A stretch of DNA of 64,000 nucleotides, from positions 1 to 64,000 of the forward strand of contig QHNH01000024.1 of assembly GCA_003218375.1 (NCBI GenBank), in the 5' to 3' direction. Source of the DNA: Verrucomicrobiota bacterium (GTDB lineage: Bacteria > Verrucomicrobiota > Verrucomicrobiia > Chthoniobacterales > UBA10450). A program made the position numbers and the translations under genes. The notes below the pieces were generated by a model, which saw only the letters and a list, made by a program, of their open reading frames with translations, did not search any database and had not been told where the DNA came from. This document shows positions 1 to 64,000 of the stretch, piece by piece. Numbering within the stretch: position 1 is the stretch's first letter; each line of letters opens with the position of its first letter.

Positions 1-231
1 TCTTTCCAGTCATCGTTGCTCGTCATCAACGCTCCGTTGCCGGCGTGCAGCTCGAGAGTCGGATCGGCCATCCTTCCGGGAACGGGGTTGCCGCCCGAGC
101 TCAGCGATGGTCCCTTCGCGAGCAAGAGCACTTTCTTGACGTCGTTGCCGGTAATGATGAAACCGCCGATCAGGATGTTGTCTCCCGTCAAGACCCGGGC
201 GCGGGTCGAAATGTTCAGGAGCTGAGCCGGC
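1..231 (-). repeat. First part of shared C-terminal beta domain, near-identical to 6512-6743
   Basis: On the minus strand this encodes the segment around [15 protein letters not shown] through LELHAGNG. The first ~100 bases match 6512-6612 with one visible mismatch (g at 69 versus a). Similarity then falls off towards the linker. The domain occurs in two tandem copies at the end of each of the next two genes, and this gene continues past the window. Confidence 0.85.
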
Positions 232-3200
232 GTAGCCGTAGGCGTTGCTGTTGGAGTCGCGGTAGCTGTTGCTGTGGGTGTGGCGGTGGCAGTAGCAGTA
301 GCTGTAGCCGTAGAAACCGGAGTAGCCGTTGGAGTTGACGTTGCCGTCGCAGTAGGCGAAGCAGTTGCTGTCGCCGTGGCGGTAGCGGTCGCTGTAGGCG
401 TCGCAGTAGTGATCGGCGTTGCTGTTGGCGTCGCTGTTGGAGTTGCTGTTGGAGTCGACGTCGGAGTAGCCGTTGGGGTCGATGTTGGTGTTGCCGTCGC
501 GGTGGCGGTAGCTGTTGCCGTAGGCGTGGCAGTCGTGGCTGGTGTAGCAGTTGGAGTCGATGTCGGTGTCGACGTTGGAGTCGACGTCGCGGTCGCAGTT
601 GCCGTCGCAGTCGGTGTCGCCGTAGCCGTTGCCGTCGGGCTGGCAGTAGGCGTCGGACTGGCAGATCCAGGCGCGCAAGGAGTAATCGGGCCTACCGCAA
701 TGGCGAATTGCGTTCCGCCGCGAGCGGTATCCGCCTTATTATTGCCGCTCGCTCCCGAGCCGGCGGTGGTAAAGGTGCTTCCACGTAGACCAACCAGGAT
801 CGAACCCACGTCGATCACGGGGTGACCAAAGGGCATTACGGCATTGAGTTTACTCAGCGCCACCTTAATTGTGATAGTCTTGGCGGTCGCATCGAAGAAT
901 CCGCAGTCGGCCGCTCCTTTGTCGGTATACGTGATCGAGCCATCGAAATTTCGCTTGGCAGTTCCGTAAACAAAGGTTTGGGCGCCGGAAGAGTCCGTCG
1001 TTGCGCGGAAGAAGAACCCGTCGCCGCGGTCTGAAACCCCAAAGGTATATTCCCCTGTCGGGCTTAAGACCGAATTGGGCGCGTTCGCCGTGAAAGTCAT
1101 GCGCCAGTTAGAACTCGGCGGGAGCGCAGTCATATCGGAAACCTTCATCGTCGCGACCAGAAGCGGCGCACTGTCAGAGGGCGAAGTCGGCTCGGCCGAA
1201 TACAAGATCGAGAGAATGTCGAGCGGATCATCTACCGGAACAACGGCCGTCCCACCGAGCTCTGGATTGCCGCCCAACCGCACGTCATGAGGAAAGTCGG
1301 TTACCTGGGATCCAGGAATACCGCCCACTTTTGCCGCGGTTGGAACGGGTTCGTTGGGCGGAGCTGGGAGTGCGCTGCCTTCCACTGGTACAGGTACGGC
1401 CGCCCCAGTGGCACCGGGTCCGCTAATTTGACGCGTAACAAAGGCATGGCCGCTTAGGTCGTTGTGATCGTCGCAGTAACCGATAACGGCAGCGCCGGTA
1501 GGATCGAAGGCGACTTGAAAATAATCAGCCAGGTTCCGATTCGGGGACTGTCCCCCGACGACTAGTCCAGCCTCGGAGATGTTAGCTCCATGAATGACGT
1601 GATCGCTTGCCTCCGCCTGACGGAAAGTAGGATTGCCTTTCACGTCTGTACCGAGCGCATAAAAGACATGCCAGTCAGCCGTGTCATCACCGGTGCTGTT
1701 CTTATCGCTCCCGTACCAAACCACGCCAATCGTGCCGGGGACCGGTCCTGTGGTCATCCAGGGGAAGACAGCAGTCTTGGTCTCCAGCCCGTCGCTCACC
1801 CGGATGGCATCGCTCCAGGTATTGCCTTTATCAGTTGAGAACTTGATAAAGACATTGGTGTCGTCGGAATAGCAGACGTAGACCGTTCCGTCCGCAGCCA
1901 CTTTCACCGTGAAGAAGAGATGGGCCTTGCCCGTTCCCGCAACACTGTGTGTGGTATACGTTACCGGTGGCAGGCCGGCGGCCGGTGGAAAACCTACTGA
2001 GACACTCCCGTTACTGCCGCTAATATAAACGGTGCCGTCATTTTGATCGACCGCAATTCCCCCCGCCTGGCCAACCGCCCCGGCGGTGGTTGCGTTTCCG
2101 TAGGTAAGTCCACCATCGACCGACTGTTGAATCTGGGAGATGGCCGGCTCGAGCGTCCGATAGAACAGATAAACCGTGCTGGAGCCGAAAAACTCGAGCC
2201 ATTGCCGATCATCTCCTGGCACTCCGCCGGTGGCGCTGCCGAGGGGGTTTTGAATAAAGGTCACGCCACGATCGGTCGAGCTTTGCGTAGAGATATTACC
2301 GATAACGAGGCTGGCGTAGGCCAGAGTCGGCGGCGCATTGGGATCCTCAGTAGCTTCGCTGTTGAAGCCAACCGCGATATCCACGTCGCCGCCACCATCG
2401 CTGCCTACGGTACCATCACATGGAGCCGGAGGAGTACAAGGAGTAGCTCCGAGTTTGTCCGGCTGCCCGCGATACTGCGGGTTACGCATGAATGGATCAT
2501 AGTTCGGGTTGGAACTGCCGTTGACCGTAGGCCGCAAATCGAAGTACCAGAGATCGGTCCCGCCCGGAACCCCGCGAATAGCGGCGACGTAGCAGTTGCC
2601 AAACTTATCGCAACGTACGCTCGGCTCGACGTCCTGGCCAATATAGGGCGCCCGCGTCGTATAGTTAGGGCTAAAGGTCATGCCACCCTTGATATAAGTA
2701 GCAGTACCGGTGACGGGGATAGGTATCGGTACGCAAGTCCCACCCTGAGCCCGGACAGTGTAGCTCCCACTGCTCGTTGAGTCTTCCCCGGTAAAGAGGG
2801 TGCCTTGACCGCCCACGTTGAGTTGGGTGACGCCGTTAATTGCCGTCAGACTCGCCCCGGCGCTGGGGTTGCCCACTTTGCTCATCGCCACAGCCATTCG
2901 GATATTGCCTTGGGTATCGAACGAACCGGATTCGATTCCACCCATGGGAGTAATCAGACTGCCCGATTTCGTTCCGTACTCGTAATTCACATTCGAGTTA
3001 GGATCAGAGGTCATGGCGACGTAGTAGGTAGTAGGTCCAAACGTCCAAATTACTCGCCAGACCTGGTTCGCCGGGATCGCACCCAGATTGGAGTTGACCC
3101 TCAGGACAAAGACCAGCCGTGGGGAGCCAATGTAACTGTAGTCCTCACCGGCCGACACCGATAGGATATCGGATTCGGGCGGATTGCCCGTCCCCTGGTC

Positions 3201-5780
3201 TCCCGAAGGATCAGTCACCACGACTGTCGGGGAGTTTAAGCAATTTGGATCAGGAGTCGCAGACGGCGTAGCCGTGGGCGTCCCGCTTGCCGTTGCCGTT
3301 GGAGTGGCAGTAGCGGTAGCGGTGGCTGTAGACGTAGGCGTAGGTGAAGCCGTAGCGGTGGGAGTAGGTGTCCCGGTCGCTACCACACAGGTATTGGTAA
3401 ACTCGACGTCGTCCACCCACCAACCCGCGCCGGGAATCAGCACGCCATTATCGAGGCCCAGCCGCCAGCGAACGCGAACGCCATTACCGGCAAAGGCGCC
3501 AAGATTCACTTCCACGCGATTCATGTTGGGAACCGACGGAGACTGGCCAGTCCAGGCCGCCCGGCCCGCGATCGGGCTATCGAACCCAGGATCGATGTTC
3601 CCATTGTAGCCGCCGGCGATAAATGATCCGCCACCGGCCAGCACATCCACCCAGGTATTTCCGCCATCCGTGCTTACTTCCAGAACGCCACCATCGAAGC
3701 CATCCTCGGTAATGAACTTGTGCCAGAAGATCAGGTGGCTGGTCGGCGTCAGGTCCTGGGGCGGTGCGATCAGCCGATCGTCTTTAATGTCGTTAGCCGT
3801 GGCATCGGTAAAGAACGAGTGAGTAAGACTATGGGCAGTTGGATCGTTAGTCAGGGCCCAGGTCGGGCTGGTGGGGACGTTATTCTGGGCGACGTCGAAC
3901 GTCCATCCAGGCTGCTGAGTTGGTTCCAGAGTATCAAGGAAATGGCCTGTAGGATTCGGGCAGCCAGCTGTTGGGGTCGCTGTAGGTGTAGCGGTCGCCG
4001 TAGACGTAGGTGTTGCGACCGGAGAAGCCGTCGGGGACGGAGTAGGTGAAGGTGTGACGGCGACGCACTGTGGGAATCTGAAACTGCCGATGCGCGTATG
4101 CCAGGGTGCGCTCGGATCGGGAATGGTTTGATCGGGAAAATATTCGTTCACATACCAAAAGGTACAACCGTCTGTCGGATCAATCGTCAGGGACGTGTAA
4201 TCGCCCCACCGTCCGACCGGCGGAATGAAAAACTGGACATTCTCTGGGCCGAGCCCGGCGAACATTTGCGCTTCGCCCTGGGTCAGCTGACCGAGCGGGT
4301 CGCCGGCTAGCCGTCCGGCGTAGTTAATGGATGGAAAAGAGGCCGCAGAAGAAATGCTGTAACCTACCGCGATGTTGCCGGACACATCCATGGCGATACT
4401 GCCCATCCAACGATAGAACGTATCGGTAGGCGCAAAGGTGCTTTGCTGGTAAATAGTCGGCGTCGTACTGAGACCGCGCACTTCGTACCAGCGCACGCCG
4501 ATGCGCGCGTCCGCCAATACACTGTGGTTAATCAGGAGCGACTCGTGATCGCCAAAGTTACGATAGGCCAGGCGAAACATGATGCGATCGCCGATCACAT
4601 CCAACTGGGTTGTGCTGCCCATTTGGGGGACACACGTCCCCTGAGATTCGACACATTGCGAGGGATTCCAGGATGCGACGGGGAGGACGAAGTTTGGCAT
4701 GCCGGCGACGCCAAAGGTGGAGTTGGCGGTGTTCGACCAGTCCACATGGAACTTCCAGATCCGCATTGCATCCGCGCCGAGGCTCGGCGAGTTCGCTATG
4801 GAATCCACCTCTGCAAAATAATTCGGCGAACCCACGGGCGGTGGCTGACCATCAAGGTAGGAAGGCAACATGCCGCCGAAGGAACTATTGACGGTGGATT
4901 CATCAAAGAACACCATCCGCGCCGCCTGACCGACCAGCATCTTAGCGCGCTCGAAGGCGAATGCCCCCGCACCAGCGAACGTCTGGGCCTGGCCAGAGAA
5001 CTGGTTCGTGGTCATATAGTAAGCGTCCGGCCACACGCCTAGCTTGGGATAGTCGTGAAAGACCGTGTCGCTAAGGTGAAAATCATACACATAGTATGAG
5101 CCGGTCGGATCCGACGTTGTCGAAACGGCGATGCATTCATCGTAGGGACCACTGCCTCCGTTCACGGCAAATTGGCTGAGAATCCAGCGGTCAGCGAGAT
5201 GGTCGTAGACAACGACAGGGTCGCCGTCGTTATCGTCTTTACACGGTCCGGGGAGATTCGCCCACAGAAGGTTAATATGAGTTGGCCCGGCGAGCTTCGT
5301 GCCGGTCTTCGAGTAAATCGCGTATGACGAATTCACCATCTCCGCAAAGTGGTTCGGTCCCACCGCGCCATTGGGATCGGGCGGAATGCAATTCCCACAA
5401 CCGTCCGCCTGGTTCATTCCTTCAAAGCTCTGCAGCGGCGTGGGCATCGGCAATGCGGGCGCGATGGTTTGCTGCACAAAATCATGGATCGGCGCCACGG
5501 GCGTCCGTAGCGGAGGGCGGATTGGAAGGACTGGGTTGATCGCGTACGGCGCTCCAGACACTGGCGTCACTACCGGCAAGTCGCGCAGGTTCGGTGAGAC
5601 GCCGTTGAAGAGAGAGTCACGTGTAATTGGCGCAAATCCGCCGGTGCTATCCGAAGTTTGAGCAGGTGGCGGCGTTGGCGCAGCGAAACTGATCAGCGCG
5701 AGCAGGGCTCCGCCGAAACAGAGAACGAACGCCAGGAAGATGCGGGGATTGTAGAATCCGGATTCGCGGTGGTTTTGCAT
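1..5780 (-). CDS. Giant exported BNR/sialidase-like protein, 3' end cut by window
   Basis: The ATG at 5780 opens a frame that stays open to base 1 (at least 1926 residues), so the C-terminus is missing. The N-terminus has [10 protein letters not shown] followed by a hydrophobic stretch (about residues 10-35), which suggests Sec export or an N-terminal anchor. Asp-box-like motifs such as STDGGNTW recur, as in BNR/sialidase-type beta-propellers. A jelly-roll-like segment lies near residues 610-790. Thr-Pro-Ala linkers occupy about residues 575-606, 797-842 and 1703-1850. The last visible part begins a C-terminal repeat domain shared with the two upstream paralogues. Likely a cell-surface or secreted protein; substrate unknown. 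The start matches the other two copies (Met, 6-9 residues, S-E/S-x-G-x-x-x-PR). Confidence 0.85.
232..672 (-). repeat. Thr-Pro-Ala low-complexity linker DNA
   Basis: About 440 bases encode almost only Thr, Pro, Ala and a few Ser (units such as TPTATATA) on the minus strand. It joins the sensor-like body of the protein to its C-terminal repeat domain. The length and purity suggest expansion by slippage or unequal recombination, and it may be O-glycosylated. The complementary strand reads as Val-Ala-Gly repeats and is not a gene. Confidence 0.9.
3255..3390 (-). repeat. Thr-Pro-Ala linker, second copy in the same gene
   Basis: Short TP/TA-rich stretch inside the giant gene (about residues 797-842), separating a jelly-roll-like segment from the following domain. 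Confidence 0.8.
3963..4055 (-). repeat. Thr-Pro-Ala linker, N-proximal copy
   Basis: Short TP/TA-rich stretch (about residues 575-606) after the N-terminal domain of the giant exported protein. Its position at a domain boundary mirrors the other linkers. Confidence 0.75.
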
Positions 5781-5961
5781 AGGATAAGCCTCGGGACAGA
5801 GGTTTTTCGGACAATCCGATCTGAGTCGGTTTAACTCAGTAATCGGAGAATGGGCCTCGCCGGATGCCCGGTTTATCCAAGCTTACACAAATGTAATATT
5901 ACGAGGGAGACGGGTTAGCTGTAAACCCATCACGCCCAAAGACTGAGCACGGCCGCCGTCT

Positions 5962-8900
5962 TTATCGAAGATTGTAAATCTCGACGACGGCGATGCCGCT
6001 TCCGGTCTTACCGCGCAGGAGCGCGGTGTAACCGGCCGGGCTTACAGGCTTCAGGATCGCTGACTCCAAGTCGTTACTGGGCGGGATGCCGGTCGCTTCG
6101 ATCTCAGCGCGCTCGGGCGAATCCTTCCAGTTATCGTTTGTTTCCAGCGTGTTGCCGTTCGAATCGTGCAACTCGAGGATCGGATCGGCTAGCGGATTAG
6201 GCACCTTCCCTTGCAAAGAAGGTCCTATGCCGCGCACTAGCACTCTTGTATTCGCGCTCTGATTGCCAGCGATGAATCCACCGATCATCACGTTATCGCC
6301 CGTGTCCACCAACCCGCGCGAGCTGATGTTCGCCAGGATCGATTTGCTCGCGTCCAGGTCATAGATCTCGATCAACGCGATCCCCGTGGTGTTGTTCTTT
6401 CCAGCCAGGACCCCGGTGTAAACTCCCGGCACCAATGTCCGGATGATCGCGGACTCGCGATCGTCCGTGGGCGCAAGGCCGCTCGATTCGATCTGGGCGC
6501 GATCGGGTGAATCTTTCCAGTCATCGTTGCTCGTCATCAACGCTCCGTTGCCGGCGTGCAGCTCGAGAGTCGGATCAGCCATCCTTCCGGGAACGGGGTT
6601 GCCGCCCGAGCTGAGCGACGGCCCCTTCGCCAGGAGGAGCACTTTCTTGACGTCGTTGCCGCTCACGATGAAACCGCCGATGAGGTTGTTATCCCCCGTG
6701 AGCACTCGTGCTCTGGTCGAAATGTTGAGTAACTGAGCAGGAGTGGCGGTTGGCGTAGCCGTAGGAGTAGCGGTGGAGGTCGCACTGGGTGATGCCGTGG
6801 CAGTGGCGGTCGGAGTGGGCGAAGCCGTTGCTGTCGCGGTAGGTGTCGAAGTTGCCGTCGCAGTAGGTGTAACTGTCGCGGTAGCTGTAGCAGTAGCTGT
6901 AGGAGTAGCTGTGGCGGTGGCGGTAGGTGTGGACGTGGGTGTCGCCGTCGGCGTCGGCGATCCACTGGTAGGCAAAGGCCAGACATAAGCGCCGCGGCCG
7001 CGCGTCCAGACGGAGAGCGTCGTCGCGCCACGATCGATTTGCAGGTCCCAAACCATCGAATGCGGCAAGCCGTTCTCGAAGCGGGACCAGACCGGAGAAG
7101 CCGCTGTGATATCATCGGTGTAATAGAGACCCCAGTCCGTGCCGGCGAATACCTGCTTCGGAACATTCGGATTTACGATAACAGAATCGACTGGGATATC
7201 CGGGAGATTGCCGCTCTTATCCAGCCAGGTGAAGGAGCCACAAGTAGCAGCGCACGTCACCTGGAAGAGGTGACCAGGTGTAGAGGGCGTGTTGGCATTA
7301 AAGCCGCCGACAGCAGCATAGCCAACCGGAAGATTCGCGGCCGACGCTGAGGGATCGAGTGCAATACCCAGGACCGGTCGGTTAGGCAAAAGGGCATTGC
7401 TCCCGGTCACGTTCACCCAGTTAGCTTGACTCGCCGTGCCGGTGCCGAGATTGAAGCCGATCTGGACGTTGCCATCGTTGGTACCGACGATAGCAACACT
7501 CTGATACTTCGGTGAATACTTGACCTGATTGATGAAAGATCGATTGCCCAAGGTTCCTTTGCATAGGTTCGGACCTGCTGCCGAGCCCGCGGGGTTGTTC
7601 GTAACATACCAAGTATTTGTGCCAGTAGCTCCCGAGATGGTCTCCCAAACTCGAGTCGTAGCTGCAAGCAGATGGCCGCAGCCGCTGGTCGCGCCAGCGG
7701 CCTCGCAGTCGTCCCCACCGGGAATGCCACCGTGGAAAAGATTAATGGGCAGGATAAACGACTGGAGATCGCTGCCCCACCCGCCCTTTCGGTTCGACCA
7801 GGTAGCGCCCGGGGCGGTGCAGTTACTAATGCAGCGGCTGAGACCGCCGCTGTTGTTGCCCTCCCAAAAGCGAAGGCTCGTTCCAGTGCCGACCGGATCA
7901 ATTTGGCCAGAGAATCCGTCACCACCCAAACCCATCTGCCACTGGGCCGGTCCAGTCGGGCTGCCGGTGAACATGACCGAGCTGGGACCGTTGTCTTGCG
8001 CGCCGCCGACCGCCTGTGGTGTGGCCGAAGTAGCGAAACTCCCGCTAATGTCGCCGGAATAAAACTCGATCGTATTCAGACCTGTGTCCATGTTGAACCA
8101 TTGCGGCGCGGGAAGATTTGCCGTCGTCGTGCCGTGGATGCCGCCGTCGTTACCCGCCAGCAACATGGTGGAAATTCCGCCGGTAGATACGCCGGGGACA
8201 AAAGCCAGGGCGTGCTGATCTACATGCACTCCCCTGTTGCTCGTCCCGTAACCGCAAGTGGTATCCACCCATTGCGGACTCGGATTCTGCCACAACCAGA
8301 CCTCGAACGTGTCAAAGAAAACGCGGTCGGGATTGACCGGATCGACGGCAACGCCCTGGTCATACCAGTTCTGCGAATAATCACCCGCGCCACCTTCGCA
8401 ATCGGTGAGCGAAGCACCGGGCGACCCTGGAATCTGCGTCCAGGTGGTACCACCGTCGGTCGAGCGATAAGCGCCGAGCTGGCAGCCTTGGGCGCCACAA
8501 CTGGATTGGACAGTGATCGCCTGCAACTGGGCATAGATGTAGTTCGCGTCGCTCGGGGCTACGGCAATATCGATCCGTCCTACTTGATTGCCCACCCCAG
8601 AACTAACGTAGGCCGTTCCAGTGGTTGCGTTCAAACCAGTCCAGCCATTTGCGTTGGTCGTGATCGGAGTAAAATCCGTCGGGCAACCACTCGCCGGTAT
8701 CGTGCCTTTGTAGATTCCGTTAGCCCCGTTTTGATCGAGGTTGTACTGCACGGTGGTTTTGAATCCGCGCACGCCTACCGCGGCGATAATGCGCGTGCTG
8801 CTGCCGGTGTTTGTTAGAGCCAGGCCAGTGATGTCCTGGCGCATTGTGTTGAAACTATTTGTGGTGCAGGGGCCGGTCCAATTCGCGCCGCCATCGTAGG

Positions 8901-9783
8901 AGAAATACAAACCGGTCTTCGTCCCCGCGACGAGGTTGTTGCTGTTGCGCGGATCGACGCGGACCTTCCCGACCGCCTGGTATTGCGGGAAGTTACCCGC
9001 CGGTTCGAGCAAACCCGGCCCGAACACATTCGCTCCCAGGAGCGTCCAGGTCACGCCGGCGTCGGTTGACTTAAGGATACCCTGACTGCCCATCGAGAAG
9101 GAACCAAAGTTCAGATCGCCGGTGCCCGCGTAGATCGTGTTGTGATTGTTCGGATCGATCGTGAGCGTATCGATGCTGATCGTCGCCAGCAGCGGATCGT
9201 CGGTGGTAACGCTCCACGTGGTCGCGCTGCTGCAGCAATTCGTCGTTTTCCAAACGCCGCCGCCGACAGTCGCCGCATAGGCCACGATGGAACCATTGGT
9301 TGTGGTGGTGGGATCGACCACGATGTCGTTCACGCGGCCCTCCGTCCTTGTGTAGTCGTAGCAGCCCGTGCAACCAGTCATGTGTTCCGGCTTCGGGCCA
9401 AGGGCGGTGAAGTTAAGCGGATCGAGAGCCTGCGCTCCGGTGAGCGCATTCACCCGGAGATTCAGGGTTCCAGCGCCGAAGGGCACGCTCCGGAGAATGT
9501 GCTTATCCACCGCCGCGGCCTGGCGGACCCAGGCTGGGTCAAATTTCCCCGTTGGATACGTCAGGCGGTTGTTCCATTCCGCCTCCATCCGGTCGAGATC
9601 GTCTGGGTCGCTGCCTGGTATGGGCATGTAACGTGGGGCGCTGGAAACACCGGCGGCACGATCCGAGTCGACTCCGCCATTGAAACTGAACATCGCCAGG
9701 CAAACTCCCGCCGAGAAAAGCAGGAACGCCGCGAATACACGGGGACGGAAGAGACCGGCTTCGGAAGAAGATTTTTTCAGCAT
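5962..9783 (-). CDS. Exported BNR/VPS10-like beta-propeller protein with C-terminal repeat domain
   Basis: 1273 residues. The N-terminus has SSSEAGLFRPRVFAAFLLF, the same anchor motif as its neighbours. The body carries several Asp-box motifs (KSTDAGVTW, YRSTDGGTTW, FSYDGGANW), typical of sortilin/BNR propellers found in secreted glycosidases and binding proteins. A Thr-Pro-Ala linker spans about residues 939-1016. Two tandem copies of a ~125-residue beta domain follow, the first starting [15 protein letters not shown] and the second ILANISSRGLVDTGDN, each ending in an E-I-Y-[ND]-L type strand. The stop is TAA at 5962-5964. It is probably transcribed separately from its paralogues, since a 181-base gap follows and ~107 bases precede it. 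Function unknown beyond a surface or secreted role. Confidence 0.88.
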   Translation of the reverse strand: MLKKSSSEAGLFRPRVFAAFLLFSAGVCLAMFSFNGGVDSDRAAGVSSAPRYMPIPGSDPDDLDRMEAEWNNRLTYPTGKFDPAWVRQAAAVDKHILRSVPFGAGTLNLRVNALTGAQALDPLNFTALGPKPEHMTGCTGCYDYTRTEGRVNDIVVDPTTTTNGSIVAYAATVGGGVWKTTNCCSSATTWSVTTDDPLLATISIDTLTIDPNNHNTIYAGTGDLNFGSFSMGSQGILKSTDAGVTWTLLGANVFGPGLLEPAGNFPQYQAVGKVRVDPRNSNNLVAGTKTGLYFSYDGGANWTGPCTTNSFNTMRQDITGLALTNTGSSTRIIAAVGVRGFKTTVQYNLDQNGANGIYKGTIPASGCPTDFTPITTNANGWTGLNATTGTAYVSSGVGNQVGRIDIAVAPSDANYIYAQLQAITVQSSCGAQGCQLGAYRSTDGGTTWTQIPGSPGASLTDCEGGAGDYSQNWYDQGVAVDPVNPDRVFFDTFEVWLWQNPSPQWVDTTCGYGTSNRGVHVDQHALAFVPGVSTGGISTMLLAGNDGGIHGTTTANLPAPQWFNMDTGLNTIEFYSGDISGSFATSATPQAVGGAQDNGPSSVMFTGSPTGPAQWQMGLGGDGFSGQIDPVGTGTSLRFWEGNNSGGLSRCISNCTAPGATWSNRKGGWGSDLQSFILPINLFHGGIPGGDDCEAAGATSGCGHLLAATTRVWETISGATGTNTWYVTNNPAGSAAGPNLCKGTLGNRSFINQVKYSPKYQSVAIVGTNDGNVQIGFNLGTGTASQANWVNVTGSNALLPNRPVLGIALDPSASAANLPVGYAAVGGFNANTPSTPGHLFQVTCAATCGSFTWLDKSGNLPDIPVDSVIVNPNVPKQVFAGTDWGLYYTDDITAASPVWSRFENGLPHSMVWDLQIDRGATTLSVWTRGRGAYVWPLPTSGSPTPTATPTSTPTATATATPTATATATATVTPTATATSTPTATATASPTPTATATASPSATSTATPTATPTATPAQLLNISTRARVLTGDNNLIGGFIVSGNDVKKVLLLAKGPSLSSGGNPVPGRMADPTLELHAGNGALMTSNDDWKDSPDRAQIESSGLAPTDDRESAIIRTLVPGVYTGVLAGKNNTTGIALIEIYDLDASKSILANISSRGLVDTGDNVMIGGFIAGNQSANTRVLVRGIGPSLQGKVPNPLADPILELHDSNGNTLETNDNWKDSPERAEIEATGIPPSNDLESAILKPVSPAGYTALLRGKTGSGIAVVEIYNLR
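6512..6612 (-). repeat. Block almost identical to window bases 1-101
   Basis: Encodes the first-copy C-terminal domain segment ending in SNDDWKDS. About 100 of 101 bases match 1-101, clearly more than the surrounding paralogous sequence. This suggests a recent exchange between the two genes. Confidence 0.8.
6735..6966 (-). repeat. Thr-Pro-Ala linker DNA of second giant gene
   Basis: About 230 bases encoding TP/TA/TS repeats, placed as in the first giant gene just before the C-terminal tandem domains (about residues 939-1016). Confidence 0.88.
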
Positions 9784-9843
9784 GATTAATCCACCCGGCC
9801 CGGTCGCCCAGGCCGCGGCGGATTCGCGACTAACTTTCCAGCA

Positions 9844-9888
9844 TTAATGAATGTTGTAAATCTCCACGAGGCCCATGCCGGATAGCTC
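9844..9888 (-). pseudogene. Orphan C-terminal tail of a further paralogue
   Basis: Directly after the stop of the 9891-13850 gene, the minus strand reads ELSGMGLVEIYNIH then TAA, in a different frame. This copies the last strand of the C-terminal domain (the gene itself ends GVGLVEIYNLP). It has no start or upstream domain, so it looks like the end of an ancestral or recombined copy. Confidence 0.7.
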
Positions 9889-9890
9889 TA

Positions 9891-12800
9891 CTATGGGAGA
9901 TTGTAGATCTCGACCAGCCCAACGCCGGTAGTGTTATTCTTACCCGCCAGGATTGCCGTGTAAGGTCCCGGCGCAAGCTCCGAAATGAAAATGGCCGATT
10001 CACGGTCATCAGATGGCGAGAGCCCGGTTGCCTGGATTTCCGACTGTTGGCTGTCCTTCCAATTGTCGTTGAACGCTATTTTATTCCCGTTGCCGTCGTG
10101 CAATTCGAGCGTGGGATCCTGGAGCGGGTTTGGAACATGCGAGCCGCTCAATGAGGGTCCGATTCCTCGAATTAAAACGTCACAGGGCGCCGCACTATTT
10201 GGCCCGGCAACGAACCCACCGATCATAACGTTGTCTCCGGTTTGAACCAGTCCGCGGGAACTGATGTTCCCTAGCTTGGAGTTCGCGGCGGTGGAATCGA
10301 GATCGTATAATTCAACGACGGCGATTCCTGTGCCGTTATTCTTTCCGCGCAAGACAACGGTATAGTTTCCGGGGCTTAATGTTCTTACCAGAGCAGATTC
10401 GCGATCATCTGTCGGCGCAACTCCAGTGGCTTCGATCTGGGCTTGTTGGGATTGTTGCGTCTGATCGTCAATCTTCCAGTTATCATTCGTAGCGATCACG
10501 CTATTTGGGTTGTGCAGTTCCAGAGTGGGATCTTGCATCGCCCCGGGGACCGGTTGACCGCCCGACTTCAGGGAAGGACCTATAGCCCGGACAATGACGT
10601 TTTTCGGCTGCGTGCCCGTCACGATGAACCCACCGATCAAGACATTGTCGCCCGTCAAAACCTGTGCGCGCGTCGATATATTCCGCAAGATGGCATCCAC
10701 CCCAATCACAATTTGGGCCGTGTTTACACTGGCTAGTCCGTGTGAATCCTTGACCGTAAGCCGTGCAGGATACGATCCCGGGGCGTTGTAGGTATGCGAA
10801 ATCGTCGGCGTGGATTGAGTTACTGAAGCTGAGCCATCGCCGAAGTTAAAGGTATAAGAGGCCACTGAATCGCCGGAATCCGGATCCGATGAACCAGCGC
10901 CACTGAAGCCAACGGTTAAAGGAGCGGAGCCTTCCTGCGGATTGGCCGTGAGGGCTGCCACCGGCGGCAAGTTCGGGGCACAGGCTTGATTGGCCTTGAC
11001 TGTGTAACTGCCGGTGAAGGCCAGGCTGTCCGGCATCATGTCATAGAGCGCGGTCGCACCCGCACCTACCATATTGCCGGGATCGGTGGACTGAGACACA
11101 CCGGAAACGAAACCGCTGATAACGTCTCCCGGGTTTAATCCAAGATCGCTGGCTTTCACTACAATCACGACCTTATTAAATGGGGCAACATAACTGCTGG
11201 TCATCTCGGCCGGCTTTATTGTACCCGGCGTCACAAAGCGTCCGTCAATTCCGCCGCTGTTGTTGGGACCAGGAGTATATGATTCGAACGTCGGCGTAGT
11301 CGGAGAGGTAGGATACCACGCCATATGCACACCTTTGTAGTTCGCGCCAATCTTCATCGCCACGTACCAGGCCGAACCAGTAGGTTGTGGTGACTGCCCG
11401 TTATCGGTGGTTAAGGTAAACACCAATCTAAGCACGCCGTCCGATGAATACGGTTGCGCGACCTGAAGCGCCAGCAAGTCCGATCCCGGAGGCGCCGGAG
11501 TACTAATAACACCGAGAGCCGCACTGGTATCTCCCGCCGGATCGCTTAGTTCTGGGACGCCAGGCGCCACGCATTGATTGGCTATCGGCGGCCCAATTGT
11601 TAACTTAACCTCACCGCAATGTGTTCCTTCGCCGATCGCATTTACCGCTCGGGCATAGTAGAACACGTTTCCATTCGGAGGCGCTGTGTCGAGGTATTTG
11701 GTGTTGGTTTGACCAGAGATTTGGGCGAGGAAAGTCTCGCCGCCACTAGTGGTGCCACGATAGATCTTGTACCCGGTGATCGGCGATCCTCCGTTATCGG
11801 GCTGAAGCCAGCTAACCAACGCACCACCCGGGTCGGAGAGCGCCGACACCATCTGCGGTGCCGCGGGGACGGTAGGTTCAAGTGGATCAAACGCGGCAAA
11901 GAGCCTGCGTCCTCCCGATTGGCGAGTTATAGTTCCGTGAGAAGCAGCGGACTGTCCGGTAAATGTATTGTTACAATTCGGGCAGCCATCAGCCCAGCCA
12001 ACTAAGCCGCGTCCTTCGCTATCTATCGCAAAATCATTAAAGTCCAGGAGATTGCGGCCACCCGCACAGGTAGTTCCTTGCAAGCAAATGGTGCCCTGTT
12101 GGACAGGATCGTCCGGTGTAGCGTCAACCGTAATCCAGTTAGCGCCTCCATCGTAGGTGGTAGCCACGTACAGGTGCCAGATGTTTTTGCAGTTCAGAGT
12201 GGCGCCATAAGGGTCGCAGGTGCCGGTCGTAGCAAGGCCTGGTCCGGTGCCCACAAAAGCGAAGGCTGCGCGATTATCGTCGCCAGCGACGACGACTGGG
12301 AACACGGCATGCGTAACCGCGAACGGAGCGCCCACATCGGTGTCGCCCGTCCAGGTCGCACCACGATCCCCCGAATGGGCAATGTGCGGATGGCCATCGC
12401 CACTCACCCAACCTAAATACAGCGTGTTGGTGCCGTTAAGATTTGTGCCGGGTTTCCCGACATTGTTCTGGCCCACACCGACTGACGGATCCTGAGTTCC
12501 GGTGCTTGCTGGCACATTATTCTCTGTCCAAGTCATCCCGTTATCGGTCGACATAGCGACACCATCATTGCCCGCGGTTGCGCAGGAAGAGTTAGGCACA
12601 TAGATCGTGCCGTCCGGTGCTACCTTTACATGGCCATGGATGCCACCGGTGCACTGCGTGGGCGTAAAGATCGGTATCCCGGGACCAAAGGTCTGGCCCC
12701 CGTCGTCGCTGCGCGAACACTGCGCCTCTCCGACAATATTCTGCGAACAGTAATAAATTCCGTTCTTCGTGCCCGTCGCAGGATAGGAAGCGGTCGCTGG

Positions 12801-13850
12801 CGGAGTGCCTGAATAAGGACCGCCGCCGAGAGTCTCATGGTCGGGGCCCTGCCCTGGTCCTCCGGTGCCGCCCGGCAAATAGCTATTGCCATCGTCATCC
12901 GAATAAGACCCCGCGCTGTCACCTTGTCCGCCGAGTAGGTCGATGGTAAAGACGCGGCCGGGCGTCTTCGGCGGAGGATAAACGAGGCCAAGCGGGTTGG
13001 AAGTATAATGATCGACGAAACCGATCGGATCAGACAAGACGAACTGCTGAGTGAAGACGGCAGAGACATCTTCCCAAAGATTAACCGCCGGCGAAGAACA
13101 ATCGTCAAAGTTGGCCCGCCATTCATGCGGCCCGGAGGTAAAGAAGGCCACGCCTCCGGTGTTTACCTTGTCATGTTTCAACGCTGCCGTATTGGGGTTC
13201 CAGTCCACCCCGAGGGAAGGCTCCCCCGCGTCATCCGCCTGGCCGGAACCGGCCGGATAATTCAAGTAGCGCGGCGGCGTGCAATTCGTCACACCGGGAT
13301 TACACAGTCCCGACACCGCCGGCTTTTGTTCCAATGTTACCGTCCCGGTATAAGGTATCGGCGCCCCGGTCGCCAATACGACAACGAGCTGATACACTCC
13401 CGCCGGCGTAGTGGTGGGAAGGATGATGACCGATGGATCGGCGGTCGAGTTGTTCTGCGCCACAACTGTTGTCATGGTCGCGTCTTCGACCCAAATATCG
13501 TAATCGACCGTCGAAACCTGCCAGGACCACGACAGCTTGATCTGGTATTGGGTGGGATCGTAACCGGCGGCAGCGGTTCCGACGGTTGGATCGATCGTGA
13601 GAGTAAATATGCTGCAGGCTGCGTTCGACGGGCCGCAATTCGGCTTGCCGAGAGCCACTCCCGTCAGGTTCGGAGGAGCGCCCGTGCTGTCGGTGTACGT
13701 TACAGAACGGTTGGATCTGCTCAGCGTTCCAGTCGCAGGAGCCGGCGCCGCAATCGTGAACATTAACAGGGCGCTTGCGCCCGTGAAAAGAATGATTGCG
13801 GCGAGGATGCGGGGATTGAGAAAGCCCGATTCGGACGTGGTTTTTTGCAT
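9891..13850 (-). CDS. Exported multidomain protein with FN3, PKD and C-terminal repeat domains
   Basis: 1319 residues from the ATG at 13850. An in-frame ATG 30 bases upstream exists, but 13850 gives the same Met-x(6)-SGFLNPRILAA start as the paralogues. A hydrophobic anchor is followed by a BNR-type sialidase-like body (RSDDGGQTF, MSTDNGMTW, HSGDRGATW). There is a fibronectin type III domain (about residues 657-753, ITGYKIYRGT, YYARAVNAIGEG) and a PKD domain (about 960-1053, FNFGDGS, ISHTYNAPGSY). Two tandem copies of the ~125-residue C-terminal domain end the protein. There is no long Thr-Pro linker; the PKD domain occupies its place. The set FN3+PKD+propeller points to binding or degrading surface polymers; substrate unknown. 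Confidence 0.85.
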   Translation of the reverse strand: MQKTTSESGFLNPRILAAIILFTGASALLMFTIAAPAPATGTLSRSNRSVTYTDSTGAPPNLTGVALGKPNCGPSNAACSIFTLTIDPTVGTAAAGYDPTQYQIKLSWSWQVSTVDYDIWVEDATMTTVVAQNNSTADPSVIILPTTTPAGVYQLVVVLATGAPIPYTGTVTLEQKPAVSGLCNPGVTNCTPPRYLNYPAGSGQADDAGEPSLGVDWNPNTAALKHDKVNTGGVAFFTSGPHEWRANFDDCSSPAVNLWEDVSAVFTQQFVLSDPIGFVDHYTSNPLGLVYPPPKTPGRVFTIDLLGGQGDSAGSYSDDDGNSYLPGGTGGPGQGPDHETLGGGPYSGTPPATASYPATGTKNGIYYCSQNIVGEAQCSRSDDGGQTFGPGIPIFTPTQCTGGIHGHVKVAPDGTIYVPNSSCATAGNDGVAMSTDNGMTWTENNVPASTGTQDPSVGVGQNNVGKPGTNLNGTNTLYLGWVSGDGHPHIAHSGDRGATWTGDTDVGAPFAVTHAVFPVVVAGDDNRAAFAFVGTGPGLATTGTCDPYGATLNCKNIWHLYVATTYDGGANWITVDATPDDPVQQGTICLQGTTCAGGRNLLDFNDFAIDSEGRGLVGWADGCPNCNNTFTGQSAASHGTITRQSGGRRLFAAFDPLEPTVPAAPQMVSALSDPGGALVSWLQPDNGGSPITGYKIYRGTTSGGETFLAQISGQTNTKYLDTAPPNGNVFYYARAVNAIGEGTHCGEVKLTIGPPIANQCVAPGVPELSDPAGDTSAALGVISTPAPPGSDLLALQVAQPYSSDGVLRLVFTLTTDNGQSPQPTGSAWYVAMKIGANYKGVHMAWYPTSPTTPTFESYTPGPNNSGGIDGRFVTPGTIKPAEMTSSYVAPFNKVVIVVKASDLGLNPGDVISGFVSGVSQSTDPGNMVGAGATALYDMMPDSLAFTGSYTVKANQACAPNLPPVAALTANPQEGSAPLTVGFSGAGSSDPDSGDSVASYTFNFGDGSASVTQSTPTISHTYNAPGSYPARLTVKDSHGLASVNTAQIVIGVDAILRNISTRAQVLTGDNVLIGGFIVTGTQPKNVIVRAIGPSLKSGGQPVPGAMQDPTLELHNPNSVIATNDNWKIDDQTQQSQQAQIEATGVAPTDDRESALVRTLSPGNYTVVLRGKNNGTGIAVVELYDLDSTAANSKLGNISSRGLVQTGDNVMIGGFVAGPNSAAPCDVLIRGIGPSLSGSHVPNPLQDPTLELHDGNGNKIAFNDNWKDSQQSEIQATGLSPSDDRESAIFISELAPGPYTAILAGKNNTTGVGLVEIYNLP

Positions 13851-13973
13851 AGCAGTTTTTTCTTGATGGCGATGGAACATTGGGGACTAGCAATGTCGAG
13901 TAACGTCCGACTTAACGTTCGGCTAACTTATGTTCGGAACAGACAGGTCGGAGTGGATGCCATTTTTTTTCAT

Positions 13974-13987
13974 TCCCAAGTTTGGGA
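13974..13987. promoter_or_regulatory. Short palindrome TCCCAA-GT-TTGGGA
   Basis: Perfect 6-base arms with a 2-base spacer in the 240-base gap between two divergently transcribed genes (giant exported protein and pgi). It could be an operator or a small hairpin. No partner regulator is identifiable nearby. Confidence 0.35.
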
Positions 13988-14043
13988 TGACAGAGATGTA
14001 ATCCTTCGAACGCCACGAATTTGTCTCCGGCGATGACGTAGTC

Positions 14044-14058
14044 GGAACAATCTGTTCC
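14044..14058. promoter_or_regulatory. Palindrome GGAACA-ATC-TGTTCC upstream of pgi
   Basis: Perfect 6-base inverted arms with a 3-base spacer, ending 32 bases before the pgi start codon. The position and dyad suit an operator for a dimeric repressor. The half-site TGTTC/GAACA also occurs as ttcggaacag near 13935. No experimental basis. Confidence 0.4.
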
Positions 14059-14090
14059 AATTAAGTCGGCCTTTCTGTTAAAAGAACGTC

Positions 14091-15608
14091 ATGGCTTCCA
14101 CGTCTCTTTGGCCGCGTTTTCAGAAATATTTCCTGCGCTACGACGATCTCGGTTTTTCCATCGACATCAGCCGGATGCGATTCGCCGATGAGTTTTTCGA
14201 TCGGATGACGCCGCTGGTCGCCAAGGCCTTCGCCGCGATGCGGGAACTCGAAGCCGGTGCGATCGCCAACCCGGACGAGCAACGGATGGTCGGCCATTAT
14301 TGGCTGCGCGATTCGAAACTGGCGTCCACGCCGGAACTCCGGGCCGACATCGACGATACCAACGCTCGCATCAAGCAGTTCGCGGCCGAGGTGCACTCCG
14401 GAAAGATCGCGCCGGAAAAAGGAAAAATATTCAAACACGTTCTGCTCGTCGGCATCGGCGGTTCGGCCCTCGGCCCGCAGTTCATCAACGACGCCCTGGG
14501 CCGGGCGAACGACCCGCTCGACATTTACTTTCTCGATAACACCGATCCGGACGGATTCGATCGCGTCCTTGCCCGAATCGGCGACCATCTCGCGCACACG
14601 CTCACCGTCGTCATATCGAAATCGGGCGGCACGAAAGAGACGCGCAACGGAATGCTGGAGGCGGCCGCCGCCTATGAAAAGGCGCGGCTGGATTTCGGGA
14701 AACATGCCGTCGCGGTGACCGGGCCCGGCAGCGAGCTGGATAAATACGCGGAGAAAAACGGCTGGCTGACGCGGTTCCCAATGCACGACTGGGTCGGCGG
14801 GCGGACCTCGGTGATGAGCGCGGTGGGTCTGGTGCCCGCGGCGTTGCAGGGCTTTGACATCGATCAGTTTCTCGCGGGCGCAGCGGCGATGGACGCGAAG
14901 ACGCGGGAGGCAAACCCGACGCACAACGCCGCCATGCTCCTGGCGTTGATGTGGCATTACGCGGGAAACGGCCGCGGCGAAAAAGACATGGTGATCCTAC
15001 CTTACAAGGATCGGCTGATGTTGTTCAGCAAATATCTGCAGCAACTGGTAATGGAGTCGTTAGGCAAGGAGAAGGACCTCGACGGCAACGTGGTCCATCA
15101 GGGCATCGCGGTTTACGGGAACAAGGGATCGACCGACCAGCACGCCTACGTCCAGCAGTTGCGCGACGGCATTTTGAATTTTTTCGTGACGTTCATCGAA
15201 GTGGAGAAGGACCGTGGTTCGGGGCGTTTCGAAGTGGAAGAGGGCGTCACGAGCGGCGATTATCTCCAGGGTTTTCTGCGCGGAACGCGCTCGGCCCTCT
15301 ACGAAAGCGGACGTGAATCCATCACGATCACGATCCCGGAAGTGAACGCGTTTTATGTGGGCGCCTTGATCGGGTTGTATGAGCGCGCGGTGGGATTCTA
15401 CGCCACCCTGGTCAACATCAACGCCTATCACCAGCCAGGGGTCGAGGCCGGGAAGAAAGCCGCGACGCGCGTGCTGGAGTTACAAGCTCGCGTGAAAAAA
15501 GTTCTCGCTTCCGGCTCCGGAAAAACGCCCGAAGAAATCGGGCGGGAGCTAAACGCCGATCCGGAAGACGTGTTCCACATCCTGCGTCATCTGCGGGCCA
15601 ATCCTTAA
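14091..15608 (+). CDS. pgi: Glucose-6-phosphate isomerase
   Basis: 505 residues, close to the usual bacterial length. It interconverts glucose 6-phosphate and fructose 6-phosphate in the cytoplasm (glycolysis, gluconeogenesis, polysaccharide precursors). The sugar-binding SIS-fold signatures are visible: [11 protein letters not shown] from residue 121, SKSGGTKET near 182, and [19 protein letters not shown] in the C-terminal half. The last carries the PGI signature with Gln and His. No other glycolytic gene is adjacent; pgl lies 42 kb away. A double-hairpin repeat follows the stop by 2 bases and probably terminates transcription. The frame is intact. Confidence 0.97.
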
Positions 15609-15610
15609 TC

Positions 15611-15691
15611 GGAGGGACGTGCTTCCGCACGTCCGACTTTCCGGGCTCTGCGTTCGATAAAAATTTGGGACGTGCAGAAGCACGTCCCTCC
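15611..15691. repeat. Dispersed double-hairpin palindrome, GGAGGGACG family copy 1
   Basis: Outer arms GGAGGGACGTGCTTC and GAAGCACGTCCCTCC pair over ~80 bases, and the left arm is itself a hairpin (GGACGTGC / GCACGTCC). The same outer ends recur at 21636-21692 and 28930-28986. It sits right after pgi and may act as a terminator. Confidence 0.85.
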
Positions 15692-15739
15692 GAGATAGCT
15701 GGCGCTCCCCGCTGGTTGCGCTACGATTTTATTCTTCCC

Positions 15740-16450
15740 ATGGCCGAATCCTCCAAACCAGGTGCGACTGAAATCCAGGTCTCGATGCCGGAAGTGGTGA
15801 AGTTTATCCGGCAGCTGGCGCACGACCTTCGCAATGACCTGAACGCCGCCGAGCTGCAATCGGCGTATCTGATCGAGATCGCGGAGAACAACGAGGTGCG
15901 CGAGGAAATAAAGCGGCTCCGCGGAATGATCGCGCAGGTGGGCGCGAATTTGCAGGATCTGACCGCCGCCCTGAGCCAGCCGCGGCTGACCCAAATGCCC
16001 TATGCCGCGAGAGATTTCATCGAAGATCTCCAGCAAAAACTGGCGGCCGATTATCCCGAGGAAGCCGCCAAAGTGAAATGGGACGCCGCCGCGGTTGGTG
16101 ATGCCATCTTGAATATCGATCCGCAGTTGTTGCTCCCGGCTTTTCTGGAATTGTTCGCGAACGCGTTCCGACACGAGCGCGCGGAGGGCGTCATTTCCGC
16201 AACGGCGCGCACGGAGAACGGCCGGTTCATTTTCACGCTGTCAGAGCCGAAGCAGAACTTCCAGCGCTCGACGGAAAACTGGGGCCGCGAACCACTGCGC
16301 GCCCTGCGCCAGGGCCATTACGGGCTCGGGCTCCATCGCACCCGCGGCATCGTCGAAGCGCATGACGGCGATCTTGCGGCGCGCCATGACAAAGAGACCT
16401 CGTCTCTCGTCACCACTGTCACCTTTCCTTTCGCGCCCTTGGACGCCTAG
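15740..16450 (+). CDS. Soluble sensor histidine kinase, no sensor domain
   Basis: 236 residues from the ATG at 15740. The longer frame to 15665 is translated repeat DNA and is rejected. The H box is in RQLAHDLRNDLNAAE (about residues 28-42). The N box is ELFANAFRH and the G box HYGLGLHRTRGIVEAHDG, so the HisKA-like and HATPase_c modules are both present. No transmembrane, PAS or GAF segment precedes the kinase core, so it probably acts in the cytosol or takes its signal from a partner protein. It lies 109 bases upstream of a sigma-54-dependent response regulator, its likely phosphotransfer partner. Confidence 0.85.
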   Translation: MAESSKPGATEIQVSMPEVVKFIRQLAHDLRNDLNAAELQSAYLIEIAENNEVREEIKRLRGMIAQVGANLQDLTAALSQPRLTQMPYAARDFIEDLQQKLAADYPEEAAKVKWDAAAVGDAILNIDPQLLLPAFLELFANAFRHERAEGVISATARTENGRFIFTLSEPKQNFQRSTENWGREPLRALRQGHYGLGLHRTRGIVEAHDGDLAARHDKETSSLVTTVTFPFAPLDA

Positions 16451-16559
16451 CGCGGGCCGCTTACGTTCTTGGTGAATGAAACCACGCGCCGCCGCGTCGA
16501 TTGCTCTTCCTGTTTCCGCTTCCCCGCCTGACAATTGAGCCCGACGATGTCGCCAGACC

Positions 16560-17951
16560 ATGACCGCTGAGAACCGACGCATCCTCATCATCGACGATGA
16601 GCGGCCGATCCTGCTCACCCTCGAGGCGCTTCTCAGCCGCCACGGTTTCCAGCCCGAGACGGCGGCGACCGCGTCCTATGGCCTGCGCCGGCTCAAGGAA
16701 ATTTCGCCCGCCGTCGTGCTCCTCGATCTTCAACTGCCCGACGCGGAAGGGCTGGAGATGTTAGGACAAATCAAGGACGATCATCCCGACACCCAGGTCA
16801 TCATCCTGACAGCGCACGATTCGCTGAACAACGCCATCGAATCGATCAAGCGGGGAGCTTATCACTTTATCAGCAAGCCCTACGCGCCGGAAGAATTGCT
16901 CAGCCTGATCGAGAAAGCGCTCGAGAAACAATCGCTCCTCCGCGAGACCGAACAGCTCCGCCGAAAAACGCAGCAGCTCGAGAAACGGCTCGAGATCGCC
17001 GAGACGCGGCTGGCCCCCGTGGTGAAGAGCAAGGCGATGCAGGAAATCCAGGAGCTGGTCGACGCGATGTCGCCTTCGGAAGCGAACGTCTTGATCACAG
17101 GCGAGAGCGGTGTCGGCAAGGAAGTGATCGCGAATGTCATTCACAGCCGGAGCCGGCGCGCGGATAAGCCGATGATCAAGTTGAATTGCGCCGCGTTTCC
17201 GCAGGCGATGATCGAGTCGGAACTATTCGGTTACGTCAAAGGCGCGTTCACCGGCGCGATGAACGATTTTCCGGGGATGATCGCCGCCGCGGCGGGGAGC
17301 ACGCTCTTTCTCGACGAGATTTCCGAGATGCCGGCTGATCTTCAGACCCGTTTCCTCCGCGTTCTTCAGGAGCGCGAATACCGGCCGCTCGGCAGCACCA
17401 AAACGTTGAAGGCCGATTTCCGCGTCATCGCCGCAACGAATCGCCCGATCTCGAGCGCGCTCGCGGAAAACCGGTTGCGGACCGACCTTTATTACCGGCT
17501 GAATACATTCCAGATCGAGATCCCACCGTTGCGCGAGCGGAAAGAGGATATCCCGCCGCTGGTCGCGACGTTCCTGAAACGGTTCGCGACAGAGCTGGGG
17601 AAACCCGAGCCGGAAATCGCGCCGGAAGCGTTCCAGAAATTGCTCGATTACTCCTGGCCCGGGAACGTCCGCGAACTTCAAAACGCGATGGAATACGCCG
17701 TGGTCCTCGCACGCAAGGACGAGATCAGTGTGAAAGAATTGCCGGGCGAAGTGCAATTGCCGGCGGCCCTGCAACAGGCCGAGCGCAACGTGAACGGCGG
17801 CGGCGTCCAGAACCTCGACGACCTCGAGCGCAACGCCATCATCCAGGCGCTGGCCCAGTGTCACGGCAACAAAAAGAAAGCCGCCCAGGTCCTCGGCATC
17901 CAGCGCCCGACGCTTTACAACAAGATGAAGCGCTACGCGATCGAGCTTTGA
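16560..17951 (+). CDS. NtrC-family sigma-54-dependent response regulator
   Basis: 463 residues. The receiver domain (about 1-125) has the acidic pair D12-D13, phospho-acceptor D56 in VVLLDLQLPD, and Lys in FISKPY. The AAA+ domain has Walker A GESGVGKE from residue 181 and the sigma-54 contact loop GAFTGA at 228-233. A Fis-type helix-turn-helix lies at the C-terminus (NKKKAAQVLGIQRPTLYNKM). It would oligomerise on phosphorylation and activate RpoN promoters. Its partner is probably the sensorless kinase just upstream. The next gene is glnD, so a nitrogen-related role is possible but unproven. A heptamer inverted repeat follows the stop. Confidence 0.95.
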   Translation: MTAENRRILIIDDERPILLTLEALLSRHGFQPETAATASYGLRRLKEISPAVVLLDLQLPDAEGLEMLGQIKDDHPDTQVIILTAHDSLNNAIESIKRGAYHFISKPYAPEELLSLIEKALEKQSLLRETEQLRRKTQQLEKRLEIAETRLAPVVKSKAMQEIQELVDAMSPSEANVLITGESGVGKEVIANVIHSRSRRADKPMIKLNCAAFPQAMIESELFGYVKGAFTGAMNDFPGMIAAAAGSTLFLDEISEMPADLQTRFLRVLQEREYRPLGSTKTLKADFRVIAATNRPISSALAENRLRTDLYYRLNTFQIEIPPLRERKEDIPPLVATFLKRFATELGKPEPEIAPEAFQKLLDYSWPGNVRELQNAMEYAVVLARKDEISVKELPGEVQLPAALQQAERNVNGGGVQNLDDLERNAIIQALAQCHGNKKKAAQVLGIQRPTLYNKMKRYAIEL

Positions 17952-17953
17952 CC

Positions 17954-18049
17954 ATTGCAGATTTCAGATTGGAGAGTGCAGATTGAGCAGAGCCTCCTGC
18001 GAAGTCCCGCCCGACAATCGACAATCTGAAATCTGAAATCTACAATCCC
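17954..18049. repeat. Heptamer inverted-repeat element, GATTTCA type
   Basis: Left arm (about 17954-17993) contains GATTTCA and GATTGGA units. The right arm (about 18011-18049), read in reverse complement, contains GATTGTA, two GATTTCA and GATTGTC units, then a 4-base break. The element fills the gap between the response regulator and glnD, and its right end touches the GTG assigned as the glnD start. Confidence 0.75.
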
Positions 18050-18051
18050 AG

Positions 18052-20835
18052 GTGCCCGCTTCTCGTCATCTCGGAAAAGTCCTGGCGCATGCCCAGCGTG
18101 AGCTTGCCTCGGCTCGGACGATGCGGCCGGCGGATTCGCTCCCGCTCTACAAGAAGTTCCTGAAAATCGAAGAGCATCGCCTCCGTTTGCGCCATCAATA
18201 TGGCGGGGGCGGTCGTGAAATCTGCGCGCTCCGGGTCGAAATGATCGACGTGTTGTTGCGCTACATCTTCGAAGCCGCGGCCAGCGTCGGGAAAAAGGAG
18301 ATGTCCCCTACCCCGCTCACCGTCATCGCTCTCGGCGGTTATGGACGCCGGGAGCTCAATCCATTCAGCGACGTCGACATCATGTTCCTCCACGACAAGA
18401 ACCGGGGAAACATTTCGACTTACGCGACCCATGTCATCGAGCAGATCCTTTATTTGCTCTGGGACGTTGGATTCAAAGTCGGCCACTCCACCCGCTCGAT
18501 CGCGGAGGCCGTGGATCTGGCGAACAAGGACATGCTGACGAAGACCGCGATGCTCGAGTCGCGCCCGCTGTCGGGCGACTCGCATCTGGCGGCGCGATTC
18601 CGGACCGCCTTCCGGCAGCAATGTGTGCGCGGCCGGCAACGCGAATACGTGGAGCTGCGCATGCAGGACCAGGCGACGCGGCATGCGAAGTTCGGCAACA
18701 GCGTTTACGTGCAGGAACCGCATCTGAAAAGCGGCTGCGGCGGATTGCGCGATTACCAGAACCTGCTTTGGATGACGTTCTTCAAGGAAGGCGCGCTCAC
18801 CACGACCCACCTCGTCGGCAAGGATTGGCTGAGCGAGCCGGACCGCCGGCGAATCGAAGTCGCCTACGATTTTTTGCTTCGCCTCCGCACTGATCTCCAT
18901 TACGCGACCGGGCGCGCCACCGACACTCTCCATTTCAACGCCCAAGACCAGGTGGCCGAGCGGCTCGGTTATTCGCAAGAACGCGGCTCGCTCCGGAACG
19001 AGGCGCTCATGAAGGATTACTACGAGCACACCCGGAATATTTTTCGGGTCACCGAGCGCATCACGGAGCAGTTCGCCAGCGGCCGCGCTTCCTCCTCCAC
19101 GCGGTCCCTCTTCAGCTTCTTGCCGCGTCTGAAGTCGCCGGAAGAACGGCTCGGCCATTTCCGGATTCGGCAGGGACAACTCTTTGCCCAAAGCTCCGAC
19201 GTTTTCGAAGAGGCGCCGGAAGCGATGATGGAGGTCTTCGAAGTTGCGCAGCTTCGGCGGCTCGAGATGAGCCCGGATTTGTCCGACCTGTTTACTCGAA
19301 ATCTGGGACTGATCACGGGCACGTTCCGAGGTAGCAAAAAAACGCGGGAGATTTTCCAGCGGATCGTTTCGCGCAAAGGTGAGGTCGGCCGGGTGCTGCG
19401 GATGATGCACCGGGTGGATTTCCTCGGCCGTTACGTTCCGGAATTCGGACAGCTCACCTGCCTGGTGCAGCACGAATTTTTTCATCGCTACACCGCCGAC
19501 GAACACACCCTGGTGTGCATCGACAAGCTCGACCAGGTGATGGAGACGGAAGACCCGAAGCTGCGCTCCTACCGAGCACTCTTCGAGAAACTCGAGGACC
19601 CCTTTGTCCTCTATCTCGCGCTTCTCCTGCACGACACCGGCCGCGCGGTCGGCGCGCGTCCGCATTCCGAAGCGAGCGCACTCTTCGCCCAGGGGGCCGC
19701 GGCGCGTCTGCGACTCTCCGCGGCGCAACGGCGCTCGCTCGTATTGCTCGTGGACCATCACCTGACGCTTTCGAACATGGCGCAGCAACGGAACCTGGAC
19801 GATCCCGAGACGGCGGTGGAATTCGCGCGGATCGTGCGCGACCAACCGAACCTCGACGCCCTGATGCTGCTCACCCTCGCCGACGGCCAGGGCACGAGCG
19901 CCGATGCCTGGAGCGACTGGAAGGAGACATTGGTCTGGCAGCTTTACCATTCCACGTCGCAATATCTCTCCGACCAGGAAGCGTTCTACGAGCAGACGAA
20001 GATCGAGCGCGAACAATTGCAGGCGCGCGTGACGGAGAATCTCGGCTCCGAGTTTTCCGAAGAGGTCGAAGCCCATTTCGAAGTGATGCCGGACAATTAT
20101 TTCCGCGCCTTCACGACGGGCGAAATCGTCTCGCATCTGAGACTGTTCCGGCGCTTCCTGGAAAACTTATACCTGCGCGAGGAACCACCGCTCGCCCCGG
20201 CAGTCGCGTGGCAGGCGTTTCCCGAGCAGGGTCACAGCATCGCTTCGTTCTGCGCGTGGGATGGCCAGGAGCTGCTGGCGAAAATCGCCGGATCGTTCGC
20301 GGTCGTGCCCCTCAACATTTTGAGCGCCGACATTTACACTCGCGGCGACAACGTCGTCCTCGATATTTTTCGCGTCTGCGACCCGCGCTTCCGCGCCGTG
20401 ACCGACGAACGCGACCAGGCGCTGGTGGAATCGACGTTGCACTCCGCCCTCACCGACGAGCATTTCGATTTCGCGCCGTTGCTGGAACAGGCGCGGCGGC
20501 GAATCACGGGCCACAGCCGGCACGGCCTTGATTTTCCCACGAGGGTCACGGTCGAAAACAAGACGCACCCGGCCTACACCTTCGTCCAGATTCAAACGCC
20601 CGATCGCCTCGGGCTGCTCTACGAATTGCTCGCGGCGTTCGGCGAGGAAAACGTTTCCATCGCCCTGTCCCGCATCAGCACCGAAAAGGGCGCGGCGATC
20701 GACACTTTCTACGTCGCCGATCGCGGGACGCGGGCCAAGATCACCGATTCATCGCGGATCGCGGCGCTCCTCCAGCGATTGCAACACGCCGCCATCGGCA
20801 AAGCCGCCGAGCGCCATGGAGGCAAATCGCACTAG
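18052..20835 (+). CDS. glnD: Bifunctional PII uridylyltransferase/uridylyl-removing enzyme
   Basis: 927 residues from a GTG at 18052 (E. coli GlnD is about 890). The next in-frame start is an ATG at 18121, and either is possible because the upstream DNA is a repeat with no clear Shine-Dalgarno. The nucleotidyltransferase motif GGYGRRELNPFSDVDIMF carries the metal Asp pair D107/D109. The central HD hydrolase domain has HD at 527-528 in LLLHDTGR. C-terminal ACT domains bind glutamine; the last one (residues ~840-920) reads QTPDRLGLLYELL. The enzyme senses glutamine and uridylylates or deuridylylates PII proteins. No glnB or amt gene is in the window. Confidence 0.95.
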   Translation: MPASRHLGKVLAHAQRELASARTMRPADSLPLYKKFLKIEEHRLRLRHQYGGGGREICALRVEMIDVLLRYIFEAAASVGKKEMSPTPLTVIALGGYGRRELNPFSDVDIMFLHDKNRGNISTYATHVIEQILYLLWDVGFKVGHSTRSIAEAVDLANKDMLTKTAMLESRPLSGDSHLAARFRTAFRQQCVRGRQREYVELRMQDQATRHAKFGNSVYVQEPHLKSGCGGLRDYQNLLWMTFFKEGALTTTHLVGKDWLSEPDRRRIEVAYDFLLRLRTDLHYATGRATDTLHFNAQDQVAERLGYSQERGSLRNEALMKDYYEHTRNIFRVTERITEQFASGRASSSTRSLFSFLPRLKSPEERLGHFRIRQGQLFAQSSDVFEEAPEAMMEVFEVAQLRRLEMSPDLSDLFTRNLGLITGTFRGSKKTREIFQRIVSRKGEVGRVLRMMHRVDFLGRYVPEFGQLTCLVQHEFFHRYTADEHTLVCIDKLDQVMETEDPKLRSYRALFEKLEDPFVLYLALLLHDTGRAVGARPHSEASALFAQGAAARLRLSAAQRRSLVLLVDHHLTLSNMAQQRNLDDPETAVEFARIVRDQPNLDALMLLTLADGQGTSADAWSDWKETLVWQLYHSTSQYLSDQEAFYEQTKIEREQLQARVTENLGSEFSEEVEAHFEVMPDNYFRAFTTGEIVSHLRLFRRFLENLYLREEPPLAPAVAWQAFPEQGHSIASFCAWDGQELLAKIAGSFAVVPLNILSADIYTRGDNVVLDIFRVCDPRFRAVTDERDQALVESTLHSALTDEHFDFAPLLEQARRRITGHSRHGLDFPTRVTVENKTHPAYTFVQIQTPDRLGLLYELLAAFGEENVSIALSRISTEKGAAIDTFYVADRGTRAKITDSSRIAALLQRLQHAAIGKAAERHGGKSH

Positions 20836-20880
20836 CTGCGAGAAAATTTCGGTCTAGCTTCACCGCCGATTTCACCGTTC

Positions 20881-21633
20881 ATGAATGCGCTGATCCTTGC
20901 CGCCGGCTACGCCACCCGGCTCTATCCTTTGACCCAGACCAAAGCGAAACCACTGCTCGACGTCGCCGGCAAGCCGATGATCGATTGGGTGCTCGACAAT
21001 CTCGTCCCGGTTCCCGATCTGGAATGCGTTTACGTCGTCACGAATAACAAGTTTGTGAAGGATTTCCAAAGCTGGGCTGAGCAATACCGGAAGAAGAAAC
21101 CGAAGTTCGCGATCGAGATCACTGACGACGGATCGACCGACGATTCCGACAAGCTCGGCGCGATCGGAGATATTGTTCTCGTCGTTACCCGCCATGACCT
21201 GGCGAAGGACGACCTGATCGTCGTCGCCGGCGATAATTTATTTAGCGAACCATTGGACGATTTTGTGCGGGCCGCAAAAACTTCGGAGGCGACGCTCGCG
21301 ACGTATGACGTCGGCGATCTCGAGGCGATCAAGAAATACAGCAGCATCACGACCGATTCCGACGGCGTCATCACCTTGTTCGAAGAAAAGCCGGCCGAGC
21401 CGAAGAACTCCGTCGCCGGAATCGCGCTCTATTATTTTTCGCGTGAGCTGGTCCCGCTTTTCACGACCTACATCGCCGCCGGAAATAATCCAGACCAGCC
21501 GGGGCGCTTCATCCAGTGGCTTTACCAGCGTAAGCCCGTGAAGACGTATCCGATCAAAGGCACCTGGTTCGACATCGGCAGCAAAGAGACGCTCGAGGAA
21601 GCGAACCAGATCTTCGCGCGATTCGCGCGCTAA
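20881..21633 (+). CDS. Sugar-phosphate nucleotidyltransferase
   Basis: 250 residues with the N-terminal signature LAAGYATRLYPLT and KPLLDVAGKPM of glucose-1-phosphate thymidylyl/uridylyl/mannose-1-phosphate guanylyl transferases. VVAGDNLF provides the metal-binding Asp region. It lacks the C-terminal left-handed beta-helix of bifunctional enzymes. It would couple a sugar 1-phosphate to an NTP for cell-envelope sugars; the specific base and sugar cannot be read from the sequence. It lies 45 bases after glnD and may be cotranscribed. A palindrome 2 bases after the stop separates it from a convergent operon. Confidence 0.88.
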   Translation: MNALILAAGYATRLYPLTQTKAKPLLDVAGKPMIDWVLDNLVPVPDLECVYVVTNNKFVKDFQSWAEQYRKKKPKFAIEITDDGSTDDSDKLGAIGDIVLVVTRHDLAKDDLIVVAGDNLFSEPLDDFVRAAKTSEATLATYDVGDLEAIKKYSSITTDSDGVITLFEEKPAEPKNSVAGIALYYFSRELVPLFTTYIAAGNNPDQPGRFIQWLYQRKPVKTYPIKGTWFDIGSKETLEEANQIFARFAR

Positions 21634-21635
21634 CT

Positions 21636-21692
21636 GGAGGGACGCCCGCTGGGCGTCCCAAAAATAATGGGACGGACAGCGCCCGTCCCTCC
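21636..21692. terminator. Palindrome between convergent genes, GGAGGGACG family copy 2
   Basis: Outer arms GGAGGGACG and CGTCCCTCC bound two inner hairpins joined by cccaaaaataatggg. It fills almost the entire 60-base gap between two convergent stop codons, so a bidirectional terminator role is plausible. It belongs to the same family as 15611-15691 and 28930-28986. Confidence 0.7.
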
Positions 21693-21693
21693 G

Positions 21694-22113
21694 CTACTTC
21701 AATCTCCCCTCATCGAACTCGATGAGGTCGAAGTAGGTCCGAATATCTTTCCTTCCTGCGCCGCCAGCTTCTTTCAGGAAATGGACGAAGCGCGCTTTCT
21801 TCGCGGCGGTATCGGGATGGCGCGTGATCATCGTCGCGTTCCAATGCTCGATCGACTCGGGCGAATGTTTCGCGCCGTTCTTTTTTACCCAATCGAGAAT
21901 CGCGACGTCGTCATCCAGCTCATTCGCCACTTCCTCGAACTTGTCCGGATTCAGGCGGAGGAAAGCGAGCAAATGTTTGTCGAAGCCGACGGTCTTGTAG
22001 TTGTAACCGTCGAGCAGTCCTTTGCTATGCAATTTCGCCTTGTCGATCAAGCGTGGCAGATGCACGTATCCGCCCAACTTTTCGTAGGGACTGCGTGGAC
22101 GCAGCTTTTGCAT
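21694..22113 (-). CDS. DUF5069-family protein
   Basis: 139 residues. The N-terminal signature SPYEKLGGYVHLPRLIDKAK matches the DUF5069 pattern (SPRxxLGGxxxLPRxxDKxR) common in Verrucomicrobiota. Biochemical function is unknown. It starts 11 bases after the stop of the zinc-ribbon bactofilin and is probably the last gene of the four-gene minus-strand operon. No membrane segments or signal peptide. Confidence 0.8.
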   Translation of the reverse strand: MQKLRPRSPYEKLGGYVHLPRLIDKAKLHSKGLLDGYNYKTVGFDKHLLAFLRLNPDKFEEVANELDDDVAILDWVKKNGAKHSPESIEHWNATMITRHPDTAAKKARFVHFLKEAGGAGRKDIRTYFDLIEFDEGRLK

Positions 22114-22124
22114 CGAGCCCGACC

Positions 22125-22985
22125 TTAAGTCGCGGGCAATGGGTGCGGCACGGCGCCCGGCGCGATTTCCTCCGGCACCGCCGCTGGAGCTGGAACTGGC
22201 GCCGCCTCCGGCAGCAGCTCCGCCTGGGCGAGTCCGGACGTGCCGATGATCAACTGGCCCATGAAGATCCCGCCCTTCTCCACCGAAATCGATTTCGCGG
22301 TGACGTTGCCATCGAGGAGCGCATTCCGATGAATGATCACCGCGCCTTCCGCCACAATCTCCCCTGTCATTCTTCCGCGAATCTCAATGCTTTTGACCTG
22401 GAGCCGCCGAAAGAAATGCACGTCCGACTTGCGGTCGATGACGATGTTTTCCGCGATCAAGCGCCCCGGAATCTTGCCGACAAAATTGATCGTGGCCGTC
22501 CCGACACACTTCATGTTGCCGCGCATTTTTCCTTCGATCAACGCCGCCCGGCAGGTCACGGTGGTGCTGCTCAGGTCGCCTTTCGGCATAATGTGAATCT
22601 CGCCCTGGGTCTTGATCGAGCGGCTGAAGCTGGTGGTGATTTTGTAATCGCGCAGATCGATGTGCGTGCTGCACTTCGGGCAAAAGCTTGAACTGGCCGC
22701 GGAGCTGACTTCGTGTTTCGCCTTGCACTCGAAGCACTCGATCTCGGAATTGTGGTGCTTGGTCCAGAACCCTTCGATCTTTTGGAACAAGGAAGGATCG
22801 GTCGCGGCCGCCGCTTCCACGCGCTCCTCCTTGGGCCGCATCCGAATCTCATGCTTCGGCGCGGAGGGCGCGAAGTGCGAGCCGCATTGGCGGCACATCG
22901 TGCTCTTCGCCGCGGCATACTCCATCTGCTTAAAGCCACAGTGTGGACAATCCACACTGACTTTTGCAGGCGTCGGCTTTGCCAC
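22125..22985 (-). CDS. Bactofilin-like polymer-forming protein with two N-terminal zinc ribbons
   Basis: 286 residues. Two zinc-ribbon-like Cys pairs sit before the filament domain: CPHCGFKQ with CRQCGSH (about residues 13-36), and CFECKAK with CPKCSTH (about 80-110). The bactofilin right-handed beta-helix (about 120-255) shows regularly spaced Gly/Ile/Val repeats such as GEIHIMPKGDL and EIRGRMTGEIVAEG. The C-terminus is a Pro/Ala tail. Ordinary bactofilins are 120-200 residues without zinc ribbons, so this is an elaborated form. It lies 30 bases downstream of a canonical bactofilin, suggesting a joint cytoskeletal or envelope scaffold. Confidence 0.85.
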   Translation of the reverse strand: MAKPTPAKVSVDCPHCGFKQMEYAAAKSTMCRQCGSHFAPSAPKHEIRMRPKEERVEAAAATDPSLFQKIEGFWTKHHNSEIECFECKAKHEVSSAASSSFCPKCSTHIDLRDYKITTSFSRSIKTQGEIHIMPKGDLSSTTVTCRAALIEGKMRGNMKCVGTATINFVGKIPGRLIAENIVIDRKSDVHFFRRLQVKSIEIRGRMTGEIVAEGAVIIHRNALLDGNVTAKSISVEKGGIFMGQLIIGTSGLAQAELLPEAAPVPAPAAVPEEIAPGAVPHPLPAT

Positions 22986-23015
22986 GGGGCGGCTCGGGCG
23001 AAAGGTGACTGCTGC

Positions 23016-23588
23016 CTAGACTCGAGCCCCGAAAGCGGATTTCGGCGCCGCCGGCTCTTCGTTCCGGACAATCTCCGGACGCGCCGGAGGAGGAGGAGCG
23101 GCCTTGCTCGCGCCGCCGCTGGTGACCTCGGACTTGCCGATGAAGGTCGCGCCTTCCTCGATGACGAGGCGCGCCGCCTTTAGGTCGCCCTGGAGCGTGC
23201 ACCGCGATTTCAGCTCGCAACGCTCGCCCACGGTGATGTTCCCCTGGACCTTGCCGTAAACCGTGATCGATTTCGTTTTGATTTCGCCGCGAATGTCCGC
23301 GTTCTCGCCAATGGTCAGGACCCCATCGGAATTGATCTCGCCCTCCACTTTGCCGTCGATGAGGAGTTCCTTTTGGAATTTGATCGAGCCTTTGATCTCG
23401 ACGTCGCTCGACAGGATGTCTTTACCGGAATGTTCAGCCATATATTTTTTTGGATCGATTGTTGGTGTTGCTCTTGGTTCTTCGCGCGGAGCGAGACCAT
23501 TGTTCTCCTCAGTGCCCGCGCTTAACGATCCTTCTCCGATCGACGACATGGGCTTTTGCGGAATGAATTTCTTCAGCACGGCGGGCAT
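23016..23588 (-). CDS. Bactofilin
   Basis: 190 residues with the bactofilin core: IKGSIKFQKELLIDGKVEG, then repeated I-x-G-E/N-I turns (GEIKTKSITVYGKVQGNI). Low-complexity N- and C-terminal tails are typical. Bactofilins form nucleotide-free beta-helical filaments that organise cell-wall or appendage synthesis at the membrane. A start at the internal Met (23549, MSSIGEGSL) is also possible. It lies in an apparent operon after the STT3-like membrane protein (31-base gap) and before the zinc-ribbon bactofilin. Confidence 0.9.
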   Translation of the reverse strand: MPAVLKKFIPQKPMSSIGEGSLSAGTEENNGLAPREEPRATPTIDPKKYMAEHSGKDILSSDVEIKGSIKFQKELLIDGKVEGEINSDGVLTIGENADIRGEIKTKSITVYGKVQGNITVGERCELKSRCTLQGDLKAARLVIEEGATFIGKSEVTSGGASKAAPPPPARPEIVRNEEPAAPKSAFGARV

Positions 23589-23619
23589 TATGCTGAGCGC
23601 CTCTCAGCCTGTCAACGGA

Positions 23620-25173
23620 TTAGCGCCGGAAATTCTCTTTTTCCTGAAAAAAATGGACGCGAAAGAGTTTGCAGGCCGGGTTTTGGGCGGCGAGCCCAAG
23701 AAATGGCGGGGCCTGGGATGGGGTGCGGTCCAGGACCCGGCCGAGGGGGTTTTCCGGTGCAGGAATGCCGAGGACGAACGCTGAATTCGCCACGGTTCGG
23801 TCGGCATCATAAGCGCAGACCCAGGCGACCTTGTTTTTCAGGAGAATTTTTCTCGCCGTTTCGGAATCCGGGGCCAGGAAGAAGCGGGCGGTTTGTTCGA
23901 TTCCATCCAGCGCTTCGTGCGAAGAGCCGCCCACGCCGGGCTGGCCCGACCAATAGGCCACCGCCGGGCTCCACCACCACGGCGCCAGGAACGGACCATC
24001 GATTTGCCGCGCCGCCTGGCGCCAGGCGACCGCCTCGAATCGGCGTTCCGCGATTAGCGCCGTTTGGGACTCGTTAGGCCAAAGTTTTTCGTCCCAGTCT
24101 TTCAGGATCGGAAAAAGAGAAATCACGATCAAAAGCCAGACGGCGATTCGGTTTCGGATCAAGCCCAGACAGGCCGGCAAGACGAGCGCGAACATCATCA
24201 CGAAGAAATAAGCCCAGCGCGCCTGCCAGAAGGTCAGCGCGAACGTGGCCAAGAGCAGCGCCGCCAGGAACACCGGCAGGGTCCGCGTCCTTCTCACCGC
24301 GAGCCAGAGCAACGCCGGCAACGGAAGCAGGAGCAGCCCCGTCCAGCGGAGCCAGATCGGATCGTTAATCGAAACCCGACTCAATTCTCCGATCGTCGCC
24401 GACCAATTCGAAAAGATTTGCGAGTTCCCGGGCCAGGCCGGCAACCGCTGCTCGATCGCGAGCGCGAGAAGGACGATTGCACCGCCCACCACCCAGCCCA
24501 CAAGTCGGTCTCGTGCCAGGAACATTTTTCGCGCGGCCAGCAGTTGCGTGATCAAAAGGATCGCCAGCAAAATCAACGGTTCGTAAAACGAAACCCACAG
24601 CGCCAGACCCCAGGCCGCACCGCTTACCAGACTCCAGCCTCTCGAATCGGCGGACGCCAGCGACCATTCCGCGCAAACCGCCACCGCGATAAGCGCGAGC
24701 AAAAGCGATTGATGATCCGGCCGGCCCAACTCGGTCCCGTGAACGAGGATGGGACTCACCGCGAAAAGAAGGAGTAATGCGCCGCGATAGCGCAATAGTG
24801 CCCGCCATGACCACCACCAGAGGAACCAACCCGTCAACAACGCGAGCAAGGGCGAAATTATCGCGCCGGCCAAGTCGACGGCACGCGCGGTTATTGGTTT
24901 CAAGATGCCGCTGAGTGCAACGATAAGGTAGTCGAACGGCGAAGTCGTATGCGGGGTCGTGCCGGCGGGAAAATTCTCGAACGAATGTTGCCGCAGAATG
25001 AGGCCCGGGCGTTCGGCGCACATCCGCACCCGCGTCATCCGCGAATAGCAATCCGCGTCCGTAAAATAAACTTCGCCACCGACGAAAACGTCGCCGTAAT
25101 TCGCGCACCGCGTTGCCAGGATCAGGGCGGAGAAGAAGATAATCTCAACGGTCGCGATAAGGGCACGTCGCAC
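23620..25173 (-). CDS. STT3/GT-C-like polytopic membrane protein
   Basis: 517 residues with about 11 predicted membrane segments. The first periplasmic loop has YFTDADCYSRMTRVR, which resembles the catalytic D-x-D and following Tyr/Arg of the oligosaccharyltransferase STT3/PglB family. GRPDHQSLL follows the third or fourth helix. A clear WWDYG acceptor motif is not seen in the C-terminal part, so transferase specificity is uncertain. It probably handles a polyprenyl-linked sugar or lipid at the inner membrane. It heads an operon with two bactofilins and DUF5069. Confidence 0.7.
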   Translation of the reverse strand: MRRALIATVEIIFFSALILATRCANYGDVFVGGEVYFTDADCYSRMTRVRMCAERPGLILRQHSFENFPAGTTPHTTSPFDYLIVALSGILKPITARAVDLAGAIISPLLALLTGWFLWWWSWRALLRYRGALLLLFAVSPILVHGTELGRPDHQSLLLALIAVAVCAEWSLASADSRGWSLVSGAAWGLALWVSFYEPLILLAILLITQLLAARKMFLARDRLVGWVVGGAIVLLALAIEQRLPAWPGNSQIFSNWSATIGELSRVSINDPIWLRWTGLLLLPLPALLWLAVRRTRTLPVFLAALLLATFALTFWQARWAYFFVMMFALVLPACLGLIRNRIAVWLLIVISLFPILKDWDEKLWPNESQTALIAERRFEAVAWRQAARQIDGPFLAPWWWSPAVAYWSGQPGVGGSSHEALDGIEQTARFFLAPDSETARKILLKNKVAWVCAYDADRTVANSAFVLGIPAPENPLGRVLDRTPSQAPPFLGLAAQNPACKLFRVHFFQEKENFRR

Positions 25174-25184
25174 TCTGCCGTTCT

Positions 25185-25320
25185 AGTCGAAAATTCGAAG
25201 TGCGAATATCGAAACTCGAAACAAATTCAAAATGAGCAAGATCCCGAAGTTCTAAAATCTGGGACATTTCCGGGTTTCGAAATTGTCTCGGATTTCGAGC
25301 TTCGGATTTCGAATTTCAGC
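25185..25320. repeat. Heptamer inverted-repeat element, TTCGAA type
   Basis: The left arm (25185-25235) has AATTCGA, AGTGCGA, ATATCGA and AACTCGA, then the 4-base break AACA and AATTCAA. The right arm in reverse complement has AATTCGA, AATCCGA, AGCTCGA and AATCCGA, then the break GACA and ATTTCGA. Both arms therefore show four heptamers, a 4-base break, then more heptamers. The element lies between the STT3-like gene and tRNA-Ile2. Confidence 0.85.
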
Positions 25321-25351
25321 GCGGCCAGCGCCGGCGCGCCAAAGCGAAGGC

Positions 25352-25424
<73 letters not shown>

Positions 25425-25515
25425 GCCACAATCATGAATAAATCATGACCGTCCGCGGATGACCAACCTGGAATCTTGGAGCCGCGATCGTTGATCGTGG
25501 AGTCGAACCGCGTCT

Positions 25516-25908
25516 CTACAAATGCGTTCCGGTCTGCGACGCGGGAATTTGGCGCAGGTTCTTCTCGCGGTCGGTAGTCTTGGCGGCCGCGGCGTCGGCG
25601 TGGCTCTTGGCCGCGGCCTTTTTCCTGGCCGCATCCATTTCTGCCTTCGTCGGCGGTTTCGGTGGCTTCTTGTGCGTTTGATTGCCGACCCGCATCACCT
25701 GCCCGTTGACGAACTGGTAGCCGTCGGAATGAGTCCAGATCCCGTTCACGAGTGACCAGCCTTCCGTTAACGGCGTCGCCGGCACGACCTTGAGCACCGT
25801 CTTGGATTTCCTGGTTGTTTCCTTCTTCTGGGTCGAGGGAGGATCGGCCTTGAGCGTGGCGACCACGAAACTGGTGAGCAAGGCGATGGATAAAATCGTT
25901 CGGATCAT
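25516..25908 (-). CDS. Small secreted protein of unknown function
   Basis: 130 residues. The N-terminus (MIRTILSIALLTSFVVATLKA) looks like a Sec signal peptide cleaved near residue 21. The middle has a Trp/Tyr-rich motif (EGWSLVNGIWTHSDGYQFVNG), and the C-terminal half is Lys/Ala-rich and probably helical and charged. No family recognised. It stands alone, with tRNA-Ile2 downstream and ~160 bases without a clear gene upstream. Confidence 0.6.
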   Translation of the reverse strand: MIRTILSIALLTSFVVATLKADPPSTQKKETTRKSKTVLKVVPATPLTEGWSLVNGIWTHSDGYQFVNGQVMRVGNQTHKKPPKPPTKAEMDAARKKAAAKSHADAAAAKTTDREKNLRQIPASQTGTHL

Positions 25909-26068
25909 ATTGAGCTAATTGATGGAATCCGCCGTTGGGACATCCCTCGCGTGAAAAGAAACGGCGGTTGTGAGCGACAGGTTGAACGCTTCCGCAATTG
26001 CCGTCAAAAGGAAAAGGGACAGCGAAATTTTTTTGTCGCGCGAGTACGCGGAGCCGAGTTTCCGCCGC

Positions 26069-26236
26069 TCAGAAACCCGACCATGGCGTGGCCTGGGAAA
26101 AATGTTCCCCCGCCAGCGCGACGCCGATCCGAACCAGCACGCTGATCAGAAAACCGACGACGAAACAAAACCCGGCCGCGTAGCGCATGGAGCGGTCACC
26201 GAGGTCAAAGATTCCCGGCGGCTTGTCTTTGTGCAT
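26069..26236 (-). CDS. Small single-span membrane protein
   Basis: 55 residues from the ATG at 26236; the longer frame upstream has no coding character. One central hydrophobic segment (YAAGFCFVVGFLISVLVRIGVALAG, given as residues ~18-42) follows a short polar head. No family recognised. It is divergent from the DUF4013-like gene. It could be spurious, but the clean hydrophobic core between charged ends favours a real gene. Confidence 0.45.
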   Translation of the reverse strand: MHKDKPPGIFDLGDRSMRYAAGFCFVVGFLISVLVRIGVALAGEHFSQATPWSGF

Positions 26237-26424
26237 GGCGGCATTCTCATTCGTGCGGGCCAGAGTGCAAGCAGGCGAAATCCTTCCAGAGGGAGGAGTC
26301 TTCCGCGTACAGGCTCGCACGCGAAATCGCCGGCGCCATTGGCGACGCCGCGAATCTGAGATTGACAGCGAAAGGCTCATTCGGGCATTTGTTTCCGAGA
26401 GATCACCCTTCTCCGCGTCCGATC

Positions 26425-27150
26425 ATGAACTACCTTGCATCCATCACTGATTTTTTTAAGAGCCCCAAGTGGACCATGAATCTGCTCCTCGGCGGCGTGT
26501 GCGCGCTAATTCCTTTCATCGGGCAGATCGTCCTCAAGGGCTGGCTCATCACGGGTTTCTGGGGACGCGATGATGACCGCTGCGAGAATTTCCCGGATTT
26601 CGATTTCAGTCAGTTCGGCAAATATCTGGAACGCGGGATCTGGCCGTTTTTGGTTACTCTGGTGACGAGCCTGGCCCTGGGGATGGTGTGCGCTTTTTGC
26701 ATAATGCCACTCTCAATGATCACGACCATGGCCTCGGCGGGGAGTCATGATAACAGCTGCATAGGCGCGTTCATGTTTCTCATCATGATGTTTTGCTACT
26801 TCATCGTAGCGGCGGCGATAGCCTGTATCCTTACGCCCCTGATCTTGCGCGCTTCCCTTACCCAGGACTTCGGGCAGGCCTTCAATTTCCCATTCGTGAA
26901 ACGGTTCCTGACCCTCATGTGGAAAGAGATCGTTATCAGCTCCCTCTTCCTGATTGTTGCCAGCCTGATTCTCGCCGGTCTCGGGCTGGTGGTGCTTTGC
27001 ATCGGAGTCTATTTCGCCACTGTGCTGATTTATTTCAGCTGGATCCATCTCCAGAAACAACTTTACCGGATTTATCTCAGTCGGGGCGGCGAACCGGTGC
27101 CGGTCAGTCCGAAGTTGCGCGATTTCGCGCCACCCGCGGCGCCCGTTTAG
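26425..27150 (+). CDS. DUF4013-like integral membrane protein
   Basis: 241 residues from the ATG at 26425. Starts at 26362 would add residues with no hydrophobic or family character. The opening ITDFFKSPKWTMNLLLG and GWLITGFWGR, then four to five hydrophobic segments ending in a long pair near residues 175-220, resemble the DUF4013 family of bacterial and archaeal membrane proteins of unknown function. A Pro-rich cytoplasmic tail closes the protein. Monocistronic, followed by a triple-hairpin repeat. Confidence 0.7.
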   Translation: MNYLASITDFFKSPKWTMNLLLGGVCALIPFIGQIVLKGWLITGFWGRDDDRCENFPDFDFSQFGKYLERGIWPFLVTLVTSLALGMVCAFCIMPLSMITTMASAGSHDNSCIGAFMFLIMMFCYFIVAAAIACILTPLILRASLTQDFGQAFNFPFVKRFLTLMWKEIVISSLFLIVASLILAGLGLVVLCIGVYFATVLIYFSWIHLQKQLYRIYLSRGGEPVPVSPKLRDFAPPAAPV

Positions 27151-27200
27151 TCAATCGGCCGGACAACCGTTGTTGCGTGCGTTGTCTTCAGCGCATTCGT

Positions 27201-27284
27201 CGAGCGCTAACAGCGCGATCTCACATGAGCCTGGGCATCGCCCCAGGATCTTGATCGGATGAAGAACGAGCGCTGAAAGCGCGC
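27201..27284. repeat. Triple-hairpin intergenic repeat
   Basis: Three consecutive small stem-loops: AGCGCT-aac-AGCGC, CCTGGG-catcg-CCCAGG (with an extra C), and GAGCGCTGAAAGCGC. They lie between the convergent DUF4013-like gene and the GYF_2-protease. This could be a bidirectional terminator or a dispersed repeat. Confidence 0.65.
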
Positions 27285-27303
27285 ATCAACGCAATCCCTT
27301 CCC

Positions 27304-28869
27304 TTACTTGCTCTTCGCTTGCGCGATCGCTTTGTCGAGGAGTTGCTGGGCTTTCTCTTCGCCTGACTGGAAATCCCAGATTTCCTTGTCGAGCAGATAT
27401 TGGGCGGGCGTGGCGAAGTTCACATTTTGCACATTGATGATTCGCGACTGCAGGGTGACGATGCCGGCGAGCGAACCGCCGCGACAAAGGATCAACGGCC
27501 CGCCGCTATTTCCCGGGCTCACCGGCGTCGAAGTCCGAATGAGTGTTTCCTCCTTTATCTTGTCGAAGCGCGAGATGATTCCCGAGGTAATGCTCAAGCC
27601 TTCCCCAAGCGCGTTCCCGATGGCGATGCAACATTCGCCTTCCTTGATGCTCTCGAGCGGCCTGATGGGAAACTGATTCGGCGTCCATTTCCCTTCCAAC
27701 CGGACAAGCAGCAGGGCGAGATCAACATCGTTCTTCGCACGCGCCACCACCTCGACGTCCGCGAAATCCTTGTCGTGGGAAAAGCGCACGCCGCATTTAT
27801 AGTCGCCCGTCATGGCGTCAGAGGGCTCGACGACATGCCAGTTCGTCGCGACGAGGCCGTACTCGCTGTCGTTATAAAGGAGAACGCCGGTCCCGCTCGC
27901 GCCGTTGTCCTTCTTGAGCATCGCCTTCTTCTCTTTCCAGGTCGTGCGGACTTCCAGGACAGACGACTTGTACATGTCGCGCAATTCGTCGGCAGAGAAA
28001 ACGCGATCGTGTTGCGGCTGGGAAATCTGCGTGGTCGTCGGTTGCTGCGGGCCAGGTTCCAGCGTGGGGATTGTTTTTATCGCCGGCGCGGTCAACCAGA
28101 ACGTCGCGAAACCTGTCACCGCCAAGACAAGAGCGGCCAGCATCGGCAAACCCGATCGCATCCGTTCTCGCTTGAAAGTCGTATGGACGTAACGGATCTG
28201 CGGATAGGCGGAGAAGGCCATCCACGCCAACAGATAGGCTGCCCAAACCACCCAGACGATCCGGTCCCGCGAATAAAACAACAGGCCCACCACCCCGAAC
28301 CCCAGCCAGAACCACGGAGCCGCCACCATCGCGCGCCGGCGGCGGTTCATCTTCAGCCAGTTCCGCCAAATGATGAATCCGCCGAAGGCCGGCGAAAGGA
28401 AAATGCTCCCGACAATGGCGACGTAAGGGCTCCAGATCGTTTCGCCTTCCGGCGGCTGCTCTGCCGGGTTGGGACCGATGGCGGCCGCCCCTGACGGCGA
28501 GACCGCGACGACCGGTAATGGCGGAGGACCTGCCGCGCGAACCGGAGCGGATGCTGGCGGCGTGGAAGGTAGCGGCGGCGGTTTCGGCCGCGGCAATTCA
28601 GCCGCCTTCGTTTCTTCTGTAGCCGCCGCCCTGTGGGCGGCGTGAGATGGCGGCTTCGCTTCGGTCGCGGACGCGCCTTCCTTTTCGATTGGAGCAGGAG
28701 TCGCAGCGGGGACCGCGGCGAGTAATTCAGAGATCGGTTGCCAGGAAGATTTCGATTCGTTCCAGGCCAAATCGCTCGGGCTAAAGCTGCCGTCGGCGAT
28801 CTTATCGCAGATGGCGGATTCCGAAAAGCGCCCTGCGAATTGCCCGTTCCGATGAATCCAGATCTCCAT
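27304..28869 (-). CDS. GYF_2 domain - membrane - trypsin-like (HtrA-type) protease fusion
   Basis: 521 residues. The GYF_2 domain occupies about 1-55 (WIHRNGQFAGRFSESAI, WQPISELL). An Ala/Pro linker follows (60-145), then two or three membrane segments (about 150-270). A trypsin-fold protease closes the protein, with catalytic triad H345 (ATNWHVV), D383 (DVDLALL) and S455 (SPGNSGGPL). There is no PDZ domain, unlike DegP/DegS. The topology suggests a cytoplasmic GYF_2 sensor tied to an extracytoplasmic protease, perhaps for envelope quality control. A dispersed palindrome is inserted in the linker codons at 28613-28647. Confidence 0.85.
   Translation of the reverse strand: MEIWIHRNGQFAGRFSESAICDKIADGSFSPSDLAWNESKSSWQPISELLAAVPAATPAPIEKEGASATEAKPPSHAAHRAAATEETKAAELPRPKPPPLPSTPPASAPVRAAGPPPLPVVAVSPSGAAAIGPNPAEQPPEGETIWSPYVAIVGSIFLSPAFGGFIIWRNWLKMNRRRRAMVAAPWFWLGFGVVGLLFYSRDRIVWVVWAAYLLAWMAFSAYPQIRYVHTTFKRERMRSGLPMLAALVLAVTGFATFWLTAPAIKTIPTLEPGPQQPTTTQISQPQHDRVFSADELRDMYKSSVLEVRTTWKEKKAMLKKDNGASGTGVLLYNDSEYGLVATNWHVVEPSDAMTGDYKCGVRFSHDKDFADVEVVARAKNDVDLALLLVRLEGKWTPNQFPIRPLESIKEGECCIAIGNALGEGLSITSGIISRFDKIKEETLIRTSTPVSPGNSGGPLILCRGGSLAGIVTLQSRIINVQNVNFATPAQYLLDKEIWDFQSGEEKAQQLLDKAIAQAKSK
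28613..28647. repeat. Palindrome of the TGTAGCCG family inside the protease gene
   Basis: Contains TGTAGCCGCCGCCCTGTGG and the complementary GGGCGGCG arm, followed by tgaga. The same unit forms both arms at 51250-51340. Here a single unit sits in frame and encodes SHAAHRAAATEE of the linker. Confidence 0.7.
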
Positions 28870-28929
28870 GCCGCCTTTCTAGCGAAGGCAACCGGTGCGG
28901 TGCAACGAAATACGCGAACGCGCCCTTTT

Positions 28930-28986
28930 GGAGGGACGGGCGCTGTCCGTCCCAAAATAATGGGACGACACGGCGGTCGTCCCTCC
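28930..28986. repeat. Palindrome, GGAGGGACG family copy 3
   Basis: Outer arms GGAGGGACG and CGTCCCTCC with the same inner connector (cccaaaataatggg) as 21636-21692. It lies between two minus-strand genes, ending 2 bases before the stop of the zinc-ribbon gene. Confidence 0.85.
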
Positions 28987-28987
28987 C

Positions 28988-29236
28988 CTAGATCTGATTG
29001 ACCGCTCCGCAGTTCGGGCAGGTGTAAGCCTGCTCGCTCGGCGGCGACAACGGTCGCGTCAGATACTGATGACAGCTCCAGCACTTGACCCAGAACGGAC
29101 TGGTGCGGCCGCTGGCCTCGTCGCCGGGCGTTCGCGATTTTGCATCCTGTTCCGTCGGCAACTCGAGCCGGCCGATCTTGTCCGCCGGAATCTCGCGATC
29201 CGGTTTCTTCCCTTCAACGTATTGGCGTTCTGTCAT
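28988..29236 (-). CDS. Small C-terminal zinc-ribbon protein
   Basis: 82 residues. The N-terminal half is charged and probably disordered. The C-terminal half holds two Cys pairs, CWSCHQY and CPNCGAV, about 24 residues apart, consistent with a single zinc ribbon. Function unknown; it may bind nucleic acid or a protein partner. It is transcribed towards the GYF_2-protease with a palindrome between them. Confidence 0.65.
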   Translation of the reverse strand: MTERQYVEGKKPDREIPADKIGRLELPTEQDAKSRTPGDEASGRTSPFWVKCWSCHQYLTRPLSPPSEQAYTCPNCGAVNQI

Positions 29237-29291
29237 GGATGAGTCCTTTTAGTTGATGCCCTTTCCCCGGTAAATTCAAATCGTCCTGCCA

Positions 29292-29404
29292 CGGAACATA
29301 GACCTCCGGTCTGTGCGCCCAACGGACATTCTGTCCGTTGTCCGTTCCTCGCAGTCAGCGGAGTGCAACTCCGCTGGGCGCACAGACTGGAAGTCTATGT
29401 TCCG
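29292..29404. repeat. Large palindrome, CGGAACATAGAC family copy 1
   Basis: Ends CGGAACATAGAC and GTCTATGTTCCG are inverted. Inside, CTGTGCGCCCA is mirrored by TGGGCGCACAG, and the loop has further small stems. A related element lies at 46681-46786. It occupies the divergent gap between the zinc-ribbon gene and the amidohydrolase, so it may overlap both promoters. Confidence 0.8.
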
Positions 29405-29464
29405 GAGTGCTTGCTTGTGAAGTTGTGATTTCGCGGCAGGGCGCATAGTCTCGTTTTTTCCGCA

Positions 29465-30617
29465 ATGAAGACGACACCCGCGCGCACTATTGCAGAACTG
29501 AAAGAACTTCGGGAACTCACCGGCGATGAAAATGGCGCGCAACGCGTCGCCTTCACCGAAACGTGGGCGAAAGCGCGAGCCTGGCTGCGCAAGAAACTCG
29601 AAATGTTCTGCCCGGACATTCGGACCGATGAAGCCGGGAATCTCTGGGCCACGTTGCGCGGTGAATCGGACAAGGCGCTCCTGATCGGCGGTCACATCGA
29701 TTCCGTTCCGAACGGCGGCTGGCTCGACGGCTGTCTCAATACACTTGCCGCGCTGGAAATTCTTCGCCGCGTCCATGCTCAATACAATGGCCGGCCGCCG
29801 GTGACCGTGCGGCTCGTCGATTGGGCGGATGAAGAAGGCGCGCGCTTTGGGAAAAGCCTTTTCGGATCTTCGGCCTGCTCCGGCCATCTCGATATGGACG
29901 AAGCGCGCACCCTCCGCGACAAACAAGGCGTCACCCTTCCCGCCGCGCTCGAACAACAGGGAATCGATTTCGAAAAGGTGAAGGATTGCGGCAAAGAGCT
30001 GGCGAACGCAGCCGCTTACCTGGAATTGCACATCGAGCAGGGGCCAGTCCTGCTCGATCTCGATCGGCCGCTCGGGACGGTGCTCGGGACTTTCGGCGTC
30101 GAGCGCCACGCCATCACCTTTCGCGGGCAGGCCGCGCATTCCGGCAGCACGCCGATGAACCGGCGCAAAGATGCCTTTCTCGCCGCGGCGAAGATGAGCC
30201 CGGAGATTTATCAGATCACCGAGCGCAACGGCGGCGTCTGCACCATCGGCTCCTGCACCACGAAACCCGGTATCGTCACCAGCGTCGTCGAAGAATGCCG
30301 GATCACGCTCGATCAACGCCATCTCGACGCCGCCGCCCTCGCCTGCATGTTGGCCGAAGCGAAAGCCGCCAGCGAACATTTCGCGAATTCGCGAACCCGG
30401 CGCCGATCCCTATCGCCTCCCTTCCGGCCCGCTCCACGACGCCGCCGAAGTCGCCCGCTCCGGCATCCCCACCATCATGATGTTCGTCCAAAGCCTCCAC
30501 GGCATTAGCCACAACAAAATCGAGGACACGAAGGAAGAGCACCTCGAATTGGCCGTGACCGCGTTCGACAAGCTCGCAGACAACGCTATTGGGTGGATTA
30601 GCGGTACATGCAGATGA
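29465..30617 (+). pseudogene. M20-type N-carbamoyl amidohydrolase (beta-ureidopropionase/allantoate amidohydrolase-like), internal deletion and frameshift
   Basis: The intact part has metal-ligand motifs GGHIDSVPNGGWLDG, WADEEGARF and LHIEQGP, typical of zinc hydrolases that release beta-alanine from N-carbamoyl-beta-alanine or act on related carbamoyl amino acids. After EHFAN (about 30385) the frame is lost. The expected C-terminus (GADPYRLPSGPLHDAAEV, MMFVQSLHGISHNK) continues in the +1 frame to TGA at 30615-30617. About 40 family residues are missing between the two parts, so this is a deletion plus frameshift, not one slipped base. The junction carries the perfect 16-base palindrome at 30380-30395. 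As read, the last metal-ligand His would be lost. First gene of the pyrimidine cluster; an assembly error is the main alternative. Confidence 0.8.
30380..30395. repeat. Perfect 16-base palindrome at the amidohydrolase deletion point
   Basis: TTCGCGAATTCGCGAA equals its own reverse complement. It lies exactly where the amidohydrolase frame fails, so it may be the deletion scar or the hairpin that promoted it. Confidence 0.6.
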
Positions 30618-30724
30618 TTGACAGGTGAGTGCCGAGATTTGCGGAGAGCGTGTGCGTCGGCTAGTAAGGCCCGAAGATGTTTCTTAGCGCTTCCAATCAT
30701 CGCAGAAAATCCTAGGTTCATGGC

Positions 30725-33700
30725 GTGACGCTGCCCGCGAACATACCCCCAGAGTTCGACGACGCGCTTGCGAGGTTCGCTGAGGATCTGTCAAACCGTT
30801 ACGCGTCACCAGTAGCAGGCGACCCGGAAGATCAACTGAAAGGGCCGATTCAGGATCTCCTCCGCGCCGCGCAACCGGACGTAATAACGAAGACGGAGTC
30901 TCGAATTTCTGGGGTTGGTCGCCCGGATATCGGAGTGGACAGATTGGGTGCGCTACGCGGCTACGTAGAACTGAAAGCTCCAGGACGCGGCGCGCGCGTT
31001 TCCGCGTACAAAGGACACGACCGAGAGCAGTGGCGCAAATTCAAGGATCTGCCAAACCTCCTCTACACTGATGGCTCGGAGTGGGCGCTGTACCGGCCCA
31101 ATAATGGTTCGTTTCCCGTAGTTAGATTTTCCGGTGACGTGATGCTCTACGGTAAGCAAGCAATCACGCGTGAAGATGGCGGCAGGCTTCACACACTGCT
31201 CGTAGAATTCCTGAATTGGGACCCGATTCCACCGAAGACTGCCCGCGAGCTCGCGGATACCCTCGCTCCCCTCTGCAGGCTGCTTCGCGATGACGTTGTA
31301 GAAGCATTACGCGACCGCAATACGAATCTGGCCTCTCTCGCTGACGTGTGGCGGCGAACGCTTTTTCCGGAAGCGGAAGATCATCAGTTTGCGGATGCGT
31401 ACGCGCAGACTTTGACATATGCGCTACTGCTCGCTCGGCTAAATGGCGAGACGCATTTAACCACCGCGTCTGCTGCCGATGCGCTCGATAGCGGACATCA
31501 TCTTCTTGCAGATGCGCTACGCAGTCTGACGCATCCACAGACCCGCAGAGAAATAGCTACGTCAGTGGACGTGCTGGAGCGCGTCATCGCAGCCGTTGAG
31601 CCGGTCCAGATTCAAGAACGCGGCGACCCGTGGCTCTATTTTTATGAGGATTTCTTAGCTGCTTACGACAAGAAGCTTCGCAACGACCGCGGCGTGTACT
31701 ACACGCCTTGGCAAGTCATCCAAGCACAGGTGAATCTAGGCGGCCAACTCTTGCAGGAACGCTTTCAAAAGCTGCTTACGTACGCTGACGATGGTGTGGT
31801 GTTTCTTGATCCAGCAGCGGGAACCGCAGCATATCCACTCGCTGCGATGCAGCACGGACTCGATGAAGCACGGAACCGATTTGGCGACGGCAATGCGCCG
31901 GCTCGAGCTAGCGAAGCTGCCCAGAACATCCACGCGTTCGAACTCCTCGTAGGTCCGTACGCCGTTGCGCACTTGCGGCTAACGAACTTTCTCAGGGAAG
32001 CCGGGGGGCAGGTGCCGGCTGATGGTGTTCATGTTTATCTTACTGACACGCTAGAAGCGCCTGACGCACCACCACGTACAACGGAGCTCTTTCCACAACG
32101 GACCCTTACCGAAGAGCATCTGCGCGCACAACGGGTGAAGCTATCGACACGTGTGCTCGTCTGCATGGGCAATCCCCCATACGATCGCGAGCAGCGGGAC
32201 CCCGCTGACGAAAATTTGGGACAGGCCAAAGGGGGATGGGTTCGATTCGGTGACCGTCGGGATACAGACGCCACTATCCTTACTGAAACTCGCGGCATCC
32301 TGAGCGACTTCATCGAGCCAGCCAAGGCCGCTGGCCAGCAAGTTCACGTCAAGAATCTTTACAATGACTATGTCTACTTCTGGCGGTGGGCGTTGTGGAA
32401 GGTGTTTGAGACGACACAGGAGCCCGGCGTTGTATCGTTTATCACGGCATCATCTTACCTTCGTGGCCCTGGGTTTGTCGGCATGCGCCAAAAGATGCGG
32501 GAACTCTTAGATGAGCTTTGGATTATTGACTTGGAAGGCGATCAACTCGGCGCCCGAAAGACAGAAAATGTATTTGCGATCCGAACGCCCGTCGCAATTG
32601 CGATTGGAATCCGAAATGGTCCGCCACAACCGACACAACCGGCGATTGTCCGGTACACGCGTTTGGAAGGGACCCGAGATGAAAAACTTGAGTCGCTGCG
32701 ACTCGTTCGGCGTTTCTCGGATCTTGAATGGCACGCATGCTTTAAAGGATGGATGCAGCCATTTCTTCCGACCAGCGATGCCGACTACTTTTCGTGGCCG
32801 CTGATCACCGACCTGTTTCCATGGCAACATTCGGGCTCACAGCTAAAACGGACGTGGCCGATTGGCGAAACAGTCGAGGTGCTAGAGCGAAGATGGCGTT
32901 CCTTGTTGGCGCTTCCCGCGGCAGAAAGAGCTCTTGCATTCAAGCCGTCACGTGACCGGCAAGCGGATCAGGAATATCCATCTTTATTTGGGGATGGTCG
33001 GCTTCCTCCAATCACCACGTTGCCGTCAGAGGCTCCAATGATCCGACCGGTCCCATACGGCTTCCGCAGCTTCGACCGCCAGTTCGTAATTCCTGATGGT
33101 CGGCTCGGGGATTTCTTTCGTCCACCGCTTTGGAATGTTTATAGCGACAGGCAAGTATATCTTACGAGTCTCTTAACTGGTGTGCTTGGTTCCGGTCCTG
33201 CGGCGACAGTCTCTGCCTTCGTTCCTGATTTGCATCATTTCCGCGGCTCGTTCGGCGGAAAGGATGCGGTTCCACTCTGGCGAGACGCAGGGGCATCCAA
33301 ACCGAACATTACGGGCGGGGTGTTGGATCTGTTAGCCGAAGCGTTTGGCAATTCTATAACGGCCGATGATCTATTCCACTATACGTACGCCCTTTTGGCT
33401 TCTAGAGCATTCGTTGAGACGTTTAGCGAAGAGCTAACTGTTCCTGGTCTGCACCTGCCAGTTACGCGCGATAAAGGGGTCTTTGACGATGCCGTGACGT
33501 TTGGTCGCGAGCTTGTATGGTTGCACACCTTTGGTGAACGCTTCGTTCCTGCGGGCGGAAGACGCGGCGAAATTCCGCAGGGAAAGGCAAGAAATACGAC
33601 ACCTATTCCCACGAGCACTGACGGCTATCCTAATGAGTTTCATTTTGATGAGCCGACAAGAACTCTTCATGTAGGGGCAGGATCGATAGCTCCTGTTACG

Positions 33701-34129
33701 CCCGAGATGTACGAATGGAGCATCTCTGGATTCAAAGTAGTTCAATCATGGCTGAGCTACCGGATGCGAAGCGGCTCAGGCAAAACTTCGTCTAATCTAG
33801 ATAAGATTCGTCCGGACTACTGGACCGCACAGATGACAGAAGAACTGTTGCGACTCCTGTGGATTCTCGAGCGGACCATCGAGCTACAAGACGGCCTTCA
33901 GACCCTTCTCAAACGAGTCTTTGCGAGTCCTCTGTTCCGTGCCTCCGATTTCCCGTCACCGACGGAAGCGGAGCGTAGACCCGATGGTATGGACGGCGAA
34001 GAACCTGAAGATGCGGAGCGGCCGTTACAAAAAAGCTTTTGGGATGAACGGCAACGCAACCTCTCTCGGTTGCCAGCTATTGAAGAAGACTCCGCAATCC
34101 TCCTGCGGGAGGAATCGGATGAGGCGTGA
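30725..34129 (+). CDS. Type ISP-like restriction-modification enzyme (nuclease + N6-adenine methyltransferase + target recognition)
   Basis: 1134 residues from a GTG at 30725. The N-terminal PD-(D/E)xK-like nuclease has GRPDIGVD with YVELKAPG (about residues 60-85). The gamma-type methyltransferase has motif I FLDPAAGTAAYPL (about 360) and motif IV GNPPYD (about 482). The C-terminal third matches the Type_ISP_C recognition region (RPVPYGFRSFDRQFV, HHFRGSFGG). No RecA-like helicase motifs are visible between nuclease and methyltransferase, so it is shorter than LlaBIII-type ISP enzymes and closer to a type IIG layout. It is expected to methylate and cut asymmetric sites. Codon use and GC differ from flanking genes, pointing to transfer into the pyrimidine cluster. 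Confidence 0.88.
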   Translation: MTLPANIPPEFDDALARFAEDLSNRYASPVAGDPEDQLKGPIQDLLRAAQPDVITKTESRISGVGRPDIGVDRLGALRGYVELKAPGRGARVSAYKGHDREQWRKFKDLPNLLYTDGSEWALYRPNNGSFPVVRFSGDVMLYGKQAITREDGGRLHTLLVEFLNWDPIPPKTARELADTLAPLCRLLRDDVVEALRDRNTNLASLADVWRRTLFPEAEDHQFADAYAQTLTYALLLARLNGETHLTTASAADALDSGHHLLADALRSLTHPQTRREIATSVDVLERVIAAVEPVQIQERGDPWLYFYEDFLAAYDKKLRNDRGVYYTPWQVIQAQVNLGGQLLQERFQKLLTYADDGVVFLDPAAGTAAYPLAAMQHGLDEARNRFGDGNAPARASEAAQNIHAFELLVGPYAVAHLRLTNFLREAGGQVPADGVHVYLTDTLEAPDAPPRTTELFPQRTLTEEHLRAQRVKLSTRVLVCMGNPPYDREQRDPADENLGQAKGGWVRFGDRRDTDATILTETRGILSDFIEPAKAAGQQVHVKNLYNDYVYFWRWALWKVFETTQEPGVVSFITASSYLRGPGFVGMRQKMRELLDELWIIDLEGDQLGARKTENVFAIRTPVAIAIGIRNGPPQPTQPAIVRYTRLEGTRDEKLESLRLVRRFSDLEWHACFKGWMQPFLPTSDADYFSWPLITDLFPWQHSGSQLKRTWPIGETVEVLERRWRSLLALPAAERALAFKPSRDRQADQEYPSLFGDGRLPPITTLPSEAPMIRPVPYGFRSFDRQFVIPDGRLGDFFRPPLWNVYSDRQVYLTSLLTGVLGSGPAATVSAFVPDLHHFRGSFGGKDAVPLWRDAGASKPNITGGVLDLLAEAFGNSITADDLFHYTYALLASRAFVETFSEELTVPGLHLPVTRDKGVFDDAVTFGRELVWLHTFGERFVPAGGRRGEIPQGKARNTTPIPTSTDGYPNEFHFDEPTRTLHVGAGSIAPVTPEMYEWSISGFKVVQSWLSYRMRSGSGKTSSNLDKIRPDYWTAQMTEELLRLLWILERTIELQDGLQTLLKRVFASPLFRASDFPSPTEAERRPDGMDGEEPEDAERPLQKSFWDERQRNLSRLPAIEEDSAILLREESDEA

Positions 34130-34135
34130 GACTGC

Positions 34136-34573
34136 GTGGTCTATTTTGACACAAATTATATTCTAAAGTGCTACTTGAACGAGGAGAACAGCGCAGATGT
34201 TCTCGCACTCGCACAAGGATTCCCGGCGGGAGAGATCGCCTGCTGCCGCCATGGGCGCGCTGAATGGCATACAGGAATTCACCGCGCCATCTACAAGAAC
34301 CTATTAAGTCCCGCGGATGCTGCACTGCTCTATGCGCAAATGAACCAAGACGAGCAGAACGGCCTGTGGAATTGGCTGCCGATCGATGATGCGCTCGTTG
34401 ATATAGTTTGCGCAGAAATGCTGATCTTCGACCACGGCCTTAATCTGAGCGGCATGGACGCGATTCATCTCGCATGCGCGCGGCACCACGGTATCACGGA
34501 CGTGTACACGCACGACGACGAGATGCTCGTAGCGGCTCCTCACTTTGCGCTAGTCGGCCATGACGTGCTCTGA
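34136..34573 (+). CDS. PIN-domain ribonuclease (VapC-like), no adjacent antitoxin
   Basis: 145 residues from a GTG, 6 bases after the restriction enzyme stop, so translation is probably coupled. PIN acidic residues are visible: D in VYFDTNYILK, E in RAEWHTG, D in SGMDAIHLA and the D pair in YTHDDEML. PIN proteins of this kind cut RNA, often tRNA or rRNA. VapC genes normally follow a small antitoxin gene. Here the upstream partner is the large restriction-modification protein and no RHH, AbrB or Phd-like gene is seen. It may be an abortive-infection arm of the restriction system or an orphan toxin. Confidence 0.8.
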   Translation: MVYFDTNYILKCYLNEENSADVLALAQGFPAGEIACCRHGRAEWHTGIHRAIYKNLLSPADAALLYAQMNQDEQNGLWNWLPIDDALVDIVCAEMLIFDHGLNLSGMDAIHLACARHHGITDVYTHDDEMLVAAPHFALVGHDVL

Positions 34574-34688
34574 GCGGCCGGCGCGCGACAGCATCGAACC
34601 AGAGGTCTTGGCGGACGCAAGAATTTCATTCTGGAAAACGTGGGGGACGCTATTGTAATCTGACCTCAGCTCATTAGAGGAGAATTAT

Positions 34689-35828
34689 ATGCCGACACTC
34701 GCTACCACTGTTGATGGTCTTAAGCTGCCGAATCCATTTGTCATCGGATCGGGGCCGCCAGGAACGAATCTCAATGTCATCACGCGCGCCTTCCGCGAGG
34801 GCTGGGGCGCGGTCATCGCGAAGACCGTCAGCCTCGATGCCTCGAAGGTGGTCAACGTCGCGCCGCGTTATGCGAAACTGCACGCGAACGACCCGAAGGA
34901 CGTGATCGGCTGGGAAAACATCGAATTGATCAGCGATCGCAAGTTCGAGATTTGGCTGGATGAATTCAAGAAGTGCAAAGACCAGTTCCCGGACGGAATC
35001 CTGATCGCGTCGATCATGGAGGAATACAATCACGACGCGTGGACGGAAATCGTGGAGCGTTGCCAGGACGCGGGGATCGACTCGTTCGAGCTGAATTTCT
35101 CCTGCCCGCATGGATTGCCCGAGCGAAAAATGGGCGCGGCCATGGGCGAGAACCCGGAGATCGTCGAGGAGGTGGTCGGCTGGGTGATGGCGGCGGCGAA
35201 GAAACCGGTCTGGGCGAAGATGACGCCGAACGTGACCCGCATTACCGATCCAAGCCGGGCGGCGTTCCGCGGCGGCTGCCAGGGAGTGAGCGCGATCAAC
35301 ACCATCCGCAGCGTGATGGGAGTGAACCTCGATACCCTGCGGCCGGAGCCGACGGTGGAGGGCTTCACCACGCCCGGCGGTTATTCTTGCAGGGCCGTTC
35401 GGCCAATCGCGCTGCGGATGGTGATGGAAATCGCGACCATGATCCGGCGGGAATTTCCTGGTCGCACCCTTTCCGCCATTGGCGGAATCGAGAGCGGGGG
35501 CGACGCCGCGCAGTTCATCCTCCTGGGGGGTGACACGACGCAGGTTTGCACGGGCGTGATGAAGTTTGGCTACGAATGCGTGAAGCGCATGTGCGACGAA
35601 CTGCTCGCCTTCATGGAGAAGCACAAGTTCGAGACCATCGAAGATTTCAAAGGGAAGAGTCTCGATTATTTCACGACCCACGCGGAGCTGGTCCGGATGC
35701 AAGGGGAACGCAAAGCCAAGGACAAAGCCGCCGCCGAAGAAGCCGCCGCCAAGAAAATGGTGCGCGCCGACGATCAGTGGAGCGGCGATGAATTCGTGAA
35801 GCAATCGGATGCATTAGCTAGAAGCTAA
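34689..35828 (+). CDS. preA: Dihydropyrimidine dehydrogenase PreA-type subunit lacking the ferredoxin domain
   Basis: 379 residues with a strong Shine-Dalgarno (GAGGAGAA) 6 bases before the ATG. The FMN barrel shows NPFVIGSGPPGTN near the start, NFSCPHGLPERKMG (C139), MTPNVTRI, and SAINTIRSVMG followed by GGIESGGDAAQF. It would reduce uracil or thymine to the 5,6-dihydro form. E. coli PreA (~411 residues) ends in two 4Fe-4S clusters that take electrons from PreT. This protein ends in an Ala/Lys-rich helix with no Cys clusters, and no preT is in the window. The stop lies within the first bases of the heptamer element at 35829. Centre of the pyrimidine cluster. Confidence 0.9.
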   Translation: MPTLATTVDGLKLPNPFVIGSGPPGTNLNVITRAFREGWGAVIAKTVSLDASKVVNVAPRYAKLHANDPKDVIGWENIELISDRKFEIWLDEFKKCKDQFPDGILIASIMEEYNHDAWTEIVERCQDAGIDSFELNFSCPHGLPERKMGAAMGENPEIVEEVVGWVMAAAKKPVWAKMTPNVTRITDPSRAAFRGGCQGVSAINTIRSVMGVNLDTLRPEPTVEGFTTPGGYSCRAVRPIALRMVMEIATMIRREFPGRTLSAIGGIESGGDAAQFILLGGDTTQVCTGVMKFGYECVKRMCDELLAFMEKHKFETIEDFKGKSLDYFTTHAELVRMQGERKAKDKAAAEEAAAKKMVRADDQWSGDEFVKQSDALARS

Positions 35829-35900
35829 TGAAGCTCCAAACACCAAGCTCCAAGCTCCAGAGAAGCTCCAAATCGCAAGCTCCAAACAAGCACTCAAAAT
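35829..35900. repeat. Heptamer element A1, left arm (AGCTCCA type)
   Basis: Tandem heptamers AGCTCCA, AACACCA and so on: four units, the 4-base break GAGA, then AGCTCCA, AATCGCA and AGCTCCA. The right arm, 36317-36376, is inverted. Between them lies the four-helix-bundle gene. Confidence 0.9.
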
Positions 35901-35929
35901 ATTCCGCCGACGAGCGCACGTCGCGGGTG

Positions 35930-36304
35930 ATGGAGACGCCGAATAGCAACGGCAATGGGGCGAGCAGGCATCCGTTCGACTTGGAGGAGCGAACCGCATT
36001 GTTCGGCGAGGCGATTGTGCAATTCGCCAAGAAAATCCCACGCAGTCCGGCAAATGATCGGCTCGTTGGGCAGCTCGTCGGCTGCGGCACGAGCGTGGGA
36101 GCGAATTATTGTGAAGCGAACGAACGGGTATCAAAAAAGGATTTCCGCAACACTATCGGACGGTGCGTAAAAGAAGCGAAGGAAACGAAATACTTCCTTC
36201 GCCTGATTGCCGCCGCTGAGCCGCGACTAGCCGAAGAGGCCCGCGCCTTGTATCGTGAAGCCAAAGAGCTCCACCTGATCTTCGCCAGCATGTATCGTCA
36301 ATGA
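35930..36304 (+). CDS. Four-helix-bundle protein (S23 / 23S rRNA intervening-sequence, bAvd-like)
   Basis: 124 residues from the ATG at 35930. The longer frame to 35828 merely translates the heptamer repeat. Family hallmarks are present: HPFDLEERTALFGEAI, VGQLVGCGTSVGANYCEAN, then a helical second half (FRNTIGRCVKEAKETKYFL). Members of this family occur inside rRNA intervening sequences, in diversity-generating retroelements (Avd) and as stand-alone genes of unknown function. No reverse transcriptase or variable repeat is seen here. It is enclosed by inverted AGCTCCA heptamer arms, as if carried by the repeat, within the pyrimidine cluster between preA and mmsA. Confidence 0.88.
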   Translation: METPNSNGNGASRHPFDLEERTALFGEAIVQFAKKIPRSPANDRLVGQLVGCGTSVGANYCEANERVSKKDFRNTIGRCVKEAKETKYFLRLIAAAEPRLAEEARALYREAKELHLIFASMYRQ

Positions 36305-36316
36305 CACCGCGCCACG

Positions 36317-36376
36317 ATTTGAGGTTTGATGCTTGGAGCTTCTCTGGAGCTTGGTGCTTGGAGCTTGGAGCTTTTT
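36317..36376. repeat. Heptamer element A1, right arm (inverted)
   Basis: In reverse complement: AGCTCCA twice, AGCACCA, AGCTCCA, then GAGA, then AGCTCCA, AGCATCA and AACCTCA. This is the same 4x7 + 4 + 3x7 order as the left arm. The arm ends 2 bases before the mmsA ATG at 36378, so it covers that gene's ribosome-binding region. Confidence 0.9.
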
Positions 36377-36377
36377 A

Positions 36378-37859
36378 ATGATCGCCTGCCCGATCCTCAT
36401 CGACGGTGAATGGCGAACGCCGTCCGGCGTCGCTACTTCTCCGGTCTTCAATCCATCACGCGGCGAGACGATCGCGGAAGTGCCAATGATCGGCGCGGAG
36501 ATCGTGAACGAAGCGGTCGAGTCAGCCGCGGCGGCATTCCCGGCCTGGCGCGAGACACCGCCGGTGGAACGGGCACGCGTCTTCTTTCGTTATCGTCAGC
36601 TCGTCGAGGAAAACTTCGATCGGATTTGCCAGAGTGTTACGCGCGAGCACGGCAAGACGCTGGCCGAAGCGCGCGGCAGCGTTTATCGCGGGATCGAGAA
36701 CATCGAGTACGCCTGCGGAGTTCCGACGCTTCTGATGGGCGACATGCTCGAGAATCTCGCGCGCAGTGTCGATTGCGAGACGCTGCTTCAGCCGCTCGGG
36801 GTTTGCGTCGGGATCACGCCCTTCAATTTTCCAGCGATGGTCCCGATGTGGATGTTCCCGCTCGCGATCGCCTGCGGAAATACCTTCGTCTTGAAGCCGA
36901 GCGAGAAAGTTCCGCTGACGGTTGTGATGGTCGTCGAGCTTCTGGAAAAGGCCGGGCTGCCCAAAGGCGTGCTCAATCTGGTCCACGGCGGCCGCGAATG
37001 CGTGGACGCATTGCTGACCCATCCGAAAGTGAAAGCGATTTCGTTCGTCGGGTCGTCGCCCGTCGCAAAATACATTTTCGAAACCGGCACGCGGCACGGC
37101 AAACGGGTCCAGGCCAACGGCGGCGCGAAGAACTACATCGTGGTCATGCCTGATGCCGATGTGTCAAAGACCGTTGAAGCCCTCTCGACCGCTGCGTTTG
37201 GATGCGCCGGCGAACGTTGCATGGCGGGATCGACTGCGATCGCTGTCGGCGCAGCCGCGGATCGCGTTCTGCCTTCGCTTGTCCAAGCCGCGCGCGCGAT
37301 TCGGGTGGGACCAACTGACGTTGAGATGCAACCCGACATGGGCCCGGTCATTACCGCCCAACATCGTGATCGCGTCGCGAGCCTTGTGGCCACGGGAGAA
37401 AAGGAAGGGGCGAAGGTTATTTGCGATGGGCGCGGCGCACGCATTGAAGGCGCGCCGAATGGTTTCTACATGGGCGCCACGATCGTCGACCAGGTGCGCG
37501 ATGAGATGACAATCGCGCGCGAAGAAGTCTTCGGCCCGGTCCTCAACGTTATGCGGATGGACGACCTCGATCACGCCATCGAGGCCGCAAACAAATCAGC
37601 CTTCGGCAACGGCGCCGCGATTTTCACTCACTCCGGCAAAGCCGCGCGTGAATTCAAGCATCGCGTCAAAGCCGGGATGATCGGCATCAACGTCGGCGTC
37701 CCCGCCACGATGGCGATGTTCCCCTTCACCGGCTGGGACGAATCCTTCTACGGCGATCTGCACATCCAAGGGAAAGAAGGCGTGCAGTTTTACACCCAGC
37801 AGAAGGTGGTGACGACGCGGTGGTTTGGGGATGGGGTTGGCGATGTGTGGAAGAAATGA
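36378..37859 (+). CDS. mmsA: CoA-acylating methylmalonate/malonate-semialdehyde dehydrogenase
   Basis: 493 residues from the ATG at 36378; the in-frame start at 36333 translates the heptamer arm. Aldehyde-dehydrogenase features: EHGKTLAEARG, TPFNFPAMVPMWMFPLAIA and GCAGERCMAGS with the catalytic Cys. The last motif is characteristic of the MmsA group. It oxidises methylmalonate semialdehyde to propionyl-CoA or malonate semialdehyde to acetyl-CoA with NAD and CoA. In this cluster it would take the product of the class III aminotransferase at 42673, finishing thymine or uracil breakdown. Confidence 0.93.
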   Translation: MIACPILIDGEWRTPSGVATSPVFNPSRGETIAEVPMIGAEIVNEAVESAAAAFPAWRETPPVERARVFFRYRQLVEENFDRICQSVTREHGKTLAEARGSVYRGIENIEYACGVPTLLMGDMLENLARSVDCETLLQPLGVCVGITPFNFPAMVPMWMFPLAIACGNTFVLKPSEKVPLTVVMVVELLEKAGLPKGVLNLVHGGRECVDALLTHPKVKAISFVGSSPVAKYIFETGTRHGKRVQANGGAKNYIVVMPDADVSKTVEALSTAAFGCAGERCMAGSTAIAVGAAADRVLPSLVQAARAIRVGPTDVEMQPDMGPVITAQHRDRVASLVATGEKEGAKVICDGRGARIEGAPNGFYMGATIVDQVRDEMTIAREEVFGPVLNVMRMDDLDHAIEAANKSAFGNGAAIFTHSGKAAREFKHRVKAGMIGINVGVPATMAMFPFTGWDESFYGDLHIQGKEGVQFYTQQKVVTTRWFGDGVGDVWKK

Positions 37860-37880
37860 CGCGACAAGTTCCAATCGCAT

Positions 37881-38010
37881 GAAGCACCAAGCACCAAGCA
37901 CCAAGCTCCAGAGAAACATCAAGCATCAAACACCAATGCAGCGTCGCGGCCTTTGGAGCTTCGTTGTTTGGAGCTTCTCTGGTGCTTGGTGCTTGGTGCT
38001 TGGTGCTTTT
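37881..38010. repeat. Heptamer element A2 (AGCACCA type, empty)
   Basis: The left arm (37881-37935) has three AGCACCA, AGCTCCA, GAGA, AACATCA, AGCATCA and AACACCA. The right arm (about 37951-38010) in reverse complement has four AGCACCA, GAGA, AGCTCCA, AACAACG and AGCTCCA. The loop is only ~15 bases (gcagcgtcgcggcc). It fills the gap between mmsA and the hydantoinase and ends 6 bases before its ATG. Confidence 0.92.
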
Positions 38011-38015
38011 CCCCG

Positions 38016-39398
38016 ATGAGTTTGCTCATAAAGCAGGGCGAGATCGTCACCGGCACTGAGCACTACATCGGGGACATCTTCTGCGAGCACGAACGGATCA
38101 CGCACATCGACCGGAATATCGATGCGCCGGCGGGCACGGAAGTGATCAACGCGAGCGGGAAATATGTTTTCCCCGGGTTCATCGATCCGCATGTCCACAT
38201 TTATCTGCCGTTCATGGGGACGTTCTCGAAGGACACTTACGAGACGGCGAGCAAGGCGGCGCTGGTCGGTGGAACAACGACGTTGATTGAGATGGTTTGT
38301 CCTTCGCGTGACATGAGCGCCGCGGAAGGGTTCCGGCTTTGGCAGGAACAGGCGGACGAGAAATCCGCGTGTGATTACACCTATCACATGGGCGTGACGC
38401 GTTTCGACGAGGAGAACGCGAAACAGCTCCGCGAGATCGTGGCCACGGGCATCAGTTCGTTTAAGATTTTCCTGGCTTACAAAGGGGCATTCGGGATCGA
38501 CGACGCGGAGCTCTATCACACGTTGAAGCTCGCGAAGGAACTGGGCGTGATCGTGACCGCGCATTGCGAGAATGAAACTCTCGTGGCGGAGCGCCAGAAA
38601 GAATTGCTCGCCGCCGGAAAAACCGGTCCGGGACAGCATTACGAAAGCCGGCCACCGCGGGTGGAAGCCGAAGGCGTTCATCACTTGATGACCTTCGCGG
38701 AGCTGACCGGCGCGCACGTTTACATCGTGCACCTGAGCTGCGACGAAGCCTTGCGGGAAGCGCTCGCGGCCCGGCACCGCGGCGTAAGCGTCTCGATCGA
38801 GACCCTGATTCAATATCTGGTGCTGGATAAAACGGATGCCGAGCGGCCCGGGTTCGAAGGCGCCAAGTTCGTCATGTCGCCGCCGCTGCGCGACAAGAGC
38901 AATCAGCCGGTGCTTTGGAATGGGTTGAGCAGCGGCGAGATTCAAACCGTCGCAACCGATCACGCCCCGTTCGATTTCAAAACCCAGAAGCCAATGGGCC
39001 GCGACGATTTTACCAAGATCCCCAACGGCATTCCGTCACTCGAAGACCGGGTGAATCTGCTTTTCACGCACGGCGTCAAAACCGGAAAGCTCGATCTGCA
39101 CACGTTTGTCAACGTCGCGAGCACAAACGCGGCGAAGACGTTCGGATTGTTCCCGCGCAAGGGCGCCATCCAGATCGGCGCCGATGCCGACCTGGTCGTC
39201 TACGATCCGGAATATCGCGGAAAAATTTCTGCGAAGACGCAATTGATGAATGTCGATTACAGCGCGTTCGAGGGCTGGGAGATCGAAGGACGGCCGGACC
39301 TGGTGACGGTGCGCGGTGAAGTCGCGGTGCGCGATGGAAAATTTGTCGGCACCATCGGCCGCGGCCGAATGCTCCAGCGCGAGCCCGCGCACTTCTGA
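38016..39398 (+). CDS. Dihydropyrimidinase / D-hydantoinase
   Basis: 460 residues from the ATG at 38016; the extension to 37953 is translated repeat. Cyclic amidohydrolase metal ligands are in place: H-x-H in GFIDPHVHIY, the carbamylated Lys in SSFKIFLAYKG, His in VTAHCEN, His in YIVHLSCDEA and Asp in VATDHAPFD. It hydrolyses 5,6-dihydropyrimidines (or hydantoins) to N-carbamoyl-beta-amino acids. It is the ring-opening step between PreA and the N-carbamoyl amidohydrolase at 29465. The neighbourhood supports pyrimidine over purine (allantoin) use. Confidence 0.93.
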   Translation: MSLLIKQGEIVTGTEHYIGDIFCEHERITHIDRNIDAPAGTEVINASGKYVFPGFIDPHVHIYLPFMGTFSKDTYETASKAALVGGTTTLIEMVCPSRDMSAAEGFRLWQEQADEKSACDYTYHMGVTRFDEENAKQLREIVATGISSFKIFLAYKGAFGIDDAELYHTLKLAKELGVIVTAHCENETLVAERQKELLAAGKTGPGQHYESRPPRVEAEGVHHLMTFAELTGAHVYIVHLSCDEALREALAARHRGVSVSIETLIQYLVLDKTDAERPGFEGAKFVMSPPLRDKSNQPVLWNGLSSGEIQTVATDHAPFDFKTQKPMGRDDFTKIPNGIPSLEDRVNLLFTHGVKTGKLDLHTFVNVASTNAAKTFGLFPRKGAIQIGADADLVVYDPEYRGKISAKTQLMNVDYSAFEGWEIEGRPDLVTVRGEVAVRDGKFVGTIGRGRMLQREPAHF

Positions 39399-39449
39399 AA
39401 GCTTGCCGACACCCTCAATGTGAAAATCCAGCGAAGCGTCAAACACCGT

Positions 39450-39644
39450 ATGAAAAGTTCGTCCGCCCGCGCCAGCCGTGCGCTTGCGTGCGAAGTCGAA
39501 GAAGACGGAGTCGATTTCGCGCGACTCGCGGCACCCTATCGCGGGATGTTCAAAGGCGCTCGCAATCTTTCCAGCCGCGAAGGCTACGGAGATAAGATGA
39601 AACAATGCCGCGCGTCAAAATCCCGAACATTCCGTGGCGAGTGA
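39450..39644 (+). CDS. Possible small antitoxin-like ORF preceding the DUF4160/DUF2442 pair
   Basis: 64 residues, overlapping the next gene by 40 bases. It reads VDFARLAAPYRGMFKGARNLSSREGYGDK in its middle, a segment that looks protein-like (given here as residues ~23-51), while the ends are Arg/Ser-rich and may be untranslated. No family firmly recognised. It could be a decayed antitoxin tail or a chance ORF. Confidence 0.3.
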   Translation: MKSSSARASRALACEVEEDGVDFARLAAPYRGMFKGARNLSSREGYGDKMKQCRASKSRTFRGE

Positions 39645-39844
39645 GCTTTTACAGCTTCGATCTTCGAGAGCGCCGTCATGTGCATGTCTTTCGAGAACGC
39701 ATGGAATGCAAAGTGTGGATCGAAGATGGCATCGAGACCGCTTGGAATCGCGGCTTTCCCGAGTCCGAGATGAACGACATCTTGCGCATGATCGAATCGA
39801 ACCTAAAATTAATTAACGACACTTATGAGCAGCTACTTGCGTGA
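39605..39844 (+). CDS. DUF4160-family protein
   Basis: 79 residues. MPRVKIPNIPW at the start and RRHVHVFRERMECKVWIEDG in the middle match DUF4160, small proteins that usually sit with a DUF2442 partner. Such pairs are thought to be toxin-antitoxin-like modules, with the mechanism not established. It overlaps the next gene by 20 bases, indicating translational coupling. Confidence 0.75.
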   Translation: MPRVKIPNIPWRVSFYSFDLRERRHVHVFRERMECKVWIEDGIETAWNRGFPESEMNDILRMIESNLKLINDTYEQLLA

Positions 39845-40115
39845 GATCAAAACCGCTCAGATCGACGCCACTCGCCTTACGGTCGAATTGGCGGACGGTT
39901 TCACGTTCAGCGTGCCGCTCAGTTTCTACCCGACCCTGCTCCTGGCGACCGACGAGGAAAGGAAGGCGATGGAAGTTCTTCCTTACTCGCTACATTGGGA
40001 CTTGCTCGACTGTGATCTCGGCATCGAAGGCCTCTTGCAGGGCATAAAGGAACATCCCAAACTCGCCGAGAAAGCACGGAAGCGTTCCCAGGAACGTCAA
40101 CACGCCACAGCGTGA
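39825..40115 (+). CDS. DUF2442-family protein
   Basis: 96 residues. LTVELADGFTFSVPLSFYP and a following segment with HWDLLDCDLGIEGLLQG match DUF2442 (IHWpxLDEDIsIegLL-type ending). It overlaps the DUF4160 gene. The pair lies between the hydantoinase and a low-GC cyclase gene and is probably an acquired module. Confidence 0.78.
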   Translation: MSSYLREIKTAQIDATRLTVELADGFTFSVPLSFYPTLLLATDEERKAMEVLPYSLHWDLLDCDLGIEGLLQGIKEHPKLAEKARKRSQERQHATA

Positions 40116-40247
40116 TCAATTATCTGAATCCAGATCGGCGCAAGCGGAGATCTAGTTGTATAGCCGACCTAAGTTATTTTTAGAGACTGCTCGTTGCGCT
40201 CCCTCCAAGATAATTGATAATCCATTTTTCTGTTAGGACCACTTCCT

Positions 40248-40922
40248 ATGACCCGACCGGTAGATCCCATCAGCGAAGAAAACACGGGAGCAGTGGTTCT
40301 CGATATATGCTCCTCATCCAAACTTCTGGAGGATCTTAAGCGCACGGATAATCTAAAACGATGGCGTGATTTTCTTATCGCTTTCAAGGAGCTCCTTCAC
40401 GCTCGCGCTGGGAGGGGCATATTGCGGGTGTACAAGTTCATTGGAGACGGATGGATTCTTCTTTTCGATCCACTTCTCTCTGCGGATCACGTCGTAAAAG
40501 AATTAAGAGAACTGTGTTACTGCTTCAATTTAGTCTATGACCTCAGGGTGAAGAGGTTCTTGGAAGAATACCCTGATAGGGTGGGTCTGACGTTTGGACT
40601 CGACAGTGGCTCGCTGATAAAGGTTCAGATGAACGATGTGGATGAATATTTGGGTAGACCATTGAACGTGGCGAGTCGCCTTTGTTCTACACTGAAGGAA
40701 ATCGAGCCAATTCCGGAATTCAAGCTGCTGATGTCTGCTCCCTATTACGCTAGCCACATTGGTTCTTTACGTTCCTTTAGTCCTGAGGAAGTAAGAGTAT
40801 CTTTGCGAAACATATCTGGTAATTCGGAGATCCGGGCCTATAAAGTTACGCTCTTGCCGAAGTGTCCACCCAGCAAAGGTCGTTCGAAAAAGCCATTAAC
40901 AAGCACAGTACGCCGCCAGTGA
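40248..40922 (+). CDS. Stand-alone class III nucleotide cyclase domain protein
   Basis: 224 residues. The class III cyclase catalytic set is visible: first metal Asp D19 in VVLDICSSS, K63 and second metal Asp D67 in YKFIGDGWILLF, and the N140/R144 pair in LNVASRL. GLTFGLDSG matches the conserved beta-strand before it. K63 and E133 fall at the base-selecting positions, which is closer to adenylate than guanylate cyclases. It has no membrane or regulatory domain, as in phage-defence Pycsar cyclases and some orphan enzymes. AT-rich and unlike its neighbours in codon use. No receptor or effector gene is intact beside it. Confidence 0.75.
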   Translation: MTRPVDPISEENTGAVVLDICSSSKLLEDLKRTDNLKRWRDFLIAFKELLHARAGRGILRVYKFIGDGWILLFDPLLSADHVVKELRELCYCFNLVYDLRVKRFLEEYPDRVGLTFGLDSGSLIKVQMNDVDEYLGRPLNVASRLCSTLKEIEPIPEFKLLMSAPYYASHIGSLRSFSPEEVRVSLRNISGNSEIRAYKVTLLPKCPPSKGRSKKPLTSTVRRQ

Positions 40923-41040
40923 AGGTTTCCCGACAATCATCTATACAGATCTCAGCAGGGAACAGATTGATTTGATTCGCGAAAGAACTTCTGACCGCAG
41001 CGTCTTTGATTGGAACGGGTGGAATCAGGTACCTAACTAG
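40900..41040 (+). pseudogene. Possible relic ORF after the cyclase
   Basis: In a frame different from the cyclase, an open stretch reads EGFPTIIYTDLSREQIDLI (about 40921-40977) and continues to TAG at 41038-41040. It has no start codon of its own. It looks protein-like but no family is recognised. It may be the remnant of a gene once linked to the cyclase, or chance. Confidence 0.25.
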
Positions 41041-41091
41041 GGCGTTTGTTGTTGCGGGTCCTATGTTAGCTACGCCACGATTGATCAACTA

Positions 41092-42645
41092 ATGAGTACG
41101 GTCATTGCGGATGCACCAGACGTCGAAGTCTCGATCGAGATCGAGCAGAGCACGCTTTACAACAAAGACCTGGCGCCGGTCCCAAAATCGCGGCGCACCT
41201 GGCGCGTCGGCAGCTTCGCCGCGCTCTGGATTTCAATGTCGGCCTGCATTCCGACTTACATGCTCGCCTCGTCGCTCATCGGCGGAGGGATGAACTGGTC
41301 GCAGGCCATCCTCACCATTTTCCTCGGCAACCTGATCGTAGTCGTCCCGATGATCTTGAACGCGCACGCCGGGACGCGGTACGGGATTCCATTTCCCGTC
41401 TTATGCCGCGCCTCGTTCGGCACTCGCGGCGCAAACGTCCCCGCGCTCATGCGCGCGTTCGTTGCCTGTGGCTGGTTCGGAATCCAGACCTGGATCGGCG
41501 GCGCAGCCATCTACAAGATTCTCGGCGTTTTCTTTCCCGGCCTAACGACTCCGGGCGCGCCGGCATTTCTCGGGATCACGCTCGCAGAATTCGTCTGCTT
41601 CCTCTTCTTCTGGGCGATCAACATGTTCGTCGTTTACAAAGGCATCGAGTCGATCCGGTTCCTTTTGAACATCAAAGCTCCATTGCTGGTCGCGCTCGGT
41701 TTGCTGCTCCTCGCCTGGGCTTATCGCAACGCCGGCGGCTTCGGCCCGATCCTCGCGCAGCCTTCCGCCTTCGATCCCGGCCAGCCCAAGGCCGGCCAGT
41801 TCTGGTCTTTCTTCGTTCCGGGTTTAACCGGCATGGTCGGGTTCTGGGCCACGCTCTCGCTCAACATTCCCGACTTCTCGCGTTACGCGCGCACCCAACG
41901 CGACCAAGTTGTCGGGCAAGCGCTTGGCTTGCCGCTGACCATGGCGCTCTACTCGTTCATCGGCGTAGCGGTCACTTCCGCGACGACGATCATCTACGGG
42001 AAAACAATCTGGGACCCGGTGGATGTGCTGACGAAATTCACGAACCCGATCGTGCTCGTGGTCGCGATGTTCGCGCTTTGTCTCGCGACCCTGGCCACGA
42101 ACATCGCGGCCAACGTCGTCAGTCCCGCGAACGATTTTGCGCATCTGGCGCCGCACAAGATTTCATTCCGAATCGGCGGATTGATTACCGGAATCATCGG
42201 CGTGCTAATGATGCCGTGGAAGCTCGTCGCCGATCCGTCTGGTTACATCTTCACCTGGCTGGTCGGTTACAGCGCGTTGCTCGGTCCCATCGGCGGGATC
42301 ATGATCGCGGACTATTTCGTCATCCGGCGGCGGCGATTAGACGTCAACGCACTCTATCGGCACGACGACGAATATTGCTACACCAACGGCTTCAGCGTCG
42401 TCGCACTCGTTGCGCTCCTGGCCGCGATCCTGCCGAACCTGCCGGGGTTCCTCGTGACAGTGAAGCTGATCGACGCGCGAAGCGTTCCTGCATTCTTCGT
42501 TACGCTTTACAGCTACGCGTGGTTTGTCGGATTTGCGATTGCCTTTAGCCTCTACATCGCGTTGCGCAGATTTCAAACTGGAGGGCGGAGCTCTGCGACG
42601 CCAGCGAAGGGCTCACAGGAGTTCGCCCCTCCATCCGCTTTGTGA
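41092..42645 (+). CDS. NCS1-family nucleobase/hydantoin:cation symporter
   Basis: 517 residues with about 12 membrane helices. The NCS1 pattern is clear: YNKDLAPVPKSRRTW before the first helix, LTIFLGNLIVVVPMI, GTRYGIPFPVLCRASFG, and GWFGIQTWIGG. The family imports uracil, allantoin, hydantoins or cytosine with Na+ or H+. Being next to preA, hydantoinase and aminotransferase genes, it probably supplies the pyrimidine or hydantoin substrate of the pathway. It lies 27 bases upstream of the aminotransferase, likely in one transcript. Confidence 0.93.
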   Translation: MSTVIADAPDVEVSIEIEQSTLYNKDLAPVPKSRRTWRVGSFAALWISMSACIPTYMLASSLIGGGMNWSQAILTIFLGNLIVVVPMILNAHAGTRYGIPFPVLCRASFGTRGANVPALMRAFVACGWFGIQTWIGGAAIYKILGVFFPGLTTPGAPAFLGITLAEFVCFLFFWAINMFVVYKGIESIRFLLNIKAPLLVALGLLLLAWAYRNAGGFGPILAQPSAFDPGQPKAGQFWSFFVPGLTGMVGFWATLSLNIPDFSRYARTQRDQVVGQALGLPLTMALYSFIGVAVTSATTIIYGKTIWDPVDVLTKFTNPIVLVVAMFALCLATLATNIAANVVSPANDFAHLAPHKISFRIGGLITGIIGVLMMPWKLVADPSGYIFTWLVGYSALLGPIGGIMIADYFVIRRRRLDVNALYRHDDEYCYTNGFSVVALVALLAAILPNLPGFLVTVKLIDARSVPAFFVTLYSYAWFVGFAIAFSLYIALRRFQTGGRSSATPAKGSQEFAPPSAL

Positions 42646-42672
42646 GAAGGTGCTAGCTTCTCAACACGACCT

Positions 42673-44013
42673 ATGAAAACACCGGAACTTCCGCCATTTC
42701 CTCATCAACCCGCCGCTTACAAAGGTCCGTCAGCCGACGAAGTCCTGCTCTTGCGCCGCGAATTTCTCAACCCGGGGATTTTCCTCTACTACAAGAAGCC
42801 GATCATGCTGGTGGAAGGAAAAATGCAATATGTCTGGGACGCCGATGGGCGGCGTTACCTCGACGCGCTGGGCGGGATCGTTACGATAAGCGTCGGGCAT
42901 TGCCATCCCGAGGTGGTCGAGGCGGCGCGAAAGCAAAATGAGATGCTCCAGCATTCGACCACGATCTATCTGCATCCGAACATTGCGCTCTACGCCGAGA
43001 AGCTGGCGGCGAAAATGCCGGGCGATCTGAAGGTCTGTTACTTCGTCAATTCAGGTTCGGAAGCGAACGACCTCGCGCTCCTCCTGGCACGCGCCTCCAC
43101 CGGCAACTACGACATGATCGCGTTACGCAATGCCTATCACGGCGGGAACGCATCGGGGATGGGTCTGACCGCGCATCACACCTGGAAATTCAATACCCCC
43201 CACAGCTTCGGCGTTCATCATGCCATGACCCCCGATCCGTTTCGCGGTTACTGGGGCCGCGATGATGCGGAGGCCGGACGCAAATATGCGGCCGACGTCA
43301 AGAACCTGATCGACTACGCTACGCCAGGGCAGATTGCCGGGTTCATCGCGGAATCGATTCAGGGCGTGGGCGGTTGCGTGGTTTTCCCGGACGGTTATCT
43401 CAAGCACGTTTACGAACACGTCCGCGCGGCGGGCGGCGTTTGCATCGCGGATGAAGTGCAGGCCGGTTTCGGCCGATGCGGGACGCACTACTGGGGATTC
43501 GAAACGCAGGACGTCATTCCCGATATCGTCTGCATGGCGAAAGGAATCGGGAATGGCGCGCCGCTCGGGGCCGTCGTCACCACGCCAAAGATCGCGCAGG
43601 CGCTCTCGCAGCGGATCCATTTCAACACTTTCGGCGGAAATCCAGTCGTGTGCGCGCAAGGCATGGCGGTGCTCGATGTGATCGATCGGGAAAAGCTGCA
43701 GGAGAATTCGCTCGCGATCGGCAACCACTTGTTAGGCGGATTGAATCGCCTGAAAGAAAAGCACAACTTGATTGGCGACGTGCGCGGCAAGGGATTGCTT
43801 CTGGGCATCGAGCTGGTGAAGGATCGCGCCACGAAAGAGCCGGCGAAAGCCGAGTGCGCGGCGGTCCTCGAAGCGTGCAAAGACATGGGCCTCTTGTTAG
43901 GCAAAGGCGGCTTGCAGGGGCAGACGATCAGGTTCTCCCCGCCGATGTGCATCACGAAAGCAGATGCGGATTTTCTGCTCGAGGCACTGGATCGCGCCTT
44001 CGCGGGGCTTTAA
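42673..44013 (+). CDS. Class III omega-aminotransferase, AGXT2-like
   Basis: 446 residues. PLP enzyme features: [24 protein letters not shown], and the Schiff-base Lys K290 in [13 protein letters not shown]. It resembles alanine-glyoxylate/beta-aminoisobutyrate-pyruvate aminotransferase 2. In this cluster it would convert beta-alanine or beta-aminoisobutyrate to malonate or methylmalonate semialdehyde for MmsA. It overlaps the convergent LysR gene by 4 bases. Confidence 0.92.
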
Positions 44014-44897
44014 CTTGAGACTCGTCCCGCGACCGCTGCGGCCCGTTTCCGAATTTCCTCCAGGAACACTTTGCTGGAGGGGCGCAGGTTTTTCTGCCAG
44101 AGGACAGCGACGACGAGCGGCGGGAATTGCGGGAGCGGTAGAGATCGCAAGCCCTTTTCGAGTTTCGTCCCGGGGATAGCAAGGGACAGCCCGGCGCCGA
44201 AACCGAGCGAAACGTAAATCGGGATAAGATCCATTGCGCTCACTTCCACCCGGGTCGGCCAATTGACCCCCAGGCGCGCAAGCCGGGCGTGAAATTGCTT
44301 TACCATTACCTCCTCCGGCGGGAGCGATATGAGTGTTTCAGTTGGCTTCCCGTTCCGCCACAAGTCCATCGCGGATTTCACTTTCATGCGGCGTGGCACG
44401 ATTAGAATAAGGGACAATTTGAACAGGACCGCGGAATGAATCCCAGCCGCGGGCTTACCCTCCAGCTCAGTCACTGCGAGATCGATCTTGCCTTTGCGAA
44501 GCAGCGCTTCGGCACTGGCCTGGTTCGCGTCGTGGAGTTGCAAGCGCAGGGCGGGATACTTTCGCTTGTGCTGTCGTAGGAGAGCCGGCAGATGATTGCG
44601 CAGGATTGTCGCGGGCGCGGCCAGGCGAAGCAATGTGTCCTCTTCTCCCCGCAAGCGATTCGACATTTCGAGAACTCTCCCGAAAAAAGGCTCGGCGAAG
44701 GCAAACAGTTCATGACCAGCCGGCGTGAGGGCGAAGGGCCGCCGATGAAACAATCTTAATCCAAGTGTCTTTTCCAACTGGAGAATCTGGCCGCTGACGG
44801 CCGGCTGCTGAATCCCGTAAGGCATCCTGCGGATGGCGGCGCTGATCCCACCGTGGGTAGCGACGTGATAGAACAGCTCGAGGTGATGAATATTCAC
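44010..44897 (-). CDS. LysR-type transcriptional regulator
   Basis: 295 residues. The N-terminal winged helix-turn-helix reads [16 protein letters not shown] and ISGQ-like [19 protein letters not shown]. The remainder is the periplasmic-binding-like co-inducer domain. The 3' end overlaps the aminotransferase by 4 bases, so it may control the pyrimidine cluster, but its own promoter faces the desaturase gene. The dyad at 44907-44921 just before its start is the candidate operator. The effector is unknown. Confidence 0.9.
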
Positions 44898-44906
44898 TCC
44901 GGTATC

Positions 44907-44921
44907 ATCGATTTAATCGAT
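44907..44921. promoter_or_regulatory. Candidate LysR operator dyad
   Basis: ATCGATTTAATCGAT is a near-perfect dyad 10 bases upstream of the LysR start, in the 82-base divergent gap. A related half-site (TTATCGATTA) follows at about 44936-44945. LysR proteins typically bind such T-N11-A dyads in divergent promoters. Confidence 0.5.
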
Positions 44922-44979
44922 TTGCATAGCAATATTTATCGATTAACGCGATCGACCTCGGAGCGCTTATCCTGCATCC

Positions 44980-45771
44980 ATGATTATCCTGATCTTTGCG
45001 ATTGCCGCCGGTTGTATCGCAGCGGAGAAATTCTGGCCGGCCATGGAACTTCCGCGCGTCCGCGCGTGGTGGCCCCGGGTTGTTCTGATCAACGCCATTC
45101 AACTCGGATTTACCTGGCTGGCAGGCCTCACCTGGAATCGTTGGCTGGGGCATTGGTCGCTCCTTCACCTGAGCGAATATCTCCGACCCTGGAATTCGGC
45201 CATCGTTGTTTATGTTTTCTCCACCTTCGTTTTCTACTGGTGGCATCGCTATCGCCATGAATCGCAGTTTCTCTGGCGTGTCTTGCACCAGATTCATCAC
45301 TCCGCGCGTCGACTTGAAATCTTGACCAGCTTTTACAAGCATCCAGTCGAGATCTTGCTCAACTCCCTCCTCAGCAGTTTGATCGTTTACACGCTCTTTG
45401 GCTGTGATGTTATTGCCGGAGCGTATTACACGCTGTTGATCGCGGTGGGCGAATTCTTTTACCACTGGAACATCAAAACCCCGCAGTGGCTGGGTTACTT
45501 TTTCCAACGGCCGGAGTCTCACCGCGTGCACCATCAGGGCGCTGCGGCTACGAAGATTGGAGGGAAGATCGCTTTGACGACATGCTCGCGTTTCGCGATG
45601 TGCACGCGCCGGCTGTGGCGAATGGTGCGCCGCTCCATTTCTTGCCGACATGTATCGGCTGCTCGAAAAGATGGGCCTGTGCCGCAGCGAGCGCGCCGTC
45701 CAGCCCACGAGAACCCCAAACCTCGCAAAAGAACAGCGCGATCCGATCTCCAATCAATGATCCGAATTTAG
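44980..45771 (+). pseudogene. Sterol desaturase/fatty-acid hydroxylase family protein with damaged C-terminus
   Basis: The first ~185 residues are sound. There are three or four membrane segments and the di-iron histidine boxes WWHRYRHE, HQIHH and RPESHRVHH. Just after HHQG (about 45540) the frame changes. The expected tail (CGYEDWREDRFDDML, then FRDVH) continues in another frame, and a further in-frame-looking piece (FLADMYRLLEKMGL) in the third. The usual WDMLFGT-type segment between them is absent, so material has been deleted as well as shifted. Enzymes of this family hydroxylate or desaturate lipids at the membrane. It is divergent from LysR. A true loss or an assembly error cannot be separated here. 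Confidence 0.7.
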
Positions 45772-46688
45772 AGAAGAGGTTCGAAGCCGAAACCGGCCAG
45801 CAGTTCGCCGCCCGCAAGTATTTTCTGGATGCCTTCCTTGTCCTCGAAAGCACGCTGCTTGTGATGATCGGTCAGACCCCAGCACGGCTCGGCGCAAAGG
45901 AACGGGCCGCCGTCGGACCACAGCGTCAGATACGGCACGCCGGCCAAATCGAGGGCGACCGTTCGGCCTGAAGGCGGATCGGAAAAAGTAAATCCGCGAT
46001 CTGGAACATCGACCAATTCGAGAATGTAGGAGCCGGGAAGTTTTTCTCGTTCGAACGGCATCTGGCCACCGGCGAATTGAATGTCTTCGGTCTCGCCGCT
46101 GAGATAATTGTCGGGAGAAAAATGGCGGCGGTAAAGGCCGGCCGGCATTTCGAAGCGGAACGACTCGAACGACGTCGCGGCAAACCCGGGATGCAGACCG
46201 AACCCGACGTGCGCGGTCAGTTCCGGCTCGTGGTTCTTGAAGCGAAACGAAACCGAAACGCGCTCCGCTTCGATCCGGTAGGTTAGGTCGAGCGAAACCT
46301 GGAGCGGATATTCCGTCGCCGAAAAATCTTCCGGCGTGATGCGATAAGTCAGTTCGTCGTCGCGATTCGATTCGACGCGGTGCCAGATTTTCCCGCGCAG
46401 AAAACTGTGGGTCCCGCCGCGAATTTCCTGGCCGCGGTAGAGCGTGCGCTCGTTTTTGATCCGGTGGAGATAGTAGCCCATCACCGTCGCGTGGTTCGCC
46501 CAGCCTTTTTCAGGCGGAGCGGTCTCGTTGTCCCGATTTAGGAACCCGATCCAATCACCGCCCGCATTCCGCCGCGCGACACTGATCAGCTCTGCGCCCA
46601 GACGCGAAACGATGAGACGCACACCTTTCGCTTCGTCGGTCAGAATATCGAGGAGCCGGTCACCCCGCTGCTCTTCGTTTCGGAACAT
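45768..46688 (-). CDS. Aldose 1-epimerase family protein
   Basis: 306 residues with the mutarotase beta-sandwich signatures: LGAELISVARRN near the start, GGTHSFLRGKIW, VGFGLHPGF (catalytic His), and LTLWSDGGPFLCAEPCWGL (catalytic Glu) near the end. It interconverts sugar anomers or epimerises a related substrate. The ATG is itself part of the palindrome end (CGGAACAT) at 46681, so its first four codons come from the repeat. It is convergent with the damaged desaturase gene, overlapping it by 4 bases. Confidence 0.85.
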   Translation of the reverse strand: MFRNEEQRGDRLLDILTDEAKGVRLIVSRLGAELISVARRNAGGDWIGFLNRDNETAPPEKGWANHATVMGYYLHRIKNERTLYRGQEIRGGTHSFLRGKIWHRVESNRDDELTYRITPEDFSATEYPLQVSLDLTYRIEAERVSVSFRFKNHEPELTAHVGFGLHPGFAATSFESFRFEMPAGLYRRHFSPDNYLSGETEDIQFAGGQMPFEREKLPGSYILELVDVPDRGFTFSDPPSGRTVALDLAGVPYLTLWSDGGPFLCAEPCWGLTDHHKQRAFEDKEGIQKILAGGELLAGFGFEPLL

Positions 46689-46786
46689 AAGCCTCTGGCT
46701 TGTGCGCCCAGCGGAGTTTTACTCCGCTGCAAAACGGCAGCGGGCAGAATGCCCGCTGGGCGCACAGGCCAGAGGCCCATGTTCCG
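46681..46786. repeat. Large palindrome, CGGAACATA family copy 2
   Basis: Ends CGGAACATAAGCC and GGCCCATGTTCCG are inverted, with TGTGCGCCCAGCGG mirrored by CGCTGGGCGCACA. Two small hairpins occupy the loop. It is related to 29292-29404. It lies between the glutamate dehydrogenase stop and the aldose epimerase start and contributes the epimerase start codon. Confidence 0.85.
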
Positions 46787-46804
46787 CCGTGCAGAATTCG
46801 CCGC

Positions 46805-48067
46805 TCACGGGAACAAACCGCGGGCGTGCTTCGCTTTCATCACCCGCTCGACACCGATCGCCATGGCGGCGGTGCGGTGCGAAATCTTGTGCGCCTTCGC
46901 CCGCTTGATCACCTGCGCGAACGAATGCTCGAGGATGCGGAACAGTTTGTCGGTCACTTCGGTTTCGGTCCACATGAAGGCCTGGAGGCCCTGGACCCAT
47001 TCGAAGTAGGAAACGATCACGCCGCCCGCGTTGCAGAGAATGTCGGGAATAACGAAGAGCTCGTCCCAGCGTTCGTTGAGAATGAGATCGGCCTCGGGCG
47101 TGGTCGGGCCGTTCGCGCCTTCGGCGAGAATGCGGCATTTCAATTTCGCGGCGTTGCCCTTGTTGATGACGCGATCGACCGCCGAAGGAACGAGCACGTC
47201 ACACGGCATGGTAAGCATCTCGTTGGGATCGACCCGGTCGGCTTCGTCGAACGCGCGGAGGTGGCCTTTCTTGATCACGTGCTGTTCCGCTTTCGCGACG
47301 TCGATGCCATTTGGATTGTAGAGCGCCACGGTGGCGTCGCTGATGCCGACGATTTTCATGCCGGTGTTGAGCGCGAGCGATAGTGCCGCCACGGAGCCGA
47401 CGTTGCCGAATCCCTGCACGATCGCGGTGCATTTTTTCGGATCGAGTTTCAACATGTCCGTCGCGCGCTCGATCAGGTAAACGACGCCGCGCCCGGTCGC
47501 CTCGCGCCGGCCTTCGGTGCCGCCGATCGAGACCGGCTTGCCCGTGACAATTTCGTTCACGCAATAACCCTGGTAAACGGAATACGTGTCCATGAACCAC
47601 GCCATCACCTGCTCGTTGGTCCCCATGTCGGGGCCCATGATATCGGTGTGCGGGCCGACGAACGGGATCATCTCCTGCATGTAACGGCGCGAAACGGACT
47701 CCAATTCCGTGCGGGAAAGCTTGGTCGGATCACAAGCCACGCCGCCTTTCGCGCCGCCGTAGGGCAAATTCGCGAGGGCGCATTTCCAGCTCATCCACAT
47801 CGCGAGCGCGGCGGTTTCGCCCATGGAAAGATTCGGCGCGAATCGCGTGCCGCCCTTGGTCGGGCCGAGGGTGAGGTGATGCTGGACCCGATAACCCTGG
47901 AAAGTCTGGGTGCTGCCGTCATCCATGTGCACCGGCAGGGTGACGGCCATGGAGCGCTTCGGGAGCATGAGCCGATCGCGATCGTTCTGGTCGATCTGGA
48001 GGTAATCGGCGATGACCTGGAACTGGTCGCATGCCATCTGGAAAACTTCGTCGTTGTAGATGCTCAT
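46805..48067 (-). CDS. gdhA: Glu/Leu/Phe/Val-type glutamate dehydrogenase
   Basis: 420 residues. Catalytic Lys-region motif LPYGGAKGGVACDP, substrate-binding QHHLTLGPTKGGTRF, and the nucleotide-binding GFGNVGSVAAL. The length suits the hexameric small-type enzyme. It interconverts glutamate and 2-oxoglutarate plus ammonium with NAD(P). The enzyme would dispose of ammonium released by pyrimidine catabolism, though it is not in that operon. Monocistronic, flanked by palindromes on both sides. Confidence 0.95.
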   Translation of the reverse strand: MSIYNDEVFQMACDQFQVIADYLQIDQNDRDRLMLPKRSMAVTLPVHMDDGSTQTFQGYRVQHHLTLGPTKGGTRFAPNLSMGETAALAMWMSWKCALANLPYGGAKGGVACDPTKLSRTELESVSRRYMQEMIPFVGPHTDIMGPDMGTNEQVMAWFMDTYSVYQGYCVNEIVTGKPVSIGGTEGRREATGRGVVYLIERATDMLKLDPKKCTAIVQGFGNVGSVAALSLALNTGMKIVGISDATVALYNPNGIDVAKAEQHVIKKGHLRAFDEADRVDPNEMLTMPCDVLVPSAVDRVINKGNAAKLKCRILAEGANGPTTPEADLILNERWDELFVIPDILCNAGGVIVSYFEWVQGLQAFMWTETEVTDKLFRILEHSFAQVIKRAKAHKISHRTAAMAIGVERVMKAKHARGLFP

Positions 48068-48162
48068 AAAAGGCGGAGCCGGAAGGTAGAATGCCCCGGC
48101 GCGAAATTCAGGTGCTATTTGCGCTGGAGGGGTGGGGTCGTCAAATCGAATTGATGGAACGC

Positions 48163-48253
48163 AGGTGGATCGCGCGCTCCGTCGCGCGCTCCTAAATCAA
48201 CGCGCCTCTGGCGCCAATTGTTAGCATCGAGCGACGGAGCGCTCGATCCACCT
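48163..48253. repeat. Large palindrome with AGGTGGATCG ends
   Basis: AGGTGGATCGCGCGCTCCGT at the left is mirrored by ACGGAGCGCTCGATCCACCT at the right across a loop with a small GCGCC hairpin. It lies in the divergent gap between gdhA and the Cys/Met enzyme gene. Confidence 0.8.
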
Positions 48254-48293
48254 CGACGCAGCGAAGGCGCTACAGTAAAGAAAAGCAGCGCGG

Positions 48294-49427
48294 ATGAAAA
48301 CAGATCGCAAAATGCGGATCGAAACTCTGGCGGTGCACGCCGGGCACGAGATCGATGGCGCGACCGGCGCGGTGGCGACGCCGATCCACCTTTCCACCAC
48401 GTTCGAACGCGACCCGGAAGGTGGTTATCCGCACGGATACATTTACGGCCGGAGCGCGAACCCGAACCGGCAGGCGCTCGAACAAGGACTGGCCGCGCTC
48501 GAAGGCGGCGAAGAGGCGTTCGCCTTTGGCTCTGGTCTCGCGGCTTCAAGCGCAATTCTGCAAGCGCTCGCAGCCGGCGATCATGTCGTCGCGCCGACGG
48601 ACGTTTATCACGGGATGACCAAACTGCTGCGCGAAGTTTACATGCGCTGGGGGCTCGAAGTGAGTTTCGTGGACATGACGAAACTCGGTTTGGTCAGGGA
48701 AGCCATGGGCCCGAAGACGAAGCTGATCTGGATCGAGACGCCGTCCAATCCGCTCCTGAAAATCACGGACATCGCCGCGGTGGCGGAGATCGCGCACACC
48801 GCTGGCGCGATCTGCGCCTGCGACAACACCTGGGCGCCAATCGTGCAGCGGCCGCTCGATCTCGGGGCGGATTTCGTAATGCATTCGACCACGAAATATT
48901 TGGGCGGGCATTCCGACGTAACCGGCGGCGCCCTTATCGCGAAAACCAAAACTGATTTTTCCGAGCGCGTCCGCGAAATCCAAACGACCTGCGGCGGCGT
49001 CCCCTCGCCTTTCGATTGCTGGCTGATCCTGCGCGGAATGCGTTCGCTGCCATGGCGGATGCGGGCGCATTCGGAAAACGCGCTCAAGGTCGCGACGTGG
49101 CTCGCCGATCACCAGCGGGTGGAACGCGTCCATTACCCGGGATTGGCCTCCCACGCCGGTCACGAAATCGCCGCGCAGCAGATGAACGAATTCAGCGGGA
49201 TGCTCTCCTTTGAAGTGCGCGGCGGGAAGGAGGCAGCGGTAGGTGTCGCGGCGAAGACGAATCTTTTCGTGCGCGCCACGAGCCTGGGCGGCGTGGAAAG
49301 TTTGATCGAGCATCGCGCCTCGATCACAGGCGAAGATCCGCGGACGCCGCAGGGATTGCTAAGGCTTTCCATCGGGCTCGAGCATCCGGACGATTTGATC
49401 GAGGACCTGGCGCAGGCGCTGGAATAA
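48294..49427 (+). CDS. Cys/Met-metabolism PLP enzyme (cystathionine gamma-synthase/lyase type)
   Basis: 377 residues. The trans-sulfuration family signature is complete: YGRSANPNRQALEQGLAALE, FGSGLAASSA, TPSNPLLKI, and Schiff-base Lys K201 in HSTTKYLGGHSDV. The sequence alone does not separate cystathionine gamma-synthase, gamma-lyase and beta-lyase. A start at the second Met (48312) is possible. The heptamer element A3 follows the stop by about 5 bases. Confidence 0.9.
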   Translation: MKTDRKMRIETLAVHAGHEIDGATGAVATPIHLSTTFERDPEGGYPHGYIYGRSANPNRQALEQGLAALEGGEEAFAFGSGLAASSAILQALAAGDHVVAPTDVYHGMTKLLREVYMRWGLEVSFVDMTKLGLVREAMGPKTKLIWIETPSNPLLKITDIAAVAEIAHTAGAICACDNTWAPIVQRPLDLGADFVMHSTTKYLGGHSDVTGGALIAKTKTDFSERVREIQTTCGGVPSPFDCWLILRGMRSLPWRMRAHSENALKVATWLADHQRVERVHYPGLASHAGHEIAAQQMNEFSGMLSFEVRGGKEAAVGVAAKTNLFVRATSLGGVESLIEHRASITGEDPRTPQGLLRLSIGLEHPDDLIEDLAQALE

Positions 49428-49432
49428 AAGGA

Positions 49433-49562
49433 AAGCTCCAAATTCCAAGCTCCAAGCTCCAGAGAAACTTCAAACAACGAAGCTCCAAAAGCGTCGCCGC
49501 TGGTTTGATGTTTGGTGCTTGGAGCTTCTCTGGTGCTTGGAGCTTGGTGCTTGGAGCTTTCC
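49433..49562. repeat. Heptamer element A3 (AGCTCCA type, empty)
   Basis: The left arm has AGCTCCA, AATTCCA, AGCTCCA, AGCTCCA, GAGA, AACTTCA and AACAACG. The right arm in reverse complement has AGCTCCA, AGCACCA, AGCTCCA, AGCACCA, GAGA, AGCTCCA, AGCACCA and AACATCA. The loop is ~17 bases (agcgtcgccgctgg). It lies between convergent genes. The architecture and GAGA break match A1 and A2. Confidence 0.92.
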
Positions 49563-49569
49563 GGTCGGC

Positions 49570-51198
49570 TTACGGCCGGACTCGGCTGAAGCGGCCGCGC
49601 ACGAGCGTAACCACATCGCGTAACTCGGCGACGTGCAGCAAATACGCGGCGCCGAAGAATGTCGCGCTGCCCACGGCAATCGTAACCAACAAGCCGACCG
49701 CTTTCCGCCCCAGCGTCGCCCCCGCCGCCGCGAAAACAAAATGCTGCGCGAGCAGGCAGATTCCGGCGAGCAAGGCCCCAGCCAGAAGCAATTTCGCGAG
49801 CGTCTTGATCATGGCGCCGGTTTCGAGGCGGCCCGCATAACGGCGCATCATCGTGTAGAGCATGACGAAATTCGTGAACGCCACCAGGCTCGTCGACAAC
49901 GCGAGGCCGCGGTGGCCGAGCTCGAGGTGAAACGTGAAATAGTAGTTCAGGCAAAAATTCACCACGATCGAGCAAAGGCTCACGAACATCGGCAGATTGC
50001 GCTTATCGAGCGCGTAAAAAGCCGGAGCGAGAACCTTGTCGGCGGAGTAAGCGACGAGACCGATGGCGTAACAGCGCAGGGCGAGCGCGGTCTGCTCGGT
50101 CGCGAACGCGTTGAACTGGCCGTGTTCGTAAATCAGGCTGATGATCGGGTTCGCGAGAATGATCAGCCCGATCGCGGAGGGAATTGTCAGCAGCATGACA
50201 AGCCGGATCGCATGCGAAAGCGCGCCGCGAAATTCTTCCTTGTTCCCGAGCGCGGCACTGCGCGAGACCAGCGGCAGGGCGACGGTCGCCACTGCTACCC
50301 CGAAAATGCCAAGGGGCAATTGCATGAGACGAAAGGCGACGTTGAGCCAGGTTATGGCGCCGTCGCCTAATTTCGACGCGAAGCCGCTGTTGACCGCGAC
50401 GTTTATCTGCACGGCACTAGCCGCGATGGTGGCCGGTCCCATGATCGCGAGGATGGTGCGCACGCCGGGATCGCGCCATTTGAAGTCGGGTCGGAAACGA
50501 AAACCGACCCGGCCTAACGAGGGTAATTGCACGACGAGCTGGAGCAACCCGCCGATGAGCGTGGCGATGGCGAGCCCCATCAAACCGCGCTCGCCGAAAT
50601 GCGGATGGCGCCAGTCGGCCTGCGGCTCGAGCCAGTAACAGAGCGCGACCCCGCCGACGATCGAGCCGAGATTGAAAAAGCTCGAAGCCATGGCCGGCAT
50701 GCCGAAAACATTTCGCGCGTTCAGCATTCCCATCACCAGTGCCGCCAGCGAGACCAGCAGGATGAACGGGAACATGATCCGGGTGAGCTGAATGGTGAGC
50801 GCGGCCTTTTCCGGCGGAAATCCAGGCGCGAGAATCTCAATGAGGACCGGCGCGCCAATGATCCCGAGCACGGTGAGCCCGCTCATGAAAACAACCGTGA
50901 GGGTGGCGACCTTGCTGGCGAGCCGCCAGGCCGAGTCGTCGCCTTCCGTGGCGATGCGGCGAGAGAAGGTCGTGACGAAAGCGGTGGAGAGCGCGCCCTC
51001 GGCAAAAAGATCGCGCAACATATTAGGCGCGCGGAAGGCGGTCAGGAACGCGTCCATGTTGCGCGACGCGCCGAAGAGGGCGGCGAAGATGACTTCGCGA
51101 AGCAAGCCAAGGACGCGGCTGCACAAAACGGCGACCCCCACCACACCGGTGGCGCGGGTGCTGATGCGTTTGTTTGCAGGGATCGCCGCCTCGTTCAC
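49570..51198 (-). CDS. murJ: Lipid II flippase MurJ
   Basis: About 542 residues from a GTG at 51198 (VNEAAIPANKR). The frame stays open upstream to 51345, but that part translates the palindrome at 51250-51340. About 14 membrane helices. MurJ signatures: RVLGLLREVIFAALFGAS, the FRAPNMLRDLFAEGALSTAF block, and QLPLGIFGVAVATVALP. It moves lipid-linked peptidoglycan precursor across the inner membrane. It is 3' to the DUF2339 gene and transcribed in the same direction. Confidence 0.93.
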   Translation of the reverse strand: MNEAAIPANKRISTRATGVVGVAVLCSRVLGLLREVIFAALFGASRNMDAFLTAFRAPNMLRDLFAEGALSTAFVTTFSRRIATEGDDSAWRLASKVATLTVVFMSGLTVLGIIGAPVLIEILAPGFPPEKAALTIQLTRIMFPFILLVSLAALVMGMLNARNVFGMPAMASSFFNLGSIVGGVALCYWLEPQADWRHPHFGERGLMGLAIATLIGGLLQLVVQLPSLGRVGFRFRPDFKWRDPGVRTILAIMGPATIAASAVQINVAVNSGFASKLGDGAITWLNVAFRLMQLPLGIFGVAVATVALPLVSRSAALGNKEEFRGALSHAIRLVMLLTIPSAIGLIILANPIISLIYEHGQFNAFATEQTALALRCYAIGLVAYSADKVLAPAFYALDKRNLPMFVSLCSIVVNFCLNYYFTFHLELGHRGLALSTSLVAFTNFVMLYTMMRRYAGRLETGAMIKTLAKLLLAGALLAGICLLAQHFVFAAAGATLGRKAVGLLVTIAVGSATFFGAAYLLHVAELRDVVTLVRGRFSRVRP

Positions 51199-51249
51199 GG
51201 ACGCAACAGAACAGCGGAGTCGCGTCTTACGAAAGCAGAATGTCAGGCG

Positions 51250-51340
51250 CTCTTCTGTAGCCGTCGCCCTGTGGGCGACGTGAGAGTTGCGTTCGATGCG
51301 CTCCGCCACGTCGCCCACAGGGCGACGGCTACAGAAGAGG
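51250..51340. repeat. Palindrome of the TGTAGCCG family (two arms)
   Basis: The left arm 51250-51285 and right arm 51306-51340 are inverted copies of CTCTTCTGTAGCCGTCGCC plus the GTGGGCGACG stem. Each arm is itself a hairpin. It lies between murJ and the DUF2339 gene. A single unit of the same family is inside the protease gene at 28613. Confidence 0.85.
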
Positions 51341-51345
51341 CGCAA

Positions 51346-54270
51346 CTAAGATGGAGGCGGGGGCGCGGGCTTCTCGACCTTCGGAACCAGGAACCGTTGA
51401 TAGACGAACGACGCGACGATCAGGATGATCGCGACGCCGATGAAGGCGCCGATGCGGTAGAGTTGATTGAGGCTGCTCAGATCGTGGAGGAAAAGTTTCG
51501 CGAGCGTCACCACGAGGAGCGCCACTCCGGAGTAGCGGACCCAGCGCGTCTTTTGCCGCATGCCGATAAGGAGAAGCGCGAAGGCGTAGAGCGCCCACGC
51601 GATCGAGTAGGTCATGTCGCGCGCAAAGTTGCCGGTGAAAGAAAAGGTGAGCGTCGGGCCGATGGAGAAATAATCGGCGATCTCGATGTTCAGGAGGAGG
51701 AAGGTCAGGATCGCGCCTAACGAGTAGAGAAGGGTCGGCGAAGTGCGCTCGAAGTTTGTCGCTCGCGGCGGCCGGAAAAGCCAGGCACCGATGAACAGGC
51801 AGGCGATCGTGATTCCGTAGGCGTAAAGGTACCAGTTCCAGATCGGCGTCTCGGTGCGCCGATGATATTCGAGCACGGCGGGGTTCGCCAAACGGATGAA
51901 AACAAGACAGAGCAAACCGACGCCGACGTATCGCAGGCCGCGATGTGGCACGATCCGGAACAGCCAGAGCAAGGCCAGACCTTCGAGCGCCCAGCCGAGC
52001 GTGATCCATTCGCGATCGAATTGGATCGGGAAAATGAGGCTGATGAAGAACAAGGCGGCAGCGCCCTGCCACGCCAGGCGGGCATCGCCGGCTGCGGCAT
52101 CGGCTTGTCGTTTCCGGACGAGAAAGAAGGTGCCGATCGCGTAAGGGAAGATGAACGCGGCCGGCGCAAGCCCGTTGTGCAAGCCCGGAAACGATTTCGT
52201 GATGGTGTCGTAGATTAACGCGAACTGAAGAGGGCCGGCGAGCGCGCCGACCGCCCACGGCAACGCCTTGCGATCTTCCGCGGAGAAAAATGGATAAGCG
52301 AAGAAGATGAGGAAGAACGCGTTCTGCCAACCGAGCACGAGGGTGGCGTGGTTGGTCGTGAAATAAGATCCCTGCCATTCGCATTGGATCAGCCACGCGG
52401 AGATGAGGGCGATCAACGCGATCCAACTGCTCCGGGCGAAGACACCGAGCCCGAGAAGCAGCACACTGAGAAAAAACGCGGTGATGAAGTACGGCGTGGG
52501 ATTGATCGCCGGAAGCTTCGTCATCGCCATTATCACCAGGACAAACGGCAGCGAAGCCGCCAGGGCCGGAATGTTTCGCTGCGCATGCGGCGAATCGGGG
52601 AAAAAACGGCCGGCGGCGAAGAGCGAAACGGAGAAGAACAACGCCCCGAAGCCGGCGGCGACGAAAAGGAATCCGCGCAGATCGATATCAGCCGGCCCGA
52701 TCGAAATCCAAAGAGACGCGGCGATGAATGTGAGAACAGTGGCCGTCGCGATGGTGAGAATGGAACGGCGGACCAAAGCGACGCCGATGGCGACCGCATC
52801 GAGCACGAGTAGGCAAAGCCAGACAGCCGACGCTGTTTCCTGCTTTGAAACGCAGATCCAGACCAGCGCGACCGGCAGCAACGGCAGATAGCCAAGCCAA
52901 ACTTCCTTCGCGGGTCGCGGGCCGACTGTTTTTGGCCAGACAGCGAAGCCGGCGTGAAGAATGGAGAAGACGATGAAGCCGCCCAGCGCCCACCAGAGCA
53001 GCGAATCGGTGAGATAATTTCCGGTCCAGATCGCGAGGAAGACAAAGACGATTCCGCCGCTTAACGGCACAAGCGCGCTGGTTCTGCCGCGAAGGAGAGC
53101 GAGCCCGAGCAGGCCGGCCTCGGCCAGGAAAATGTAGGTGAAAAGGAAACCGGGCCGCAGACCGAACTCCCGATAACTCAAGAGACAAAAGCCCCAGGCC
53201 AGCGCGGCGAGGCAGACCGCAATGGCAGCGCGGCCAGTCCCTTTTGCCGGATCGCCGCGGCGGCGGGCAAAGGCGAAGATCGCGAGAAACTGCGCTTCGA
53301 AGCCGAGGAAAACCGCGAAGGCGATATTCGCTTTTGAGACGGCAAAGAACTTATCGGCCCATGTGAACTCCAGCAGGATGGTCCCGGCGGCAGCGAGGAG
53401 CACGAGATAATCCCAGCGCTTCCGTTGCGCTACGGCGGCGATGCCGATATTGAGGACCGCAATATAGCCGAATAGTCCGGCCGGATTATCTACGCGGGTC
53501 GAAAATAGGATCGGGGTAAGAAAACCGCCGAGGAGTCCCAGCACCACGATGACCTGCGCGTTCATGCGAACGGCGAGGAAAAATGCGATCGCAGTGACGA
53601 TGGCCATCGAAGCGAAAGCCGGGACGAGAGGGATCAGGTGATAGAAAACGCGAGCCGCGAAAATATTGCCGTAGAGAACGAGCACGCCGGTCGCGCAAAG
53701 GCTTTGGCCCGAAACACGATAGCGGTTCGATGCCGTGAGCCAACCGATGACGATGAGGGCGATCCCGACCGCAGTGCCGATCACGACGCGCATGGCGGGC
53801 GTGATGAGATTGTTCTCGAAAGAATATTTCACGAGAAACACGATCCCGAGGAAAAGGACGAACCCGCCGATCCATGCGAAAAGTTTTACGCCGAAGAACG
53901 CTTCCCAGTCGAAAGGCTTCGGCGGCGGTGGCGGAACCGGTGGCGGCATCTGCGGCGGTCGAGGAGGAGGAGGAGGCGGTGGTTCCAAAGTCGGCGGCGG
54001 GAATACCGGCTGTTTGAGCTCCGGAGGTGATGCGACTTGAACTGGTCGCGGGACGGGCGGAGGAACCGCTGCGGAAACCGCCATCGTTTCAGCGACTGAT
54101 GGCGCCGGCGCGGCGGTGACGCCGCGAGATTCCAACTCAGCCACTCGCCGAATCAGATGGCGCACTGCCGCCTTAAGTTTGTGCAGCTGGACCATGGCGA
54201 CGATCAAAAGCACGAGTGGCGCAAGAAGGACCACCAACGCGATGCAGCCCCACATGTCTTGATCTCGCAT
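51346..54270 (-). CDS. DUF2339 polytopic membrane protein
   Basis: 974 residues. An N-terminal membrane segment is followed by a coiled-coil-like stretch (LHKLKAAVRHLIRRVAELE) and a long Pro-rich linker (about residues 65-120). The DUF2339 core begins at KLFAWIGGFVLFLGIVFLVKY. More than 20 further hydrophobic helices run to the end. The family is widespread and of unknown function; large multi-helix cores suggest transport or a scaffolding role. It lies upstream of murJ in the same direction, with a palindrome between. Confidence 0.85.
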   Translation of the reverse strand: MRDQDMWGCIALVVLLAPLVLLIVAMVQLHKLKAAVRHLIRRVAELESRGVTAAPAPSVAETMAVSAAVPPPVPRPVQVASPPELKQPVFPPPTLEPPPPPPPRPPQMPPPVPPPPPKPFDWEAFFGVKLFAWIGGFVLFLGIVFLVKYSFENNLITPAMRVVIGTAVGIALIVIGWLTASNRYRVSGQSLCATGVLVLYGNIFAARVFYHLIPLVPAFASMAIVTAIAFFLAVRMNAQVIVVLGLLGGFLTPILFSTRVDNPAGLFGYIAVLNIGIAAVAQRKRWDYLVLLAAAGTILLEFTWADKFFAVSKANIAFAVFLGFEAQFLAIFAFARRRGDPAKGTGRAAIAVCLAALAWGFCLLSYREFGLRPGFLFTYIFLAEAGLLGLALLRGRTSALVPLSGGIVFVFLAIWTGNYLTDSLLWWALGGFIVFSILHAGFAVWPKTVGPRPAKEVWLGYLPLLPVALVWICVSKQETASAVWLCLLVLDAVAIGVALVRRSILTIATATVLTFIAASLWISIGPADIDLRGFLFVAAGFGALFFSVSLFAAGRFFPDSPHAQRNIPALAASLPFVLVIMAMTKLPAINPTPYFITAFFLSVLLLGLGVFARSSWIALIALISAWLIQCEWQGSYFTTNHATLVLGWQNAFFLIFFAYPFFSAEDRKALPWAVGALAGPLQFALIYDTITKSFPGLHNGLAPAAFIFPYAIGTFFLVRKRQADAAAGDARLAWQGAAALFFISLIFPIQFDREWITLGWALEGLALLWLFRIVPHRGLRYVGVGLLCLVFIRLANPAVLEYHRRTETPIWNWYLYAYGITIACLFIGAWLFRPPRATNFERTSPTLLYSLGAILTFLLLNIEIADYFSIGPTLTFSFTGNFARDMTYSIAWALYAFALLLIGMRQKTRWVRYSGVALLVVTLAKLFLHDLSSLNQLYRIGAFIGVAIILIVASFVYQRFLVPKVEKPAPPPPS

Positions 54271-54277
54271 CAGGGCC

Positions 54278-55042
54278 TCACAATCCAGTGGGAGAATCGA
54301 TGAACTCCCACGGCAGGTTGAACCGGTCCGACAAGTGCGCGGCCAGCGCCTTCACTCCGAACGTTTCCGTCGCGTAATGGCCGCCGAGCAAAAGATTGAT
54401 TCCGAGTTCCTCGGCCGCGACCGCGGCCCAGTGCGGCGCTTCGCCGGTGATGAAGGTATCTATGCCTTCGCGCGCCACCGCATAAATTTCCGAGCCCGCG
54501 CCGCCAGTGATGAGGCCAATCGATTTCGTTTCAGCCGGTCCGGACGCGAACAATTTTACCGGGCCGCCTAACGACTTCTCCAATTTGCTCCCAAGTTCGT
54601 CGCGCGAAATCCGCGTGTTGGTCTTTAGTCCGATGCATTGGCCTTTTGCCTCGAAGAACGGTTCGGTGTTTTCGAAACCGAGTGCGGCCGCAAGCTGGGC
54701 GTTATTCCCCAGGACGGAATGGACATCGAGTGGGAGATGCGCGCTGTAGAGGGCAAGATCGTGGTGGAGAATCTGTTCGAGCATTCGCCGGCGGCCGCCC
54801 GCGATCGGTTGCAAGCCCGGCCAGAACAAACCGTGGTGGACGATGAGAAGATTCACGCCGCGCTCGATCGCGAGATCGATGGTGCGAGTGGAGGCATCGA
54901 CAGCCGCGCCGATTTTCGTGATCGCGCCGGAGTTCTCCACCTGAAGACCGTTCAGCGCATTCGGCCAGTCATCGATCTCGCCAATGCGCAGATGCTCGTC
55001 GGTGTAAGAGACGATTTGCGAGAGAGTGGCCACGCGCGGCAT
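54278..55042 (-). CDS. Nif3-like dinuclear metal-centre protein
   Basis: 254 residues from the ATG at 55042 (MPRVATLSQI). A Met 9 codons upstream (55069) is an alternative. Metal ligands of the NIF3/YbgI family are visible: LIVHHGLFW, YSAHLPLDVH, and near the C-terminus ITGEAPHW with LLLGGHYATET. The family forms toroidal hexamers; GTP cyclohydrolase I type 2 activity has been proposed for some, unproven here. It lies 7 bases upstream of the DUF2339 gene and may be cotranscribed with it. Confidence 0.92.
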   Translation of the reverse strand: MPRVATLSQIVSYTDEHLRIGEIDDWPNALNGLQVENSGAITKIGAAVDASTRTIDLAIERGVNLLIVHHGLFWPGLQPIAGGRRRMLEQILHHDLALYSAHLPLDVHSVLGNNAQLAAALGFENTEPFFEAKGQCIGLKTNTRISRDELGSKLEKSLGGPVKLFASGPAETKSIGLITGGAGSEIYAVAREGIDTFITGEAPHWAAVAAEELGINLLLGGHYATETFGVKALAAHLSDRFNLPWEFIDSPTGL

Positions 55043-55158
55043 TCTGAATAAGACGCCATGAGATTGCACGCGAAGAAAAGACGGGGGAAGCGGAAGCGCT
55101 TGACGAAATCTTTCGGCATTGTGACGGTGAGGAGCTGCGATCTCAACAAGGAGGAACT

Positions 55159-55563
55159 GTGGAATACACTGATGCGCCTACTTTAGAACCACCGGTTTCC
55201 GCCGATACGATGGAGTGTCCGCTTTGCGGCCATATCCTCCCGAAAGATGCGGACGCGTGCGACCAATGCGATTGGGTGCGCACCGACACCGAAACGGCCG
55301 AGGGCAAAGCGAGTGACGCCGTCGCGGTGATGCTGAGCGTGATTCCCGGCTTGGGCCACGTTTACAAGGGTTACAAACTGATCGGGCTGCTCTTTTTCTT
55401 CGGCGCAGTGGGGGCTCTCCTTGCCGGCGGGCTCGCGGCCACAGCGACCGCTGGATTCGGACTATTCCTGATCCCGATCTATTGGTTCGCGGTCATGTTC
55501 CACGTCTACGGCATCGAGGACCGCGTCGCGTCCACAGTTCAAGACGAAGGCGAGGAGTATTGA
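55159..55563 (+). CDS. Zinc-ribbon plus membrane-domain small protein
   Basis: 134 residues. The GTG at 55159 is supported by a strong Shine-Dalgarno (AAGGAGGA) a few bases before it. A zinc ribbon occupies residues ~18-40 (CPLCGHILP, CDQCDW). Two hydrophobic helices follow (about 72-120), linked to AVMLSVIPGLGHVYKGYK, which resembles small TM2-type membrane proteins. Function unknown. It is divergent from the Nif3-like gene. Confidence 0.75.
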   Translation: MEYTDAPTLEPPVSADTMECPLCGHILPKDADACDQCDWVRTDTETAEGKASDAVAVMLSVIPGLGHVYKGYKLIGLLFFFGAVGALLAGGLAATATAGFGLFLIPIYWFAVMFHVYGIEDRVASTVQDEGEEY

Positions 55564-55567
55564 AGGC

Positions 55568-55634
55568 GAGAATTGTGAATCGTGAGTCGCGTTAACAGGT
55601 AGTATTCCCCGATTCACGGTTCTCGATTCACGGC
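55568..55634. repeat. Heptamer inverted repeat, GTGAATC type
   Basis: The left arm has GAGAATT, GTGAATC and GTGAGTC. The right arm in reverse complement has GTGAATC, GAGAACC and GTGAATC, then GGGG. The right arm encodes the last residues and stop of the epimerase gene (NREP then TGA). It lies between two convergent stops. Confidence 0.75.
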
Positions 55635-56672
55635 TTCATGGATTTCCACCATGATCTCGCGCAGGCCGTAACGGAATTTCCATTCCGGATAATGCGCCTG
55701 GAACTTCCGGACATCGCTGATCCACCAAATATGGTCGCCGATCCGATTCGCTTCCTCGTATTTCCAAATTAAGCGCCGGCCGCTGATTTCCTCGCAGAGA
55801 TTGATCGCTTCCAGCATCGAGCAATTGCTGTGGCGGCTGCCGCCGATGTTGTAGACCTCCGCCACGCGCGGCGCGCGAATGAACGCGGCGAACGCGTCCA
55901 CGAGATCGGCGCTGTGAATATTATCGCGCACCTGTTTGCCGTTGTAACCGAAGACGCGGTAGGGCCGGCCGGTCACCGTGCAAATCATGAGATAGGAAAG
56001 AAACCCGTGGAGCTCGGCCCCGGCATGCGCTGGTCCGGTGAGGCAGCCGCCGCGGAAACAAACCGTCGGCATCCCGAAATAGCGGCCGTATTCCTGGACG
56101 AGAAGATCGGCGGCCGCTTTCGACGCGCCGAAGAGCGAGTGCTTCGTGTAATCGATGCTCATCGTCTCGGAGATGCCCGGCTCGTATTCGTGGCCCTCGG
56201 CGATCTCCCAGCGCAAGGGAAGTTCCCGCAACGGCAACCGGTTCGGCGTGTCGCCGTAGACTTTGTTCGTGGAAGTGAAAACGAAGGGCGCCTCCGGACA
56301 GCAGGCTCGCGCGGCCTCGAGCAGATTCAAGGTGCCGTTGGCATTCACCGTGAAATCGGTTTGCGGATCGCGCGCGGCCCAATCGTGGGAAGGCTGGGCC
56401 GCGGTATGAATCACGGCGGCGATCTCATTCCCCTGCGCCTGGAAAAGCGCGAGGACTTTTGGGGCATCGCGAATGTCGAGATCGTGATGTTCGTAATCGC
56501 GGACCGTTTGCACAAGTTCGTCCCGCGTTTTTTTGGTCGAGGCTTCCGGGCCGAAAAATTGACTCCGCATGTCGTTGTCGATCCCGATCACGCGATAGCC
56601 TTCGGCGGCGAAATGCCGGGCGCTTTCCGAACCGATCAGGCCGGCCGAGCCAGTAACGATAATTTTGCGCAT
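55614..56672 (-). CDS. NAD-dependent sugar-nucleotide epimerase/dehydratase (CDP-paratose 2-epimerase-like)
   Basis: 352 residues from the ATG at 56672; the frame is open to 56834 but without coding character. Rossmann motif [17 protein letters not shown]-type catalytic Ser/Thr with FTSTNKVYG, and [15 protein letters not shown] with Tyr/Lys. The overall pattern ([25 protein letters not shown]) resembles RfbE/CDP-paratose 2-epimerases of envelope polysaccharide synthesis. The final codons lie in a heptamer arm. It is followed upstream by pgl on the same strand, 32 bases away. Confidence 0.85.
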
Positions 56673-56704
56673 CGCCAGACTGAAAGCGGAAGTTGTGCCG
56701 GGAG

Positions 56705-57400
56705 TTACGCCTCGGCCAGGATCCAGGTTAGATCGCCATTCGCCGGAGCGACCCGGGCCGCGGGAAATTCCTGATCGCCCTCCAAAACTTTCTCGAGCAG
56801 CGACCGGTTCTTGTTCGCGTTCGCGAGAAAACAAACGTGCCGGGCCTGATTGATCAGCGGGTAGGTAAACGTGAGCCGCCAGGAATCGAATTTCGGAACG
56901 AAATTCGCGACGACCTTGCGGACTTTTTCCTCCAACGCCGCTGTTTCCGGAAACAACGATGCCGTGTGCCCGTCGTCACCCACGCCGAGCAAAATCAAAT
57001 CGTGCCGATACATCGTTTCCCCCCGTTCGGCCGCCAGGCGATCGAGCCCGTCCTGGTATTCCTGGGCGGCAACCTGCGGATCGATTTCGCCACGCATCCG
57101 GGCCACCGATTTTTCCGGGACCGCGCCCAGAACGAAAAGGGATTCGCGCGCCATCCGGTAGTTACTTTGCGGATCGTCCGGCGGCACGCAACGCTCGTCG
57201 CCGAAAGTGAAATGGACGCGGTCCCACGGAATGCCCCGGGCGATCCGGGCAAACTCGGTGTAAACGGGACGCGGCGTGTTCCCACCGGAAAGCGCAATGC
57301 GGAATTGATCCCGTTCGGCCAGCGCGGCCCGGGCGTGACGCAAAATAAACTCCGCGCCATCATGCACGAAATTCTGGGAGCGAACGACGTCGCGATTCAT
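56705..57400 (-). CDS. pgl: 6-phosphogluconolactonase
   Basis: 231 residues of the DevB/SOL type. [15 protein letters not shown] near the start, [21 protein letters not shown], and [15 protein letters not shown] with the catalytic His. It hydrolyses 6-phosphogluconolactone in the oxidative pentose-phosphate path. It lies between msrA and the sugar epimerase on the same strand. No zwf or gnd is in the window. Confidence 0.94.
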
Positions 57401-57415
57401 GCCGGGGGGCGCGGG

Positions 57416-57892
57416 CTAGATCGCGCAGTTCGACATGCCGCGCTTCTCGAGATAGCGCTGATGATAATCTTCCCCGCGATAAAAGGTTGGCGCCGGTTGG
57501 ATAAAAGTGACAATCGGCCGCTTGAATCGGCCGCTCTTCTCGAGGCGCGCCTTCGATGCTTCCGCCGCCGCCTCCTGCTCCGGCGAATGATAAAAAATGA
57601 CGGACCGGTATTGGTCGCCCACGTCGGGACCCTGGCGATTCAACGTGGTCGGATTGTGATTCGACCAGAAGACATCCAGAAGACGATCATAACTAACGAT
57701 CGCCGGATCGAACTCGACTTGGACGACTTCGGCGTGGCCGGTTGTGTGGCTGCAGACATCTTCGTAAGTCGGATTCTCGGTCGTGCCGCCGGCGTATCCG
57801 ACCGCGGCATCGATCACACCAGGGACGGCGCGGAACGTCGACTCGACCCCCCAAAAACAGCCGGCGCCAAATGTCGCTTTCTCTGTCGTCAT
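57416..57892 (-). CDS. msrA: Peptide-methionine (S)-S-oxide reductase
   Basis: 158 residues from the ATG at 57892. A longer frame to 58000 translates heptamer repeats and is rejected. The catalytic motif GAGCFWGVE is at the N-terminus, and [19 protein letters not shown] and [10 protein letters not shown] complete the MsrA fold. It repairs oxidised methionine. It lies 15 bases upstream of pgl. Confidence 0.95.
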
Positions 57893-57937
57893 GCGATCAC
57901 CATGAGACGGGGGAACGCCAGGCGCAAGGCCGCGAGG

Positions 57938-58073
57938 CGAAATGACGAAGCACGAATGACGAATGTCGAAACAATGACGAAGCACGAATGTCCGAATCAA
58001 TTCACGCAGCGTGGCCTTTTCCCTCGGTCATTCGGCATTCCTTCGTCCTTCGTCATTCGTCCTTCGTCATTTC
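57938..58073. repeat. Heptamer inverted-repeat element, GACGAAG type
   Basis: The left arm (57940-58000) has GACGAAG, CACGAAT, GACGAAT, GTCGAAA, the 4-base break CAAT, then GACGAAG, CACGAAT and GTCCGAA. The right arm (58020-58073) in reverse complement has GACGAAG, GACGAAT, GACGAAG, GACGAAG, GAAT, then GCCGAAT. This is the same 4x7 + 4 + n x7 layout as the AGCTCCA elements with unrelated units. It fills the fabG-msrA gap. Confidence 0.9.
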
Positions 58074-58075
58074 CC

Positions 58076-58819
58076 TCACATCACCATCCCGCCATCCACG
58101 GTCAACACCTGACCAGTAATGTATTTCGCTTCCGCCGAAGCGAGATAAGCAACCGCAGCGGCGATGTCCTCCGGCTCACCGAGTTTTCCCAGCGGGACGT
58201 TTTTCAAAATGTTCTGGCGCACTTCATCGGAAAGCACCGTGGTCATATCGGTCTCGATGAGTCCCGGAGCGACGGCGTTCACGGTGATCCCGCGGCTGGC
58301 CAGCTCGCGCGCGAGCGTTTTCGTGAGGCCGATCAACCCCGCCTTGCTCGCGGCGTAATTCGCCTGGCCGGCATTGCCGATCAAACCGGCGATCGAGCTG
58401 ATGTTGATGATCCGGCCGCTCCGCTGCTTGATCATCGGGCGCATCACGGCCTGGATAAAATTGAAAGCGCCTTTCAGGTTCGTGTTCAGGACCGTGTCCC
58501 AATCCTCCATCGACATCCGCATGCTGAGACCGTCGCGCGTCACGCCGGCATTGTTCACGAGAATGTCGACCCGCCCGAAATCTTCGAAAATCTTCTCGGC
58601 GGCTTTTTGGACCGCGGCCTGATCAGCGACGTCGACCGCGTAAGCTTTCGCCGCGTCAGCCCGCGCCGCATTAATTTCATCCGCGGTTTTCTGCGCGTTC
58701 GCTTCGGTGCGGCTGACGGAAGCGACACGCGCGCCGTCTTTCGCGAAACGAACGGCGATCGCGTGGCCGATGCCGCGGCCGGCTCCGGTCACAACCGCGA
58801 CCTGGTTTTCGAATCTCAT
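58076..58819 (-). CDS. fabG: 3-oxoacyl-[acyl-carrier-protein] reductase
   Basis: 247 residues, a classic short-chain dehydrogenase: cofactor motif VTGAGRGIGHAIA, NNAGVTRDG, catalytic Ser in ISSIAGLIGN and Y-x3-K in YAASKAG. It reduces beta-ketoacyl-ACP with NADPH in fatty-acid elongation. The length and start are standard. It lies downstream of holB on the same strand; no other fab gene is in the window. Confidence 0.93.
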   Translation of the reverse strand: MRFENQVAVVTGAGRGIGHAIAVRFAKDGARVASVSRTEANAQKTADEINAARADAAKAYAVDVADQAAVQKAAEKIFEDFGRVDILVNNAGVTRDGLSMRMSMEDWDTVLNTNLKGAFNFIQAVMRPMIKQRSGRIINISSIAGLIGNAGQANYAASKAGLIGLTKTLARELASRGITVNAVAPGLIETDMTTVLSDEVRQNILKNVPLGKLGEPEDIAAAVAYLASAEAKYITGQVLTVDGGMVM

Positions 58820-58858
58820 AAAGGTGTCATTCTGCGCACAGGCCGACGCGCGCTCAAA

Positions 58859-59830
58859 TCAAAAGGTAAAGACGCTGAGAAAGGCGACCTCGATGGCGAG
58901 CGCTTCCTGAATATTGCGGCCGAGATGGTCGCGCATTTCCTCGAGACGCCGAATGCGTCGCAAGATTTCGGACGTCTTCAGTCGCGAGGCCAGGTTTTCC
59001 GTTTGTTTCTTCGCCTTGGGAAGCTCGCGTCGCGCCACACTGGTGTTCGCGCGGAGCACGTCCGACCACCAGAGAAAAAGAATTTCCACCAGGCGCGCCC
59101 GCTGTCGGACATACTGACTTTCAGTGAGCGCTTTGTAGTAATCCTCGCGCTCGTCGAGCCAGGCGCCGTCGGTTGTGTTGCGATAACGCGCCTCGTCGCG
59201 CTTCAGCGCCGCGGCATTCTCTTCCTGGATCGCTTCCCGCAGCAGGGCGAGCAAACGATGGAAACCGCGCGCGAGCTGATAAGCCGGCTGGATCCCCTGC
59301 CCTTGGGCGCTCGCGACGTCACCGAGTAATTCCACCAGCTCGTTTTCCTCCGGCGAAGTTTTCTCTTTTTCGCTGGCCGCGAGCGGAACGGCGACGCAAC
59401 GCGACAGGATCGTGTCCGGCAACACTTCCGGCATCGAGCTGAGGAGGAGCAACAACGAGTCGTTAGGCGGTTCCTCGAGCGTCTTGAGAAATGCGTTCGC
59501 GGCCTGGGGTTGGAGGCGGTCGGCGTCCGCGATGATCGCGATTTTGCGATGGCCGTTGGCGCTCCGCATCTGGAGCGCGTGCTCGAGGGCGCGCACCTGG
59601 TCGATCACGATCCGGCGTGATTTTGATTCCGGTTCGGCCAGGTAGACGCCGGGTGGCGGCGAAGCGAAAACGTCCGCGGACTTAGCGCCAGAAAGCAGAT
59701 TCGAGAGGTCCGACGCCAGGCCGCGCTTGCCGCTGCCGGGCGGACCGGAAATCAAATAGGCGTGGCCGAGCCGCCCGCGTTGGTGGGCCCGGCTCAAGTA
59801 TTCGAACGCTCCGGTGCGGGTGAAAGCCAT
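58859..59830 (-). CDS. holB: DNA polymerase III delta-prime subunit
   Basis: 323 residues from the ATG at 59830; the extension to 59914 overlaps tmk and a repeat. AAA+ clamp-loader features: AYLISGPPGSGKRGLA, then IIADADRLQPQAANAFLKTLEEPP, characteristic of delta-prime, and LSRC in the sensor region. It loads the sliding clamp. The ATG is 2 bases after the tmk stop, and the tmk-holB order is common in bacteria. Confidence 0.93.
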   Translation of the reverse strand: MAFTRTGAFEYLSRAHQRGRLGHAYLISGPPGSGKRGLASDLSNLLSGAKSADVFASPPPGVYLAEPESKSRRIVIDQVRALEHALQMRSANGHRKIAIIADADRLQPQAANAFLKTLEEPPNDSLLLLLSSMPEVLPDTILSRCVAVPLAASEKEKTSPEENELVELLGDVASAQGQGIQPAYQLARGFHRLLALLREAIQEENAAALKRDEARYRNTTDGAWLDEREDYYKALTESQYVRQRARLVEILFLWWSDVLRANTSVARRELPKAKKQTENLASRLKTSEILRRIRRLEEMRDHLGRNIQEALAIEVAFLSVFTF

Positions 59831-59832
59831 GG

Positions 59833-60522
59833 CTACATTTTCGATTTTGGATTTTCGATTTTCGATTGCGGATGGGATGCGAAGGCGGAAAGCCGAGTCG
59901 GAAGCGCGTTCCAAATTTCGCTCTCGATGGCGTCGGGCGATTGGCGGCCGTCGACCACGATGAAGCGATCCGGCTCGCGAGTGGCGAGGGCTCGGTAGCC
60001 TTCACAGACGCGCTCGTAGAATTCGTCCGGCTCTTGTTCCATCCGATCGTGGACCGCGACCGGGCGAACGCGTCGCAGCATCCGGGCGCGAGCGGTCTCG
60101 ACGTCGATGTCGAGGATGAACGTCACGTCAGGACGGGCGGCGCCAACGGCGAAGGCATTGAGGGTCTCGACAATTTCCGGAGGGAGTTTGCGCGCCACGC
60201 CTTGATAGACGGTGGTCGAATCGAAGAAGCGGTCGGAAATCACAAACGTGCCCTGGGCGAGTGCCGGTTGAATCGTTTCGCGCACGAGCTGGCTGCGGCT
60301 GGCCGAGAAAAGCAACACCTCGGTCTCCGGCGTCATCGCGAAACTTTCCGGAGCGAACTGGAGAAGGTCGCGAATTTTTTCGCCGATGGCCGTGCCGCCG
60401 GGCTCGCGAGTAACGAGCGTGCGCACACCGGCCTGTTCGAGCCGGGCGGCGAGACGGAGAACCTGGGTCGATTTTCCGCAGCCTTCCGAGCCTTCGAATG
60501 TGATAAACGCGCCGCGCGGCAT
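59833..60522 (-). CDS. tmk: Thymidylate kinase
   Basis: 229 residues. P-loop FEGSEGCGKSTQ, DR-x motif SDRFFDSTTVYQG, and TREPGGTAIGE. It phosphorylates dTMP to dTDP. The usual length is ~205-215; the extra C-terminus (SKIENPKSKM) is encoded by a heptamer repeat arm (59836-59870), so repeat DNA has become coding. The TAG stop is just beyond the arm. It is divergent from the EVE-domain gene. Confidence 0.94.
   Translation of the reverse strand: MPRGAFITFEGSEGCGKSTQVLRLAARLEQAGVRTLVTREPGGTAIGEKIRDLLQFAPESFAMTPETEVLLFSASRSQLVRETIQPALAQGTFVISDRFFDSTTVYQGVARKLPPEIVETLNAFAVGAARPDVTFILDIDVETARARMLRRVRPVAVHDRMEQEPDEFYERVCEGYRALATREPDRFIVVDGRQSPDAIESEIWNALPTRLSAFASHPQSKIENPKSKM
59836..59870. repeat. 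Single heptamer arm, GAAAATC type, inside tmk
   Basis: On the minus strand: CGCAATC, GAAAATC, GAAAATC, CAAAATC and GAAAATG, then the tmk stop. No inverted partner is visible nearby. It forms the tmk C-terminal tail and lies up to the holB start. Confidence 0.65.
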
Positions 60523-60587
60523 GTGAACGAGTGTGAAACAAAGGCGCGCAGTTGTCGAATCGGCTGCGCTGCTTTACTAATCGCGGC

Positions 60588-60998
60588 GTGAAACAGTTCT
60601 GGCTCGTGAAACAGGAACCGTCGGCCTATTCGTGGGGCGATTTCGTGAAGGACGGCAAGACGGCGTGGACCGGCGTGCGGAATTACACGGCGCGAAATAA
60701 TCTGCGCACGATGCAAAAAGGGGACGCGGTCCTGTTTTACCACAGCGTGGTGGGAAAAGAGATCGTCGGCCTGGCGAAGGTGGTGCGCGAAGCGTATCCG
60801 GACCCGACGGCGAAGGAAGGCGATTGGAGCGCGGTCGATCTTGTCCCGGCAAAGCCGTTGCCAACGCCAGTCACCCTCGATGAGATCAAGCGCAACCCGA
60901 AGCTGAAGGAAATGGCGTTGCTGCGGCTGTCGCGCTTGTCGGTGCAGCCCGTCACCGGCGAGCAGTTCGACGAAATCCTGCGGATGGCGAAAGGATAG
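60588..60998 (+). CDS. EVE-domain protein
   Basis: 136 residues from the GTG at 60588 (VKQFWLVKQEPSAYSW). A start at 60552 would add 12 residues outside the domain. The EVE signature is present: WLVKQEPS, the aromatic W/Y-rich pocket (WTGVRNYTARNNL), DAVLFYHSV and WSAVDLVP. EVE (PUA-related) proteins bind modified bases in nucleic acids. It is followed by the DUF2334 gene 43 bases on. Confidence 0.93.
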   Translation: MKQFWLVKQEPSAYSWGDFVKDGKTAWTGVRNYTARNNLRTMQKGDAVLFYHSVVGKEIVGLAKVVREAYPDPTAKEGDWSAVDLVPAKPLPTPVTLDEIKRNPKLKEMALLRLSRLSVQPVTGEQFDEILRMAKG

Positions 60999-61041
60999 CG
61001 ATTAGGCTTGTTTGCGCCCCGGTTGAGATCGAAAATCCGGC

Positions 61042-61854
61042 GTGACCGGGGCCAGTGCGACGTCGTTGTCTTCGATCTTCGCGCTCTCGGCGGAAGCGGA
61101 GCGCGCGGCCCTGGTCGTTTCGATCCATGACGTCGCGCCGGCCACGCAAGCGCGCGCGCAAGAGATCATCTCGGAGCTGGCCCATCACGGCGTCGCAGTC
61201 TGCTCATTATTAGTTGTCCCGAATTATCATCACCAAGGTTGCTTCGCGGAAGATCGCAGCTTCGTTCGCTGGCTCCAGGATTTGGAAACGAAAGGACACG
61301 AGATCGTGATCCACGGTTATTTTCACGAGAGGCCGCGAGGCGGTGACGAGGGCGTCTCGCAAAAATTGTTCACTCGCTTCTACACGAAAGATGAAGGCGA
61401 ATTCTACGACCTCGACTACGACGAGGCTTTTCGCCGAATCACCCAGGCGCGCGAAGAATTTAAGGCGGCGGGATTAACGCCGCGCGGTTTCATTGCGCCG
61501 GCGTGGTTGCTTGGAACGCCGGGAGAACGCGCGGCTGCCGACGCGGAGCTGGAGTACACCACCCGGTTAACCGGCCTGCGCGATTTGCGTTCCGGCGAAA
61601 ATTATCGGGCCCGCACCCTGGCTTACAGTGTGCGAAGCGGCTGGCGCCGGACCACCAGCCTCGCCTGGAATAATCTTCTCGCGCGCCAGCTTGCCGAGGC
61701 CCCGCTGGCCCGAATCAGCATTCATCCGCCGGATCGCGATCATCCCGAGGTCTGGCGCCAGATCCTGCGGCTGACGGATCGGCTCATGGAAAATCGCAAC
61801 GCGACGACCTACCGCGATTGGATCGCGGAGAGGCGGGTCCGGCGCCGGGCCTGA
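61042..61854 (+). CDS. DUF2334-type polysaccharide deacetylase
   Basis: 270 residues from a GTG at 61042. NodB-like deacetylase motifs: VSIHDVAP (Asp), VIHGYFHE (His pair), and ISIHPPDRDHPE at the C-terminus, typical of DUF2334. It would remove acyl groups from cell-envelope sugars or a lipid-linked glycan. It ends 9 bases before the PHP-glycosyltransferase gene, so the two are probably coupled. Confidence 0.85.
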   Translation: MTGASATSLSSIFALSAEAERAALVVSIHDVAPATQARAQEIISELAHHGVAVCSLLVVPNYHHQGCFAEDRSFVRWLQDLETKGHEIVIHGYFHERPRGGDEGVSQKLFTRFYTKDEGEFYDLDYDEAFRRITQAREEFKAAGLTPRGFIAPAWLLGTPGERAAADAELEYTTRLTGLRDLRSGENYRARTLAYSVRSGWRRTTSLAWNNLLARQLAEAPLARISIHPPDRDHPEVWRQILRLTDRLMENRNATTYRDWIAERRVRRRA

Positions 61855-61863
61855 CGAACTGCC

Positions 61864-64000
61864 ATGAGCCGCTGCGATCTTCATCTCCATTCGCGTTTCA
61901 GCGCTCGCTCGGAGGAGTGGCTTTTCCGCCGGTTCGATTTTCCTGATAGCTACAGCGATCCGCGCGATCTTTACCGGCTGCTCCGCGCGCGCGGGATGAA
62001 TTTCGTCACCATCACCGATCACGACACGATCGACGGCAATCTCGAGATCGCGGAGCTGGAAGGGACCTTCGTCAGCGAAGAAGTAACGACCCATTTCCCG
62101 ACCGATCCCTGCAAGATTCACCTGCTGGTCTGGGGAATTTCAGAAGCGCAGCACGCGGAGATCGTGGCGGTGCGCGACAACATTTTCGATCTGCAAAGTT
62201 ATCTGCAGCAACAGGCCATCGCGCATTCGGTGGCGCATCCGCTTTACAGCATCAACGGCAAACTGGAAGCCGCGCATCTCGAGCGGCTCATTTTGCTCTT
62301 CAAACATTTCGAGGGAATCAACGGCCTGCGCGATGCGCTTTTGAGCGTGCTCGCGCGCGAGCTTCTTTCCGGCCTGACTCCACAGAAGATCGAAGAGCTG
62401 GCGAACCGCCACGATCTCCCGCCGACCCATGTCGAACCTTGGCGGAAAATCTTCACCGGCGGTTCCGACGATCACGGCGGACAGTTCGTGGCCGGCGCTT
62501 TCACGGAGACGCCGAGGGCGCGGACCGCGGCGGAATTTTTGCAGCATGTTCGCGGGGGCGAATGCGAGCCGCGCGGCGAAGGCGGCACACCGCTCGCCTT
62601 GTCGCACGGATTTTACAACACCGTCTCTTGTTTCATCCAAGACCGCTTCACGGAACGTCTCGGGGCGACCGGGCCATTGCTCGAGACGATGTTCTCGCGC
62701 TTCATGGAAGGGCGGGACCCGACGGAGTTCACGCTCCGGGAAAAGGCGACGTTCATCGCGCAGGGCGTGATGTCGGGGAAAATTTTTGAGCTGGCGAAGC
62801 CGCGCAACGTCTCCCTCTGGAAAGGGCTCTCGAAACATTTCTCGCAGCCGAAGGTGAAGGCGCGGCTCGCCAAGGAAATGAAAGGCGTGACCGAGCCGGA
62901 ACGCCGCACCTTTCTGATGGCGAACCTGGTCTGCGAGCAGCTCGCGTTTCGGCTCTTCCAAAAATTCGTCCAGCAAATCCGGACCGGGAACCTGATCGAA
63001 AGCATGCAGGCCCTGAGCGGGATCGCGCCGATCATCGTGCTGCTCTCGCCCTACATCTACGCGTTTCACAGCCAGGCGCCCTCCCGCCGCTGGCTCCGCG
63101 ATATTTTTTCCACGATGACCGGCGCGATCCCACCGGTGTTGCGGAACCAAAAACGCGCCTGGTTCACCGATACACTCGATGACGTCAACGGCGTCGCGAC
63201 CACGATCCGCAAAATGACGGCAGCGGGGGTCTCGGCCGGCGAGAAATTGATCGTGGTCACTTCACGGCGGCGCCTGGCCGCCGATGAAATCCCGATCAAA
63301 AATTTTCCGCCGATCGGCGAATTCGCGCTGCCGGAGTACGAACTGCAACGGCTGAGCTTCCCGCCGATCATGCAGATCCTCGATTACATCCAGCGCGAAC
63401 AATTTACCGAGATCATCATCAGCACGCCGGGGCCGATGGGACTGGTCGGGTTGCTGGCCGCGAAAATGTTGAACCTGCAAACCAGCGGCATCTACCACAC
63501 CGACTTCCCGGAATACATCCGCATCCTGACCGAGGACCGCTTCCTCGAAAGCCTGGCCTGGAGCTACATGCACTGGCTCTACGGCCAGGTCGACACGGTC
63601 TTCGTCAACTCGGAGCACTATCGGAAAGCCTGGATCGACCGCGGCTTTGCCCCTGAGAAATTGAAGATCCTGCCGCGCGGACTCGACACCGACTTGTTCA
63701 ACCCGTCCCGGCGCGATCTCACTTTCTGGCCGGGCTCCGGCGTGAATGGCGCGGAAGTGCGGCTGCTTTATGTCGGCCGGATCTCGCGCGAAAAAGATCT
63801 CGATGTCCTGGCGACGGCTTACAAAAAAATCCGCGAAGCTGGTCACCCCGTGAAACTGTATATGGTCGGCCTCGGCCCGTATAAAGACGCTTTGGCCGCA
63901 GCGCTCCCGGATGCTGTTTTCCTTGGCTATTTGAAAGGCGAGGCGCTGGCGAAAGCCTATGCGTCCGCGGACGTGTTCGTTTTCCCGAGCACCACGGACA
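61864..64000 (+). CDS. PHP-domain / GT4 glycosyltransferase fusion, 3' end cut by window
   Basis: The frame is open from the ATG at 61864 to the window end (712 residues visible). The N-terminus is a PHP metallo-hydrolase: CDLHLHSRFSAR and TITDHDTIDG, with GGSDDHGG near residue 200. The middle (about 250-420) has no recognised motif. From about residue 430 a GT4 glycosyltransferase follows: GIYHTDFPEY, VFVNSEHYRKAW, LPRGLDTDLFNP, YVGRISREKDLDVL and FLGYLKGEALAKAYASADVF. The catalytic E-x7-E is beyond the edge. Partnered with a DUF2334 deacetylase, it probably builds or edits an envelope glycan or glycolipid. Confidence 0.85.
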   Translation, partial: MSRCDLHLHSRFSARSEEWLFRRFDFPDSYSDPRDLYRLLRARGMNFVTITDHDTIDGNLEIAELEGTFVSEEVTTHFPTDPCKIHLLVWGISEAQHAEIVAVRDNIFDLQSYLQQQAIAHSVAHPLYSINGKLEAAHLERLILLFKHFEGINGLRDALLSVLARELLSGLTPQKIEELANRHDLPPTHVEPWRKIFTGGSDDHGGQFVAGAFTETPRARTAAEFLQHVRGGECEPRGEGGTPLALSHGFYNTVSCFIQDRFTERLGATGPLLETMFSRFMEGRDPTEFTLREKATFIAQGVMSGKIFELAKPRNVSLWKGLSKHFSQPKVKARLAKEMKGVTEPERRTFLMANLVCEQLAFRLFQKFVQQIRTGNLIESMQALSGIAPIIVLLSPYIYAFHSQAPSRRWLRDIFSTMTGAIPPVLRNQKRAWFTDTLDDVNGVATTIRKMTAAGVSAGEKLIVVTSRRRLAADEIPIKNFPPIGEFALPEYELQRLSFPPIMQILDYIQREQFTEIIISTPGPMGLVGLLAAKMLNLQTSGIYHTDFPEYIRILTEDRFLESLAWSYMHWLYGQVDTVFVNSEHYRKAWIDRGFAPEKLKILPRGLDTDLFNPSRRDLTFWPGSGVNGAEVRLLYVGRISREKDLDVLATAYKKIREAGHPVKLYMVGLGPYKDALAAALPDAVFLGYLKGEALAKAYASADVFVFPSTTD

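What the first reader, a model, noticed from the sequence alone, without database searches (positions are those of the whole stretch)
17954..59870. A class of intergenic elements: inverted arms of tandem heptamers with one architecture and unrelated unit sequences
Seen directly: elements at 17954-18049 (GATTTCA), 25185-25320 (TTCGAA register), 35829-36376, 37881-38010 and 49433-49562 (AGCTCCA/AGCACCA), 55568-55634 (GTGAATC) and 57938-58073 (GACGAAG), plus a single arm at 59836-59870. In the better-preserved arms I can parse (all AGCTCCA arms, both GACGAAG arms, both TTCGAA arms) the order is four heptamers, a 4-nt break (GAGA, CAAT/GAAT, AACA/GACA), then two or three heptamers, with the partner arm inverted. 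The GATTTCA and GTGAATC arms fit less fully. Heptameric tandem repeats are known in cyanobacteria (STRRs), but a fixed 4x7+4+3x7 inverted layout shared by unrelated unit sequences would be odd for ordinary decay. It suggests the layout itself is selected or produced, for example by a protein reading one helical face every 7 bases or by copying of a structured hairpin.
Basis: partly seen in the sequence, partly recalled or inferred. Interest (0 to 1): 0.85.

Follow-up and report, generated by a model that had tools for sequence, protein, structure and literature searches.

The report
Small mobile elements ended by heptamer arrays
The odd inverted seven-letter repeats are the two ends of a widespread, seemingly undescribed kind of small bacterial DNA element whose only gene makes a four-helix 'IVP/S23' protein, and each protein lineage keeps its own repeat word, which suggests that the protein reads the word.

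Summary
The arms are real and far beyond chance. They are the ends of small elements whose only gene is a four-helix-bundle 23S_rRNA_IVP/S23 protein (PF05635/TIGR02436). One full copy lies in the window: gene 35930-36304 inside the AGCTCC arms 35831-36373. The other window elements are gene-less, with units of IVP genes elsewhere in the same genome. Across a genus and about a dozen phyla, IVP genes sit between inverted arrays of 6-8-nt units: both arms periodic at 75 of 137 loci against 2 of 131 control windows; inverted-repeat score 30 or more at 101 against 0. Unit sequence follows the protein even where silent sites are saturated, so protein and word appear paired. A blind test held once: the one genome in 369 with Xanthomonas-type (GGGAATC)3 arrays has one IVP gene, with GGGAATC arms; a relative with 91-98% identical flanks lacks that element, its operon intact. 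The '4x7+4+3x7' layout belongs to a few related lineages; most arms are plain, 4-5 units. I infer a mobile element whose ends the IVP ring reads unit by unit. Binding and the cutting enzyme are not shown.

The parts
17954..18050 (.). gene-less element; inverted arms of GATTTCA units (arms 17954-17985 and 18010-18050), same unit as the arms of the IVP gene at G000:C47 (L009)
25191..25317. gene-less element; TTCGAAA (AAnnnCG) units, layout 4x7+4+2x7 in both arms; unit type of the IVP gene L010 (assigned by eye, below the array threshold)
35831..36373 (+). complete element: inverted AGCTCC/AGCACC (AAnnnCC) arms around an IVP gene
35831..35862 (+). left outer arm: four AAnnnCC units plus AGAG
35930..36304 (+). 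IVP / S23 four-helix-bundle protein gene (PF05635 45.9 bits over cut-off 33.8; TIGR02436 61.7 bits over 24, scored on ORF 35828-36301). The longer ORF 35828-36304 starts inside the arm; ATG 35930 is the likelier start (my reading)
36342..36373 (-). right outer arm (inverted): CTCT plus four units
37882..38008 (.). gene-less AGCACC/AGCTCC element, 4+4+2-3 layout in both arms
49433..49559 (.). gene-less AGCTCC element just after a stop codon; no AGCTCC element at this place in the 7 congeners looked at
55568..55634 (.). short gene-less element, GTGAATC units; unit type of the IVP gene L003 (assigned by eye)
57941..58073 (.). gene-less element, GACGAAT/GACGAAG (AAnnnCG) units, 4+4+3 and 4+4+2; unit of the IVP gene L013
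59833..59875 (.). single arm of TCGATTTT units, no good inverted partner in the 1.5 kb on either side; unit of the IVP gene L007

Best explanation
These are the inverted ends of a family of small mobile elements ('IVP elements'). A full copy is about half a kilobase (543 bp in the window, about 470 in G572): an array of usually four or five near-identical 6-8-nt units, one IVP/S23 gene, and the same array inverted. Gene-less copies keep the two arms and a short middle and, I infer, spread with help from the resident IVP protein. The IVP protein (a four-helix bundle; one relative is described as a pentameric ring) recognises the unit of its own lineage. That pairing keeps the unit constant while silent sequence drifts, and lets several IVP families with different words live in one genome. 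Shown: the association, the unit-protein covariation beyond neutral expectation, gene-less copies with resident units, an occupied/empty site pair, spread of one family in one species. Inferred: physical binding, one unit per ring subunit, whether DNA or RNA is read, and that an enzyme encoded elsewhere cuts and joins, since IVP has no known catalytic domain. Rivals 2 and 3 below overlap with this reading in part.
For: IVP genes flanked by inverted arrays: 75 of 137 loci have both arms periodic, against 2 of 131 windows 850-1100 nt away; inverted-repeat score 30 or more at 101 of 137 against 0 of 131 such windows and 12 of 137 mismatched partners. Genus census, all 73 matches of 8 genomes: 61 of the 72 with full flanks score 30 or more. 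PIN-domain genes of the same genus: 0 of 29 score 30, 2 of 29 have one periodic side. Plasmid loci 17 of 17, family of G572 23 of 29. Own genome: 11 of 13 upstream flanks score 31 or more with their own downstream flank. Unit similarity rises with protein identity (Mantel r 0.33, none of 2000 permutations as high) where fourfold silent sites are near chance. Unit length changes 11 times on the tree against 18.3 on average in 200 shuffles, minimum 15. Gene-less arrays: 40 of 61 match a resident IVP unit at 0.75 or more; mean best 0.80 against 0.67 for equal-sized decoy sets. Blind test, one case: 1 of 369 genomes has (GGGAATC)3 and its one IVP gene has GGGAATC arms. Empty site in G638. Spread: 66 exact AGCTCC arms in G000, backward pattern 0; five places in G001, one 26-nt match in G005, none listed in five other congeners.
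Against: No transposition, binding or transcription data. No target-site duplication in 15 elements. IVP has no recognised nuclease or recombinase domain and the genome has no RVT_1 reverse transcriptase, so the moving step is unexplained. 11 of 72 genus loci score under 30, and two that score above (L255 34, L258 38) belong with L257 (20) to a paralogue without periodic arms. In the own genome L002 and L011 do not match their own partner, and L011's upstream flank fits L004's arm (37). The only Pirellulaceae locus analysed (L104) has no clear arms. One plasmid locus (L184) has inverted arms that are not heptameric. The word test in Lamprocystis was not clean: the backward control gave 3 hits there and a Pontibacter genome with a different IVP word gave 13. 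In one search the backward control of the GGGAATC pattern hit one genome (G360, 6 times). The congener matches (15 more arrays) had no equal-sized decoy. The correlation is moderate and many tree forks are unresolved.
Confidence: 0.72

Rival explanations
1. Ordinary heptamer microsatellites (STRR/SSR) that grow by replication slippage; the inverted pairs and nearby IVP genes are incidental.
For: Array length differs between near-identical Planktothrix plasmids (six against four AATCCCC units), and a few arrays are long (up to 22 units).
Against: Arms are paired and inverted around a specific gene family, controls are nearly empty, unit number peaks at 4-5 (154 of 228 arms), and 0 of 30 AGCTCC arms have a fifth unit outside the four (the search pattern required four units and AGAG).
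Confidence: 0.04
2. RNA-level element like the 23S rRNA intervening sequence: the arms fold in the transcript, RNase III cuts the insert out, and the IVP protein binds the RNA. Movement, if any, goes through RNA.
For: Same protein family as the rRNA IVS; the Coxiella IVS has three GACAGAT heptamers upstream of the S23p ORF and is excised by RNase III (PMC4990558, passages read); elements often lie at the stop codon of a neighbouring gene and, in G572, inside an operon.
Against: No stem covariation in 15 AGCTCC elements (6.02 against 6.03 of 7); no RVT_1 in this genome.
Confidence: 0.3
3. The arms are moved by an unrelated transposase (for example a Y1/RAYT-type enzyme) and the IVP gene is a passenger or a regulator binding its own flanks.
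For: 12 Y1_Tnp matches in the genome; no target-site duplication, as recalled for Y1-type elements.
Against: Unit identity follows the IVP protein across phyla, so IVP is more than a passenger. I did not test whether Y1 genes have similar arms.
Confidence: 0.3
4. Not mobile: an old, vertically inherited gene with operator-like repeats that regulates neighbouring genes.
For: The copy between the same two genes as in G572 is also seen in 3 of the 10 relatives' loci printed.
Against: Many paralogous copies with different words in one genome (13 matches), absence at that site in a relative with 91-98% identical flanks, AGCTCC copies spread in one species of eight, presence on plasmids.
Confidence: 0.1

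Closest known systems
23S rRNA intervening sequences (IVS) with an S23p/IVP gene (Leptospira, Coxiella)
   Same: Same protein family; a 428-nt element in Coxiella with the gene in it; inverted repeats; tandem heptamers before the gene in Coxiella (PMC4990558, passages)
   Different: Those sit in rRNA genes; these lie between protein genes on chromosomes and plasmids, with gene-less copies and lineage-specific words
Heptameric repeats GGGAATC (Xanthomonas) and GGGGA(C/T)T (Nostoc/Anabaena), PMC4692102
   Same: Same units, mostly intergenic, 70 and 75 inverted pairs in two Xanthomonas strains; here such units bracket IVP genes
   Different: That paper studied them as G-quadruplex repeats; my text searches found no 'S23' or 'four helix' in it
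TAACTGA direct repeats of Beggiatoaceae, cyanobacteria and Bacteroidetes (PMC4679880)
   Same: Intergenic heptamer arrays of patchy distribution; [quoted passage not shown]
   Different: Nearly all single direct arrays there; not tested here for IVP genes
REP/BIME elements with RAYT transposases; MITEs (recalled)
   Same: Small intergenic inverted elements, with gene-less copies depending on a resident protein
   Different: The protein is a four-helix bundle without a known catalytic domain; the ends are arrays of 6-8-mers
Avd of diversity-generating retroelements (PDB 4dwl, 8ube)
   Same: Fold: Foldseek probability 1.00, TM-score about 0.60; PF05635 is said to resemble Avd in PMC10053308 (passages)
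   Different: No reverse transcriptase of family RVT_1 in this genome

Membership tests
23S_rRNA_IVP / TIGR02436 four helix bundle protein | Profile score over the curated cut-off | tested here: met
   PF05635 45.9 bits (cut-off 33.8); TIGR02436 61.7 (cut-off 24)
23S_rRNA_IVP / TIGR02436 four helix bundle protein | Four-helix fold like 2gsc and 2rld | tested here: met
   AlphaFold model pLDDT 91.9, four helices; Foldseek 2rld E 1.1e-5, 2gsc E 2.4e-3, both probability 1.00
23S rRNA intervening sequence | Lies inside a 23S rRNA gene | tested here: not met
   Rfam finds only a tRNA in the window; the copy at 35831-36373 lies between long ORFs
23S rRNA intervening sequence | Excised from the transcript by RNase III | not testable with these tools
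   no RNA data
MITE / IS-derived element | Terminal inverted repeats with fixed ends, many copies | tested here: met
   15 AGCTCC elements (two share a right arm); 0 of 30 arms with a fifth unit; 66 exact arms in the genome
MITE / IS-derived element | Target-site duplication | tested here: not met
   0 of 15 at k 4-6; k=3: 1 against 0.29 expected
MITE / IS-derived element | Parent element encodes a transposase | tested here: not met
   the gene between full arms is an IVP; only PF05635 is found in it
STRR (cyanobacterial short tandem repeats) | Direct heptamer arrays | tested here: met
   the name STRR and its heptamers are recalled, no STRR sequence was seen in a call
REP/RAYT | Resident RAYT next to cognate repeats | not tested
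   12 Y1_Tnp matches exist, their flanks were not analysed
Diversity-generating retroelement | Reverse transcriptase present | tested here: not met
   0 RVT_1 matches in a 97.8% complete genome

The most novel reading that the evidence does not exclude
IVP proteins are ring-shaped readers in which each subunit holds one 6-8-nt word, so that ring geometry sets the repeat length and a few residues set the word. Bacteria across a dozen phyla thus carry an evolving protein-to-word code that drives a hitherto unnamed class of mobile elements, and the scattered published heptamer repeats are its footprints.
Probability: 0.4. Interest if true: 0.93.

Novelty: categorically new. Interest (0 to 1): 0.88.

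Why it matters
It offers a single cause for heptamer repeats that were reported separately in Xanthomonas and Nostoc, and perhaps Beggiatoaceae, and left unexplained, and a genomic context for a common bacterial protein family of unknown function (131 of 194 sampled genomes of this phylum carry one over the cut-off). It turns the old question of what S23/IVP proteins do into a direct binding test. A family of small proteins that has evolved dozens of cognate 6-8-letter words would also be a natural source of programmable nucleic-acid readers. I know of no described class with these parts. In the listings and passages that I saw from ten searches of the open-access library, the only link between such a gene and heptamers is the Coxiella rRNA insert (PMC4990558); none describes inverted heptamer arms as the ends of IVP genes. 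Subscription papers are mostly missing from that library.

Tried and rejected
Considered and dropped: replication slippage as sole cause; hairpin pairing as the selected feature (no covariation); reverse transcription by an RVT_1 enzyme in this genome; a layout universal to all units; target-site duplications. Led nowhere: viral contigs with the window protein (no relative); near-identical plasmids with and without an element (three Planktothrix records, all with it); the site 49433 as a clean empty site (relatives hold other palindromes or differ too much); the word test in Lamprocystis as a specificity test (see evidence against); Rfam (only a tRNA).

Rows dropped before counts: loci with less than 250 nt on a side (6 of 80, 5 of 39 of the genus set then held, 1 of 30 phylum loci), and for its control windows those with less than 1100 nt (131 of 137 left), 1 of 73 without full flanks, 4 loci with stops in the matched stretch, 4 short ones, and those without full flanks (137 left, of which 114 had a strong array), the arrays that belong to IVP loci themselves (6 of 67), and IVPs without a usable seven-base arm (10 own and 45 congener IVPs were used), 1 of 30 PIN loci and 1 of 30 loci of the G572 family. 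Of 24 plasmid records I fetched 17. The L070-L149 loci are the best 80 of at least 576, so they lean towards relatives of the query; the phylum loci (L150-L179) lean towards the best PF05635 scores. One search listed only part of its matches and I printed ten relatives' loci.
Full report
WHAT IS THERE. In 464 kb of this genome I found 67 such arrays at lag 7, a mean of 0.6 after shuffling triplets, and none at lags 4, 5 or 10.

THE MISSED GENE. The largest element, 35831-36373, holds an ORF that is a 23S_rRNA_IVP / four helix bundle protein. The genome has 13 PF05635 matches; none of 14 control genomes has any. Printing their flanks showed inverted arrays around nearly all of them, each with its own word, among them TTCAGGA, GTGAATC, GATGAAG, GTAGGAA, ATTCCGA, TCGATTT, an octamer, GATTTCA, TTCGAAA, AGCTCCA and GACGAAT (words read by eye). 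Aligning each upstream flank with each reversed downstream flank gave scores of 31 or more for 11 of 13 own pairs, against an off-diagonal mean of 19 and a 95th percentile of 25. The highest off-diagonal values are 63 (L002 up with L003 down, not followed up) and 37 (L011 up with L004 down, both GATGAAG by eye). L002, at a contig end with a stretch of N, and L011 do not match their own partner.

HOW GENERAL. Of 73 PF05635 matches in the eight genomes of the genus, 72 have full flanks; 61 of these score 30 or more and 62 have at least one strong array. Two of the 61 (L255, L258) belong to a paralogue without arrays. The 850-1100 nt control windows, mismatched partners and PIN-domain genes of the genus do not behave so. 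Loci from records labelled Verrucomicrobia, Acidobacteria, Chloroflexi groups, Bacteroidetes groups, Ignavibacteria, Gamma- and Deltaproteobacteria, Hydrogenedentota, Bipolaricaulota and Candidatus Magasanikbacteria and plasmids of cyanobacteria, Treponema, Bernardetia and Chlorohelix give the same picture; the one Pirellulaceae locus analysed (L104) does not. 37 of 74 genome-contig loci have both arms periodic with the same period, and 17 of 17 plasmid loci score 30 or more, one of them with arms that are not heptameric. Seven is the usual unit length, but 14 of 114 loci with a strong array have 8 and 5 have 6, and length follows the protein tree (11 changes, mean of 200 shuffles 18.3, minimum 15).

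PROTEIN AND WORD BELONG TOGETHER. Among 95 loci with seven-base units, similarity of the unit rises with protein identity (r 0.33, highest of 2000 permutations 0.17). The key control is: at 50-65% protein identity fourfold silent sites are 0.275-0.307 identical, close to chance (0.258-0.282) and to distant pairs (0.275-0.283), so neutral sequence has lost its memory, yet unit similarity is 0.54-0.63 against 0.48-0.51 for pairs under 50%. Common descent without constraint does not explain that well. Clades that span phyla share a word, for example GGAATGC in records labelled Desulfococcaceae, Deltaproteobacteria, Verrucomicrobia and Prosthecobacter. In 15 AGCTCC elements units facing each other in a hairpin are no more alike than others, so the word, not base pairing, seems to be kept.

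GENE-LESS COPIES AND SPREAD. Of 61 arrays outside IVP loci, 40 have a best match of 0.75 or more to a resident IVP's unit; equal-sized decoy sets from other phyla give a mean best of 0.67 against 0.80, and 35 arrays beat all 30 decoy draws. Fifteen more match a congener's unit, for which no equal-sized decoy was run. Of the window's gene-less elements, the GATTTCA, AGCTCC, GACGAAG and single-arm ones are mapped; the TTCGAA and GTGAATC ones fell below the array threshold and are assigned by eye. The AGCTCC family has 66 exact arms in this genome, backward pattern 0, five places in G001, one 26-nt match in G005 and none listed in five other congeners. Fifteen full copies in the DNA I held, two of them sharing a right arm, show four outer units, AGAG, inner units and a middle of 60-67 nt in 13, 126 in the overlapping case and 479 where the IVP gene sits; none of 30 arms has a fifth outer unit and there is no target-site duplication (the pattern required four units and AGAG). 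In Lamprocystis purpurea the IVP's own word also occurs as two gene-less inverted pairs, but the backward control gave 3 hits there and a Pontibacter genome with another IVP word gave 13 hits, nine of them in one array, so that test was not clean.

A BLIND TEST AND AN EMPTY SITE. Xanthomonas GGGAATC repeats were published without an explanation (PMC4692102; passages read). I searched 369 genomes of the class of Lamprocystis for (GGGAATC)3: one, G572, has it; the backward pattern hit one other genome. G572 has exactly one PF05635 match, and that gene's arms are CGGGAATCGGCAATGGGGAATCGGGAAT and CGGGAATCGGGAATGGGGAGTAGGGAAT. This is one case. In its family 29 of 78 sampled genomes have a match; of 29 loci analysed 23 score 30 or more, and several have GGGAATC, GGGATTC or GGGACTC arms. 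The G572 copy lies between two genes that I read as accB and accC (recalled motifs, not from a call). In G638, whose flanks are 91% and 98% identical, the same two stretches are 13 nt apart instead of 470. Of the ten relatives' loci printed, three carry the element, six (G638 included) have a short spacer and one (G653) a longer spacer without arms.

Four units, a four-base break and two or three units are seen in both arms of the gene-less AGCTCC, GACGAAG and TTCGAA elements and of the L012 element, and in the left arm of L010; L013's own arms are irregular. All these words are AAnnnCG or AAnnnCC. L010 and L012 share a supported branch with L057, whose AACGCC arms have no break; L013 was too short for the tree and is placed by eye. 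The other loci parsed (21 in all) mostly have one block of 4-6 units, some with a stray or degenerate unit. Over 114 loci 154 of 228 arms have 4 or 5 units. By arithmetic, 28+4 bases is about three turns of B-DNA, so the break could put the second block back on the same face; I did not test this.

HOW IT MAY WORK. AlphaFold gives a four-helix bundle (pLDDT 91.9) that matches 2rld, 2gsc (XCC0516 of Xanthomonas campestris) and Avd (4dwl, 8ube). The X. campestris S23p is described as a homopentameric toroid (PMC4990558, passage). A ring whose subunits each hold one word would explain a unit length set by the protein and a modal number of units near ring size; this is inference. Since IVP has no known catalytic domain and the genome has no RVT_1, an enzyme encoded elsewhere should cut and join; Y1 transposases are present but untested. 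Elements tend to sit at gene ends: of 94 strong arms in genome-contig loci, 65 have the stop of a long ORF within 60 nt, 35 of these within 10 nt (no control was run).

RELATION TO KNOWN THINGS. The nearest relative is the 23S rRNA intervening sequence; the Coxiella IVS even has three GACAGAT heptamers before its S23p gene. I take the rRNA IVS to be a special case of this wider class, which is why I call the class new and not the protein. Only four papers of the open library name the family by the terms; I read passages of three, saw the fourth only in the listing, and none of those passages speaks of the arms.

LIMITS. Association and covariation are strong; binding, movement and the level (DNA or RNA) are inferred. 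Samples are biased towards good matches. Tree forks on 113 columns are weak, and the Mantel test treats loci as exchangeable.

Noticed in passing
L180, L262, L265 (cyanobacterial plasmids): IVP elements sit beside or between cas genes (between cas2 and cas1 in L262 and L265; between csx2 and cas1 in L180). The '23S rRNA IVP' named in a figure legend on CRISPR adaptation associations in PMC10910872 (passage) may partly be such insertions.
   Followed up: partly
L182, L187, L269: IVP genes between genes annotated as DISARM, restriction-modification, helicase or DNA methylase, co-oriented with them.
   Followed up: no
L255, L257, L258: A conserved IVP-like paralogue (ELLSFQKARIV...) in three congeners without periodic arms; perhaps a domesticated copy.
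   Followed up: no
window 29292-29404 and 46681-46786: Two copies of another inverted element (CGGAACATA...TATGTTCCG arms), not heptameric.
   Followed up: no
window 15609-15693, 21636-21692, 51250-51339: Further palindromic elements with GGGACG or GTCGCC arms, one with perfect 33-nt arms.
   Followed up: no
L189, L190, L192, L193: At the place of the 49433 element, four congeners hold another palindrome family (TGTCATCCCGAGC...); the spacer between these genes may be a hot spot for small inverted elements.
   Followed up: no
L202:574-9251: A dense cluster of heptamer arrays of several words (GGAAGTAGAAATTA, AATAACC, GAGGATG) within 9 kb.
   Followed up: no
L184 (Nostoc sp. UHCC 0870 plasmid): IVP gene with strong inverted arms (score 85) that are not heptamer arrays.
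   Followed up: no
L182 and L270: Arms made of two words in series (AATCCCC then AATCGTA) with different unit numbers in plasmids 97% identical.
   Followed up: partly

Follow-up and report, generated by a model that had tools for sequence, protein, structure and literature searches.

The analyzed window, a 64,000-nucleotide stretch of a Verrucomicrobiota bacterium genome (GCA_003218375.1, contig QHNH01000024.1, positions 1 to 64,000), encodes a single-chain restriction-methylation enzyme whose last 31 residues (SFWDERQRNLSRLPAIEEDSAILLREESDEA) resemble the toxin-binding tail of an antitoxin, and whose gene lies directly upstream of a gene for a PIN-domain nuclease of the type that such antitoxins accompany. 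Judged from sequence alone, the enzyme itself probably holds the putative RNA-cutting toxin in check and may release it if the enzyme is lost or disabled. A preliminary description of the locus had reported a helicase-less, type ISP-like restriction enzyme followed after six bases by an orphan PIN ribonuclease, and this observation was confirmed: the coordinates, the strand and the 6-bp gap are right, and both genes are in the same reading frame. Its statement that no antitoxin is visible holds for a separate gene, but an antitoxin-type tail is present at the 3' end of the large gene. The features of the locus are listed in Table 1.

Table 1. Features of the restriction enzyme-PIN locus (window positions)
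Position	Strand	Feature	Basis
30599..34687	+	Inserted segment holding only the two genes, between an amidohydrolase gene and preA	Flanks adjacent in two same-genus genomes; lower G+C than the flanks
30725..34129	+	Type IIG-like restriction-methylation enzyme gene, 1134 aa, GTG start, TGA stop, with C-terminal antitoxin-like tail	ORF; Pfam; PADLOC; 65-row alignment; AF2 model; DrdV as best fold match
30926..30976	+	PD-(D/E)XK nuclease residues D68...E82-x-K84	Alignments of homologous enzymes
31808..31825	+	Methyltransferase motif I (DPAAGT, aa 362-367)	65-row alignment
32171..32182	+	Methyltransferase motif IV (NPPY, aa 483-486)	65-row alignment
32810..33856	+	Type_ISP_C target-recognition region (aa 696-1044)	Pfam
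33983..34033	+	Acidic linker where homologous enzymes end (aa about 1087-1103)	Alignments of homologous enzymes
34034..34126	+	Antitoxin-like C-terminal tail (aa 1104-1134)	Match to tails of small antitoxins preceding PIN homologues; absent from the other enzyme homologues; predicted disordered with one helix
34136..34573	+	PIN-domain nuclease (VapC-like) gene, 145 aa, GTG start, same frame as the upstream gene	ORF; Pfam; catalytic acids D5, E43, D108 and D127 kept

Taken alone, the large protein is an ordinary restriction-methylation enzyme. It matched Pfam Type_ISP_C (1.1e-65) and, weakly, N6_Mtase, but no helicase family, whereas PADLOC assigned it to the type IIG restriction enzyme-methyltransferases over aa 31-1099 (1131.7 bits). 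The nuclease residues and the methylase motifs DPAxG (aa 362-366) and NPPY were invariant or nearly so in a 65-row alignment. A PD-(D/E)XK nuclease, an N6-adenine methylase and a target-recognition domain are present in one chain. Its best solved relative was DrdV, which matched over the whole length, while the alignment to the type ISP enzymes LlaGI and LlaBIII covered only their part behind the helicase. Since it lacks the SF2 helicase/translocase found in LlaGI-like enzymes between nuclease and methylase, the protein is better termed type IIG (DrdV-like) than type ISP-like. Such enzymes are common (207 plasmid records and 569 candidates in our searches), and the absence of a helicase is therefore not remarkable. 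The small protein, taken alone, is also ordinary; it had only a PIN match in Pfam (2.6e-8) and retained four acidic residues that were invariant in 24 homologues.

To learn how this PIN family is organized elsewhere, we collected about 130 homologous loci from the phylum, class and order of the window's organism. In nearly all of them, a frame ending in a small Phd- or RHH-type antitoxin of 75-130 aa overlapped or abutted the PIN start. The N-terminal halves of these antitoxins were Phd/YefM-like in some cases and FitA-like ribbon-helix-helix in others, but the C-terminal tails were alike (R...LP...DS..(I/V)SEDRD): an Arg-containing stretch, often LP, followed by DS-x-x-x-(I/V)-S-E-(D/E)-R-D. 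The window was the only locus among them with a large protein in this place. Long upstream frames at three other PIN loci (L033, L237 and L250) turned out to be ordinary small antitoxins with an open frame in front. Searches for PIN homologues in plasmids, phages and viral contigs found none.

We next examined the junction between the two genes. Homologous enzymes end around window residue 1086-1105 in a short, variable acidic end, and the tail was absent from 80 genome homologues (47-61% identity, out of hundreds of relatives), from 8 plasmid homologues and from others of the phylum. In contrast, it aligned with the antitoxin tails, the closest being that of the antitoxin at PIN locus L151 (TFWQQRERQLASIATVKEDSTAYVSEDRDGR; about 10 of 31 residues identical). 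The last 40 aa of the enzyme scored 71 (BLOSUM62, local alignment) against the L151 tail and 51.6 on average over the top five. None of 2000 shuffles and none of 89 homologous enzyme C termini reached these scores, and of 2010 ORF C termini only 4 did, all four being those antitoxins themselves. When the full L151 antitoxin was searched against six frames of the organism's own 3.96-Mb genome, a single match was returned, at window positions 34016-34120, i.e., the tail in frame; the modest E value (0.02) fits a 35-residue match, but its position is telling. A second antitoxin (from PIN locus L034) used in the same way found nothing. Moreover, across 114 loci PIN similarity and tail similarity rose together (Spearman 0.55; shuffled tails, mean -0.03 and maximum 0.33), and the tree placed the window PIN with L151 and other Phd-type loci, in a supported 14-row clade (95/94) holding L151, L149, L150, L032, L033 and L038. 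The shared ancestry of tail and antitoxin is therefore well supported, although the match is short and a general profile built from 84 antitoxin tails did not score the enzyme tail, which is recognized only by the nearest, L151-type subfamily. At the DNA level, similarity of the tail to antitoxin genes was too weak to date the fusion.

No other antitoxin was found in the insert. In the two same-genus genomes (represented by loci L212 and L213), the amidohydrolase gene and preA are adjacent, with window homology stopping at 30598 and resuming at 34688. This empty site shows that both genes were acquired with no third gene. Thus, the small antitoxin gene with a DNA-binding domain that accompanies the relatives of this PIN is missing here, whereas a sequence matching its toxin-binding tail is encoded directly upstream. 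No PIN paralogue was detected in the genome at E≤0.001. If the PIN is toxic, the antidote must be in the enzyme or be unrelated to this family.

The locus is best explained as a toxin-antitoxin module with a rebuilt antitoxin, in which the N-terminal DNA-binding half (Phd-type in the nearest relatives) is gone and the C-terminal toxin-binding tail is fused, through an acidic linker, to the end of a complete type IIG enzyme; we put the probability of this reading at roughly 0.7. In this view, the PIN is not an orphan. The enzyme would be translated first, its tail would wrap the PIN nuclease made immediately afterwards and keep it silent, and loss, degradation or blocking of the enzyme would free the PIN RNase and arrest the cell. 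This would make the restriction gene addictive and could back it up against phage anti-restriction. An AF2 model of the enzyme (mean pLDDT, 83) showed a folded core and a predicted disordered tail (aa 1090-1134, pLDDT below 50) with one helix at 1102-1114, as expected of a free antitoxin tail, whereas a single-sequence prediction of the read-through tail-PIN stretch was uninformative (pLDDT, 41). A bulky unrelated carrier can act in this way, as an isolated Phd-C element fused to SUMO neutralizes its toxin (PMC10440598). However, the nearly invariant arginine of the antitoxin tail (SEDRD) is not at its place in the window (REESD), and the PIN has S at consensus R105 and a long branch (1.31), which may mean adaptation or decay; furthermore, the fusion was seen in one genome only. 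The sequence data establish that both genes are intact, that the tail is homologous to antitoxin tails and missing from the other enzyme homologues, that PIN relatives use a separate antitoxin with that tail, that no other such antitoxin was found in this genome and that the insert holds only these two genes. In contrast, binding, neutralization, toxicity of the PIN, site-specific methylation and cleavage by the enzyme and the trigger of release (gene loss or phage inhibition) are inferred. The full scenario, in which a restriction enzyme took over the antitoxin role and guards itself with an RNase that is released when phage inhibitors or gene loss remove the enzyme, remains tentative and somewhat less likely than not.

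The interpretation offered in the preliminary description was thus supported only in part. Its guess that the large protein does the restraining is supported by sequence, but "suicide back-up if restriction fails" remains an inference. The co-occurrence of this PIN family with helicase-less Type_ISP_C proteins, which had been named as a check, was not found: no PIN homologue was present near 80 close enzyme homologues from GTDB loci, 8 plasmid ones or those sampled in the phylum, and a general PIN-ISP operon family was rejected. PIN homologues do mostly occur with a small antitoxin elsewhere, as its refuting condition required, but not "only by chance here," because that antitoxin's tail is fused to the enzyme.

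Among alternative explanations, a relic of a gene accident is unlikely but survives best. The restriction gene may have landed in or recombined with a phd-PIN operon and left an antitoxin stub that no longer neutralizes, with an inactive or only weakly active PIN and no function for the pairing. Occurrence in a single genome, the changed tail arginine and PIN R105 and the long PIN branch are in line with this view, whereas the intact reading frames, the retained catalytic acids and enzyme motifs, the in-frame fusion and the location of both genes together in an insert absent from same-genus relatives argue against it. Less likely still, the fusion works the other way as well, and the PIN, tethered by the tail, is a working partner, i.e., an RNase delivered to or regulated by the enzyme on DNA, rather than a held-back toxin; tail and PIN could form a stable complex and the enzyme's DNA binding would position the PIN (by inference only), but no precedent for this arrangement was found, and relatives of the PIN are nearly all in toxin-antitoxin arrangement. 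Chance resemblance of the tail, with the PIN being an orphan or neutralized by another antitoxin elsewhere or by nothing, is very improbable given the shuffle, homologue and ORF controls, the single genome-wide hit, the covariation of PIN and tail and the lack of a PIN paralogue, despite the short match and its absence from the general profile search.

Among the closest known systems is PrrC-EcoprrI, in which an anticodon nuclease is kept latent by a type Ic R-M complex and released when restriction is inhibited (PMC3506569, PMC12707154). The present locus most likely works like it without being a member: PrrC is an ABC-NTPase nuclease held by an Hsd complex without a borrowed antitoxin, whereas here a 145-aa PIN protein is paired with a recognizable antitoxin tail on a single-chain type IIG enzyme. 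Compared with Phd/YefM-PIN (VapBC-like) type II modules, the PIN likewise lies directly downstream of a protein ending in the family's tail, but the DNA-binding domain is replaced by a 1100-aa restriction-methylation enzyme. Compared with DrdV and type IIG/IIL single-chain enzymes and with LlaGI/LlaBIII, the nuclease-methylase-target recognition architecture is shared, but the 31-aa tail is extra and, unlike in LlaGI/LlaBIII, there is no helicase. In Panacea-type modular antitoxins (hyperpromiscuous network), the neutralizing Phd-C element is likewise separable and works on an unrelated carrier (PMC10440598); here, the natural carrier is a restriction enzyme. We found no report of an R-M enzyme carrying an antitoxin tail in the literature searched, which does not prove that none exists. 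It was proposed in 2012 (PMC3506569) that suicide nucleases near immunity genes lack antitoxins because immunity proteins themselves restrain them, with PrrC as the demonstrated case. Here, the mechanism would be written in the sequence, which makes the idea testable and suggests other defense proteins in front of "orphan" toxins as places to look for grafted antitoxin tails.

The two-gene insert has gone into a reductive pyrimidine-degradation cluster formed by preA, CoA-acylating methylmalonate-semialdehyde dehydrogenase and dihydropyrimidinase (window 34689-39398). The upstream amidohydrolase gene (hydantoinase/carbamoylase family; window 29465-30618) is frameshifted: relative to L213 it lacks about 92 bp near 30384-30393, and its C-terminal part continues in another frame. 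A 23S rRNA-intervening-sequence-protein gene (window 35828-36304) lies between preA and the aldehyde dehydrogenase gene; L212 and L213 appear to lack this stretch, so it looks like a second insertion in the same operon. Elsewhere in the organism's own genome (loci L029/L216, contig C2, 70361-73504), a second, about 38% identical helicase-less Type_ISP_C protein contains an in-frame TGA or frameshift and is probably a broken copy, with no PIN next to it in the stretch examined. Finally, similar short repeated peptides or sequences (LLWSLVLGAWSF-like frames, GGAGCTTGGAGC-like DNA) recur between genes of the pyrimidine cluster (window 36333-36370 and 37870-37990), looking like a dispersed intergenic repeat.
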